From assembly GCA_015499995.1 (NCBI GenBank), contig JADNRV010000055.1, positions 124,001 through 188,000 on the forward strand: a DNA stretch of 64,000 bases. Reading direction: 5' to 3'. The translations under genes were made by a program, and so were the position numbers. Positions 1 through 64,000 of the stretch are shown here, piece after piece. The notes beneath the pieces were generated by a model. The model was not told where the DNA came from. It did not search any database and saw only the letters and a program-made list of their open reading frames with translations. The number at the start of each line of letters is the position of its first letter. The first letter of the stretch is position 1. This DNA comes from Flammula alnicola (taxonomy: Eukaryota > Basidiomycota > Agaricomycetes > Agaricales > Strophariaceae).

Positions 1-528
1 GGCCACCCGTCAACTACTGCTTTTCTCGCATCGTTTCCGACTAAATATGCACACAACAATCAAGGTCGATAACAGTCTGAAGACTTTGAGTTCGGCGGTA
101 CGCACAACAGCAACCTATATCCAGTAATATGGGATCCTTTCGTTCATGAAGCAACTTTAGGGCCTCTTTGTATCCAGGGAGACGCGCGATCTTCAATCTG
201 TCAACATGCATCGATTATTTAACTCCCCTACTCCTTCTAGACTAAAGAGACCCACATACTTTACAAAAGCGAACCTCCGAATGCAATTATATCCATATAT
301 CTAGTGAAAATTGGAAGCAAATAAATCATTCGGGAACGGTAGGAATGTTAAATTCTGACACACTTCGTATGCCTTTGCCTGCACGCCTATGATATGGGCC
401 TTCAATTGTTCTTCATCCGCTATCCCAGTAAGATGCTGGAAGAAAGCAAGTTCATCTGCATCGAGGGAGTAAAAGCTCGTGTCAAGCTTTGGCTTCAAGA
501 CAGGGTCAGCGTAGATGGAAGACGCCAT
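1..528 (-). CDS. SAM-dependent methyltransferase-like protein, copy A (5' part, runs off left edge)
   Basis: Start ATG at 528-526. Exons read 528-364, 300-260, 197-106 and 40-1 (open at the window edge). The N-terminus contains an acidic stretch (LDADELAFFQHLTGI), then an AKAYE motif, a C-I-R-R-F motif and K-I-A-R-L-P-G-Y, followed by L-L-D-I-G-C-C-F-G-N-D, a class I methyltransferase motif I that should bind S-adenosylmethionine. Introns 2 and 3 sit exactly where they do in copy C, which supports the gene structure. The family is a methyltransferase-like group I know from Agaricomycetes, usually about 270-300 residues. The substrate is unknown. This copy is intact as far as it can be seen and is the third unit of a tandem array; the C-terminal half lies outside the window. 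Confidence 0.72.
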
Positions 529-668
529 GATGCTATCGTAGGATGATAGTAGACTAAGATATATATACAAAACAAACGGACATGTTATGTACTAGACATT
601 ATGTACAATGGCGTCATTCTGCAGGACCAGGATCCGGATAGTCTTCCGGCTCCCACCACAATCTATTA

Positions 669-1936
669 TTATTGGTAAAGAACCTTGGACAGCCTGAGCA
701 CGAATAAGGATTGGTAGATGAATAGAATCAGGACTTGACAGAAATCTAGAATTTTGTGCAAGAAGAAAGTTGTTCTTCGCAACCTCGTTATAGACCAATT
801 CATGGCCAAAAACTGGGGCTCTTCGTACTCTGGGACTAATGTTAAGTCCTCCCTCTCTACTTCAATCAACTCTCTACTTCAATCAACTGGGCGCCGACTT
901 CGACTGCATGCGCCCCATTGGCACCGTCTTCCCCGAGGACATCTTCGACCCACGTCTTCTTGCAACACTCTGGCGAGTGGCAAAACATTACAAATTCGGG
1001 CATTCTGGCACCATCTTCCTCAAGCTTTCCAGTACGGCTTACACTCTCTGGCTGAAGCCTTTCACATGCTTTGCGCGGTGCTGCCCGAGGATGACGGACT
1101 CCGTTTCCAGGACGAGCAACGACGCGAGACGTTGCGCTAATGCTCGCTGATTCTCCTCCGAGAACAGATGGAAGACGGCTGATGCGTGGATCGTAGAGAC
1201 CTTGCCTTGCAGAAGGGTTGATGAAGAAGGGCTGTGTAAAGACAATGGAGTATCGGACGAAACATCGGCAGAAGTCAGGAAGGTTCCTGGCGGCGCAAGC
1301 ATCGCGGGGTCGAAGATGTCGCCGGTGATGAATACCGTGGCTTGGATGGGTTTCTGGAGTGGACCTAAATAGCTCGTGACCATAGTTCCAAAATTCTATA
1401 TGCGAGGGCCGTTATTATTTAATATTTGCGCCAACATCCCGATACTATACTGCATGCCTTGTCATAAGTCAGAAGCGACGACGTTCTGGCTTACCTGAAC
1501 AGATGTGATAGAATTTGGATAGTTTACACACAACAGCAGCCAATATCAAGTAACATGGGCTTTATTCATTCATGGAGAACTTCAGTGCTTGCTTATATCC
1601 AGGGAGGCACGCGATGATCAGTCTGTCTGGTAGTAACATCAGTCCAAGCATTCGGAATAAATACAATTTAACTAGAAACAATACCTAAGAAAGGCAAATC
1701 GCCTTATACAAGGATATCCGTAAAGCTACGTAAAAAGTTCGAGTAGTCAGTCAAACGTGAAAATTTGCCAGGAAGTATCTGTATCCACCTCGTACGCCTT
1801 GGCCTGCAGCGCCATTATAAGTGCTTTCGAGTATCTCTTCGTCATGTATTCTTGTAAGCTTCTGGAAATTTTCAAGTTCGTCCGCCTCCAAGGCATAATA
1901 CTTTGGATCGAGTGTAGGCTTCAGCGGAGTGGGCAT
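669..1936 (-). pseudogene. Methyltransferase-like pseudogene, copy B
   Basis: Same family and same order of motifs as copies A and C, but broken in several places. The N-terminal block (around 1936-1751) shifts frame both just after the start and before the Q-A-K-A-Y-E motif. The motif I exon (around 1610-1510) carries a frame change plus a TGA where copies A and C have an Arg codon (CGA) in H-E-R-K. The C-terminal half (1383-669) is still readable: G-D-I-F-D-P, S-T-I-H-A-S-A-V-F-H-L-F-S-E-E, F-C-H-S-P-E-S-W and the terminal M-N-W-S-I-T-R. Multiple independent lesions in one copy, next to two better-kept paralogues, point to real decay rather than one sequencing slip. There is no stop at the family's usual C-terminus; the frame runs on about 20 codons. 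Confidence 0.75.
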
Positions 1937-2506
1937 AGATGGCCAGGGGAAGAGGCGCCATATTGTCCAGCGTGTCGTCGGGGTTTGTGAAAACAATAGA
2001 GAGCTATCATGTGGGTACAGTATAGTTAACGATTGGTGCCGACAGTGCGCGGTGTGGGATGTACACCTGACCTCGCATCGCGCAATATTTTGTGGAACCT
2101 TCACGTCGGTTAGGAAGTCGTTATATTTTGCCGTGGCAAGGCTATAAATAAAAATCAAGACAATTAATATTAATGAGTCATTAAATTCAGCATACAATCA
2201 GTGCGTGTGGTATTATTCATCTCGTAAACGCAGATGAATAACATTCTTGATAGCGAAATATAGATCAGACGAGTTTGCTTTCGCGCCACCAGATCTTAAG
2301 GCATCCGAAAGTGATTTAAATGTTTCCAAGTTTCATAGAACGATAGATAAAAGTAGGCCTCAGCAAGCTACATGCAAAAATCAATAACATGAGATCGCGA
2401 CAGTAGAAGGGCAATAAAATTAAACTCGCCAATTCTTTAAGCAATCCATATCCGAAATCTGTCTCCAAGTTCCAAATCCAAATCCAAATCCAGCTGCAAT
2501 TCCGAA
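1937..2506. other. Intergenic spacer between methyltransferase copies
   Basis: AT-rich spacer between the end of copy C and the start of copy B on the minus strand. It contains a short run of repeated CAAATC units near 2475-2495 and no supported gene. Confidence 0.5.
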
Positions 2507-3718
2507 TCACATCCTCGTCACGGTCCAATTCATCAGCCAATACAACTGATTTTGCGTCCCCTCCTTCGCCCCGTCGACAACAGGCAGCTTAGCCATGTCC
2601 TTGTTTTCCACCAACACAAGGTCTGCATCCACTTTGACTCTGTCCGCATGACCTCCAAACACTTCTTCAACCCACATCTTCCGCCAACTCTCTGGCGAGT
2701 GGCAGAACATCGACAGCGTTTTCGCCACCGGAGGGTTTCCACCATTTTCATTGGTAGTAGCCCCAACACCGGCCATAGTGGCATGCAGAGTCCCCTTAAC
2801 TTGTGCGGCCCCATGCTGTCCAAAGATCATGCTGCCCCTCTCCGGAGCGAGGAGTGCTGCATGGCGCTTAGCCACCACTTACTGTTGCTCTTCCGAAAAG
2901 AGGTGAAAGAAAGAAGACGCGTGGATAGCGGATATCTTTCCCAGAAGGGGTGTGAGACAAGTTAGGTCCGGCAGTGGAGAGGAAGCGATTGGCGCAGGTG
3001 GCACAATGAAGGCAGAGTCAAATACATCTCCTGCGACGAAGGCGGCTGGGAAAGTGCCCGGTGTGGATCTGAACAGTTCGTAACCATATTGCCAAAAGCC
3101 TGCAAAGTGCGTACGAGTCATTAGCCTTAAACGATGAAGGAAAATAGAGAAGAAAGTACTACCACGAACCTGGTTCGATATCGGAACCGATGACGTTCTG
3201 CACTGGCCAGCCATCGATGACTGCCTTCCTGATATCATTGCCAACTAGAACGCGTTGACGTAAGAAACCCAAGCTGTAGCTGTAGTGGAGGAGATATTAC
3301 ACACAGCAACATCCAATATCTAGCAAGATAGGGTCCTTCCGTTCTTCAAGCAGCTTTAGCGCTTCGTTATACCCCGGCAGACGCGCGATCTTCAACCTAG
3401 AGAAGATATAGTAATGGGAGTGACAGTGAAACGCGGACAAAAACATGGCGCAATGGGGACACAAACCTCAAAAACCCGAAACTGCGAATGCAAGGATACC
3501 CGAAGATCTAAGAAGACGAGTTTAGTTCGACCTCTCGACTTGTACGCGTCGCGCTGCACATAAAGCAATGAATCCAAAGAACTCACATCGTATGCCTTTG
3601 CCTGCACATCTATAATATGTTGCCTCAATTTCTCTTCATCATGAATCCCAGTTAGCTGCTGGAAGAAAGAAAGTTCATCGGGGTTGAGAGTAAAATGAGG
3701 GATCGGGCTTGAGGCCAT
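2507..3718 (-). CDS. SAM-dependent methyltransferase-like protein, copy C (in-frame stop)
   Basis: Start ATG 3718-3716; exons 3718-3587, 3507-3467, 3396-3305, 3244-3170 and 3099-2507, all with GT-AG introns whose phases join the conserved motifs perfectly: Y-P-C-I-R, K-I-A-R-L-P-G-Y, D-I-G-C-C-F-G-N-D, then G-S-D-I-E-P-G-F-W, A-G-D-V-F-D, I-H-A-S-S-F-F-H-L-F-S-E-E-Q-Q, F-C-H-S-P-E-S-W and the C-terminal W-T-V-T-R-M. The only defect is a TAA at 2881-2879 between E-E-Q-Q and V-V-A-K-R; copies in this family, including copy B, have one ordinary residue there. Downstream coding continues in the same frame for about 120 codons to a natural TGA at 2509-2507. It is therefore a recent nonsense mutant, a base error, or a truncated protein. 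Expected role: SAM-dependent methyl transfer, substrate unknown. Confidence 0.65.
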
Positions 3719-4127
3719 ATTACTTAATGATTGTATGAATAGGCGACTTGTATGTCGATTCTGATTCATTCTGATTCAGGGACACGTGGAGGTGAATAAG
3801 AAACTGGAGGCGCAAACCGGAAGCGTAAAGGTCAACATGAGTGACTCAGTGAGGAGGAGAGAGGACGGCGGTGGGACATACAACAGAACGAATTATGTAA
3901 GTCACTGATCAACGTTCAACGCTGAACCAACTCCTCGATAGCGTGGGTATTCCTTTCCCCTCTGCCAGAAAACGCACGTAGCACGGCGCGTCTTTCTGGA
4001 AACGCGCAAATATCTTTCTCTCGGACATTTGCGATGCTGCAGTCAACTGATCGCAACCATAGGCATTCCGAGCCTTAAACCACCGTTTCGATTGTTGTGA
4101 CATTCGACACGGTATCTCAAGACCTGA
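3719..4127. other. Intergenic, divergent promoter space
   Basis: Lies between the start of methyltransferase copy C (minus) and the first supported codons of the plus-strand hypothetical gene. A minus-strand open frame at 3909-4268 has no recognisable features and is not called. The true first exon of the plus-strand gene may be in here. Confidence 0.4.
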
Positions 4128-5463
4128 AGGCATAATACAACGAAGGAGAGGGATGTTTCCGGTGCAAACCATCTCTCGACGTCCATTTCCCAGCTGTATA
4201 AGCAAGGCCGACCGTCTAATTTGGCGCCTTGGCGGCTGTCTTCCAGTGCTACATCGTCTACATCTCAACTTTGTCGGGAAGTGCGAGAAGAGATCGTTCT
4301 CGGTGCGTGGCCCTTCCTGTCTGGAGCGCTCCTTGGTTTGGCGCTAATGCCCACTGCTCAGACAACGAATCGATTCGATGAACGTCACAGCCGTAAGGTT
4401 GACGGAAGACAGGATCTGCGAAGCGTACATCGTACTATCTGGACCCTTATGCCCGAAAAAATGTCACAGCTGGGCCAGGAGGTTTACGACTTGTCAGGAT
4501 TTTCACACCCGTCCCTTTCGTTTCGCAGTCCAGTCTCTCAAATCAATTCGAAAGAGGCGTCGGCCAAACTGCCATCTGCCATTTCTGTAACCTATCGCAG
4601 ACAAAAGACAAAGAATGGACTCAAGGCGGTCCCATTCCCGAAGGGTACTACAGGAGTCCTCTATATCCATCTACCCTCTGGGTATCCAGACATATCAGCC
4701 CAAATACGATTCCGTATCTGTCATACTCTAGCCGGCTTTAACGAAGGCCGTGACCTGTGCCACGATATTACTGGGGAACCGTGGAACGTGTCCCTGTATT
4801 CAATCGTCAGGTTTCCTGTGTACTCCGTATTCTCGCAGATGTTGCTTGAAGAAGGTCTCATTGACGTGGACCTCATTTCTGATATACGCAATTTGCCATT
4901 ACTCCGTGCGATCCGTTCTTCCTGTTTGTATGCCCTCAACCAACCATTTAACTTGGACCTCGCCCTCGATACACTCTACCTCTGCCTTATGACGCGAAGC
5001 AGCCTTGAAAGAATTCGCATGAACCATATTCTGAGGCATCAATGTCTAGCTAAGGGTATTTGGCAGGCGCCATACACTGGTGAGCACTTCTATATGGCAT
5101 TGGTAAAGCAAGCTAGCTCACCGATCTCTCGATTTTATAGGCCGAGTTCGAGCTCGCTTTGAGCTATCTACTCTCCCTGAGCATGTTGAACTAGGCCCGA
5201 CGCTGCTTCTGCGATTCGTTGACATCATCAAGCCGGCTTAATGTGTTAGAGAAGGCTATGACAATCACATTGCCTTTCCAGAAACCGACACTTTTCTTTC
5301 CAAGTTGTCTGGAAAGACAGGCCAATATAAACCATGGCATTACCCGCTGAACTCCAGGGCTTTGGGGAAGGCCTTTTACACACTCATGGCGAATTCGCAG
5401 TCAACAAGACGTGGCCATCACAATACACCCCGTCTGGGGAGTAGCACTAGTGTACGAGTATAA
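4128..5463 (+). CDS. Conserved hypothetical Agaricomycete protein, interrupted by an in-frame stop
   Basis: A long open frame begins by 4128 (a stop precedes it at 4125) and runs to an intron at 5080-5140 with a good GTGAGC donor and a TTTATAG acceptor. After splicing the protein continues G-R-V-R-A-R-F-E-L-S-T-L-P-E-H-V, then L-L-L-R-F-V-D-I-I-K-P-A and meets TAA at 5239-5241. The same frame then stays open to 5461-5463, reading C-V-R-E-G-Y-D-N-H-I and K-P-W-H-Y-P-L, which look like the usual C-terminus of this lineage-specific family. No known domain or catalytic motif is visible. The first ATG is uncertain: 4345 is in frame, but residues upstream (from 4221 or earlier) also look coding, so an upstream exon is likely. 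Function unknown. Confidence 0.5.
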
Positions 5464-5842
5464 GTTATAGAACTATGTTTCTAATATACTTATCGGAAAT
5501 TTTTATGCCTAGGTATAGTAGCTTTCTCTGGTGATCAAACACAGATGGTGGCTCGGTCGTCGAAATATTGTCGAGGTGGTCGCAGAACTGAATACCAAAA
5601 ATGAGCAAACACGGCTTAGAAGAGCAAGACACGAAGGAATTGGAGAAAGACAGTCAATCAACCTTGCGGAGATTGGCCTGTTTGAATGTGGAAGTCAGGG
5701 GATTTAAGCGACGCAATTGACCACAAATAAGCGGGCAATAGAAATCCACTATCAAGAAGATCCATTAGATAGACAGAACAGCGATAGGGTATATTATGTA
5801 TGTAGGTAAGGAATTATAGTCTCCCATGGAAGTAAATTAGTA
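5464..5842. other. Intergenic, convergent 3' ends
   Basis: Between the hypothetical gene (plus) and the wax-synthase-like gene (minus). No gene or repeat is supported here. Confidence 0.4.
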
Positions 5843-7137
5843 CTAGACAATCTTAATGTTCAACCACCTCTGCAGTCCCTCCAAAATTACGACAGCCGGC
5901 CTCCATCCATCAGGGAAGAACTTACTGCCCACTAACCCCCTGATACACCATGCTTCGATCAACATGATGCCCCAGGACGAGATCCACAAATTAGCCCATG
6001 CCCATCCAAACGCGCCCTTCATGCGATGGCCCGTGACAGCCTTGAATTTGAACTCAAGGACGACGCCAACGCCCATCATCATAAAATATCCCACCACCGC
6101 GAGGAAGTCGCTTCCGCGCCCCATGCCCCACAGCCCTAGATAGTGCATGATGCCCGAGACGAAGAATGTGCCAAGGAAACCGCCAGTGCGACCAGTGAGG
6201 TACCCTACGGGTCTGCCGCCGGACTCGATAAAGATGTCCCGGAAGAGCTGATGCCAACGCGCCCAGAAGTTGACCACAGAGGTAGCGTACCATGGCTGGT
6301 CGAACAAGGGGGCCAGTCTGCGGGAGACTGTCTGAAAAGGATGATGCCTGGCAAGGTTAGGCAAGATAAAAGGATTGAATGGCATAGTAGATTGTCATGC
6401 CTGACAGAAATGAGATAGAGAAGCAGCGCAAGTACATATAGACAGGCGGGAGGGACGTGTCATATATGGATCCTCCCGCTGCAGAGCCGATGGAGTCTGG
6501 GCCGAATGCTTGCACTGCAAAGTGGAATAGGTCAAACAAGAAGAAGTGGATGAGAAAGGAGACGCAGGTGGAGAGAAGGAAGGATGAGAGGGAAGATGTG
6601 TTCCGCGTTTCGATGGGAATTTTGAGGCCATGAGACCAAGACCAGCCGATGCCGCGGAGGTTGCAGCAGAGGTCGAGGGCATCAATGTATTTGGAGCTGT
6701 GTGGCTTGTGGCGGCGGTATGGATGTTGCTTGAATGTCCAAACGCAGGCACGTATAGAAAGTACGGTCGTAACGAGCTGGACAGCAGAGAAAGAGTGAAT
6801 GCCAGAACGAAGAAAGAGAAGGGAGACATACAACGAGACCCTGGTTGAGATAGATTAAGCGGTCATGGTCTGCATAGCCGGCTACGAGATCTATATGGGT
6901 GGACACACGGAAGGCACCCCAGAGGCTTATGGGTAACAGTGCGAGTCGGATGGGGAAAGTATGTGGAGCGAGGACGAGGACGGCCGTGGCATAGTAGCAC
7001 AGTAGTGGGGGCAACACCTCGCGGGAGAATGTGTTCCAAGAGAGTGGCTTGCGTGTTTGCGCCAAATCTATGTTGAACCTGTTGTGAAATATGTCAGAAA
7101 AAGAGATATAGTATTAGAAGAGAGTTTACCAAGACAT
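5843..7137 (-). CDS. Wax synthase-like MBOAT acyltransferase (apparent frameshifts)
   Basis: Multi-pass membrane acyltransferase of the wax synthase/MBOAT_2 type, expected to move an acyl chain to an alcohol or a terpenoid-like acceptor at the ER. A short first exon M-S-W (7137-7130) splices at 7078 into F-N-I-D-L-A-Q. The second exon is rich in transmembrane segments; a further intron near 6830-6785 leads to the family motif R-G-I-G-W-S-W. The C-terminal exon has P-L-F-D-Q-P-W and the catalytic-region motif F-W-A-R-W-H-Q-L-F-R, with the candidate active-site His, then F-V-S-G-I-M-H-Y-L-G. Between these, two single bases seem to be missing: one near 6356-6361 and one in the G5 run 6308-6312, where D-W-P-P-L-F-D is expected. 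Restoring the frame conceptually gives normal family order, so I favour sequence error over decay. Confidence 0.68.
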
Positions 7138-7823
7138 TGGAAGACGAGAAAGAGTCGTACGACCTCATTTGCAATTGACAGTCCACTCCAAGCCCACTCT
7201 AACCCTAACCCTGCTCTAGGTCTAACCAAGCACAACGTCGATTCACAGGCACCTTGATGAGCGGCCCCTGCTGTCTCAAACGAACGAAGGCAACTGCCAG
7301 GAGGCCCAGGACATATTGGAAAATGACTGCTGACTCGGATGTGCGCGCGCTTCGTCCAATTGGGAGGTTATCACTGAGCGACATCAGCCCGAGCTGGGCT
7401 GCTTTGCCGTTGGTGTATGTCAATCCGACTCAATAATGGAGTTGTAGTTGCGTGTGTTGAGTTAAGAGTCAAGTTGTTTGGTTACTCGATGCATAAATTT
7501 GAGGATCCGGAAGGTGGTTTCGAAACAAATCAGGCAGGTCCTTTAATTACACGAGAATGTGTTTCTGTTATGCCATAGAAAGTGGGTTCTACATGAACTC
7601 ACATCAAAGGGTACATAGTCCGAAAAAATTCACATGGGAGCCGGGCGCGTAATAGGGTGGTAGGCTTTCTCCAGCAATTTATTTTACACATTTAAATGTA
7701 CAGCGTTTGAGCTCTTGTAGAAACCGGTTGGACTGATAGATACAGTTTAAAAAACATCGAGGAGGCCAGTACAGCGCCTCTTACCTTTGAGAACATTGAT
7801 ACTCGTATTGTAGGTCCAGAAAA
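7138..7823. other. Intergenic
   Basis: No gene supported. Holds two telomere-like CCCTAA units near 7199-7212, too few to mean anything, and the 3' flank of the WD40 gene. Confidence 0.4.
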
Positions 7824-9686
7824 TCACCATAGAGAACCACGGCTCAAGGATCCTGAACCGTAATATGGCTGCATGTCGAGACTGGGATCCATCTTGAAGG
7901 AGAATTTGTCTGGGTTAAAAACCCACGGATCAACTAAAATCGCTTTGAGCCGCATAAAAAAGATCACGTACAAAGTCTGTGGTCTCCAGCATCAAAGACA
8001 TGTCCGAAATGGTTCTCGGCGTGGTAAGCTCTTTCAGGCCAACAGATATCCTCACTTTCTTCCTCGATTTCATCCTCGTCATCGTCGTCATCGTCATCCA
8101 TACTCTCCTTGTCTCTATCTTGTTGGTCATCACTTTCTCTTTCCCTCCTCATCTTCGGAATACGCGCTTGGCGGTATCCGATGTGCTGACCAGTACCGCC
8201 AATGTACGGGCATGTGGTAGCGGCATACAGTGAATTTGTGCCTGCGTCCCACTGCATCGCCGTGACCGAGTTATTTCCCGTTGCAAGCGCATATACGAGA
8301 CCCCGTGCACGTACGTCCCATAGCTTGATGTGCTCGCTTTCCCTCGTGCCTGTAAAGATGACTGCCATTCTTGTTAGCAGACACGCTCTTAAATTCAAAG
8401 CAAAACAGGTATTCGAAGGCCGAGGAAGATCAGGGGTAAAAGAAAACTTACATGGAATCCCGTCAGAATGGGCCAACACGGCTGCAGGAAGATCATCCGG
8501 AATTTTTGCTGACGCCATTGTAATCACAGGTAACACCTGCCTAATATCATACAGCCGAGCAAACCCGTCGCTGCACCACGTCAAAAACACATTGGGGTCC
8601 GCCGGACTTGTGGAGAAGCCATCAACGCTGCCTCCATGACCGAGGTATCGAGACACAACCTTTCCTCGAGCCTCAAGGTCCAGGGCATGGCAATGATATT
8701 TGCCTGATGACTTGTCTGTGGCAGAGAGCATGATATTCGCCTGCGAAGGATGTCGATGCCACTTGGCGATAACGAACCCAGAATCGCCTCCGCCATTGGT
8801 GCCATCTTGATCCTCTTGTAGTGTGATGGTGGTAGAAACAGGACTGCCGGTAGACGGTTCTATGTCCTCTGGGTCGTCCCTCCATGTTACTATATCATCT
8901 TCATCCATCTTGCTTCCGATGATATCTTTTCCAGCATCACCGTGGGTCTGCAATGAATCCAAGTCCCAGATGCCGATTTTCCCATCTCCCGCCCTGGCCA
9001 CACGGCCATTCAGGAGCATTGCCAATGGGCCCTCGTATCCCTTTGAATCCATCGTATGCACTTGCATCGCTCTGCCGCCCTTCTCCTTCCTTGGTATGCC
9101 CGGTTCATTGCACCTATAAGACTTGATGCGGTAGCAGTCCGCAGCAATCACAAGCCGCCTCTCGTTGTCTAGAATCATCGTTTCAATTGTTGACGCCAAG
9201 TCCACCGTGATGGAATGCTGTTTCATGAACTCTCCATAGGGATCTTCCTCGTGGTTTGGGAGGTAGTAAAATATATATGGAATGCGATCCTTCCACCCTC
9301 CCATGGAGGATATGGCAAGGATGTTGCCATCAGAAGATAACCCCATGTCAATGGGCCTGTGGATGTCGCCAGAAGATATCTCGCAACGCGCTTCAAACAC
9401 AGCCGTCGCATTTGTGTTGAGATCGGTGGCGGTCCACTCGGGTATATTGTCAAGGAAGCGCGAGCAGGGTGTGGATAGAGGGTGCGGTCGGAGGGTTTTT
9501 CTCCATGCCACAGGTTGACCTCGGGAGACTTCGGCTCTGGCAGCGTCTATATTGGTAGCTAAAGGAAGTAAAATGTATAGCAGTCAGGAAGAACTGTGAG
9601 GAAAGACACAATCACGGCGAAATTGCACACATACGTGTTCCAAACATATCTGCAAAATCTTGGAGAAACGGCAGCGAGATGCGCAT
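7824..9686 (-). CDS. WD40-repeat protein
   Basis: Four exons: 9686-9635 (start M-R-I-S-L-P-F-L-Q-D-F), 9558-8452, 8361-7972 and 7933-7824, all GT-AG with matching phases, giving 552 residues with no frame problem. The body carries degenerate WD40 blades: G-D-G-K-I-G-I-W-D-L-D, S-A-T-D-K-S-S-G-K-Y, F-L-T-W-C-S-D-G-F-A-R-L-Y-D-I-R and I-K-L-W-D-V-R-A. Near the C-terminus is a strongly acidic run of Asp and Glu, then W-P-E-R-A-Y-H-A-E-N-H-F-G. The likely role is a beta-propeller scaffold for protein-protein contacts. I cannot assign it to a named complex. The intact reading frame over 1.66 kb contrasts with its neighbours. Confidence 0.85.
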
Positions 9687-9796
9687 GAATATATAAGCTT
9701 GACAAGTTTATTGGAACAAAGAGCATCATCCATGAGTCCAGGGCTGGTAATAAAAAGTTCTCCACTTACAAAATTCTCTGTCCTTCCGTTTATCGC

Positions 9797-10144
9797 TCAA
9801 AAGCGGCGTGGCTGCGTCGTCGTGCGCGAATGAAGGCATATGCAGGCCAGCAGCGTACGGCCCATTACACCGTCTTCTTCTCCTTCATCGTATGCAAAAT
9901 GAACTGCATCATTGAAGATCAAATCCGCTTGTCGTACCAAGGCCTCCAGTCCAGGATAAGCCGCAGCCTCCGCCTCACGTACGATATTGGCAATGCCGCC
10001 CAGCAGATCCAGAAAGCCTTCGTGTATATAAATATCGAAGTCAGCTGCTCTCAGATCATCCACCTCATCCTCGTAATTGTCCATAAAGTCGTTCAGCTCT
10101 TCGCCGAGCTCCGAGATGCGTTCCTCGTAGGTAGGCATTGACAT
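9797..10144 (-). CDS. Small acidic hypothetical protein
   Basis: Single open frame of about 115 codons. The candidate start is ATG 10144-10142, or a second ATG six bases further in. It reads M-P-T-Y-E-E-R-I-S-E-L-G-E-E-L-N-D-F then strongly acidic, helix-prone sequence with Ala-rich segments; there is no signal peptide or known domain. It lies between the WD40 gene and the small spliced gene and is on the WD40 strand. It could be a lineage-specific protein or a chance open frame; composition and the acidic helical start make me lean towards real. Confidence 0.4.
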   Translation of the reverse strand: MSMPTYEERISELGEELNDFMDNYEDEVDDLRAADFDIYIHEGFLDLLGGIANIVREAEAAAYPGLEALVRQADLIFNDAVHFAYDEGEEDGVMGRTLLACICLHSRTTTQPRRF

Positions 10145-10498
10145 CACAAACAGGAGTAGACTCGATAGGAGAGGCTCAGTGATGGCTGATAGGAGATAAC
10201 CAGGGAAGAAAGACGGACAAAGAAGTTATAGCCATGGATCCGACTGAAGAAACAAAAATACAGTCTTCCAAAACTGTTCCTGGCATGCACGGCCCGCTTT
10301 TGCCGCGTCCTCCAGAGCTTCGACTTGGTCATGTGTACATATGAAGTCCGAGGACGTCTTGCTTAAGGAGACTACCATAAACTTTAAAGTCACCTTTTTT
10401 CTTCGCTCAGCTGCCCACTTCTTTCCAAATCAGAAGCGCGAGTTGTACGCACACATCGTTGCGGTGTTAGACGCCTTTTTCTGCTGCTCTCTGGCAAA

Positions 10499-10793
10499 AT
10501 GCGACGAAAACTTGACAGACGCTGGAGGGATCCATCACAGAGGGACCTGAAGAGAGTGTGCAGGCGTTACACGACGATGCACTGGCACTATCGGAGATGG
10601 GCGGACAAAGCGGTGCTACTTGTGTACTTCGATGACAGGTAAGTACTCGAAGGCAGGCTGATATGGCTTCTTACCTGATATCCATTATTTAAGTTTCCTT
10701 GGACATGATGGCCACTCTGAACCGTCGGACGATTGTCAATACCCCCTCCCTTTTCTCAGTGACGGTGTTGAAGATTCGCACCTACCACTTTGA
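10499..10793 (+). CDS. Small spliced basic hypothetical protein
   Basis: Start ATG 10499-10501; exon 1 10499-10638, GTAAGT intron, acceptor TTTAAG, exon 2 10694-10793 ending in TGA; 79 residues. The first exon is very basic (M-R-R-K-L-D-R-R-W-R) with W-H-Y-R-R-W-A-D-K; the second is acidic (F-L-G-H-D-G-H-S-E-P-S-D-D). Splice phases fit. Nothing recognised. It lies just upstream of the epimerase-like gene on the same strand, so it could be an upstream non-coding exon pair rather than a protein. Confidence 0.35.
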
Positions 10794-10866
10794 AACTTCC
10801 GTGGTGGGCGATTCCAAATATATTTTCGCACCCCCACACTCCGTATCCTCTCCAAGTCACCATAAC

Positions 10867-11873
10867 ATGAAAGTAGCCGTCGCTGGATGCAACGGCCGAG
10901 TCGGAAGACGCGTCGTTAAATTGGCACTTGAACGAGGCAACACCGTCGTCGGCATCGACCTCGTTCAACAGTCTCCAACGACTATCCATGGCTTAGCAGA
11001 CCTGAATACACCTTCAAGCAGGCCGATCTGCAAGACTTCGATGCCGTTCTCGCCGTTCTTGAAGGCTGCGATGCTGTTGTCAACCTCGCGGGGCACCCCA
11101 ATCCTGTCGACTACCAAGTCAAGGCTCATAACAGGTGAGATCCGCACGGATAAACCTCGTCAGTTCATGATGCCAAGATACTAAATTATCTTCTTCAAAG
11201 TAATGTCGTTATCTCGTGGAACATCCTTCGCGCATGCGCAGAGCTAGGAATAAATCGAGTCGCACAGGCATCGTCTGTCAATGTCATCACTATGGTGTAC
11301 AGCAAACAACCTCGGTACCATTACTTCCCGATTGACGAAGACCATCCATGCGAACCAGACGAGCCTTATGGTCTTTCAAAAGTGTGCGTCTTCTGTCCAC
11401 AACGTAATCCTAAGCATCATCCTCACAATCTTCCCTCGAAGAATCTGCGAAATGCAGGCCGACAGCATAGTACGGCGATACGAATCGATGAGAATCGCCA
11501 GTCTGCGTCTTCATTGGTCTGTTCCCAATAAAAATTCGCCAACAGGCCTGGAGAGCCTGGACGCCGTGCAAAAGACCTGTGGGGATACGTCCAGGAAGAT
11601 TCGGGAGCAGATGCATTCCTATTAGCCATCCAAGATAGCAACAAATGGTCGGGGCATGAGCCGTTTTTCATCGCTGGCTCGGACACAGCATTCGAGGAAG
11701 AAACGATGACACTAATAGCAGCACATTGGCCAAATGTACCTATCAAAGAGGGCGAAACACTGGTCGGGAATCAAGGTCTTTTCGACTGCTCCAAGGCCGC
11801 GGCGTTGCTAGGTTGGCATCACAGAGACGATCTTCATGATAATGGACGATGGATATCACCGAAGTACAGATAA
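10867..11873 (+). CDS. NAD(P)-dependent epimerase/dehydratase-like protein (apparent frameshifts)
   Basis: Extended short-chain dehydrogenase fold. The start is M-K-V-A-V-A-G-C-N-G-R-V-G-R-R, a GxxGxxG Rossmann motif. Then comes V-V-N-L-A-G-H-P-N-P, the Ser-containing strand A-S-S-V-N-V-I, and E-P-Y-G-L-S-K, the YxxxK catalytic pair. The C-terminus reads F-F-I-A-G-S-D-T-A and A-A-A-L-L-G-W, ending in TAA at 11871-11873. Introns begin at the GTGAGA near 11133 and the GTGTGC near 11382. One base seems missing at the CC of 11001-11002 (D-P-E-Y-T-F expected) and one in the A5 run 11530-11534 (K-K-F-A-N-R expected). Probable substrate: a sugar nucleotide or a small alcohol/ketone; undetermined. 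It is convergent with NPR3. Confidence 0.7.
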
Positions 11874-11956
11874 ATAGAAGAATAGATCATATCATACCAT
11901 ATCAGTCACGATGGATGTAAGAATGTTTCCAACTACGTTGAAGATCGCGGTCAGTG

Positions 11957-14475
11957 TCAACGTAAAATATACCAACGGGCATTGCTCACATATTCCTCAT
12001 AATGGTGAAGAACTTCTCGCAGTTGTTTCCTCGATATCTCGGCACGATAAAGGATTTCGTCGTCAGATCTCTTCCCATCAAAGTATTGGTTAATCCTGCA
12101 AAGAGAACCAAGAAAATATTAAGATAGAACTTTGTTACAAAATCTCAGCAACGCACAGTTCGAATCGCCGCGCGATAGCAGGTTCTTTGCCTTCCGACAT
12201 GGCAGAAAGCCAACGACGCTGCATAGGTGTAGCCTTTCCAGGATCATTGATAATACTAGGCGACAGATGATCCTCAGTTGTATCCCATCCAGAGTCGTCC
12301 TCGTCGAGTTCCGAATTACTACTGTCAGTTCCGAGCGCTTGTTGTTCTGCTGCTTGTTTTGCTTCTGCGCCATAGAAATCCAGCTCGCTGATCTCGCTCC
12401 TGCCAGACTCGTTCGACGAGAGGCGACGGGAATACTTGTGTGCGGCGCTCGGGCTAAGGAAGAAAGAAGCGCTTCTTGACGAGTCATTGGCAGACAATCC
12501 CTCGCTGTCTAGGTCGGAACCTGATCTCCCATTGCGTCTCTTTGTTTTTCCGAACCCAACCTTTTGAGCCATAAGCAATTCTCTTGCAGCTTTAATACGA
12601 ATTTTGAGGTCATGGGTGGCGACTATTCGGATTCGAAGGTGCAGGGTGATCAACATGTCCTTCTTGAGCATCCAGAGCACAACATCATGGTACATGCGTA
12701 CATGCTCCTTTGACTTGACAACGGACGCAAAGAAGTGATTATCCGTCTGTTTGGACATTGATGTAGATATCGTGGAAAGAATGCGAGGAAGAGGCGGAAT
12801 AGCAGGGTGTGGAAAGGCTTCGTGAAATTGGGCTGAAAGCTCCGATAACCTGAAAACGGTTGTTAGCAAAATCATCACCTACATTTTTTGACAACACAAA
12901 CGACGTACGGTGCCCCGAGTTTAGGAGGAAGGGCAAACACCGTCTTCAATCCTGCATGAACCACATCCACAACCTTCGCCCTTCGATGCAACACAAGCCA
13001 CCGAACGATCGGATAAACTTGAGACTCTAAATCCCAGTCCAATAAACTTGCCATCTCAAAAAGCCTGTTGGAGGGAGGCCAGTCAGAACAGTTCATACGA
13101 AATGAGAAGAGGACCCACGATAAAGTGACAGATGCAGTTTCCAAAAACCGAATCAAACCTTCTGCAAGTTTGCGATCTTCTGCACTGGGTTGAGGACCTC
13201 TCAAGGCCATATATGGATCCATCTCGCTTTCGATATCCAGGAGTAATATCGTCTTCCATGGCGCCATGGTAGGTAGTTTCCAGCCAAGGGTCATGCTCTG
13301 TCCCCAACTAAGGTTGGAACCGTCGTCCGACGGGTCAATGAAGTCTGCTTCCTGGTCATCTTGACTATGCAGAAGGGTATCGATATAAGGGGGAAGCTGA
13401 AGTTGCAAAGGAAGATAATTGATGGTAACGTAGGCCAATTCAGAGGACTTTATGGCTTCATAGATCGTCTTCATAGCTGGAGCAATAGACGACATCTCAA
13501 GGGCCTGAGAGGTGTATTTCGAGTAAGGTTCGCCTAGAGCAGAGAATACATCAGGTCCGGTTAAATCCAAGATCCTCATGTTGGCAAACAAGGATACATA
13601 CCTTTGGAAACACAAGTCTCCTTCAACGCAATGAGCATGTCGCATTCCTTTTCCACGAAGTTCGACAAGACTTGTTCTTGGTACAACACGGCGGTAAGAG
13701 TGAAAGCGATCTGTTCGTAAAGAATATTAAAATACTTTGAGAGGTTTCCGGAAGCCGACGACGAGGGATCTGGTAGGTCAAACACCATGGCCAAGTGGAA
13801 AGTTTGAAGCCATGTACTTTTCGACTCTGAAGATTGTTCAAGAGTTGGGATCTCTGGGCTCATAGAAGGGCTTTCTTCTGTGTGAGGAGACACCGAATTT
13901 CCAATCTCGCTTTCATCTCTTCCTCTGGAGCCCGTCTTGATCTTCTCCGGCTTGAACCTCCACCCACCATCCACCTCCGCGCAAACGGGGTGTCCAATGA
14001 AGGCAAGGTCGTCAACTACCAATTCGAACTTTGCGTGACACATGGATCTCTGAGGACATAGAATATTGGCGAGGAAGTCGGCTGTGTAGCCTAATACATG
14101 GTCGTATTCGTCAGGTAACGGTGTCTTCTCGAAACTGTAGGTTCTATCTCTTGAAGGTGAACCTCTGCCAGCCGTAGCATGATTGGAGGTATGACTAAAC
14201 GATAGCGACCTGTCTCGTAACGCGTTTGGGCGCTGCCAACTGTACTCTGGGTCGCGTCCATAATCATGAGGGGGTAGTATTTCGGCCTTTTCCAAAGCTT
14301 CTTGGGAGTGGGATGCCCTCCATGGGTTATCGAGTGAAGATAGTGATAAGGAAGGGTCAGGCGGGGCGCGACTCAGCCTTGGTGAAGGAGCAGGAAATTG
14401 GGGCCATCTAAACACGAGATTTGAACCTTTAGCGGAAGTGGTGACAAGGAAGAGGGCAAGAAGCGTTTCCGCCAT
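11957..14475 (-). CDS. NPR3: Nitrogen permease regulator 3 (NPR3/NPRL3, SEACIT/GATOR1 subunit)
   Basis: Five exons: 14475-13602, 13533-13119, 13064-12909, 12849-12139 and 12095-11957, total 764 residues, no frame breaks. The N-terminus M-A-E-T-L-L-A-L-F-L-V-T-T-S-A-K-G-S-N-L is typical of NPR3. Later blocks also fit: G-Y-T-A-D-F-L-A-N-I-L-C-P, then F-H-L-A-M-V-F-D-L, S-S-I-A-P-A-M-K-T-I-Y-E-A-I, and W-D-L-E-S-Q-V-Y-P-I-V-R-W. The C-terminus reads I-N-Q-Y-F-D-G-K-R-S-D-D-E-I-L, followed by R-A-E-I-S-R-K-Q-L. With NPR2 and IML1 it forms the GAP complex that turns off the EGO/Rag GTPases and so TORC1 when amino acids are scarce, at the vacuole surface. A Ser-rich insert around residues 70-150 and another near 600-680 look disordered and possibly phosphorylated. 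Confidence 0.92.
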
Positions 14476-14915
14476 TACGAGTGGCGAAAGGTACTTATTG
14501 CACAGACGATGGTTAGAATCAAATTCCAAGAGCACAGATAATTGCAAGGCTTGATCACCGAGGACAAGGGCACATTGTGGCCTGAGATTCAAGTTGTCCC
14601 AGCGTCAACACAAGAGTAAGTTGGGCTTTGGTTGGGCTCGAAGTCGTTTCGCAATTACAAGTACGGTGTTACCATCCTCTACACGACATGCACAAATATA
14701 TGCCGTCATAGGTCTTCGTGTAAGGATATGATAATGGCGCGTTGTTCAATAATCAATTGCAAGCGTATTATTTCACAATGGCTATATGTACGAATGAATG
14801 AAACCCGAGAACCTTTAAGAAATATTCTCGATTAATTCACTGGCAGGCGAAGGTGAATTATTCGACGGTTCAACGAAACTATACATTACACAATGAGTCA
14901 TACCTGTAAAACGAA
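14476..14915. other. Intergenic
   Basis: Between the NPR3 start and the P450 #1 stop, both on the minus strand: NPR3 promoter space and the 3' flank of NPR3's upstream neighbour. No gene supported. Confidence 0.4.
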
Positions 14916-17483
14916 CTATGCTGCGCGCTCGACGATGAGAGGGAGCTCAGGGTGCAGTTTTCCGCTCTTCGCCAAGGTAGGCACTGCAATTCCGCTCATC
15001 TTCCAAAATATTTCCTTGTCTGAAGGAGAGAACCGGAAGGCGTCTATCAAGAGCAAGAGCACGACCTCTGCAAATGATTTTTTTATCGTGAATAAGAAAA
15101 GGTTGACTAGGAGGGGGAAAATGGGATTTACTCATTTCCAATTGAGAAAATTTGAAGCCACTGTTATATTTTCAGAGGCGGCCACAAGGTAACTGTCAAG
15201 AAGCGACTTACATGCATGCCCTTCCACCGCCGAGGAACGTCATGCTAAACAATAAGCTAATAGTCACTCCAAGTCAATCTATATCAAATCAAAGGCCTTA
15301 CAGGTGCGAGTAGACACCTGGGAGATGTGCAGAAGGTACCGTCTCTGGGAGAGGCTTCAGCCATCTTTCGGGCTTCCATTCATAAGAGTCCGGTCCCCAG
15401 ATTTCGGGGTTGCGATTGGCTGCCATTATTCCTACGATGACATTCGTGTTGTTCGGAATAGGGATCTCGTGTATTTCCTGACCATTTATTCCCGTGATAG
15501 GCTTGGATAGAGGAAGAACGATGTCCTGTCGGGTTCTTTTGACAATATTATCAGTGACCATTGAAAATAGGGATAATCAGGGACGCACGTTCGTGATACG
15601 ACAGACACAGGTGCATAGCTGAACATTCGAAATTAATTAATTGATATTAAGACTATTGGTTGAACTTACAGCCTCAGGGTTTCTCGACAAACAGCATCGA
15701 GATATGGCAAAGAGACCAGCTGATCGTGGGGTAAATCCGATCCGTAGTGTTCCTTTGCCTCCCTTATTTCTTGACGAAGCTTGTCCTGAACGTCCTGGTG
15801 TGTTGACAAGAGGAATAATATGCGTGACAAGGCGGAAGAAGTCGTATCCATTGCGGCGAATGTCAGTGAGCTAGGAAATGGGGTTATAAAAAACTCTACA
15901 GGATGTTCGAATTTAGGACCTACGACATTTGGCCTAATAACTCTGCTTCGGTTAAAGTGTCTTCATCTGAAGCTGCCATATTTGCGCGCACTAGTCCAAG
16001 CAAAATGTTGAGCAAAATACTCGAGAATAAAGAGCAAGACGCACTTAAAATACTGAGAATGTCCTTGCCTTGTCCGATCTGCCTTGCTACAGCTTCGTCC
16101 CCTTCTCGCAGTGCCTTCTTCTTCGATTCATATATCTCGACTGAGGTGGCATGAAGTACGTCTACGATGTCCCGAAGCTCATGTAGCGATTTCCATGGAA
16201 CAACGTTTACGAGAAAACGTCGGAACTTGGGGGTCCCAATTTTGACGAGAGTGGAAAGTAGATATGTACGAGGGAATAACATCCTGAAAGAAACAGGTCT
16301 GATGACGGATCAATTATTATATACGGATTTTTCACAGACAAAAATATAAACTTACACGAGTAGCTTTGCCGACACACTATATGGGTGCGGTACACTATCA
16401 TCTGTCAATGGGTCAAACGAGTATCCGAGACCACTTTGACCTATCAGCTCGAGAGCAGTTCGAGTCATCCAAGATAAGACCTCGATCTTTATCCACAAAC
16501 AAAGCATCAGTATCGTTAAGAGTTATTCCCTGATAAGGACGAACCTCCTGTGGCCCACTTGCGACCCTTGCAGCGAATGCATCCTGAAGCTAGCATAACA
16601 TTGAGGAAAATTTGCTAAAAGGACAGGAATGACAGACCTTGCGGGTCACGGTATAGAATGTAGGAACTACGGAAGCATTAAGTATTCATCTTGTTGAACA
16701 TCTGAAGAGGACGTACGCATTTCACGCATATGCGCAATCGAAAATACTGGGTTTAGCATCTTTCGTTGTTTGCGATGTTGTTCACCTGGGAGCGCGGTTA
16801 GTTACCAGCGTAGATTTATTCATTCTGACAGGACCTTACCAAGGGTTCCGAGAAGTCCAGGACCTAGCATGACCTTGTTTCCTCTGAGAATGACGAGCGT
16901 TTGTTAGTTTCCGGTCTGGAGTTGCAAGTACGAGTCGTACTCAATAAATGACGAAGTCTCTTCATATATGTATTGATCCTGGAGTCAAATTGGACGAGAT
17001 TAACTGAGAATTTGTGGAGAAGTGGATGGTTCACCGACCTTGACAATTATATGGTGCATAGCCTTGGGATCGAAGACATATAACTGGTTTTCCTAGACGC
17101 CAGTTTGAGGAAAGAACTTCTCTAGCGAGCATCAACGGGCTCACACCAAACAGTGCCTTGATCTTGATAACACTTCCATCTGTTAAAAGCAACATTAGAC
17201 TTTATTGTTGACTATGAGATCGCGATAAGCTTACATTTTTCTGCCATTTCTCTGTGAAAGTCCCAGGCGTTGACGTTGAAGACCTGGGGGAAGGCACCTT
17301 TGTAAAGTGCGGTCAGCTAGAGTTCATTAGACAAGCTAAATGAATGCTACCTTTCCATAACGATTTTGGAGATGGACCTGGGATGTTATCGAGGGCGGAC
17401 TTCGCAAAGGACTGTCGAAATATTCTCCACAAAACCCAGGACAATGCATACAGGACGAGGGCTTGGATGAATATGATATACAT
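14916..17483 (-). CDS. Cytochrome P450 monooxygenase #1
   Basis: Start M-Y-I-I-F-I-Q-A-L-V-L-Y-A at 17483 gives an N-terminal membrane anchor and then the Pro-rich hinge I-P-G-P-S-P-K. About fifteen short exons join cleanly. Landmarks: the C-helix region H-R-K-Q-R-K-M-L-N-P-V-F-S, I-helix A-A-M-D-T-T-S-S, ExxR as E-T-L-R, P-E-R-W, and the heme loop G-G-G-R-A-C-I-G-F, whose codon for Ile is split by an intron. TAG stop at 14918-14916. No frame lesion found. It is an ER-bound monooxygenase needing a P450 reductase; substrate unknown, class not assigned. It is the intact member of a tandem pair with the gene at 18479-21103: intron positions and most residues match, so the pair arose by duplication. 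Confidence 0.88.
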
Positions 17484-18478
17484 CTTAGGCGGGAAAGACG
17501 ACAAGAGGTACAGATATGAGTTTGTCAAAGTGGGTTGAGCTAAAGTGGTCTCGCGGCTTTGATAGCATTTATACGCTTGCTCAAACCCATGAGAAAGGGT
17601 TGGCTTCAGATCCTTTAAAATCGGCTAAGCGGAGAACCGGATAGATGACCAGTTTTTGTCTACGTTGTAGACTGCGACGTTTGACAGGCGAGCTTGTGGG
17701 TGACTTCGCGTTGACGGGCCAAGTCTATATTCGTCCAAAAAATATGTAAAGGCCAGTAAATACGGCGAGTCGCGTGATAGCTCCACGATTTGGGAATAAG
17801 GATTAAAACTCGCACAGGATAAATCCGGAGGATGGGTAAATCACTCCTGAAAGTGGTAACTTTCAAGAACCAGTTACGGCTGCAGATTATCAGACATTCC
17901 CCAGTCTGGCACATGGCTGAGAGACGACTTGACAACGAGACGAGGTCAGAAGACTCTCGTGAGACAATTACCGATTGCTGATGACGAGCAGCCAGGAGTT
18001 TAGGCGTTGGAGAATTCGAAGATGCGAAGTTGGTGAGAAATTTAGAACCTCTCCGGTCTCTGAATCTTCCAACTGACAAAGTTATGATGACGCGGTTGGA
18101 CTGAGGGGGCCGGGTCAAAAAATTCCGCATGTTTGGTAAATTTGGAGAATCGTAGAGTTCCAGAAATTTGTACAAGGCCTTGAAAGAAGTCGGAGAAGAG
18201 ATAATTAGATCGATATCCCCGCGGCTACGTTTTGATGTTATGGTATGCTTGGCTATGCTTGTAATTGTTGGGTGATGATGACCTCTTTTTCGCTCCGTAA
18301 GACAGTTAGACGAACCTGCTGACCATCAAAGAGTTAGTCGGCAGGAGTTGATCATACATGTCGATGGGCCAGAACATGTCAAAGACAGGTAGATTAGGAC
18401 AAACGTTAAAACATCAAGGCGTGTCCTCTGGCTACTTACTACAACTTGAAGCTACATGAATGCACCTAGTAGTACCAG
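17484..18478. other. Spacer between the tandem P450 genes
   Basis: Upstream flank of P450 #1 and 3' flank of P450 #2. Short blocks such as GAGGTCAGAAGACTC near 17944 reappear near 21672 upstream of P450 #2, so the duplication unit included the promoter. A 171-codon minus-strand frame at 17660-18175 has no recognisable content and is not called. Confidence 0.5.
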
Positions 18479-21103
18479 TTATGCTGCGCGTTCAACAATG
18501 AGAGGAAGCTGAGAATGCGTGTCTGTGCGTAGCTTCGCTAATGTTGGCGATGAAATTGCATTCATCTGCCAGAATATCTCCTTATCTGAGGGAGAAAACC
18601 GAAAGGAATCGATCAGGAGCGAAAGTACCACTTCTGAACGTAAAGTTTAATATCATTGTTAGCCAGATAAAATCATTCAAGAACAACGAATAGAACTTGC
18701 TCATTTCCAGTTGGGAGAATTTGAATCCACTGTTGCAATCCCGGAAATAATTTAGCGACCGCAGCAACCTATCAGGGGGAGCCTTACATGCACGCCCTTC
18801 CTCCGCCGATGAACGTCATCCTACATGACGAGTAATAAATTACTTCAGGGTAAATCTGAATGCATAAAAGGACGTACAGGTGCGAATATATACCAGGAAC
18901 ATGTGCAGCAGCCACGGTGTCGGGCAAAGGGTTTAGCCACCGTTCAGGCTTCCATTCATGAGAGTCCGGCCCCCAGATGTCAGGGTTGCGGTTCGCCTCC
19001 AGTATTCCAACAACGACATTCGTATTGTTCGGAATAGGAATCTCGTGTATCTCCTGACCATCTATTCCTTTGATGGGCTTAGATAGAGGAAGAACGACAT
19101 CCTGTCGGGTCCTTTTCATGATGGAGAAATGTCAGTGGTGGTGGGAAAATAGCGAAAGTTTAGAGACGTACGTTCGTGACACAAAGGATACGGGCGGATA
19201 CCTGAGGGTCCGGAATCAGTCATTCGATATTAAGTGAGATTATTGAAACTGACATCCTAAGGCTTTCTCTGCAGAGGCATCAAGATACGGCAAAGAAACC
19301 AAGTCATCATAGTCCAAATCCGAATTGTGCTGCTTTCTTGCCTGTCTTATTTCTTCGCGCAACTTGTCTTGAACATGCTGATGCGTTGCAAGGAGGAGGA
19401 GTGTACGCGACAAAGCTGAAGAAGTTGTGTCCGTGGCAGCGAATGTCAAGGTTCTAGAACAGACATAATTTTAAAATCTGGGTGTATAGATATGAACAGC
19501 TGTTTTTGCAGTGCAGAACTCACGACATTTGTGCGAGTAACTCTTCTTGAGTTAAACTGTCTTCTTTAGATGCTCGCATGTTTGCTCTCACTGATCGCGA
19601 GTTAAGATTAAGCTTTTAGTGAAGCAAGCTGGGACGAAGGAAATGATGCCACTCACTCAGAATGCTGAGGATATCCTTGCCCTGACCAATTTGTGTCGCC
19701 ACAGCTTCGTCGCCTTCCTTCAGCGCCTTCTTCTTTGATTCGAATATCTCGACCGACGTGTTATGAAGGACATCGATGATATCTCGAAGGTCGTGTAAGG
19801 ACTTCCATGGAAGCAAATCTACGACAAAGCGCCGAAACTTGGGCCCCCGAGTTTGACGAGGGTCGAGAGAAAGTACGTGCGAAGGAAGAAGAACTTGAAA
19901 GTAGAAGGTCTGAGACCAATTCAGTAATCCAGCATGTTATCCATGTGAAGAGGGATGAACACTTACATGAGCTGCTTTGTTGATGTACTATATGGGTGCG
20001 GAATCCCGCCCTCCGTCAATGAGTCAAAGGAGTATCCGAGCCCACTTTGGCCTATCAACTCGAGAGCGGTTCGAGTCATCCAAGACAAGACATCAATCTT
20101 CAAAGTCGGAGCAGTGAATACCATGTAAACATGAATGTTGAAAAGCACGAACCTCTTGTGGTCCATCATTGACTTTGGCCGTGAAAGCATCTCGAAGCTA
20201 AGAGACAATGAGGAAGAATTCCAATACTAGGAAGTCGGTCCATACTTTATAGGTTATACTGTAGAAAGTAGGAACTACGGAAATAACTGGTTATTTCTTT
20301 CGTTTTAGCGCACAAACTTAACGTACTCATTCCACGCATATGTGCGATTGAGAACACTGGATTTAGCATCTTTCTCTGCTTGCGGTGTTGTTCGTCTAGA
20401 AACCAGATGAATTGCACGCTTATATGCTGTCAATAAAAGTCACTTACCAAGAGTTGAGAGCAACCCATGACCAAATATCAATTTGTTTCCTCTGGCCGTA
20501 GCAAAAGATGGTTATGTTCTGATATTCACTCACAGAAAGATATCATACTCAAGGAATGCTGAGGTCTCTTCGTAAATATGCTGATCCTGCATCGCATTCA
20601 GGTGAGGTAAGTCAAGTATCCAAGCTTCTGGAGAAGATGTTTATGATTCATTTACCTTGACGATTATGTGGTGCATCGCTTTTGGGTCGAAAACGTATAA
20701 TTGGTTTTCCTGAGTGCTATGGAGTTAGAAAATAACGTAGTCGCATCGGCCGATTTTTGGGCATACCCCGAACAACGCCTTTATCTTGATAACGCTGCCA
20801 TCTATTCGTCAAGAGATTCAGAACCTGATGTGGCATGAGGGTATCACTGTAAGCCACTTACATTTTTCTGCCATTTCTCTATGGAAATCCCAGGCATTAA
20901 CGTTGAAGACCTGGGGAAAGGCACCTTTGTAGCAGGGTATGATGAGCCTGAGTTCTTCAATGCAATAGATGGCCTATACCTTTCCATAGTGATTTGGGAG
21001 CAGGACCTGGGATGTTGGCAAGCGCAGATTTTGCGAAGAATGTCCTCCAGAATAGCCAGGATACTGCGTACAGAACGAGGGCTTGGATGAGTATGATAAT
21101 CAT
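18479..21103 (-). CDS. Cytochrome P450 monooxygenase #2 (paralogue of #1, apparent frameshifts)
   Basis: Start ATG 21103-21101 (M-I-I-I-L-I-Q-A-L-V-L-Y-A), hinge I-P-G-P-A-P-K, then the same exon series as P450 #1. It shares L-I-G-Q-S-G-L-G-Y-S-F-D, I-helix A-A-T-D-T-T-S-S, N-N-T-N-V-V-V-G, P-E-R-W and heme loop G-G-G-R-A-C-(I)-G-F, and ends V-E-R-A-A with TAA at 18481-18479. Two single-base losses are inferred against paralogue #1: one in the GGG at 19841-19843 before the K-F-R-R-F block, and one at 19276-19277 immediately before the ExxR motif (E-S-L-R). If real, either would abolish the enzyme; if sequence errors, this is a second working P450. Splice sites remain canonical, which favours a young or intact gene. 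Confidence 0.75.
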
Positions 21104-22604
21104 GATGAGTGGAGAAGGCAGGAGGCGCGAATACGGGGATTATTAAGGATGATTTGGTTTAAAGTTGGAGTATGGATCTGAGGATATATATATACATGGA
21201 TTCCCAGAATTCTAGATGCATGAGAAAGGGGCGTTCTCATTCACCTATCCTTGTCCAATCGGGCACCCACGGTGGCACCTTTAGACTTAGCTTTTGAATG
21301 CATCGCACGGTTGTATTTAATTTAGGTAGGTTGTTGTCGTCCCGTTCGTAAGATCGTCCATAGGTGGTATGAACGATATGACCGTTGCTTGTGGGTGCCA
21401 AGCCCAAAGTGACGATCTAAGCAAGTTTGCAATCCAAATGTTTCTGGAACAAGCGACGTAATACCTCAATAATGAGTGAACGGACTGGTGGTTCATGCGC
21501 CAGATCCGCGATTCGCAAGAATTTTAGGTTCTCTTGTCCGGGATATAATTTTTCCGTAGAATGGGTAAGTTCTTTGAAGCAGCAAATCATTAAGCTCAAG
21601 GTTCATAGCCACGACAAAATGTCGATAGAGATTGACAGAAAGCAGAGATAGACAGAAACACATGGCGACCGAGGTCAGAAGACTCGTGGCTCACAAGAGT
21701 GGAAGAAGCGGTCGTACTGGTCAGGAGGAACTGAGAATTCGAAGATGAAAAGCGAATCTCTTCACTGGCCACGGGATGACGAGATGATTGAACTTCATTG
21801 AAATATTTGTGTTCAGGCTTGGTTAACTTGAAGGCACGCGTGGCCTTGAAGATCGATTCAGCGATGCTAGTCTCCTAGAACACAAGCCATCGCGGTTGCA
21901 TCGCAGTATTGAAAGGCGACAGGTGCTGGGAGGACCGGTGGGGACCTCGTTTTGTTATGTAAGGTTTGCGGAAGAGAATCAAAAGTGAACATTCAACGTT
22001 CAACGTTCACCACTGCCAGCACTAGTTTACTGTTTGCGGTTATTAGGATGGCGTACTAGTTCAACTTGAATCTCTCGTTCGAGCTCGTTCGGCGACTTCA
22101 TGTTCGAGACAAGGTCATTGCAAAAATAAATTGTTAGGGAGACGCCTAATTTCCAGAACTATCCATATTTCAGGTTGAAGAGTTCTATTGAGGAGACGAA
22201 AAAAAGAAAATTATATTTCGCAGTGAATCTAGGGAATGGGAATAGTAGGCGAGGAATTCAAGAATGGGTAGGTTCGCAGAGCACTAAGTTGGACTAAAAG
22301 AATGGAGGTGGGATTAAGTGAAGGTTGAAAGGAACATAGAAGCTGTAGAGACCAAGAAAAGGGCATATATCAACTAAAGGATCGTAAGGGCTTGATGCGT
22401 AGTTGTACACGTCGGCCGGACTACTAGAAAACGATGAAAAAATAATGTCAGTGAAGTCCGAACCGTGATAAGGATTATCTACGTACCGTCACTGCATAGG
22501 GATAAGGATATTGTAGACTAAATTTTGTACAATGAATGAGGGGGTAAAAATCGCCATCAACGTCCTTTCTTCTTCCTCTCTTTTCGTTGTCTTTTCGCTG
22601 TCTT
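21104..22604. other. Intergenic, about 1.5 kb
   Basis: Contains the P450 #2 promoter (with a TATATATATA run near 21187) and the 3' flank of the Ser/Pro-rich gene. Blocks near 21670-21760 resemble the flank at 17940-18010. No gene, tRNA or transposon end recognised. Confidence 0.4.
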
Positions 22605-24298
22605 TTATTTTTCATCTTCATCAGGTATTTCCAGGATTTCGTCGGGTATATTGGGAACAGTATCGGTGTGGGGTTTCGTGATTGAGACGGATTCAAGAAG
22701 ATTGACGATATCTTCGAGATCGTCCTTGCTCTCCTGAGGGACAATCGTGGTTGGCTCATTGAGCACCTCCTCCGATTCGGCAGCAGGGGGCTCATGGCTT
22801 TCTAGGCCCGCCGGTTCCGCCTCTGGAGCTGGGGATGGAGAAATGGGCGTAGCTTCATTTTCTCCTGAACCAACACTTTCAGTATCAGCTGCAGGCTCAA
22901 TGTGTGCATCCTCGAGGACTTCTTCGGGAACTTCATCGGAAGCGTCTTCAACTGGCTCCGCTGATAATTCCGACGATTGAGACGGGTGCCCGTTCTCAGC
23001 GGCCTCCTCGAGGGGCGTTTCTTCGCCTTGGATGGCTGCGGCACCCAGACCGACCACTGATGCAGCAACAGCGGCTCCTGTTGCTGCCTGAGGCGTCACT
23101 GATTCCTTCTTCGCCTTTTTGATTGCAGGAGCAGTTTTGGCCTTCACGGTAGAAGAACGCGGAGTTACCGGGGCGGCAGAACGAGAAGTAGCAGCAGCAG
23201 CAGCCATTCTTGCCTGAGACGCGGCCGTGGGTTTACTCAGGCGATCCATGGAACTGCTGCTGAAAGTTGCCTTCTTGGTTGGCGTCGGTAACTGAGAGGG
23301 TGCATTGCGGGACTTGGCAAGAGAGGCAGCTGTTGGGGCGAATAAACCAGTAGAAGGTGTCTTTGGACGCGTGGAAGTTGGGGTTTTGGCGCGAGACGCT
23401 GCATCTAGACGAGAAGGCGTTTTGGAGCGAGCAGGGGTGGTAGGAGGTTTTGTCGCGGGCCTTCTTGTCGTCGTGCTTGAAGCCATCGAATGACCGGTGT
23501 GTTGAGGCTTCAAAGGTTGAGCTGCCGGGGATGCTAAAGATTGCCTGGACGCAGGAGACTTCAAAACGGACTTCACAGGCGTCTTCAAGGGTGCTGATGC
23601 GGATGTCTTCGAAGATGTAGAGGCAGACGTCCTTGTAGAAGCAGCAGTTCTTGAAGCAGCATTGGGAGTACGAGGTGTTACGGGTGTCCCAAATTTCTTC
23701 ACAGACGCTGGAGTAGGCGTCACCAGACTTGGCTCAGCATGAGATGCAGCTGGTGTTGCTGTCGCGGGTGTGGGTTCTGGCTCCATATCGCCTTGGGATG
23801 ATGGTAGGTCCTTCCTCCAATTCTCCAGGAACAAATTCGGCTCTGGCTTGACTTGCCGTTGAGAAGCGTTCAACAGCTTAGCGGTAAGAGGCACTTCCTG
23901 TTCATCCGTCTGAGATCCAGGTCCGTTTTCCCTCTTATCCTCGGTCGCAGAAGATGAATCGGAAATAGATGGCGTGATCAGAGCCGAGGGGATGTGGCGA
24001 GACGAAAGAGATGGTACGATCGGAGGCTGCTTCTGTCCAAAGTCGGTGACGGACTTTGGTGGCCATTCGCGTTTCTCCTTGATTTCCTCCTTGATCGAAT
24101 CCCCAGTGATGTCAGACACGACACTAGAGCTACGCGATGGTGAGCTGGCAGAGAGAGACAAGCGCTTTGTCTGCGTTTCGAATTTGCCAATGAGATTGGC
24201 TACGCTTTGCCGTGGACGCTCATCAGGTAGTGGCCTATATATTCCAGATGGATGAACAACGGTTTAAGACGCGACATGAATACTTGCTGCACTTACAT
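22605..24298 (-). CDS. Ser/Thr/Pro/Ala-rich protein of unknown function; start codon split by an intron
   Basis: One long exon (24234-22605) preceded by a two-base coding exon: the ATG appears to be A-T at 24298-24297 plus G at 24234, with a GTAAGT donor at 24296 and TATATAG acceptor. This gives M-P-L-P-D-E-R-P-R-Q-S-V-A-N-L-I-G-K-F-E; no other in-frame ATG exists near the 5' end. The N-terminal region has a short helical segment (S-V-A-N-L-I-G-K-F-E-T-Q-T-K-R). The middle (about residues 150-370) is low-complexity, basic and rich in T-P and S-P steps with repeated K-T-P and P-T-P-T. The C-terminal third is acidic. The pattern suggests a disordered phosphoprotein, perhaps binding microtubules or DNA. 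About 543 residues, no frame breaks, no named family. Confidence 0.75.
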
Positions 24299-25430
24299 CT
24301 GCGCCCCTGAAGCGCGGAATGTAGGGTGTGAATGTGTGTGGCGTTGATGTCAAGTTGAAAGACAAAGGAGAGGAGGAGGTGAGTTAGGACGGAGAAAAAG
24401 ATGGGATGGTAATGGGGCAACGAGAAGAGGTGTACGGATTTTGTAGAGTTGGCAAAGGAGTGGCTGTTGTAACTGAAAGGTATATGTGCTACATTAGGTA
24501 ATACCGTCGTGAAGCAGCGTGTTCAGCGTTTCCGGCCACCGCCAAGTAAAGACCGTCGCGTACAGTCCGCCAGAGACACTTTACTGTACTTCACCATCCA
24601 TCCACATGAGGATCGCAAAGTTTCCGCATAAAATTCGGTAAGCTAAAACTGCACCTGATGTGCTCGATTAGACAAGAGGCGAAATTGCTACATAGGGCGA
24701 GACAAAAACTGCCGTTGTTGAACAGCATCAAACATGACGGCCAGGACCATGAAAATAGTATGTACATAACGATGAGTTAGTCTAGGCCAGCCGCCAGAAT
24801 ATCCATATGACTCGAGATAGGAGTCTTTAAGGCGACGAAAGGGAGTTTCGCCGTCCTAAATGAACTTCAACTTGAAGTCCCGGACACCGGCCGGTTGAGT
24901 AAATTCGGATAATCGGGTCAAAAATTCTCGCTCGCAAGTTCCAGTTTGTTGAACTTTGATACGCTATTTCAGATAAAATTCAGCAGTGTTCGGCAGAGTA
25001 GTCAAAGAGCAACAGACCTGCCTATCTCAATGTAGCTCGGCCGAGAGGGGGTAAAATTTGTTGACCAAGGAGTTCGATCTGGCAAGCGTCGAGGATTGTT
25101 CAATGCCGAAGGTTGCGTTGGTTCCTGGAAACGGCGTTGGCTCACAGGAATGACCGTACGAGGTCGAAAACCTGAGAAGATTCAAAATAATTCTGAACAT
25201 CGTTATGTAATTGTACCAACCTTCGTGATATTGATCGCCCGCAAGACATTGACTTTGGGAACTGCGATGGGGAAGAACGCCAGTGATAAGTTACAAAAGG
25301 CAGACGCCAGGTGACTGGCAGCATTGGCATCAGTTTGCAAATCCGATCTGCAACATTCCATGATCCCTAGGGAATAGAGCAACAATATAACGCAGAAGAT
25401 AGATTGAAGACATACACAGGTATAAAGATT
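24299..25430. other. Intergenic, about 1.1 kb
   Basis: Untranslated leader of the Ser/Pro-rich gene (24299-24420) and spacer. Small open frames at 25096-25330 on both strands overlap each other and show no motif. Confidence 0.4.
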
Positions 25431-26273
25431 TCATGGCAGCCACTTGCTAATTATTGCCTGCAACTCACGCCCACTTCGTCCATGCCAAAAATGCGAGGCA
25501 TTCTCAACCTCCACTATTGACACATTTTGCCCTTGCAAGTCCGAGGCCCATGTTCTATATTTGACTTCGATGTAAATTCGTCATTATCGCCGAAGACGAT
25601 CAGAATTTGGAATCAGGATGCTTCACTAGTTCTTGCAACGCGCTGGTATATGACGATGAATTGAACAATGTAAGCCAGCCCCTGGGGCCGAGGGGATAGG
25701 AGAGCAATATGTGTGATGTTTTTACGGAGGGAAGAATAGGATGGAGAGACGCTATAAGGGAACCATGAGAATAACCCTGCAATAGAAAGTATCGCTCTTG
25801 TCTCAGCAACACAATAACAATGCGAATTTGGATGGAAAACAGACCAGAATTACGACTGAATGAACGTCCGAAACCTATCTACAGCCCATTTTGTGAGGGC
25901 CTTTAGATCTTCAACCTCATTGAAGCCAGTGAATGAAGATCGTCCAGTTGACCTACCAACGCCTCTCGAATTATACGAGAGAACATGGTAGTTGTGCGAG
26001 AGAAGAGGCTCCAGGAGAGACATGAGGACTCTGACAGAAAGCGGTCAGCCATTCCACGAACCCCAGGCAGAAAGTCAAAGGAACAGTAGAACTCACGGAT
26101 CTCCTTGCGTCCTCCGAGCCACGACCAAGGATGCAAACATATCGCAAGTTTGTTGCCCCCTTCCGTCGCACTGCTGTCTGCAGGTGCAGGTTTCCAGAGA
26201 TCAGATCAAGGGTAATGCCTGTGGGCAAACCGATTTCAAGTTCCTGTGGGTAAGACGCGGATTCTGAGGTCAT
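25431..26273 (-). CDS. Alpha/beta hydrolase (apparent frameshifts)
   Basis: Start ATG 26273-26271. Order of motifs: L-P-T-G-I-T-L, then K-L-A-I-C-L-H-P-W-S-W-L-G-G-R (oxyanion region), H-N-Y-H-V-L-S-Y-N-S-R-G-V-G-R-S, then G-Y-S-H-G-S (nucleophile elbow, Ser), S-Y-P-L-G-P-R-G-W-L-T, V-F-G-D-N-D-E-F (acid) and A-S-H-F-W-H-G (catalytic His), ending S-K-W-L-P with TGA at 25433-25431. Three single-base losses are inferred: near 26195, at 25603 and in the TTT run at 25560-25562. Each restores a family motif when allowed for. A serine hydrolase of unknown substrate, probably cytosolic. Head-to-head with SEM1 across 165 bp. Confidence 0.72.
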
Positions 26274-26438
26274 TCTACATTAAGAGCTCCTTAATTGAGC
26301 GCTGTGTTATGTCTAGTTGAACGCGATGCGCGTGAGGACATGAGCAATAATATAAATTCCCACGCGTCGCGATCAACCCATTGACAGGAGACGCGTCACA
26401 TTCTTGCTTTCCTTCCACAAACACCAATCGTCTACACA
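26274..26438. promoter_or_regulatory. Shared bidirectional promoter, alpha/beta hydrolase and SEM1
   Basis: Only 165 bp separate two divergent start codons. The stretch includes TATAAATT near 26351 and must hold the control elements for both genes. No specific factor site is identified. Confidence 0.5.
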
Positions 26439-26870
26439 ATGTCCTCTTCTGCCTCGACCCTAAAGCTGCCGAATCTTCAAAAGCAGCAGAAGAACCAAAA
26501 CAAGAGAATCAACCCCATGTCGGTGTTCTGGAAGAGGACGACGAATTCGAAGAGTTCCCTGTTGCAGGTGCGCTCGATTCCACTGTCTGTGCACAGCCAG
26601 TTGTTAACCTCTTGCTTCAACGTATAGACTGGAATGACTCAGAAACAGATCTAGCACATCTAGGCGGTGCCGCACCTGGAGCAGCGAAGTCAGGAGGAGA
26701 TAAGCTATGGGAGGACAACTGGGATGACGATGATATCGAAGATGAATTCAGTGTACAACTGAGGTGAGCATGGTCACTTTGCTCCGTGTTACCGCTAGTT
26801 AATTTAATCTGCATAGAATGAGCTAGAGAAGACAAAAGCGTCTGGGAGCGGAGCAGCGATGGAACACTAA
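26439..26870 (+). CDS. SEM1: 26S proteasome subunit SEM1/DSS1 (apparent frameshifts)
   Basis: Small acidic lid subunit of the 26S proteasome, also found in TREX-2-type complexes. Exon 1 26439-26568, exon 2 26628-26763, exon 3 26817-26870. The signature is unmistakable: L-E-E-D-D-E-F-E-E-F-P-V-A, then D-W-N-D-S-E-T-D-L-A-H-L, D-K-L-W-E-D-N-W-D-D-D-D-I-E-D-E-F-S-V-Q-L-R and N-E-L-E-K-T-K-A. Two bases look missing: in the CCC run 26458-26460, between the start M-S-S-S-A-S-T and P-K-A-A-E, and at the AA 26817-26818 at the start of exon 3. Because this is a conserved core gene of only about 95 residues, two independent frameshifts argue for sequence error. Confidence 0.85.
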
Positions 26871-27113
26871 GAACAAACCTGTATATCATGACATTTTCTC
26901 CCTCGTCTACATCTTCACTTCTCTGGACCAAGATGACTCTCAGGTTACAGGCGTCAACATCTTCAGAGAGTGAAACAGACGGTATGTATTAAAGATTCCG
27001 AAAATCATACTTTCTCGAAGAGTAGAAAGGATAAAGAAACTTGGCTCATCACGTTCGTCGTTATACGTAGCGTATTCGTAAAAAAAAAAACCAGACAACT
27101 TCAAGAAATCGAC

Positions 27114-29793
27114 TTAAACCTTTTTCTCGTCCAATGGCCCTTCCTCCACGGATCCTATGGATTCCTCGGTCTGTGTTCCAGGCAAACCCATCGCTGTGGT
27201 GTCATAGCCCTGCTGCTCCAGATATTCTCGGAACTGTACATGAAGTGTCAGATCACACTCGAGAACAATGGATTCCACCATTCAGTACCTTGCGATCCTC
27301 GATCTCCATGCCATCCGTGGTGAGTGGTTGAATGAAGAAAAGGTGATTAGCGCGCTCAAGACCGCCAATCCTGAAAATTTGTGAGTATCAAAGACATACT
27401 ATTCAGGGAGCCCACGAACCACTGCCAATCCAGAAAGGTCCGGTGTTTCCTCGGTCAGAACTCGCTCCTCCGAAGGCTAAACATGATTGTTAGTAACCTC
27501 CTGCAGCTGAGGAAGCTATACTTTTACCATCAATAATTGGAGGGAACACTGTCAAAAACGATTAGATTTGGCACAACTTCTTGACGAATAATCATCAACT
27601 TACTCCAAGTCCCAATGAAAGCTCCAACCTTACCGATGGCCGCAGCGGTGCCGTAGAACTGACCACGAACAGCAGTGGGACAGCTTTTACTTGCCAACAA
27701 TCCCAGGCAGTTACCAGGACCTGAGAAATAAGAAATGAATGGACGAATTCGACGAGTGGCCACAATCTCGCCACCAAGCTCTCCGAAACTCAGGAAGATA
27801 CCATATACCACCTAACAAATAGGAGCCATCAGCTATGTATTGCCCAAAACACACGGTACTTACAGCAAAGCCGGCCACATGCTCGGTCAGTCTAATAACG
27901 TTCTCGTCAGCTGCCGCTATCAATGTCAGGAAAATCGCTCACTTTGAATAAGCTCCGCTCATAATAAATCCAACGACGGCTTGGAGGAGAAGCCCAGTTA
28001 TCTGCATAAGACTGACGTTATTCAAATCCATGACACTTATGTATCAGAAAAACGTACCATAGTGTATTTTGCTCCCAATCTATCAACGATAAAGGCTCCT
28101 CCCAGAGTGCCCGGCATGTAGAACAGACTATTTTTAACGTTTTCAGAATGGGTGAGAGGCACAGTTGTTAAATGCCTCACTTGATGATCACGTTCCAACC
28201 CAGCACAATCGTAAGATCTGACGATCCACCTGTGACACTGATAGGCTGTTAGACGAGGTATTGGAAAGAAGGGTGGGAGATATTCACCGATCAACGATGA
28301 TCGAGGAGTAAAGGCCAAACTTGGAGCACAAGGTCAGGACGACGAGCTTGGAAGAGTGTAAGGTACTCACGGGATAACTAGAAAGGAATTAATGAGACGC
28401 GACATTGTCAGATGCATGGAATGAAAGAAAAATATCTGGAGCTTACACAATGATGTCATACAAGAACCTAACATCGAGAGTGTCAGCATTTTGAGTCTGT
28501 CATAGATCTAGCAAACGTGTACGTGCCATGTACAAGAAATCGCAATCAAGGATCCACCGTATCGACGTAGGACGAGTAAATATGGAATGCGGGCGTATTT
28601 CATAGAGTCTTTCTTGTAACGAGCAGGCTCATCCATGCTCAGACGCCAGATGAAGACAGCCAGAGCAGGGATAACACCAAGGCCGAGGGAGAGACGCCAT
28701 ACGGCGCGAAGATGGTCATTACCGAATCTTGAAGAGTGTGTCAGTAAACTGACCCAAAAAAAATTGAGACGGTATAGCTTACATCCAGAACAGGACGAGT
28801 GGGACAAATGACGAGATGACAAAGCCGAAATCAATCATGGAGTCTGCTCAACATGTCAGAAAACAAAATGATGCGAGGAACAGTAGATGGATGCCTACTC
28901 GTTGCCAGTGCAAACCAACGATGCTGGGAATTTTTATTGATGCCAGGTTCTTCGGATTGTTCAGAGGCTGAGACGGATCCACAAGGATATTCTGCTCCGA
29001 CACCGATACCAAGGAGGAAGCTGAAATGCTGGTTAGTTCAAGATAGGAATGGGAGAGGGAAATACATGCCGCATGGCACTGAGCATGCTCAATAATCCGC
29101 CAACGCTACCATGCGCTCCAGCCGAGGCAGCAGACAATCCCGAGAACAAAGCGACTATGCCAGTCGCAGTCATCTAAATTGAAAGTCGTCATTAATAACC
29201 GCTTATCTGGAAAAAGGAACCTTACCATGCCAAATTTTCTCCCAATCTTATCGACAAATAACCTTTGAGCAGTTGAATATCCGGACTATATAACGGGCAG
29301 AATTAGAGCTCACCGAAGGTGAGCATGCCCACTACGGTTCCTGCAAAGCCAAGACTGCTCAACACACGGCTGTGGTTGTGCTGGCTGAGCTCGTCGGCTC
29401 CGTATACCCTTGTTAACACTAGAAAATGGGTCAATATTGAATTCAAGACGTCGATGTTTTTACTGCAACTCACGAGTATTCACTGCAAACGTTCAAACCA
29501 TCTCGCTCAGCTGCGCTCTGGCCCTAACTGAATACAATACACGCACCGTTCCCAATGACGCCATTGGCATATCCTGTACAGAAAGTCAGATCATGGAAGT
29601 TGAGGCATTTATGTTGAGGCATTTATGCAGACTAAATTTGCCCTCACCATCAGAGAACAAGGCCGTACCACACCTTCAGAGAAGAGTCATTATCAGCAAT
29701 TAGTTTAAGCCAGCTGAAGGCAGAGAAAACGATAGGAACTCACGCAAAAATGAGGGAGACGCTCTTGACTCGTTCTTTGAAAGGGGTCGTCAT
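27114..29793 (-). CDS. MFS phosphate / glycerophosphodiester permease, GIT1-like (apparent frameshifts)
   Basis: Start [10 protein letters not shown] at 29793. About eighteen small exons give a 12-transmembrane sugar-porter-type permease. Landmarks: [20 protein letters not shown]-(Y)[10 protein letters not shown] (loop 2-3 motif), G-I-G-V-G-A-E-Y-P (helix 4), [23 protein letters not shown], then [39 protein letters not shown] and a cytosolic tail ending D-E-K-K-V. One base seems missing at 29252 (S-D-K) and one in the A4 run 27338-27341 (I-T-F-F-F-I-Q). Expected plasma-membrane proton symporter for phosphate or glycerophosphoinositol, usually induced by low phosphate. Confidence 0.82.
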
Positions 29794-32394
29794 TTCTAAG
29801 GTTGCTCGCAGCGCCGGAGGAAGAAAGGTTCAGAAGCCTTCTCTTATCGGATCCATTTAGCGTTGGTCTTATTATATGCATAGTCGGGCGCATGGAGATT
29901 CGCTGCCACACTGAGGAAAAGAAGGTTTGGGTCCCACCCTTGAAGCCCAGTCATCGATCCAACTTTCCAAAAGGGGAAACATGCATCTGTGGATGACACC
30001 AACCCATCTCACCACTTCCCCTCTTTGACCGATGATTTTCTCAAGTAAGCGGGAGGTAAGTATGATGCATCTATCCTTGGATCCATTCTCTAACGCACGT
30101 TTGTCCAGAAATAAATCTCGAGACCCTTCAGTTTCAATTATGTAGCCTCAAAGCAGGTTATTTATATACATATGACCTCAGTTGCACCTGGTTTGTTTCC
30201 AAGTTCCAACTTGAGTCCCACATACCACGACAAATTCCGGGCAACTGCTACAACAAGTGCTCCATCTCATCGTTTATAACAGGTATTTAAATTTAACTTC
30301 CAGTCGGTTGGGAGTGATCTCTATCGGAGGTCTGGTCTCTCAACGACATAGATCACGATTTCAAGATTCAACTATATAGATGACAGTGCCAGGGAGAGGC
30401 GCACTTATCTGGGGCTGGGGTCATTCGGTTCAACTTATTCTAGTTGGACACCCTCTTGGAAGATCGAAAATACGACAAGATGTCAACACCGGCTCAACAG
30501 GGGCATCAAGTTCCGCGACATTGACGCAGCTGATTTTACCATTTCTACGTGCCTAGACAACATCCGACGGCGATAATCCTAGTATGATACAGAGTTAGCG
30601 TGGCTCTTCTCCTCTGACCGCCCCTTTCGTCTCTGCAACGTGGTCTAAGCACCGAAAATCTGCCAAGGTGAATCCAAGGTGAATCGGGTTATTTTAAACA
30701 CTACTGTATGTATGTACTACTTAATGAGTTCCGCCGGCCTTCTATGGGCAGCTCGTGTAATGACAAATGTCGATAAGCGGAGTCGTGGAAGAGATTCAAA
30801 TGAGAGTGAGCACCATCGCGCTTCCCTACAAAGGCCGATGTCAATCGACATCAAGCGGCACCCCCGACCAGAACTCGACTCGGCGATTTCTTGTGTTTGA
30901 TACACTGACCGAAGATTTTGCTAGGGCTGGTGCACACGCACCTTGAACGTGTCAATGTCATTGGACGCGCCAACGTCTTGATGCATTTTTATGCAGTTTC
31001 TTCCTAGGGTCTTACAGCCGTGTTCATAACGATAGGCCCCTTGGCCTTTTGCTTATTTATAACATGTTTGGTCTTCGCGAGCCTTCTTTGACCTTCCAAA
31101 AGGCAACCAGAAAGGCGATAAGAATTTTAACACCTGGTCGTGAGTTTTCCTTAGAGGCTTTGGTCGGCAAGCCCTTCCTTTCTACCAGATCCTCAGATAA
31201 TACCAAACATCAGCGCAAACAAGCAGAATTTTCAGGGGCCTATCGTTATGAAAACGGCTGTAAGGCTCACCAAAAAGTATGGCTTCTAAGTGGCTTGCTA
31301 TAAATAACCTCCAAACGTACAACATGTACATATCAGTGATTCAGTACTTGCCTTCAGTGGGAACGTGGGTGATTTATCAGAGGCCTATCCAAGAGACGAG
31401 TGTGGTGTATTTGCCTAGACTGCTACCGAATTTGACGGACAAATTAGACGAGTTCCTCGTCCGATCGTCGAGTTTGCCTGCAATATATTGTGCCCGCAAG
31501 GGAGACTGTCTCCAAAAGGTTTCCTCTCCTATTGTAGGGTTGTAGGATGACGATAACAATATCCAGAAAGATCACAGGTGCGTATTTTAATACAGCTTAT
31601 ACCTGGAGCAACAAACGATGATATGTTATAGGGAGAAATGCTCACGAGACTCAATGTACCCAAGCTTAGGGGTACATCAGTAGGATCACGAGCAGGAGGT
31701 GCGTACTAGTCCGGTGCGAATGCCCATCGCATGGTTGCTCATGGATTCAAAGGTAGATATCCAGACCGACAAGGCTGTGTGCAAATCCGCTGGAAAGGCG
31801 GAAGGATACGGATACAAGAGGTGGCCAGGAGAGTAGTCTCTCCTGACAGACCATATACAACAGATGACAATCGGTCTGTTGTTAATATAGCCAGGAGAGT
31901 ATGATTTCCGCAAAGGATCTCAAGTGGCGCTTTCCTGCAGTGATTCAATAGATTCGGGATTGCCTGTAGCCTTCTGCAGCCAGTTTCGCCAATCCTCGGA
32001 GCAAAATGTTATTGCATCCTGACTGGACCCGGTTCTGTTATACCCCGTCTACGAGGCTGCCATTTCTGCATCCCAGATAAATCATAGAAACAGGAAGCCT
32101 GAGGAAGGGTGATATCAGTGATATCTTTAGCATACAGGGCATGGAAAAGTGTCCATGAAGGCGTTTACAGTCAATGTCAGAGACTCTGAGTCAGAGTCTC
32201 TGAGTCCGAAGGGAAGGCAGCATGTGATTATCTGTTGTCTGTAAATCACGTGACATCTCGGCTAACACCGGACCCGCCAGGGTTACTCGACGTTTGACGC
32301 CGAGACCTATGTAAAGATGTCCCGCTATTCGGCAGAACTCCACCTCTCCCCTGCCTCCAGCTCACATTTGCTTTATACCCTTGACTGCCAGCAT
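29794..32394. other. Intergenic, about 2.6 kb, divergent promoter region
   Basis: Between the GIT1-like start (minus) and the citrate synthase start (plus). Small open frames (30679-30900, 31049-31545, 31686-31948) show no motif and no convincing splicing. The stretch 31800-31900 contains short inverted repeats around GAGAGTAGTCTCTC. No transposon ends, tRNA or known domain seen. It may hold a non-coding RNA or very degraded sequence. Confidence 0.4.
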
Positions 32395-34837
32395 GGGACG
32401 ACCAACAGACTCAGCGGGAACCAGCGACAGCCTCACTGTGCGTGATAATCGAACAGGAAAGGTCTACGATGTCCCGTACGCGATACCCCATGTTTATGAA
32501 GAATTATAATTAAACGCGCTTCTGCTGTTTAGGATCGTGGATAATAGCATACCTGCTACTGCGTTCAAAAACATGAAAGCCTCATTCGTTCCCGGTGAAA
32601 GACCGGAAAACGAGACTGACAAAGGATTGCGTGTTGCGGACAAGGGTTTCTTGAACACGGCTGTGATACGGAGCGAAATCACTTACATTGACGGAGAGGC
32701 TGGAAGTGAGTTTGGCCTTCTCTACTTGCCCGTGCTTCATCTCATACGCCGTAGTTCTTCGTTACAGGTATTACCATTAGATGATCTGAATGCAGCGGAA
32801 TGTTGGCGCTAAACTATTCTAAAGAGGGTACCCCATCGAACAACTCGCCCTCCACTCGTCCCATCTGGAAACAGCATATCTCCTCATCTATGGAGCTCTC
32901 CCATCGAAGGCTCAATTGACGGTCTTCCAGAATGAGGTGCTGCACCACGGAGTCACCCATGCTGACGCTGAGCAATTCTGCCGATCTTTCCGGTATGTAA
33001 TTCATATTTCTTAACACTGTTGTGAATACTCTGCTCTGACATTGGGACGTTTGGACGTTTGGAGATATGACGCGCATCCAATGGCCATTTTGACAAGCGC
33101 GTTTGCATACCTCGGATCGTACTATGGAGAGGCTAATCCTTCGCTGCAAGGTTCTTGCCATGTTTCTTGCTTTTGCCTTCCGCATTTTAATGGCATCTTC
33201 CTTTTAGGCCAGACTCTCTACACCAAGGGAGACCCTGCGTCTCTTGCTATCATGGACAAGCAAATATACAGGCTGATAGGCAAGGCTACCACCCTGGCTG
33301 CGTTAGTCTCTTCCCTGTCTCCTCGTTTCGCCGTCTAAATACTTCTGCAGGATGGCCTATCGAGTGCGTCAAGGCAGAGATTTTGTCCCGCCTCCTACTG
33401 GCTTAAGCTATACGGGATCGTAAGCAAGCAAGCAATGACTCTGCGTTTTCAATGGTTCCAACAAAATGACCCCAACCAGGTTCCTATACCAAATGGATCA
33501 TCTCGGAGAGGAAAACTATACCCCCAATCCCGTTCTCGAGAAAGCTTTAGATGTCCTGTTCTTGCTCCACGCGGATCACGAATTGAACGCTTCAGCGACC
33601 ACAGTCCTGCAAACTGGTAGCTCACTTGTTGACCCATATTCTGCCATCGCGTCAGTCTTTCGGAAACCTCACTTTCTTCCGTAAACTTATCTTTTCCTAT
33701 TGCAGAGCTGGCTGCGCTTCTCTCTAGTGAGTAAATCAAGGTATTCCTATCAGAAAAATTATCTGAACGAAGTGGCGGCTTTTAGCGGACCTTTGCACGG
33801 TTCGTCCATTCTCATGCTTCCATATTGCACCAAATCTAAATTACTTTATGAAACAGGTGGCGCTAACGAGGCTGTTATTCGTATGCTGATATCCATTGGA
33901 AAGTTAGTAAATTGTATCATCGTTCAAAGACCCTTGCTCATTCCCGATTCAGGCCAGAGAACGTTCCAGCATTCATTGAGGCAGTGAAGAAGCGCGAAAA
34001 AGTCCTATCAGGATTTGGACATCGTGTGTACAAAACAGTGGGTATTCAAGATACTTGCTGTCGAATGTTTGTTAACTCTATATCGTATGCATTAGTCGGA
34101 CCCACGTTCTTTCATTGTCCGCAAGACAGCAGACGAGGTTTTCAAGATGTGTGTCTTCTATTTAAATTTGTCAAAAAATATGCGTTCACAAGGGGAATCA
34201 GCACTGGGAAAGATGAACTTCTGGAAACTGCTATGGCTTTGCACGAAGCTGCCATGAAGGATGAATACTTTGTCTCGCGAAAACTTGCGCCGAATGTTGA
34301 CTTTTGGTAAGTATACTCATTGCATTACGCCAATCAACTATATATTTAACCCTTTCGTTTTCCAGGAGGTAATGTGTATCCTTATGGAATTTCATTTCAT
34401 TATACTCACGGATCCTCAGTGGTCTTATTTACCGCGCTATGGGTACGGGAAATCTTCCAACTTACTTAAAGCTGTCAGAAGTAACATTTTGTACAGGTTT
34501 CCCACTTGATTTCTTCCCTGTGCTCTTTGCCGTACCGCGTGTCGTAGGATGGCTCGCGCATTGGCGACAAGTGCGTATATTTGCGACATTCCTACATTGA
34601 GGCTACCGGCTCATATGCGGCTGTACGACAGCTGATGTTACAGGAAGGAGGCGTCAAGATTTGGCGACCGCGGCAGGTAAACATAGCTTGGACTGTTTCC
34701 GTCAAACCCCGCTAACCAACCATGTCTACGAATAGATATATGTTGGCGCGGGGAAGCGTGACTATGTCCCGATCAATGAGCGGGTTACGGTTGAGGGGCC
34801 GAAGAAGACACCTTCCGCTATCTCACATTCGGGGTGA
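32395..34837 (+). CDS. Citrate synthase (GltA-like type)
   Basis: Condenses acetyl-CoA and oxaloacetate to citrate. Start M-G-R-P-T-D-S at 32395; many short exons reach TGA 34835-34837, roughly 460 residues. Motifs in order: [56 protein letters not shown] (catalytic His), Y-G-P-L-H-G-G-A-N-E-A (second His), [13 protein letters not shown] (Asp region), A-P-N-V-D-F-W-S-G-L-I-Y and G-W-L-A-H-W-R-Q. No mitochondrial presequence or terminal SKL is evident, so a cytosolic or alternative isoform is possible. Two oddities: a candidate 3-base exon (34366-34368) supplies the conserved Ser, and the intron after the small exon near 32769-32779 lacks a GT donor. Confidence 0.88.
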
Positions 34838-35253
34838 GATTCTCCGCTACATGTGGTGGTTATGGCAACTAACTGGATCCCGGCCTAGCATTACGAAGAG
34901 GACAATGTTGGCGACATTCAAAGGGAAGCCCGCTGCGAAATTGTGAATGGTAGGGTGAACTATCCCTGTAAGGGCTTGAATGTCCGCTTGTATTTTTTTT
35001 GATTATGTAGATTGAGGGTCGATTGAAATCAAAAGTTTTGTTGCCTGGATCAATAGACCCGCATGCATTGTCTTGGGGTTGCCATCGGAGGCTGAAAATG
35101 GTTTATTATGTTATATTTGTCGAAGGGGACTGTGCCTAGAGTGTTGGCGTGTTGCTCAAAATCATTCTTTTCTACCTCCCCGCCCTTCTCCCCCCCTCGC
35201 CCTGTCCTTCCCGTCTGTCTTTTCACGCCCTCCCCCTCCAACCTATAGCAGAA
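34838..35253. other. Intergenic
   Basis: Citrate synthase 3' flank and the promoter of the GPI protein, which has a pyrimidine-rich stretch at 35163-35235 just before the start, typical of strongly expressed fungal genes. Confidence 0.4.
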
Positions 35254-36073
35254 ATGTTCTCCACACTCCTTACTGTCGCTCTCTTTGTCGCCCCCGCCAT
35301 CCAAGGCGTCTTTGCGAATTTCGCAATCAATTCCCCTGACTTGGTCCAGGTATTTCATTGTTCTTTTCGTGTTTTTGGGCGCAAGCTCACCAGCTATACT
35401 TTCTTCTCCAGTGCAAGTCTTCCAGAATCTCATGGGAGCCTACAAAAGGGCCTTACAACCTCATCGTCGTGAAGGCTTCTGACCCATGTGGTGATGCTCT
35501 GTCAGTTCGCAACTTCAGGCCGCATTTAAGCTGCTGTATTAATCGCGTATTTTCTGCAGTGTGGAGGTTGGCGATTTCAACCAGACATTTCTTGACTGGA
35601 CGGCGAAGGTCCCCGCCGGAACCAAAGTTCAGCTGTCTCTCCTAGACGCTCAGGATAACGAGGCTTGGAGCAACACGGTCCGTTTCAAGAGGCTTGGTTG
35701 TTCCTCGAACCAAACTTACGTTTCGAACTCTTAGATCACCGTTGGTGCTAACTCTGACGCCTCTTGCCTCTCTGCTGCCAGCGGTTCGTCCTCCGCTCCA
35801 GCATCCACTCCTACTGCCACGACCGGCGCAGCAACCGGCGCAACAACCGGAACAACGTATGTGTTATATTGCTCCGTCCGGAGTCCCATCTGACTCTTCT
35901 GTAGCAGTTCCTCAACTGGCACCACTGGTGCTGACGGCTCTTCTTCGGGAGTCGTCCCCATCGGTGCCGCCAATGCTGGCACTCTTAGCAGCGCCGCCTT
36001 CACTGTCCGCCAAGTCAGCACTCCTCTCATGGTAATCTCAGGGTTGGCTGCAGCCTTCGTGCTGTCGCTGTGA
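35254..36073 (+). CDS. Ser/Thr-rich GPI-anchored wall protein with KRE9/KNH-like N-terminal domain
   Basis: Five exons: 35254-35349, 35412-35500, 35560-35677, 35735-35856 and 35905-36073; 197 residues, frame clean. A signal peptide (M-F-S-T-L-L-T-V-A-L-F-V-A-P-A) is followed by a small beta domain with paired Cys: V-Q-C-K-S-S-R-I-S-W, G-P-Y-N-L-I-V-V, D-P-C-G-D-A-L and a Trp-containing V-P-A-G-T-K-V segment. Then come a T-T-G-A-A-T-G-A-type linker expected to carry O-mannose, and a hydrophobic C-terminus (V-I-S-G-L-A-A-A-F-V-L-S-L) that fits GPI attachment. This matches the Ser-rich secreted family common in mushrooms, thought to sit in the wall and touch beta-glucan synthesis. Exact role unknown. 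Confidence 0.82.
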
Positions 36074-36921
36074 TGATACCCCTTCTTATATCGACGTCGG
36101 CTCGATGACCCTACGACGCCACACGTCACAGCCACCTTATCATCCTTGCTTGGCCCAGAATTTTTTAATGCCCTTATCAAGATCTTGACGACGGGGATGA
36201 TGAGGTGGAACAGGTTTTTTTGGTTTTTCGATTCAGATCTCTGGAGATTTTCTTTTCATTGTACAGGGTGGTCTGTTGACCTTGGTGTGTTGAGGTTTTC
36301 TCGACAGAGCTGGATAAACCTCCATTCTATTCCTTGACATGTACATCCCTGCCATAACATCGTATTAGTGTGCCACTAAATGTTGTTTCAATTTTTAAAC
36401 CATTCATTTTTATATGCTTAACATATACCCTTCCTTCTGTACTATCCATTTTGTCTGTCTTTTCTGTGATTTGATCAATCGGCAAATGGAGTCAGAGATT
36501 CTTACCGTTGTTGGTTTGACACCAATCATGTTCTGATGCAAGCATTGAAACAGCATTGATGCGGGACGTTTGGCATTGCCCCACTATCAATTCGACATGC
36601 TACCGAGAAGCCTGAACATCTTATCAGGTATCATTAGTTTGGAAGAATCGAGCACGCCGAGGATATGTTAATCCTTGAGCAAGGTCGCTCCTTCAACGTT
36701 CATATCTCCGGACTAAAACTTGGAAGTAGTGCAATAAGTGCACGGGTACTAGCGGCGTCGTGTAACATCAAGATGCCGCCATTGAAGCAATCTAATGCTC
36801 TTCCAGTACCCTGCCATCCAACAAATGTTGATGTCGATATCGAGGTTAAGAAGGACTAAGGCCACAGAGGTATCCATGAAGGTCATGCGGAAGGGTTTTT
36901 ATCCATCACGTCTCCTCTGGC
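36074..36921. other. Intergenic, convergent 3' ends
   Basis: Between the GPI protein and the WSS1-like gene. Open frames at 36146-36337 and 36665-36859 look like chance. No repeat recognised. Confidence 0.4.
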
Positions 36922-38919
36922 TTACGGCCCATCCTCCGACCAACTGAGGTCTCTGCGAGGTGTTGCGCAGGCAGCACACGAGAGATGGTTGGGTTCATTT
37001 TCCCTAAATAAAAGGGGGAGAAGTTCAGTTATAAATGTATTTATGCATAGACAATGCTTACAGTGTGCAGACAGCGCAGCTCCAGTGATTTTCTGTTGAT
37101 GCTGTTGCGGCACTATCTGTAGCCTTAGTAGGCTGAGGCGTATTCTTCGCAAGAGGTCTTGACCCTAGCGTTCGTACACCTTTCACGGGGGCCATACCTA
37201 GCGACTCTTTCTTTCGCAGGTCGATCTCGGTCTGCACCATCTCGCCGAGGCCAAGGGGTTTATTATTTGAGGGCTTGAGAGCCCTCTTTCCATTCTCTCT
37301 CACGTTGTCTGACCGCGACGTCGCTTTGGATTTACCCTTATCGGTGCCACTTGTCGGACGGAGAGGTTTGGTAGTGAAGGTTGATCCAGATGCAATAGGC
37401 ACGTCACATCCGCCAGCATCTTCATCTGACGAGATGTCGATGGTATCGTTCATTAATTTCGATCCACTGGCAACCTTGGTTTCACCGGTAAAGTTGAATT
37501 CGTCTTGAAATTGTTTCCAAGAATTGCTGGACCCCAATTTTTGGTCTATATCGTCAGCTTGCTCGGACGCCAGCAAGGCCTGCCGCCGTTCCGCATCGGT
37601 TTCTGAGATAAATTCGATCTCATCGTCTGAATTTTCATCGTCTGTGGAAAGATTGGGAGCTGTGGAAGCGGATTCTTTGATATCTGAGAAACAGGATATC
37701 TTAAATACACCGTCACAAAGCGTAAAGAAAAGAACAAACCAGGAGTTTTGCCTTGTAATGCCAGTAGTCGACGCTCGGCTGCCAATGCTCTCTCCTCTCG
37801 CGCTCGTTTGCTAGAGAGTATAGATGTCAGTATTGTAGTCATCACGAGTTGAGTATCGTAATGATCTAGCTTACCTCGCAGCCTTCTTTCCGAAGCCTGT
37901 TCCTGTACCATCATTAGCCAAGGTTGTGCCTTCGCCTGTAAAGGCATATTTCGAGGTAACTCGTGCTCCTGCCTTCCGCTTTTTGGCCGTTTGCGCTCCT
38001 GTATGGAGAGATGGCACGACTTCTCGTCGCTTTCCCTGTGCGCCCGAACGCCGACGTCTTGCCGTCGGTCGCGACCGAGACTGAGCCCCACCGCACTACG
38101 ATAAAACGTTAGAAATCGAGGAACATATAACGATAGGAAACATACCATATACTCTGGGAAGTCGCCCGCCTCGACACCTTCCCCACCCACTCGAGCGGAA
38201 TCCCGGAGTCTGGTACCAGAGGACCAATATCCTACAAAGGTTATGTTCAGTTAATGAGATGGTCTTTAATGAGTACTGTTAATGACCATCGCCGTAATAG
38301 CCTCGATCCTGCAATTGCCTGACTTCTGTCCTCAGACGTGACCAGAGAGCCTGGAAAGCAGGGCCGTGGTTCATATGCTGATACGCAATATAAGACTTGA
38401 CAATGGCAGCACGAGTGTCCAGAATCGACGTGCCTTGATATGTGCGAGCTACATAAGTGGCACATAAACATTTTATGATCGGTGAGAAAGGAATTAGAGG
38501 ACGAACTTCGTGGCATAGTGTGCTCATCAACCAATAAGTGGGAGAGACTGTACCATCTGCTCGTCTCAGGACAATTTCTAGATATGCTTGAGGTTCGAAC
38601 GCTTAGGTTCATACAGGCAAGACGCACCCACAGTCTCTCCATTGTTCCAATTCCTTCCAGCGAATACTGGGTTATATTCATACTGCCAGAAGATAGTCTA
38701 CTCAGTTGTGAAAATATTCGTCGTAAGCAAGAAACGCACTTCTTCAAAACTGTTAACAGCAAATCCATGTGCCTTCATGACTGGTCGCACTTGAGCAGCA
38801 AGTGCCCGGAGTAGTTTGCGAGCATCTTCTTGGTCATCAGGATTGGATTTGAGGGCCGTTATGAAGTTGATATGAGGGTTTGGGTTGGTTTCCGTTTCGT
38901 TGATCCTGAGATGCACCAT
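36922..38919 (-). CDS. WSS1: WSS1-like WLM-domain metalloprotease with C-terminal RanBP2-type zinc finger
   Basis: Start M-V-H-L-R-I-N-E-T-E at 38919; TAA at 36924-36922. The WLM domain fills the first half: H-G-F-A-V-N-S-F-E-E, Y-E-Y-N-P-V-F-A-G-R-N-W-N-N-G-E-T-V, V-L-R-R-A-D-G, S-T-L-C-H-E-L-A-H-I-K-H-M-N-H-G-P-A-F. That gives HExxH plus a downstream H-G, a zinc protease site assembled across introns, one of which appears to be GC-AG (donor 38433-38432, acceptor before 38377). The middle is basic, with R-V-T-S-K-Y-A-F-T-G-E-G-T-T-L and a coiled K-R-A-R-E-E-R-A-L-A-A-E-R-R. The tail ends in W-S-C-A-V-C-T-L-E-N-E-P-N-H-L-S-C-A-A-C, a RanBP2-type zinc finger. Known WSS1/SPRTN-type proteases cut proteins crosslinked to DNA; I expect the same here, in the nucleus. 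A SUMO-binding-like acidic stretch (D-T-I-D-I-S-S-D-E-D) is present. No frame lesion. Confidence 0.9.
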
Positions 38920-39806
38920 TGAGACAGAGATAGGGATTTGTACGAGCAGAGTTAAATTGTATGTTGACTGAGCGATATCAAGTCAAAAGAGAGATAGGTC
39001 GCGCTGAATTCCATTTAGCACATCACGTGCACGACAAACGCGATTAGGGGCGGGTCGAACTCATTCTCTCATACCACCGCTATGGCATATAATCATGGTC
39101 TTCCTGACACCGGCGAACACAAGGGCTAGAAATTACAATAAGATGGGATTCAAGTCGGAGTCTATCTTCTATTGACTACACAAGAGGTGATCTGAATGGT
39201 ATAATACAAAGCTGGAGGTGTTAATTGGTAGAGATAATAGATTTTGCAGATGGCATGCCTTGCCTTGGCAGGATTAGTGATGTCGAACATCAAGTCCACG
39301 CGCATCTGTATACTATGAGAAGAAGAAAAAGTCGGTTGAAGAGAAAAGTGGAAAGGGAATTTAACATAAGGAAAGAATGGGGGTGGTATGTTCGAAGGAT
39401 ATGTGATGAAACTCAAAAAGGAAGAAGGGCGAAGGAAGAGAAAAGAAAAACGAAAAACGAAAAACGAAAAAGAGGTCCGAGTGTCCGATTATTAAAAAGA
39501 ATATATCCCGAGTGAAACCTCGGGAGAATATCGCACAAATACAATGTCTTCTCTGGGCGCCGAAGATAGATTTGGATATAAGGAAAAGAGAGCCAAAGGA
39601 AATCTGGCAATTCGAGTTTATGGGTGTGAGTTGATGCATGAAAACGACTGTAACTTCAATCCCTCCGTCGCTCGTCATGGGCAATAATCATCAATGGATA
39701 GATGGACAGATGAATCAGCGACTGGCACACAACTTCCTCCTGAAGAAAAAGCTCCTTGTGCGTGCCGTTGGCGGTTTCCTAGGGATGACGTCGACTGTGA
39801 GCGCCC
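38920..39806. other. Intergenic
   Basis: WSS1 promoter and the F-box gene 3' flank. The stretch 39420-39470 is a purine-rich AAACGAAAAACGAAAAACG simple repeat. A Lys/Arg-rich open frame at 39225-39515 is composition-driven. Confidence 0.4.
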
Positions 39807-41494
39807 CTAGTGTCCGCAATGCAACAGTCTGGAGATTCCCTGCTGACGATGAGTTTCTCGCATTCGTAGTCGAGTCCGACTCCTCAAAAGCGAGTTCAGC
39901 TCTTTCAACCGATCGAGGTCTTTATGCCCGTCCACCACTCTGACCTTCCTCAGCGATGATATCCAGCAATCATCAACGTCGACGTCGACGTCGCCGTCGT
40001 TGATGTTATGACCATCCACATCACTCTCTGATGGGGCGGCAAAAAGCCTCGACTCGACCATGTCCGCGAACACGCCCTGCGTGCATCCCACGCGTGTATC
40101 CAAATTGATCTCTTCAAGATTTGGACACAAAAAATCGACCTCTCCGTCATACTCGAAATCTGCCAATCCCACTTCGATCTCATGATTACTTGTATCGTAC
40201 TGGGTTATATTCCTCCTGCCGTTGGACCGGCGGGTGAGAGCTTCCAGCAGCGCATCCCCTATGGCTATGCCCTCGACCGACAATTTGACAAGCGAGGCAC
40301 TCATCCGACGTAAGCACGTCAAAAGCGTGGCCTCTGTCATGGGAGGGCTGACCGATAGACCGGTGATCCAGCAATCTGATCGGTCGATGAGCGATAGGAG
40401 GGACGTGGGATTCCATGCTTGTGCGGAGGATGACGAAGCGAGTGTGGGTTGGCATGAGGCAGAGAGGTCTGCAGATGGGGATTTGACTGCGAATAAGACG
40501 CATCATGACCGAGGGTCTGGGACCGGTCTTGCTTGTCGCTCTCGCCGTAGATCCGGACCTCTCGCAACGCGGGTAGGACGAGGTGATCAAGGATATCGGT
40601 TACGTCGCAGGTTATATTCAAGGACGTCAACTTGGAGAGGAAGAGGGGTGTCTGGGCGTGCGGGGTGAGCGAGAAGGGTCTGGTGATCCTGATGTGCTCG
40701 AGGTTGTAGCACTGATTCAGCACTTGGAGGTAATCCAGCGTGCCATGGTCCATGGACAACGACAGTCGAGTTAGGCGGCCCAGCGGCAGCTTTAGCAGTG
40801 TATCGGTGTCTGCGAGGTCGTCCACCCATGTCACCTCACGCAGCTTCGGTGCAGAGGTCAAAAGGCGAGTGATTGGAGAGACGTTCGTGTTGCTGATATC
40901 TCTCGCGTGGAACTCGAAGGTGGCCAGTTCTGGGACGTCGTTTAGGGCCAGGTCGAGGGAATACATGGGCGGGCAGAAAAGGTGCCGGAAGTCGAAGCGA
41001 ACGTGCTTCCATCGCTTGGAAGGTCTGCACAATGCATCGAGGATTTCCTGCTGAGCCTGCTCCGCGAAGTCTATGGCTATAGATAACGATAGGAGTTTAT
41101 TGCCCGAGCGCGAGAGCCATATATTCGTGGCTGAGATATCCTCCGCTGGGTCCTTGTAATTGATGTGGAGTGCTGTCCACAGGTCGGGAATGGAGAGAGC
41201 GAGAGCGCGCCACTGTGCAGACACATGGGTGAGCAGGAGCGGGGCTTCGGTTTGGCATGGAATGGGGAATCGCTCGTCGGGTATACAGTATGTGAAGATC
41301 TCCGCCAGTATCTCTGGTGGGAGAAGAGAGATGTATGATGGGAGTTGCGACGAGGACTTCTGTCCAGTATGAGATTTGTTGGTTTGGCTGAGCTCGATAC
41401 GACTGGCGAGCTCGTTGACATTTATGTCTGGAGTCTTTTGTGGCGAATGTGAATATGAAGAGGATGGTGGTGAACGAGGAGGTCGATACCTCAT
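39807..41494 (-). CDS. F-box protein (apparent frameshift)
   Basis: Start M-R-Y-R-P-P-R-S-P-P-S at 41494. A Ser-rich lead is followed by an F-box: L-P-S-Y-I-S-L-L-P-P-E-I-L-A-E-I-F-T-Y-C-I-P-D, then L-L-L-T-H-V-S-A-Q-W-R-A-L-A. This is the standard layout of the large, mostly intronless mushroom F-box family, which recruits substrates to SCF ubiquitin ligases through variable leucine-rich C-termini, here seen as repeated L-P-L-G-R-L-T-R-L-S-L and L-S-K-L-T-S-L-N-I. One base is probably missing in the run 40492-40494; beyond it the protein resumes in another frame with P-P-M-T-E-A-T-L-L-T-C-L-R-R-M and ends at 39807. The C-terminus contains an Asp/Val repeat (D-G-D-V-D-V-D-V-D-D). Target unknown. 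Confidence 0.75.
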
Positions 41495-42497
41495 CGTAGA
41501 TTTGGGTTGGGAGGTGGAGCTTGTAAATGATGCCACAATGAAAAATGAAAACTATCAGGAAGAGAGTTGGGAGCCTTCCTAGATATTTAAAGCAGGGGCA
41601 AGCAGTATGAATGGGAAACTTCCAGTAGGTTTCGAGGCTCTTTGCGGGGAAACAGACACGAGGTGTACCTCTCTGTAAAGGTCAGGCACCAGCTTCTTTT
41701 TATCTGCCAGAACGATAAGAATATAAGTATTGGGGCTCCACCACCCCACGCTTCCTCCGGGTAGCAATATGAACAAACGCACCAATAGCTGAGCATAACC
41801 ATGAAATAGAGCGCACAAAAGCACAGAAGAGCCACAAAACGGATCTCCTCTTAGGGTCTTTCTCCGCTGACCAAGCACTGTCGGCACGCAACATCCGACC
41901 AACGTTGAGGCCCGAGGGCGTCAAATTTCTGTCATGGGCCTCGACTGTCATCGCTCTGCAATTTTGGGGGATTTTGCTCTCAAGCCCCTCGAGGCCGGCT
42001 TCACATATCTAGGCCGAACGAATCTTCGCGGAGATAGCTGGACATAGATGTTTTACCGGTCGGGATCCGCAACTTCTAGCCTACTTCAAGTTTGAAGCAT
42101 CGACGCTGACAGGGATTTTAGATGACCGGACTCGGGTTGTCCGAAACAGCCATCCATTCGACGCTGGCAAAACTTTGACTTGCATGAGCAACGGTGGATG
42201 GGACCTAGCATGCAAGACACTGGTACATGTGTTGGGTATATCTCTCACGTCGGTGAGAAGCGTATGCATCACCTTACCTATTGCCGCCAATACTTACATA
42301 TGTATTCTTATCATATGTATAGGCAGATAAAATAGAAGCTGGTGTCCCCATCTCATCCAACGACTTGCGACTTTTCTCCTCTCATTCAACACAAGCCTTT
42401 ATATAGCGACTAAACGTTCAAATTCACTCTAAACCTAATGAACACGCCGGTAGAAACAACGACACGGCATTCTTCATTCAAGCCGCCGCTATTGTTA
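41495..42497. repeat. Left copy of a diverged direct duplication (about 41855-42265)
   Basis: The segment 41855-42265 resembles 42933-43283 in the same order: a CTTTCTCCGCTGA / CTTTCTCTGCTGA block, CATGGGCCTCGA, CTTCAAGTTTG, CATCGACGCTGACAGGGATTT versus CATCGACAGGGATTT, and CTCACGTCGGTGAGAA. A minus-strand open frame at 41579-41902 has hydrophobic sequence but no recognised domain and is not called. Confidence 0.5.
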
Positions 42498-42851
42498 TCA
42501 GTCAACGAGATACACGTCCAGGACCTCGCCATGCAGGGTACGATGAACGACTAGTTGTCCGCGGTATGGCATATACCCTCTCCTTTCGGAGGCAGTGTTG
42601 ATGCGCGCCTGGATGGACTGCACCAATGTGCAGGTTTTGGATTGGGGATCGCGCTGTTGCCGAGAAAGAGACGGCGACCGAGAATGGCCCAGAGGCGAAA
42701 AACACCAGAACACCGCAGCAGCCGTGTTAATCACATTATATGCTCGTCCTCTATGCAACGATGGACGTACCTTGCACGCCAAGATCGATTTCCACCTCGT
42801 ACCGGCGAATCTACGACAATCGGCTTTCGTCTTCTCCTCCGCAGACGGCAT
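42498..42851 (-). CDS. Small hypothetical protein between two duplicated segments
   Basis: ATG 42851-42849; candidate exons 42851-42771 and 42653-42498 (GTACGT donor, GCAACAG acceptor), 78 residues, or read through because the intron is 117 bp and in frame. It contains E-E-K-T-K-A-D-C-R-R-F-A-G-T-R-W-K and V-Q-S-I-Q-A-R-I-N-T-A-S-E-R-R, ending L-H-G-E-V-L-D-V-Y-L-V-D. GC content is higher than the flanks, which favours coding. No family recognised. Confidence 0.35.
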   Translation of the reverse strand: MPSAEEKTKADCRRFAGTRWKSILACKVRPSLHRGRAYNVINTAAAVFWCFSPLGHSRSPSLSRQQRDPQSKTCTLVQSIQARINTASERRGYMPYRGQLVVHRTLHGEVLDVYLVD

Positions 42852-43933
42852 CGTCACCCTCCTAACCCACACGTTTTGTCACGACCCAACTTCTCGTCTG
42901 GCTCGGATGCTAAAGAAGAGCGACAAAACGGAACTCTTATGACCTTTCTCTGCTGAGTCCTGGCCAAGCACTATCGGTACACAACATCCGACCGATATCG
43001 AGGGCGTCAATCTCTCATGGGCCTCGATTGTCTTTGCTCCATCTGCAATTCTGGGGAATTTTACTCTCAGCCCCCAACACCGGCTTCACAACTCTATGCC
43101 AAGTTCGAATGTCAAGTCCGTGTAGGTAGTTGCAGATACAGGTCAATAACTTCCCGCCAACTTCAAGTTTGGAGCATCGACAGGGATTTCAGATGACCGG
43201 GCTCGGAGACGGGACCTATGTATGATAGCATGTAGGACATCTGTATTGGCAATTCTCACGTCGGTGAGAATCATTGTGATGACATGGACGGCCTGACCGA
43301 CCACCATATGTATGTATTTCCTCTCGAGTAGTGTACCGTCTTAAGCTTCAACCCCCTCTCTTCTGCCTTGCTTACACCGATCTATCACCCATGCCCACGT
43401 TCACACCGTTGAGCATGAACGACATACTTTCTTTCACATTCCTGGATCAATGCAAAACCGCAATGGCAGTGCCGAATAATGAATGAATGCAGACAAGAAC
43501 ATGAATCAAGACGCGAGGCTTGACTAGAGTTCCAGGGCATGCCAGCAGCATTCTGGAGCGACATCTCCTTGGCGAACGGCGATAACAACGTCCATTAATT
43601 TTTACTTCCATGACATTGATTATCCATGTAAAGACTCGCCTCCCAGCATCGCGCGGCGGTTACATACAGGACCAAGGTTTCTAGGGACTCCGAGTTCGCC
43701 AAGCGCACGTGTGACCTGTCTCAAAGTCTGAACGCGACGTACTTATATCCTGCTCGATTTCTGCTTCTTGAAGGCTTTCACATCAGATACCTAAATCCAG
43801 GCTTTGACAAAAATCCCGCGTCCGAGTCGGTCGATCCCTGACGAACCCCCACTCTTCGTCTGTCTCACTCTCACCACAACATTGGAAACTATACCATCGT
43901 CAGAGACGTACAGGAATTAATCGAACGAACACG
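42852..43933. repeat. Right copy of the diverged direct duplication (about 42933-43283) and PFK promoter
   Basis: Counterpart of the segment at 41855-42265. The rest, 43284-43933, is the upstream region of phosphofructokinase, with a TATATCC near 43744 and a C/T-rich leader before the start at 43934. Confidence 0.45.
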
Positions 43934-46900
43934 ATGAAGATCGCCATTCTCACTTCGGGCGGCGATAGCGCAGGGATGAACGCCGCCGTGCGGGCTATCG
44001 TTAAATGTGGTATTATCAAGTGAGTCGTGTCCGTGTTTCAGTTTCGTGGATCCCCGTATTCAGCATGTCTGCTCCTTCAGAGGATGCGAGATGTGGGTCG
44101 TCCGCGAGGGATATGAAGGACTAGTGCGGGGAAACCAAGTGCCGGCCGATCAGGCCGACAACATCGCCAACGCGGAGGCCGCCAGAAGAGTCGAAGAAGA
44201 AGTCCAGGCGGGTCAGAGCGTCCTCAAACTGACCAAACCCGATAAGAATCTGCTGCACAACTTGCGTTTCGGAGACGGGGACCTGCTGAGGGACAGGACG
44301 AGCGAGTACGCGGGCGGCCGGACGCTGAAAGGGCGGTATATCGTTCGTGTTGGATGGGACGATGTGCGCGGATGGTTCTCGGAGGTAAGGCGGGCAAACC
44401 TCCGTCGCCCTCGGCCAGATCAACTCACGCTATATTTCTCATCGACCCATAGGGTGGTACACTCATTGGAACTGCTCGGTCAGAAGCGTTCAGAACAATC
44501 GAGGGGCGTACAGCCGCTGCGTTCAATCTGATCAAAGAAGGAATCGACGCGCTCGTCGTCTGCGGTGGTGACGGTTCGCTCACAGGAGCGGACGTCTTTA
44601 GAGCGGAATGGCCTGACCTCATCAAGAAGTTGCATTCCGAAAGTGCGCTTTTGCCAATGTTTCAGCTTTGCGATTAGCGTTGACACCAATTGAACCTCTT
44701 TAGATCTAATTACCGATGACCAACTCAAAGTCCATGCGCACCTCAAGCTCGTTGGGCTTGTGGGCTCAATAGATAACGACATGTCCTTGACGGACTTAAC
44801 CATTGGGGCTCCCACTGCCCTGCAACGCATCTGTGAGGCCATTGACAACATCAACTCCACCGCATACAGTCACTCGCGCGCGTTCGTAGTCGAGGTCATG
44901 GGTCGGGACTGTGGATGGCTCGCGTTGTTAGCTGGTGTTGCGTGAGTCTTCCTTCGTTCTCTTGTTGCGATTGAGAGGGCCTGACAACATGCGCAATGCG
45001 GATGTGTAGCGGTGGTGCCGATTTCATCTTCATACCCGAACATCCTCCTGCGACGATGCCCTGGGAGGACGCTATGTGCGCCGAGATTCATCGTGTCAGT
45101 TGCTTTGTTTCCTCGCAAACACCTCTTGCTTATACCATGCATATACATTCAGCATCGTGAGATAGGCAAACGTAAAACGATCGTCATCGTCGCAGAAGGT
45201 GCGCATGACATGGACCTGCAGCCCATCCGCGCCGAGTACGTCAAGGATGTCCTCACGGAGCGCCTGGGGCTTGATACACGTGTTACGACGCTTGGTCATA
45301 CGCAACGCGGTGGTCGGCCATGTGCCTTTGACAGGATTTTGGTAATTTATATCCCCTGTTGCGTTTAGTTGAGTGGCATTGCTTATTCGTGATGTAGCCG
45401 ACATTACAGGCGTAGAAGCCGTCAACGCCCTCTTGGAAGCTGAGCCCGGCACCCCAACCTACATGATCGGCGTGCAAGAAAATAAGATCCATCGCGTTCC
45501 ATTGATGGATGCTGTACGATTGGTATGCAGTTCTTTCCATCTTCGAGCCACAATTCTTGACCCTGTCCTCCTAGACGAGAGCAGTTGGGCAGGCTATGAA
45601 GGACAAGGATTTTGACAAGGCGATGGAGCTTCGAGGTCCTGAATTCTTGGAGATGCGGCACGGATTCCAAGCAATATCGCGCTTGACAAACGAGAAAGAC
45701 AATTGCCCTTGAGCAAGGTGGGTGTTTTTTGGTTGGAGTTTTCGAGATACAATTTTTGAGGCTTTGAGATTACAGAGGATGCGTGTCGGTATCATCCAGT
45801 GAGTATACCTCTTGAACAGCGCATGCAGTATTCTGAACGACAACTCTGAAATTAGTATGGGTGCTCCTGCGGGTGGAATGAACGCTGCTACACGAGCTAC
45901 CGTTCGGTACTGCATCAGCCAAGGGCATACTCCACTCGCCATTCATAACGGTTTCCGAGGCCTACTGGACGATAATGTCAACGAGCTCTCGTGGCTTGGT
46001 GTCGATGCCTGGATGCCTCGGGGTGGCTCTGAGCTGGGGACGAACCGTGTTCTGCCCTCGGTCGACATCGGCGGTGTGGCCTCCAAATTCCAACAATTCA
46101 AACTCGATGCGCTTCTCATCATTGGGGGGTTTGAGGGATTCAACGCCCTGCGGCTTCTGGATGAAGGCAGGAAACATTATCCTGCATTCCATATCCCGAT
46201 GGTGCATCTTCCCGCCACTATCAGCAATAACGTCCCGATGACGGAGTACAGTCTGGGAAGCGATACAAGTTTGAACGCGCTCGTGGACGCATGTGATGCT
46301 ATTAAGCAGAGTGCCAGTGCCAGTAGAGATCGAGTGTTCGTTGTCGAGACACAGGGCGGGAAGTGTGGATATATCGCAACGATGGGTGCCCTTGCTGTGA
46401 GTTTTTTATTTTGGGCAACAGTGTCGTGAAATTTCATTGATGATGTTGGAATAGGTCGGAGCAAGCTTGGTGTATACGCCTGAGAACGGAATGGGATTGG
46501 ATATGCTGAGACGCGATGTTCGGTTCTTGAAGACGAGATACAAGTTAGACGTTCCAGGAAGAAGTGAAGGCCGTCTGTTATTAGGTATGACGCGAATACT
46601 GGTTGGATATCCTGCAGTAACTGACATTTTCATGCGTAGGAGTGAAGCCGCGTCAGACGTATACACAACATCGGTGCTCACGAAGATGCTCATTGAAGAA
46701 GGTGGAGCCCTGTTCGATGCCCGTTCCGCGTCCCTTGGGCACACCTTGCAGGGTGGTGTCCCTTCACCCATGGATCGTGCACGAGGCGCACGTCTATCAC
46801 TCAGGGGCATGGCTTTCATAGAGCAGCACCACGAGATCCTGTCAAAGCAACCCGCACACAAGATGCGACATGCGGGGCCTGACTCGGCAGCGGTGATCAC

Positions 46901-47086
46901 GATCCAGTCGAGCAGTGTGCAATGGGTGCCTGTGCAAGATATGGTACAGCATGCAAATATGCCCAACCGACGGGTAAGGTCAACTGGTGGGCAGGTATAA
47001 CGGATCTGGTGGAGCAATTGGCTGGAAAACCACAGTTTTTGGGGATTCCCAAGTCGGAACGGCCTATTACGGACGTGAAAGCATAG
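43934..47086 (+). CDS. PFK1: ATP-dependent 6-phosphofructokinase (eukaryotic double-length type; apparent frameshifts)
   Basis: Commits glucose to glycolysis: fructose 6-phosphate plus ATP gives fructose 1,6-bisphosphate. Two fused PFK halves are visible. N-half (catalytic): [33 protein letters not shown] (catalytic Asp region), [20 protein letters not shown] and F-D-R-I-L. C-half (allosteric): [39 protein letters not shown] and L-G-H-T-L-Q-G-G. The end after conceptual continuation is [13 protein letters not shown] 47084-47086. Apparent single-base losses: GG at 45409-45410, AAA at 45695-45697, around 46580-46584, and GGG at 46972-46974. Since PFK is normally single-copy and needed, these are best read as sequence errors. 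Confidence 0.93.
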
Positions 47087-47386
47087 ATAGATACCATGCG
47101 AGGGTTTTATGTAAAATAAGCACCAGAGAAAATTTGTAGATTTTTGGGAGATGCTTGTTTAATGGGATGAGCGTGGGAAATGCCGGTGGTGTTTTGATGT
47201 GTTGATTAGAGAGGGTTGATCACGGACAACACGCACCTCCGTTACTTTTGTCCACCGCTGCTATCATGGTTGCCCGTCCTCCTCTCCCCGTTAGATTTGC
47301 AAACCCAAACATAAAGGAACACCGTCCGTCATATTACCCTTATTACCCCTATAAACGCTCACATCTCTCTAGTCAATGCGCCCCAT

Positions 47387-48726
47387 ATGCCACCAGTAAA
47401 GTACCAGATCCTCAATTGCCAAGGAAAAGACATCCTTGTTCGTACCCTATTTGTCTTACAGCCGTTTCATGCTCATAAAATATCTTCTATCTCTAGGTCG
47501 GAAGACTCAAAATCGAGACACCAACTGTATGCCACCGCCAATCTAAGCGAATATATAGATCCGTCTTGCTGACCCCTCCTTTACACAGGACACCGGCCAT
47601 GCTTTCATCCTGCGGAGATTCGACACCGGCGCTATCAGCCTCACTACGATGTTCCGTGCTGCTTTCCCAATGCCACCGACAATGAAGAGAAGATAGAGAT
47701 ACAGTGGGTCAGGGAGAACTACGACTTGAGTGGGAACAACGGATCCACCAAGGACACCCACATCACCCGCCTCGCGGGTACATGGGTAAGTCCGCAGGTC
47801 GCGTTGGAGCTCGGAAAGGCGTATGCGTTGGGGGAAATCATTAACGCCGTCGTTGATGCATCTCCTGATCCCAACGGCAACTACAGGAGGTCAGGAAAGG
47901 CCGCTGGAGGGGGAATAGCCGTCGCCCATCCCCCCTTTGGTGCCACCACCGTCACTACCGCTGCGCAAACTACCACCACCACAACCTCATCCATAGTAGT
48001 GTCGAAGCCACCATCTGCCGCAAAGTCCCTCCCTACTCCCTCGCCGACTGCTGCGAATCCGCCCGCGAAGCGCCGGAAGGAGTCTTCACCAGTACCGACC
48101 CCTCAGAGCAGTAAGCCGCCATCGCGAGCGTCTCCTGCCCCGCCAAGACTGTCCCGCCGCGACGATCTACACGTACCAAGAGCCCGGCGCCACGATCCGT
48201 GGCAGCGACTGTTGTGAATCGTACTCCCAAGGCCACTCGCTCGGCTAAGAAAGAGGCAGTTGCTGCGACATCACTGACTCCCGGTGGTTCAGACTTGACA
48301 GCTGTAGAAGAGAGAATCAACTTGTAGAAGATGGTGTGGCTGGATCTGAGCTACGAGAGGAGGATATCAAGGAGCAGCAGAGACTTATTAAAGACCTCAA
48401 ATCGAAGCGCGATGCGGCGAAGTCGGCGGCGGAGGAAGGTGGCATGGACGTTGGCGAGGAGTCATCCAAGAAGAGGGAACGAGAAGAAGAAGACAAGCCG
48501 TTGCAATTCACGTTCAAGGAGCCTGAGGCAGAAGAACGGGCAATCGCGACGAATAGACGGGTTGGTCGTTTCCATCTAGAGCCTAGGGCCAATCTTTTGC
48601 CTGGGGCATCGCAGCATTCGCTGTGGGTATGGGGGCTGTGTGAGTGTGATTCCTTCCTGTAGCATATATTGTTACTAACAATAAACCCTCTTCGGGTTTT
48701 GCAGGTACTTGCCAACCTTCTTCTAG
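47387..48726 (+). CDS. KilA-N/APSES-like protein related to bouquet formation protein 4 (Bqt4) (apparent frameshifts)
   Basis: Start M-P-P-V-K-Y-Q-I-L-N-C-Q-G-K-D-I-L-V at 47387. After two introns: D-T-G-H-A-F-I-L-R-R-F-D-T-G-A-I-S-L-T-T-M-F-R-A-A-F-P, then E-I-Q-W-V-R-E-N-Y-D-L-S-G-N-N-G-S, H-I-T-R-L-A-G-T-W-V-S-P, A-L-E-L-G-K-A-Y-A-L. This is the KilA-N-type fold seen in Bqt4. A Thr/Pro/Ser linker follows, then a coiled acidic stretch (E-E-D-I-K-E-Q-Q-R-L-I-K-D-L). The end is a single membrane span W-G-I-A-A-F-A-V-G-M-G-A-V, L-P-T-F-F, TAG 48724-48726, so it is probably a tail-anchored inner nuclear membrane protein that tethers chromatin or telomeres. Apparent base losses: AA 47669-47670, about 48155-48163, AA 48319-48320, AA 48591-48592. 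A further one-base mismatch lies near 47500. Confidence 0.78.
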
Positions 48727-49377
48727 CCTGAAGGATGGGCAGAGGACTCCTAACCTCATCTTTCTGCGCGTCTATTTCTCCATGTGTGCGGTCTTGTCAT
48801 CTATCTCGTTGCTCCCTCCGTTATTTGTTCCATACTGTTCATAAAGCACTCGTAATCCGACCTTTTTGTCGTTTGTACAACACCCACAGCCGCATGGTTT
48901 CTAGCTCAGCTTGTTCTTTTAGTGACACATCTTGCCCCTCTTTATTTCTCGCAAGATAGCTATTCTCTTACATTCACGATCGAACATGCGGCGTTGACAC
49001 GATTTGTTTCTCTTATTTTATGGATTGCCTTTTGACGAAACCTCTTTAGTTAGTAGCCTTTTTTCCATCTTCTCGCGCCGTGGGTGTATGTATGTACTTT
49101 CACCATTGCATTTCATGTAGCGGGTACGGTTGCGCGCTGTTTTCTTTTCTCTCCTTTATTTCTATTATCTCAATGTATGCGGTTTAAACTCCTTTCTCCC
49201 TGATCTTCGAAGTCTCTCTCGATATTTAATGATTCCTACATAGCAATATATCAAGCAAATGTAAATGTAAGTACAAATCCCCCTTCTTAGATTTCCTCTT
49301 CTGTTAGATCCTGACAGAACACCTTATGTTTAGTGTGTTTCGCGATGGCGATCGGCGTCGATATCGAGTCCTCCGTC
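48727..49377. other. Intergenic, convergent 3' ends
   Basis: T- and C-rich untranslated sequence between the Bqt4-like and arylesterase genes. No gene supported. Confidence 0.4.
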
Positions 49378-50839
49378 CTACTTCTTCGCTGCCCCAGAGC
49401 CAGGTTTGCACACCAACATGCCACCCTCGGCATAGAGCCCCGTAACATAGACGACGCCAGAATCAGGATCCCTCAGTCCTGTGGTCGAGCTGCCGAAGCC
49501 ACCTTTTGCCTCCACCCCATCACTTTGGAATAGTGTCCTCAACGTCCAGCGGGCGCCGTCTTTCGCAATCTTCGTACTCGCAGGCACTGGGGCCCCCAAG
49601 TCGAATCCGGCCTCTGGTTTTGCGCCATCATCTAGCTTGGGCACGATGGTTAAAACCCACGAAGGGGCCGAAGCATTTGCTTTGCTGGCCGCCACACGTA
49701 CGAGGTCAGGGAAGTTGGGATGTCCCCCGACGATGACCTCTTCAGCACCTGAAGATAAGGAATGTGTATAGTGGATGTTGTCAGGCGTGAAAGGCACCTG
49801 TACGACATTTGTCAACCGCGTCAGCCTGTTGGTCGCCGGATCGCGTTCATAAAAAAAACTTGGGCGAGGCTGTGGACACGATTGCGAGGTGTTTACCAGA
49901 GGATGACAGCGAAACCCCGTTGGCGAATGCGATGAATGGTTTTGCGAAGGTGTGCTTGGCGATGGCACTGCCTCCGGAGGAAGCAGGTGTCGTAAGCGTG
50001 ACATGCGAGACGAAACCTAAGGGCAGACCGAGGATCGACTCGACTATGGGGAGGAAGTGGCCTACAATGGGCCAACGACGTGTGATAAGGTGGTCGTTTG
50101 ACACGTAGAACGCGTCAGGCGACGTGAGAGCGAGAGCATTCGGGGAGACAAAGTAGGAAGAGCTGATCGTGCGCACATGCACCGCCTCCGTAGGGCTGTC
50201 GGGGCTTATGACAAATTGCTCAATGACAGTGCGCTTTCGCGCGTGGTTGACCACGTAGAGGTTGGATGAGTTTCCCGCATATGAGGGCCATACCTCGACG
50301 CCGAGAGGGTGGAAGTCGTGGTTTGGTGGGTAGTTTTTATCGTGATTCGGTGGGGTGTGTTGGGCACGATGCTCGTGAGGATACGGGGTGCGTGGACCGG
50401 TTTTCTGCGGCCTGTAGTTGATGGAGGAACGTGCACGTAAAGCCATAAAGCCCCGTGAGGTTCTGGGTTGCGAAGAGGTCCCATAACCGTGTTCCATGCC
50501 TCCGTCCGGATCGCAAGTCATGATCACAGGTCGTTCGACAACCTGCCTTGCGCGTCGCGCAGTTCCCAGAAGGTCTCATCCTCGCAGGAGTTCAAACTCT
50601 CTTCTGGTTTGTCTGCAGGATCGCGGACAGTTGTGCAGTCTGTATCGTAATTGCCATCCGCGATGTATCCTCGAGGAACGGAGACTTAACGATAATGCAA
50701 TTCTTAAAAAGGGCCCCGCTGCGGTACCAAATTAAACCCTAGAATGAATCAGTAGACCATTAGGTGTTATTGAGTTCAGAGGAGTAAGACAACTCACCAA
50801 GACGAGGACGATACGTGTTAAAGCCCGACGTGAAATCAT
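49378..50839 (-). CDS. Serum paraoxonase/arylesterase-like six-bladed propeller enzyme (apparent frameshifts)
   Basis: Start M-I-S-R-R-A-L-T-R-I-V-L-V at 50839, an N-terminal membrane anchor or signal, then an intron (GTGAGT). Family blocks: C-E-D-E-T-F-W-E-L-R-D, W-N-T-V-M-G-P-L-R-N-P, H-D-F-H-P-L-G-V-E-V-W (first Ca2+/His region), N-L-Y-V-V-N-H-A-R, V-S-P-N-A-L-A-L, F-Y-V-S-N-D-H (calcium ligands), F-A-N-G-V-S-L-S and P-F-T-P-D-N-I-H-Y. It ends C-K-P-G-S-G-A-A-K-K at 49378. The coding frame changes at about 50525, 50500 and 49870-49850 (the last beside a run of eight A), with no splice sites to explain it. Predicted secreted or membrane-tethered lactonase/arylesterase; substrate unknown. 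Confidence 0.72.
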
Positions 50840-53211
50840 ATTGCCCAGAGGTTTCCAGGCTACAACCTTAGCTTGCCAGAGATCCTACGTTTCCTGGGCT
50901 TCGCTACCTTTTGTAGTATGAGAGTAGGTCTGCTGTGGTCTGTGGGAAGGACCATCCAACCATCATATGTTCAGTGTTTGTTTTTACGCTAAGGCCGATC
51001 CGGCCCTCGGAATTCCGCGATGATACATAGACGATGTAGTAGGCATGAGATAGTTGAGCGCAAAGTCTAGATATTGTTAGATATCTATCAAACAGCTATA
51101 GCGGCCGCATCGCTGGGGCCACGGCAACCGACCTGCAGCTTGAGAAAGGAGAGGGCCTGATGTGAGGGAGGGTATGGGACCTCTCCTACATGTACATGTA
51201 TCATCGCGCGATGAAGTACTGTGCAAGCCCTGTTGATCTTGTCAAAAATAAATCATAAGCGCTCAAGAGGCGAGAGACATTATAACCACGGAAATGAAAC
51301 GAATCCGGCCAGGCGCGCACCGTCACTACGTACGACCCCTCTACAATTACAAGAGCGCATATCTATTGAACTGGCGTGTGGTAAACCCCATGATGCAAGT
51401 CCAAGTGGTAAATGAGTGGAAGTGAGTTTTGAGTGGGTGACAAGCTGGTTCTCAGGTGGTTTACGTTGTGCAGCTAAAGCGATCAGCGGATCTGTCGTGC
51501 GCTACAAAGATTTTCAGATAAAATGGGCGCGAGTCCGAAAAAATACTATGACATCTAAATCGGCGCTCGGGCAGACTCAAACGAATTGTAGAGAACTTGA
51601 CCTGATTGCACGGGAGTCTGGCTCGCCGCAGTGCATGTATGTCACCATCGCCTCGGTGCCAGCATAAACGTCATTCCAGCGCCACATAAGTAGCAGAGAA
51701 TTTAATACAAAAGACAGAACTTTACCTGTTTCTATGGTAAACTCATATCCTTGAAAGATGAGCATTGAACGCCAGAATATTCCCGAGCTCCGACGTCGAA
51801 ATCAGGCATATGGCTATTTTAAAAAAAGTGAACATAACCCCACTCAAGTTTAGCCGGAGGTAATGCCACGGCGAACTTCTGAGGAATTCGAGAACTTGAA
51901 GCACATTGAATAGGAGTCCTCAAGCTAACCAGGGCACTATTTCGAAGAGTCAAGTAGCAGTACGCTACTAAAGAGGACAGTGGACAAAGCATCTGAAGCT
52001 TCAGTATTCTAGCAACAGCAAAGACGAGCTCTGCAACTCTAGAGATAATGCGGCATATCAAAAGCAGCACCTTGATCCAGAAACAGATTTTAAAACGAGA
52101 AGGACCTCCAAGAACAAGAAAAATTCGGGGAGTCATCTTCGCACTGAGAAATATTGAGCACTGTGGATCAGCGCAGAAGAGAGCCAGAGACGAGTTGGGG
52201 AAAAAGCCTGAATAATGCCGTTGACATGTGGTAAGAGCTGCGACTTCCTTGAGTTATATTTCCAACATGTGCATCCAATTTCAGGAAGTCCTGAACGGAG
52301 GTCGGAGACCAGCGAAGAATTCTGGGAACGTAAATTCCATGCCCAAAGTCAAACGTCTTGATACAAATGAAAACCCAGGAAACGGAAGGAGTCCCAATGG
52401 CGCTCCTCATGGCCGTCTCTTCTGCTTGAAGCAGTGACAATCATCACATTCCCAAAATAAAACACAGCAAACATGGAAGTAGGGATAGAACCAAGCTAAG
52501 GATGGACTAGCTTCGAACAACTTCTATTAAGATTCAACTTATTAAAATGCATTGCTAACGACTCACCAAGCAGCCTAGGGCGGTGATGAGGTTTGTGATT
52601 GGATTTGGACGTAAAGCCTCCAGGCCATGTCATCGGTAGTTGCGGCTTAGATGGATATCCGTCGCTCTCGCGTTCCCCAGCTGATATGCACAGATGGAAT
52701 AGGCGATACTTCGAGGTTTCTTGCATCGCAGTAGGACTGACTGCGTCAGTATCTCGTAGGCAGACTAATGGATAGCAGAGGTTCCCGGACGAAGCCGTTT
52801 AATCGTCTCTGCCATCACCACGCTGAGCAGCAATTGCAAAGACCGAGTTTCACGCCCGCCACAAGCGCCAGAACACTCCACACCCATACAGCGAGATGAT
52901 CCGGTTGCGCTTTCTCTTGCAGAGCTTCTTCATCTATCGAGCCACCATCAAGAACCCCAAGCAATTTTTAGAAGCCGCAACTGATCGTTTAAGTGTTGCG
53001 CAGAGTTATTGGTATCTTTTGCAAGGACTTTGCGAAGAAGCTTGGATGAAACAGTCAAGAAGATCCAGGATACTTACTTATCGTGAATCAATCGTGAATA
53101 CTGCTCGTAGGGATTTTAGAATTTAATTAGTTTTTTGGACGTTTGCTGATAGCATTCACCTCTATTTTGGGCTTGAAGTTGCGCCAAGGAACATGACATG
53201 ATTTCAGCATA
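50840..53211. other. Long gap, about 2.4 kb, no recognised gene
   Basis: Minus-strand open frames between 51577 and 52726 (for example 51819-52136, 52168-52440, 52496-52726) are hydrophobic in places and follow one another, so a decayed or many-exon membrane protein is possible, but I recognise no motif and cannot join them. A plus-strand frame at 52896-53126 is also unassigned. Confidence 0.35.
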
Positions 53212-53230
53212 CAGTGCCCATCACCACCTC
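53212..53230 (+). repeat. Left terminal inverted repeat of the MITE
   Basis: Nineteen bases identical to the reverse complement of 53754-53772. Confidence 0.9.
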
Positions 53231-53753
53231 TCCAACACCTCCTGTTTGGTGCCGAGAAATTTTTTGTAGAATTTTTCTGATTTTCTTAGGAAGGAAACCC
53301 ATGAAAAGAATGCGATTTACGCGTTTTCTCATTTTTTCCCACGGTGTTTCACTTTTTCGGGGTTGGGAAAAAAAATAAAGGGCTCCAATTTTATATTATT
53401 TGAGGGAGAGAAGATGAAGAAAGGCAGGAAACAACATTTATGGGGTTTTCGGCAAAAAATCCCTGTTTCCTGCCTGATCCGGCGGCTCTGTAGGGTTGGG
53501 TGGTAGCTTTGGGTAAGTGTGACCGTGACTGTAACATACCTTATATAGTAGGTTGTGACATAGGGTTAGGGTTTGTTTCACTTTTCTAAGGCCGGAATTT
53601 CGAAAACTTGTCCGATCGACTTGAGATTCACATCAATGATTGCCCTCATGAATCTAAGCACATTCCCGGTGTTTTTGACAAATTTGGGGTATCCGGGAAA
53701 ATGTAGTTATCAAATGTATGTTTTTGTTTGTTCCCTGCCAAACCAGGTGATGC

Positions 53754-53772
53754 GAGGTGGTGATGGGCACTG
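53754..53772 (-). repeat. Right terminal inverted repeat of the MITE
   Basis: Reverse complement of 53212-53230, followed directly by the TA target duplication. Confidence 0.9.
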
Positions 53773-53774
53773 TA

Positions 53775-54382
53775 AGATGTGCGATAACGTTGAGCGGTCA
53801 AGTTGTGTCAAATGATAACATTTGGGTTACTCCCAAGTTACTCCGTCACGTCCGCCTGCACTGCTACATGTGTACGTCTTGATCACCGACGGAAATCATT
53901 GATCGGCATGTTCTCCGAGTCCATTGCATCCACATGGGTCGAATCTCTGTCGTGCGGGCAAGGCTAAGCATTGCCATGCACGCTAGTATAGATTAGCGAA
54001 GGCTTTCTTCTTCTTTCCCTGTCCTCGTGCAGTTGGAGTGAGTACACGGCATCCCCTTTCGTGAATCATCGTTATGCAAGAAAATGTCGTTGCTGAAGAA
54101 GGATATATTTTTTCGCAGGTCTCCTCACGTACGGCATCATTGTGAACCAACCAGCTGTCGCCATTCTGCACCTTCTTTCTTTAACCTGCCTTGGATCCTG
54201 GTTCCGCTTTATTCTATGCTGTTACTTCTTGTATCTGGTCTTCGCTTTTCCTTCCCCTGATTATTGTTCCACTCCTTGCAACACCACTCAACTTCAACCC
54301 CCTATCTGTGATACCGCCCTCAACTCTATCATTTTGCTGTCATTGCACAAGCGCCGGGCCTCTTTGAAGTCGCCTCGCTGAC
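53775..54382. other. Promoter region of the DUF6534-type gene
   Basis: Between the MITE and the next start codon; pyrimidine-rich leader at 54230-54370. No gene supported. Confidence 0.4.
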
Positions 54383-56382
54383 ATGGCTTCTGCAGATGCA
54401 TTGGATATCACCGACACCTTTGGTCCGTTCGGAACTTGATGTCTAAACAACTTGCTCTAACCAACCCCGATATTTCTTCGTGCATTCATCACTAGGCGCC
54501 TTGCTGATTGGAGCGCTGGTCACGATGACCATCTATGGGATTACGACTCTCCAGGTAAGTGTTTCTTTTCTTCCCCCGAAGTTCTCTATCCCTAAACGAG
54601 TTGTCATCAGGCCTATTTTTATTACGTGAGTTTTCCAAGAGATGGCAGAGCAACAAAATTGCTGGTGGGAAGCATTCCTCTATTTGCTCCATGCCGAGTT
54701 CTGATCACTATAATTAAACACAGGTCGCGTTGATCTGGTTGGTGTCCTGTCTGGATTATTGCTAGAGGGATTTCTCATTTCAGCTTGGTGTGAGCAGGAG
54801 CCTGGATACCATCCACGCCATCTTCAGTACGTTTACGACCCTAGTGCCATTTACCATTAAAAGACTGATTACCTTTTATCAGTGTGCCATGCGCTGCACT
54901 TCTACCTAGTAAGAACGCTTCAGATCTCACCTCCGAAGAATATGCGTTGACGTTTCCCAAGATTGTGGGGTTCGTAGACCACAGTCTACTAATTAATGGA
55001 ACTTGGTCACTGTTTGTATGTCCATTTTTCTTTGAATCATCAAACAATGAGTAACCGAAAGTGTTCAGATGTCTGTGGCGATCAATGCAAGCCTTAAAAG
55101 TTTTTTCCGCAGTTATCATTCCTAATTTCTTTCGAGTAGGTAATACTAGCATTTATTGTGCAAGCGTAAGTGGATTGTCGATGCTTCTGATGCTCAAAGT
55201 GATCACTCCTTAGTTTCTTCACCCATCGGATATTCCTATGTATGCTGCGATCTTCTATGCCTACAAGGAATACAGGAGCTGATATTCATTACATATACAG
55301 TATGTTCTGTGGGAAAGCGCAATTGGGTGACTGGTGTAATCGGTTTTTTTGTTATCGCTCATTTCGGTGAGCAACACTTTGAGTTCGACATGATTAGGCA
55401 AGGCTTACAACCAAGTCGCAAAGTATTTGGAATAAGTAAGTCAAATAGTTTGCATCATAATTGCATTTCTAATTCTCTTGGATTAGTGACTGTTGTAAAT
55501 TTGTGCGTGAAATGTCCGCATTCTATGAATGACAATGTCTGACCTTTGGTCTAGATTCGTCAAGAAGCGATTCATTCTCCTTCAAGAAGTGTCGGCATGT
55601 ATCAACGTCGTCGATTTGATAGTCAAGGAATACTGAATTTTTTCATCCAGTTATCCTCAGTAGTGCCGTTTGGAATAGCTACTATCTTGTCTGATATCAT
55701 GATTGCTGTGGCTCTGTGTGTCCTGCTACACAGCAACCGGTCTTCCTTTGACGACACAAACAGTGTTATCAATAAACTTATCATATTCGCTATAAATCGC
55801 TGTATCTTGACATCGTACGTACTTCTTTTGTCACCCTTCAACTTTATTCGTAATCCCTTTTAGCGCTGTGGCCATCGTCGAGATGATCATATTCAAAGTC
55901 CTACCCAATTCCTTTTATTCATTCGCCATCGACTTCGTCATCGGAAAATGTACGTGATAGCTCTTCTAATTATGCCTGCTCTGCCCATGTTGAATATTCC
56001 AAAAGTATACGCAAACTCATTATTAGCTGTTTTGAACGCCCGTGCAAAACTACGGTCTGATCTACGCGAGGACTTTAGCTCGACAGAAATGTCAACGAGG
56101 TTCAACATCACATCTGCGGTGGCAAACCACCAGACTAATCTAATTCAAGTATGTAGTCTTCTCCCTAAGTGATCCTAACATTTACCTGCTCTTGACAGGT
56201 TCGAACAAGAGAAAGCAGCAGGAATAACATTAACACGGACCCTGAGAAGGTGGATACGCAGGTAAGTAACTTTAAACCAGACACGCGTGTGATCTAGTTC
56301 TTGAGCTTGGTTATCACAGACCCTAATGAATGCGAACTCTGGCATGAAGAGAACACCATTAGAGAACGGCGAAATGTCGTGA
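54383..56382 (+). CDS. DUF6534-type seven-transmembrane protein
   Basis: Start M-A-S-A-D-A-L-D-I-T-D-T-F-G at 54383, then an intron, then A-L-L-I-G-A-L-V-T-M-T-I-Y-G-I-T-T-L-Q, A-Y-F-Y-Y-V-S-F-P-R-D, W-S-L-D-T-I-H-A-I-F, C-H-A-L-H-F-Y-L-V, V-I-L-A-F-I-V-Q-A-F-F-T-H-R-I-F, V-P-F-G-I-A-T-I-L-S-D-I-M-I-A-V-A-L-C-V-L-L, K-L-I-I-F-A-I-N-R-C-I-L-T-S and Y-A-N-S-L-L-A-V-L-N-A-R. That is the usual helix order of this large Agaricomycete family. The tail is polar and ends G-E-M-S, TGA 56380-56382. Function unknown; the topology is receptor-like. Around 54900-55020 and 55400-55440 the exon boundaries are unclear, so the exact protein is provisional. Confidence 0.75.
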
Positions 56383-56745
56383 AAGCATTGAAAGGCAGCT
56401 ATGACCTTTCTACTTATCCGAGCCTTGCCACCTGGAAACAGCTCGACTTTTCAAGCTGTGCGAAGTAGAGAAGCGACGACAGGGCATTGCTATTTATACG
56501 CCCACAAAGTTATATATACGGAGGGCACCTCGGCTACGTCTAGACAGGACTCTGATCATGTCGGCCTATTACTGTCAGGGAACGGGAACCCGTACCGGTC
56601 CGGATAAATTGTTACTGCCTGTTTGTATGGTCGTATTTTGAATGGAAGTCATAGGTTACGAAATGTTGGGCACTTTCAATTTAGGGAGGGCCGCATGCTG
56701 CACCACTATTAGCTCGTGTCCCGCTCTTTCCCAAACTTGTCCCCC
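56383..56745. other. Intergenic
   Basis: DUF6534 3' flank and exchanger promoter. No gene supported. Confidence 0.4.
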
Positions 56746-59392
56746 ATGTCGAACGGCACAGCAAGATTCGTGTTTATTATCCTTTTTGCCGTGAACTGTA
56801 TTCTCTGGTCAAAAAGCCGCTATGGCCAGCCCATGGAAGCCAGCTCGCTCCATAGTGAAGTTAGTCTCGTAAAGCGGATATCCTACGAGCTATCACAACC
56901 CAGGGAAGTTCGACTAGCCTCTTATTCGGAACATGAGGCAAGTTCAATACCTCTCTTGGCAATATTTCTTGTTTCTGATAGTAATATATGATTAGTGCCA
57001 ACCCCTAGCATTCCCAATCGAGTCCCAGTGCCAACATGTCAATGCGGATTGCCCGACTCCAGATACTCTCCTTAGCATCGACTATCTTCATCATTATTTC
57101 TGCACAGACATTGCCCTACGACCACTGATATTCACTGGTTTAATTGTCTGGCTTATATTCCTTTTCTCCACCCTCGGAATCAGCGCCTCCGATTTCTTTA
57201 CTCCCAATCTCGCAACCATCTCCCAATTGCTCGGACTAGATGAAAACGTCGCCGGAGTGACATTGTTAGCATTCGGAAATGGAAGTCCGGATGTTTTCTC
57301 GACATTCTCAGCGATGAAGGCCAACTCGGGTAGTTTGGCTGTCGGCGAGCTGTTGGGAGCAGCTTCGTTCATCGTGTCATGTGTCGTAGGCTCGATGTGC
57401 ATCATCAGACCTTTCCAGGTTCATCGCGGACCATTTTTGCGAGACGTTGGATTTTTCACGCTTGCAGTGGGCCTGGTGCTTGTGACTCTATGGGACGGTA
57501 AAATATCAACCTGGGAGGCCGGAACTCTCGTAGGGTTATATGTCATATATGTGATAGTGGTAATCGTAGGGACATGGTGGGAGAACAAGAAAGCGCGCAA
57601 ACGGTACAAAGAGATGCAAGATCGATCAGAGTACGCCGAGGAACCATACTCGTCATATACAGATGAACGTAAGTATGGCAAAATGTCCCTCCGTGTACCC
57701 AAACTTATTGCCTTTGTAGCTCTCCCAACTCTCGCCGTTCCGACACCTTCCAGTCCTAGTAGAATGCGTGCAATATCTGCGCCAAACCCTCCTCGTTTAC
57801 AAATGGGCTTGCCACCGCGCCGTTATTCACGGTCACCCTCTCCAGCGTCCTCGCATGTCGCACAATTGCCCTCATTTTCCCTCGTTGGTGCTCTGGAATT
57901 CCGTGATGTTGTCGCGTCTTTGCAAAAGCAGGCCGCCGGAAATTCATTGGGTATTTTCGAGAGTCCCGTTACACCATATGCTGGTGGCCATTATCACACA
58001 TCCATACACCGACGATCGCCTCTGTCATCTCTCCACTCTAGCATGGACGAGGAAACCTTGAACGGTCTTCAGTTGGGCGAGAGAGGGCGTTCGCCTAATC
58101 TGTCTCCTAGCTCGGGTGGAACTGCTCGTCAGGAGCCGCGCGACTTTCTTTCTACGGAAACGGAAGATTACTTCACCAGCCATTCGACGCAGCCTATTCC
58201 TGCCATCCTCCGTACCCCCGCATCGCCCTCGACGACGGCATCGGAACTCGAAAGCGAAGAGGCGTTGTACATTCCACTCACAACGCGGCAACAAGTCTGG
58301 AACGTGATATGGAAAACATATCATACGCTTTTCCCCACATTGTACAGCCTCAGCAAACAAACTCTCTTGGCCCAAATGGCTTGTGTGCTTGCCGCCCCGG
58401 CTGTGCTGTTCTTGACGTTGACACTTCCTGTCGTAGTGACGCCTTACGATAGTACGCGCTCGTCGCACGAAAAGGTGTACAATGCGGATTCGCGACTGGT
58501 GGAGTTTGAAGAGGAAGGTATGGCACGTGTCCTGATTGCAGAAGAGGAGGTAGAGGAGGATTTGCACGAGCCATTCAATAAATGGCTTATGGCTGCCCAG
58601 TGCGTCTTGGGGCCGCTGTTCTGCGTTAGGGTCCTATTTGGTATGCCTCTTTTTCAGTAACTCAGGTGTACGTGACTGATCAACCTCGTGAAGGCGGCAT
58701 TTCACAAGCATTCTGGATACTTCTCGGAACTTTGGTCGCTGGACTCTCTGTTGGTATCCTAGTCCTAATTTTCTCTGACAAAGGAAAGAGTCCAGCCGCT
58801 CGCATGGCTCGCTGCTCAATGGGTTTCTTCGTCTCGATCGTGTGGATCATGGCAATAGCAGACGAAGTCGTGAACGTCCTTCAAGTAATTACCCTTCTTA
58901 TCCCACAGCGCGGTGCAAGCTAACCAGTATTGCATCTAGACATTCGGCCTCATCTTTGGTCTCTCAGATGCAATTATCGGGCTTACTATTTTCGCTGTTG
59001 GAAACTCGCTTGCTGACCTTGTCGCCAACATGAGTGTCGCGGTACGTCGATCTTTGTTCCTTTGTATGATCTGAAATGCTCATGCTTTATCTATCTAGGC
59101 ATTCGCACCTATCATGGGTTTCTCGGCATGCTTCGGTGGACCCATGCTCAACATCCTTCTCGGCGTCGGCGTATCAGGTTCCTACATCATTCACCAGACC
59201 TCTCAACCATATATCCTCAAGCTATCCACAACACTATTCGTCAGCTCATTCGGCCTGCTCTTCCTCCTCGCTGCAACTCTCATTTTCGTCCCCATGAATG
59301 ACTACTTCCTAACACGCCGATGGGGCGTCTTGCTGATTGCTACGTACACTGTCATCATGCTCATTAACGTTATCGTCGAGCTCAAGAGCTGA
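56746..59392 (+). CDS. Na+/Ca2+ exchanger family protein (NCLX/CCX-like)
   Basis: Six exons: 56746-56937, 57029-57668, 57720-58640, 58694-58884, 58940-59041 and 59099-59392; 779 residues, no frame breaks. The first intron uses a GC donor (GCAAGT). N-terminal membrane segment, then C-Q-H-V-N-A-D-C-P and a first block of helices with alpha-1 repeat A-F-G-N-G-S-P-D-V-F-S. A long cytosolic loop (about residues 270-520) is Ser/Pro-rich. The second helix block has alpha-2 repeat A-V-G-N-S-L-A-D-L-V-A-N and M-G-F-S-A-C-F-G-G-P-M-L-N. The paired GNxxxD repeats define the Ca2+/cation antiporter superfamily; order and loop resemble mitochondrial NCLX and its fungal relatives. It exports Ca2+ from an organelle or the cytosol in exchange for Na+, Li+ or H+. 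Confidence 0.9.
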
Positions 59393-59899
59393 TTCGGGCC
59401 TTGTTTTCGTTTGCTTTCATATTCTGTATTTTATGGCATCTTGGACTAATAGTGTTGTTTTCGCATGGAGCATGTCTTGTACTACATTCAATACCATCGG
59501 CTATCGCGCAACAATTTCATTATGGATTTGGTCTTATCTATTTTGCTAACCTGGGAAGGACTGGACTTGGGCAAGGGGTCTATCTAAGGTGAGATACCTC
59601 CTTTAATCGTGGAAAAGTTACTTTTAAACCGTATCACACAGACAAACTCCATTTCAATCATATTCTTGACCTTCAAATTTAGTATTGCCTCTGTTGGACA
59701 GTCAACATTTCAACCGGTCTAGCCCATCTATTAGATTCGCAAACTCTTCACTCTGACACTGTAGTAGGGTTTCTTCGACCAGCAGATATGATGCGTTCCA
59801 AATCTTGAGGAACTAACAATCCCAAGCTTCTCGGACTGGTACATATCCTTATTCTAACCGCTAAAGCTCTGGACATGTTTGCCTAGGCTGACATTTCGT
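59393..59899. other. Intergenic, convergent 3' ends
   Basis: Between the exchanger and the CAP-domain gene. No gene supported. Confidence 0.4.
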
Positions 59900-60740
59900 G
59901 GTGAGTTCTTGTTTTCGAAATGAACTTTATGAATTACTTACGCAAATTGACCTTCGTAGTTTCCTGGAGGAGTGTAGGGGCAGACGAGGTACCTGGAGGC
60001 TTGTGAAAATATTGAACCCCCAGTCTGCTAGGGCCTAGAGAGATGCAACGAGGACATTGGGATGGTTCGACGTTAACTCGTCGAAGGTACCGTCGTGCAC
60101 TAACCTATGTCAAATGACCAGCTGTGGAAGAAAAACCAGGCGGTGGATGTTCTGCTCCTGCAACGTACGTACAGTCGTATTTTACTGTTATAAATTGTTA
60201 ACACTAAGTATGACTCAAGTGCCAGGAAGATGGGAATGAACTACATGCTTTATCCATCCATGCTTTCAGGCCACCATCAAGTCCACCGTTGGCGCCAGAT
60301 CCAGCATACTGTTATTGCGCAGGATCATTTTTCGTACGTTATTTCGCAAAGTCAGTTACCCACCAAATTTTCACCGTAATTACCGCGGCCCGCCTGAGCC
60401 ACTTACAGGATTGATCGGATTACCATTAGCATCCATGACCCAAAGGCGGGTTACCCAGCCTGCTTGCATTGGAACTTGCATTGCTAAGCCCAAGCGAGAG
60501 TGCCCCAAGTGAGAGTGCCGGAGTATAGCGATGGGTTCCAAGTCACAGGTGGAGCACCATACTCAGCCCGGTAGGTGTGATGGAGAGACACAACCTGTTC
60601 AGATCGTGAATCTGCGACATCAAGCAATCAAAACTCGACGATAAACCAGTAGTAAACAAAGCTTACCGCGTTCACTAAGACTACTTGTCGGTACGGCGAT
60701 GGCAGTAACTGCGAGCGCAAAGATAGGGAATCTGAGCATC
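59900..60740 (-). pseudogene. CAP/PR-1 (PRY-like) secreted protein, decayed
   Basis: Start ATG 60740-60738 encodes a good signal peptide (M-L-R-F-P-I-F-A-L-A-V-T-A-I-A-V). Further on are the CAP-domain blocks H-T-Y-R-A-E-Y-G-A-P-P-V-T-W, Q-C-K-F-Q, N-Y-G-E-N-L, G-L-K-A-W-M-D, E-H-P-P-P-G-F-S-S-T-A-G-H, and the C-terminal Y-L-V-C-P-Y-T-P-P-G-N-Y-E-G-Q-F. Secreted PRY proteins of this fold bind sterols and fatty acids in yeast. Here TAG stops at 60486-60484 and 60107-60105 sit where Gln (CAG) would be natural, frames change between blocks, and the 3' end is unclear. These substitutions cannot be blamed on homopolymer errors, so I call it a pseudogene; unusual splicing is the alternative. Confidence 0.6.
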
Positions 60741-60910
60741 TATGGGCTGTGAGCAAACGAGAGCCTGGGCGCTCCCGTCCCTTTTATACCCCACAGTTGG
60801 AGCATCACAGAAATCTGTCGAAGAAGGTAGAGGAACGCAGGCTGTTGGCAACACCTGACAGCACTATGGTTGGGAAATCGAAGCACGCAATCGAAGCACG
60901 CAATTAAGTA

Positions 60911-60999
60911 TGGGTATGGTGTTACGTCTAACATAAGGCCTTGCCTTAAATAACGGACAATAAAGTGGATTCAAAAAAAAAAAAAAAAGTGGGTATGGT
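60911..60999 (+). mobile_element. Tiny retro-insertion with poly(A) tail and target-site duplication
   Basis: TGGGTATGGT occurs at 60911-60920 and again at 60990-60999. Between them lie about 52 bases containing AATAAA, then a run of 16 A (60973-60988) and a G. A polyadenylation signal about ten bases before an A tail, enclosed by a 10-base direct repeat, is what reverse transcription of an mRNA 3' end by a LINE-type machinery leaves behind. It lies about 170 bp upstream of the CAP gene start. Confidence 0.6.
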
Positions 61000-61472
61000 A
61001 CAACCCCTCTCCGGCCGGATGTTTACGATGCAAGAGTGGCATTCGTGGAACTCGGCACAATTAACCCGGCACGGTAGGCCAAGGAGCAACTGTTTTTCCT
61101 TCAAGCCCGGAGCGCCTAAAATTTAGCGCGCATCACACGAGATGGTGCCAGTGAAACGCGTGGAACACCCTCTAACCAGAAAGACGTAGATTAGAAGCAG
61201 TCTGCAGTTCAAACTCGTCTCTGAATTCTGATTTACTTGGTAATGTAGATATTGACCTCCTGCCGTTCCACCACGATCCTCCCCCAATGCTCTGCAGCTC
61301 TCGTGAAGAACATTGGTACGCAATACTAGTCATGCACCTCACTTCGACCGCTGGCATCGTTCGAAATGATTGATTGAGCAATGGGATCTATATAGTGCAA
61401 GGGTATGTGCTCATATTCTGCTTAGTACAAGCGCGATTAACACATTCCGAAAGGTGTATCTTGTTAATACAT
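61000..61472. other. Intergenic
   Basis: Between the retro-insertion and the end of the monooxygenase gene. Minus-strand frames at 61123-61381 overlap and look like chance. Confidence 0.4.
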
Positions 61473-63653
61473 TTACGAGGTCGAGGACTGCGTTGCAGCC
61501 CGGCGGTTAGCAAGTCGCTCTTCCGTAAGGTTGGAAATTTCCTTCACGTGAATGACCTTGAATGGCCAAGTCAACCAATTACCACCACTCCGGTGGCTCG
61601 GCAGATACATATCTTCTAAAAGTTCATCCGCAACCTGAGGCCATCTAAAATATAGCGCCCCATGAAATATAATCCCATTGAAGTACAGTCGGGAAGGACT
61701 CACGTTAAATGATCAAGACCCGTGCTTTCACTCTCGGTAACCCATGGTACCACGTTCGGAAAGCGAGTCCTCATCCAGGCACATCGCTCTTCAGCCTTCT
61801 CGAGCGCTTCCTGTGGCGACGAAGGAAGATGCATCTTGTCACCACGAAAGTAGGATGCGATCCAATGAGCAGTGACCTCATTGGTGTAGCCGTAATTTGC
61901 ACTGTACTGCCATTTCAAAGCATAAGAAAGGCTCGAGAAAATACAACTTGAAGATGACTCACTGAAGCTCCAGCAATCGCGAAATCCCGTCTTTCGATAT
62001 TCTTTGCTGGTATTATTCCACGATAAATAGACGTCACCCATTTCTCGTTCTCTGGATTAAGCTCTGGAGCATATTTCAAGCTCTTGTATTTCCAGACCTT
62101 CTTGACATCTGCCTGAGGCGCATGTTTATTTAGTCCAATTTCTTCCCTCATTTCCGCTGCATTCAAAGTTGAATATGCCAATGAGTGCGAGTGAACACAG
62201 TCACTGACAAGCAAAATATAAAGGAAAGCGTACGTGTAAATATCGATGTCCATAAGGGTTGGTATCCTGTGGCCAAAACGACAACCTTGGGCGCAAAAAA
62301 TCTCCCGTCGCTCAACAGAAGCGACTTGCCCTCATTTGAGTAGCCTATTACTCGCGCGGGTGCGATCACTTCAATTGCCCCCGAGTTAGCAAGGGCGTGA
62401 AAGCTGTTCAAACGTACGACTCCTTCGTCGCTGACCCGGACGGTCCAGAACAAGGGTTGTGTCTGTCGCAATGGAGAATCTTGAGAAATGTTATAAGCCT
62501 TGAACTGTGTTGCAAGATGAGCGAAGGCAAGCAAAGATGATGATTTAATGCAACTGACTGGCAAATCTCCTACTATTTTCCAGATGATGGCACTCCCAAC
62601 TGTTGTCATATGTAAAAAGCGCCTAACAGAAATATGAATGTGTTATACTACACCAAGAAAAACTCACTCCGGAGGCGTATTTAGAGTGGAGTGAGGTGAA
62701 AGCATGCTAGAGAATCTGTAGACAATTGAATGTTATATTCATTAAACACCTGGGAGGGAAACGGCACAGACCTGCTTTTCCGTAGGAATAGCGGTATCAA
62801 AGATGGTCCCGCGAGCAACGTATCGGTTGTCTCGAAGACAATTGCTGTTTTTCGACCTTCATCGGTTAATTTGGCGCAGACGCTAAACATCACGTTAATT
62901 TACTTGTGGTTAAGAATATTCTCCAGGAAGGCTCACTCTTGAGCGGATTTTCCGCCACCGACGACCAGAACTGTATCACTTTCATCGCGGTCTTCGTGTG
63001 ACTGGCTTAACTGTCGTCAACATATTATCCATTCGAGAAGCGAACTCGGACGAGTGAATGACCATTGCGATAGTTTCAGTGGGTTTTTGTGAGAAGGCTT
63101 TTGGAATTTTCGGGGTGCTGCATCCCTTTCGAAGAAATTTTTAAAACTGTAACTGAAAGGAAGTTATCGAACCTACTCCTGTGGCAAGGATAATGCGAGA
63201 GAATGCCAAGACTTTCGAAGACTTTGAGCGCTTATCTTCCACCTGGATTTGCCATTGCCCACTGTCGTTGCGCTCGATGTCGAGGACCTCTGTCTCCATT
63301 TCGAATTTTGCCTTGTCTTTTAGAAATTGTCCTCCACATAACTACACATGTCAACTCCGGTAAGACGATGGTCGCCTGCAGAGCCTTCCGGAGGCGGCAT
63401 GTCCAATGCAGAAAATTGGTATTCACGGTGAATGCTAAAAGAAGTGAACATGCTGAAAATCCAAAAATTTAGGACGAGGCTCACTTGTTGAGGTAAAGGC
63501 CTGGATAAACGCCCATGTTCCGCCAACGGTTTTATCCCGCGAAATGAGTGTGATATCTGTGAAGCCATCTTGGAGCAAGACATGCGCATTGATGAGGCCA
63601 GCAACGCCAGCACCAATAAGCCCTACTGACTCATGGATAATGTCGTCCGACAT
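61473..63653 (-). CDS. Flavin-containing monooxygenase-like FAD/NAD(P)-binding protein (apparent frameshifts)
   Basis: Start M-S-D-D-I-I-H-E-S at 63653 leads to V-G-L-I-G-A-G-V-A-G-L-I-N-A, the GxGxxG FAD motif, then V-G-G-T-W and G-V-Y-P-G-L-Y-L-N-N. Later blocks: Y-Q-F-S-A-L-D-M, S-Y-V-E-D-N-F, I-I-L-A-T-G, V-L-V-V-G-G-G-K-S-A-Q-E (second dinucleotide site, near 62960), V-V-V-L-A-T-G-Y-Q (FMO-type ATG motif) and W-L-T-W-P-F-K-V-I. TAA at 61475-61473. One base seems missing in CCC 63512-63514 (T-W-G-V-Y expected) and one at 63323 (N-F-L-K-D). A class B-type monooxygenase adding oxygen to N, S or carbonyl substrates; substrate unknown. Confidence 0.78.
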
Positions 63654-63791
63654 GGTTGCAAAACAAAAGAGTTTAAGGGTCGGCAATGGTGGAAAAGTTA
63701 TCCTGTAAATAGCCGCGGCCCGCCAGCGGGCGCTCATTATTTCATAGCTTATGATAACCCTGATATTTACAAAATATCTTCGATAAATATG

Positions 63792-63877
63792 CCTTCGATA
63801 GCTCAGCTGGAAGAGCGCAAGACTGTAATGGTTACCAAGCGATCTTGAGGCCACTGGTTCGATCCCGGTTCGAAGGA
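63792..63877 (+). tRNA. tRNA-Tyr: tRNA-Tyr (anticodon GTA) with intron
   Basis: 86 bases. Acceptor stem CCTTCGA pairs with TCGAAGG (63870-63876), discriminator A. D-arm GCTC/GAGC; anticodon stem CAAGA/TCTTG with loop CTGTAA, giving anticodon GTA; T-arm ACTGG-TTCGATC-CCGGT. A 13-base intron (TGGTTACCAAGCG) sits after base 37, the standard place and normal for eukaryotic tRNA-Tyr. Box B (GGTTCGATCCC) is perfect, and TTTTT at 63881-63885 is a Pol III terminator. Confidence 0.95.
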
Positions 63878-63880
63878 CTC

Positions 63881-63885
63881 CTTTT
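63881..63885 (+). terminator. Pol III terminator of tRNA-Tyr
   Basis: Run of five T four bases after the mature tRNA end. Confidence 0.8.
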
Positions 63886-64000
63886 TGTTGTGGAAAATCT
63901 TCCGAGGTCAGGGGACGTTCTATTTAAAATTTTCAGTCAAGAGGCACAGAATCGAAAGACAGAACTTTGACATCACGAGAGAACCAGGCCTGAGGGAATG

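Follow-up and report, generated by a model that had tools for sequence, protein, structure and literature searches.

In a window of 64,000 bases of the genome of Flammula alnicola, the reading frames of several conserved genes, including those for 6-phosphofructokinase (PFK) and SEM1, are broken at many positions. This raises the question of whether the fungus really carries broken genes or whether the sequence is in error. The window corresponds to bases 124001-188000 of contig C501 (313,630 bases) in an assembly of 74.4 Mb and 861 contigs. Eighteen frame breaks had been listed in it, and the original prediction held that almost all of them are single-base losses, that most sit in a run of the same base, and that base-calling or polishing error is the best explanation. 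In our analysis, fifteen of the eighteen were confirmed as base losses. The break at 40492 was not, and the remaining two are those at 6308 and 29252. Very probably, the frameshifts arose as consensus errors in the making of a draft assembly, itself probably built from long reads, and the DNA of the organism is intact.

For three of the affected genes, proteins of related fungi were aligned to the window with a purpose-written aligner that maps a protein to DNA and allows for introns and frameshifts. The references, 12 for PFK, five for an epimerase-like gene and five for a Bqt4-like gene, were each taken from 119 listed homologues besides the species' own proteins. The extended portions of these genes that align without any shift serve as the sole internal control. 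At all eight listed sites that were examined in this way, namely 11001, 11530, 45409, 45695, 46972, 47669, 48319 and 48591, a frameshift was needed in every reference aligned, i.e., in all 12 or all five. Most of these shifts were written by the aligner as a two-base codon, which equals one lost base; in two cases, P0002 at 45710 and P0125 at 11548, a five-base codon was used, with an identical change of frame.

The PFK gene encodes a two-domain fungal 6-phosphofructokinase and lies at 43934-47080 on the forward strand; 12 agaric PFK proteins were aligned to window positions 43850-47300, and the gene has Pfam PFK matches. Shifts were required at ~45407-45410, 45695-45710 and 46971-46974 by all 12 references, and a further possible loss, which was not in the earlier list, was placed at 46575, adjoining an intron, by eight of the 12. 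No in-frame stop was encountered in any of the 12 PFK alignments. Immediately downstream, at 47266-48723 on the forward strand, lies the Bqt4-like gene (HTH APSES-type; the name is taken from P0256), to which five agaric homologues were aligned. All five of these references required shifts at ~47661-47670, 48137-48143, 48310 and 48585-48591. The loss at 48137-48143 is missing from the earlier list, and that at 48310 was placed nine bases from the listed site 48319. The third gene, at 10867-11870 on the forward strand, is NAD(P)-binding and epimerase-like according to five agaric homologues, and all five required shifts at 10969-10984 and 11533-11548, the former being placed 17-32 bases from the listed site 11001.

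The deposited gene models of the same three genes read differently. The F. alnicola proteins P0001 (PFK), P0121 (epimerase-like) and P0241 (Bqt4-like) fit the window without a mismatch over 762 of 762, 272 of 272 and 361 of 361 residues, respectively, when very short introns are allowed. Nine of the 22 introns placed in this way are only 25-41 bases long, as compared with 49-68 bases for the introns placed by the proteins of the relatives. They measure 27, 25, 33 and 41 bases in PFK, 29 and 35 in the epimerase-like gene, and 32, 41 and 26 in the Bqt4-like gene, and all nine overlie or adjoin losses. In the PFK model, the pair of 27 and 25 bases stops ten bases short of the loss at 45407, and the intron of 33 bases lies at 46575 and its adjoining intron. 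Other features of this model are a 56-base intron that is split in two, an extra intron of 78 bases over the loss at 45695, and an intron of 138 bases that covers two normal introns plus their intervening exon. The Bqt4-like model has an extra 53-base intron over the loss at 48137-48143. These introns look like devices by which a gene finder stays in frame. They resemble what we would describe as spurious micro-introns in automatic gene models, since P0001, P0121 and P0241 are fitted by means of introns of 25-41 bases. The deposited PFK has 762 residues and is thus shorter than the PFK proteins P0002-P0009 of the eight nearest listed relatives, which have 830-843.

When the genome was searched for Pfam PFK matches, with only the best candidates being scored, one gene, i.e., that in the window, and a fragment on contig C296 were revealed. 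The fragment matches window positions 44342-44540 and 44866-44953 at 92-94%, without the intervening stretch. The possibility that the broken PFK is a decayed paralogue of an intact one was rejected, as these candidates included no other PFK besides the fragment. Since a single PFK gene plus a fragment are all that was revealed, a real loss is difficult to believe; it would mean that the sole PFK of the fungus has three or four breaks.

Window positions 16258-31963 have a second copy on contig C465, and a direct comparison of the two revealed how the losses are distributed. Gaps were counted after exclusion of alignment rows below 90% identity, which left two rows; excluded were two paralogous alignments of ~68% identity in the bins at ~14500-17000 and 20000-21000. 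The limits of the patches described below were set after the gaps had been seen. The first part, 16258-24560, is clean, with 29 substitutions and four gaps in 8.3 kb. It includes the long open frame at 22605-24263, in which no gaps relative to the second copy were found, and also the listed site 19841, for which a one-base gap in the window was located at 19849, in an adjoining run. In the patch that follows, 24561-28380, the window has 21 one-base and three longer losses, C465 lacks three single bases and four longer stretches, and there are only 17 substitutions. The listed sites 25560, 26458, 26817 and 27338 all lie in this patch, and the window is indeed one base shorter than C465 at 25560, 26458, ~26816 and 27338. 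Two of these losses, at 26458 and ~26816, affect the SEM1/DSS1 gene, which lies on the forward strand at approximately 26439-26860, as judged by eye, with a match to Pfam PF05160 at 26507-26767; the longer copy of SEM1 on C465 also matches PF05160.

Around position 28380, the losses switch from mainly the window to mainly C465. Thus, in the patch at 28381-29960, it is C465 that has 14 one-base and 15 longer losses, as against two one-base losses and one longer loss in the window, next to 20 substitutions. The listed site 29252 falls in this patch. The last part, 29961-31963, has 60 substitutions, two one-base and six longer losses in the window, and two and four, respectively, in C465. Within the window-loss patch, the bins from 26500 to 28000 contain seven one-base gaps and not a single substitution relative to C465, a pattern that ordinary decay would hardly give.

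The losses in this patch show a preference for runs of the same base. When run length is taken from the longer copy, runs of at least three bases hold nine of the 21 one-base window losses vs. ~14% of the window bases there, and runs of at least four hold six of the 21 vs. ~5%. The earlier statement that most losses sit in a run applies well to the five one-base losses at listed sites that could be read against a second copy, which lie in runs of 6, 4, 4, 2 and 5 bases. It applies less well to the patch at large, where the losses in runs of at least three are fewer than half and another six of the 21 fall outside any run.

The remaining sites are more heterogeneous. The stretch at 63323-63514 on the reverse strand is a piece of a gene which we take, from its motif, to encode a flavin-containing monooxygenase (FMO)-like protein, and it was compared with a second copy on contig C247, to which 2,456 window bases align at 94% over 2,491 bases. 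In a 261-base stretch, the window is ten bases shorter than C247 after ~63330, and the 242 aligned bases contain five substitutions. A second shortfall of ten bases was found at ~63512 by comparing the two sequence strings by eye. The label "single-base" is therefore wrong for the sites 63323 and 63512, and it holds for the five one-base sites just mentioned. Simple homopolymer error does not usually remove ten bases, and the FMO-like gene may thus be a truly broken allele; the reservation in the original prediction, that a share of the breaks may be real decay, applies to this gene.

The listed site 40492 lies in an F-box-like open reading frame at 40337-41551 on the reverse strand, of which the F-box-like match is below the curated cut-off. 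Here, 200 window bases align to 200 bases of C465 at 99%, showing that the copies are equal in net length, which lends no support to a base loss; misjudgement of the frame or an intron is equally likely here. At 29252, C465 is the shorter copy and is noisy; from a transporter motif inspected by eye, the window, too, may be one base short there. The site at 6308 lies in a piece of an MBOAT_2 gene (5843-6394, reverse strand). The match to PF13813 begins at residue 28, i.e., at ~6313, and since it starts at the site, it is uninformative on the preceding frame. No second copy of the region around 6308 was found in the assembly. Overall, the second copy is longer than the window at seven of the eight listed sites at which a second copy could be read, by one base at five sites and by ten bases at two. 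The expectation that almost all breaks are losses was borne out, as all 15 confirmed sites are losses.

The distribution of gaps and substitutions was compared with that in allele-like pairs elsewhere in the assembly, for which five alignments of >93% identity, together 31.4 kb, from four of six contig pairs were used. These pairs are presumably alleles and not recent duplicates. The patch at 24561-28380 has 24 one-base gaps vs. 17 substitutions, and the controls have 15 vs. 437, corresponding to densities of 6.3 and 0.5 one-base gaps per kb, respectively. The difference is highly significant (Fisher p = 6e-20, for patch limits that were picked post hoc). In the whole 15.7-kb alignment with C465, for which no limits were chosen, there are still 47 one-base gaps to 126 substitutions. 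Comparison of this ratio with that in the controls suggests that the excess of one-base gaps is unlike the normal variation of the species. Longer gaps number seven in the patch and 41 in the controls; thus, ordinary longer indels do exist.

These data allow the alternatives to be weighed. One haplotype of a dikaryotic or diploid fungus could carry real, decayed copies of these genes, with intact genes retained in the other haplotype. Such a situation would fit with the several two-copy stretches present in the assembly, with the window being the shorter copy at nearly all readable sites, and with the two ten-base losses and five nearby substitutions in the FMO-like gene. However, decay adds substitutions as well as gaps, and the patch, with more one-base gaps than substitutions, is far from the ratio in the controls. 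Moreover, in a pseudogene, substitutions and stops would accumulate along with indels, but the PFK alignments show no in-frame stop, and the bins from 26500 to 28000 show no substitution. In addition, C465 becomes the worse copy in the next patch, and searches for another full copy of PFK, the epimerase region or the MBOAT piece yielded none. We therefore consider a decayed haplotype very unlikely. A variant, in which the losses are real and arose as bursts of deletions with few base changes in either nucleus, would require that the burden shifts from one haplotype to the other near 28380, and it is very improbable.

Two further explanations take the genome as printed. Programmed frameshifting or insertional RNA editing could allow the cell to read across the shifts, for which the occurrence of similar shifts across several independent genes, and their being lost bases wherever confirmed, might be quoted. 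Such mechanisms apply to a base that is missing from the genomic DNA in all copies, but here the longer form is present in a second DNA copy in the assembly at seven of the eight readable sites. Also, no common sequence was seen around the sites when inspected by eye. Recoding or editing was therefore rejected, and its probability is minute. Alternatively, unrecognized introns could have been mistaken for frameshifts, as may apply to 40492, where there is no net difference in length between the copies. As a general cause, this was rejected as well and is extremely unlikely, because an alignment that is aware of introns and places them at 49-68 bases still needs shifts at each of the eight sites with every reference, and the deposited models evade these shifts via introns of 25-41 bases.

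Consensus error, by contrast, is supported by one-base losses that far outnumber what the substitutions would lead one to expect, that are patchy, and that alternate between the copies, as the original prediction had suspected in naming base-calling or polishing error. As expected of such error, the differences are length errors, mainly one-base losses, out of proportion to substitutions; they are enriched in one-base runs; and they are not common to the independent copy. Some observations fit less well, i.e., the losses outside any run, the listed site in the otherwise clean stretch, and the failure of 40492 to behave as predicted. Since the errors are patchy and not even, the clean genes between the patches would be explained.

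How the errors arose can be outlined conditionally. Flammula alnicola shares one taxid with Pholiota alnicola in the taxonomy, and P. alnicola AH 47727 is among 14 agarics sequenced in one project (PMC8480192), where its accession is given as JADNRV000000000, if the present assembly is the one from that project. The methods of that paper, which are given project-wide and not per species, mention Illumina and PacBio sequencing, assembly with Velvet, AllPathsLG or Falcon, improvement with finisherSC, polishing with Quiver, and annotation aided by RNA-seq (PMC8480192). In patches of a few kilobases, the consensus probably rested on too few reads, or on reads that were split between two copies of a locus, and single bases, sometimes up to ~20, would have been dropped there, preferentially in runs. 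A division of reads between two copies would fit with the pattern that a poor stretch of one copy faces a good stretch of the other. As PFK is affected though no full second copy was found, low coverage may be needed as well. The probable cause would thus be that the reads behind a PacBio/Falcon/Quiver assembly were too few or were divided. Small frame-breaking length errors, many of them in homopolymers, are described in accounts of long-read assemblies of small genomes (PMC12007338) and of bacteria (PMC8812927). As compared with the cases presented in those accounts, the errors found here occur in patches, in a eukaryotic assembly with two copies of some loci, and include some multi-base losses.

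Wherever a locus is represented twice in an assembly, such patches can be detected without reads, by setting the number of one-base gaps between the copies against that of substitutions. In patches of this kind, public proteins from the present genome are not reliable at face value, and false signals could enter surveys of intron length, gene loss or protein domains that are based on this assembly. The frameshifts themselves carry little biological weight, as they most likely represent an ordinary artefact; their practical relevance lies in the faulty gene models to which they have led.

The noisy patches comprise several-base losses too, since the second copy of window 16258-31963, at locus L059 on contig C465, is without 15 stretches of 2-20 bases each over the 1.6 kb that correspond to window 28381-29960. 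In the FMO-like gene, two ten-base losses, about 190 bases or less apart, were found at 63323 and 63512 in the comparison with contig C247, where a second copy of this stretch is located; possibly, these represent real polymorphism. A tRNA-Leu gene (anticodon TAA) was detected at 63792-63878 with ARAGORN and Rfam. In the Bqt4-like gene, an additional base loss, which was absent from the original prediction, was found at 48137-48143 with the support of all five aligned agaric references.

The Bqt4-like gene adjoins the PFK gene in the window (43934-48723), and the homologues of both genes in Galerina marginata have consecutive locus numbers, i.e., 247727 and 247728, respectively.

Between the window and C465, alignments of ~68% identity that lie off the collinear alignment (window 14917-17478 and 19961-21098) point to a duplicated gene inside this region. 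Repeated units with 67-79% identity are present at 1-600, 3298-3398, and 3581-3695 of the window, and a further unit is located immediately to its left (C501:121499-121920, on the same contig). These units perhaps constitute a small tandem gene family.

A PFK fragment that matches window 44342-44953 with 92-94% identity is present on another contig (within C296:13863-16979, loci L006/L054). It is without 325 bases of the PFK gene in the window, with the flanking parts joined directly, and sequence comparison revealed no match anywhere in the window for the remainder of this 3.1-kb locus. Perhaps, the fragment is a captured or decayed gene piece.
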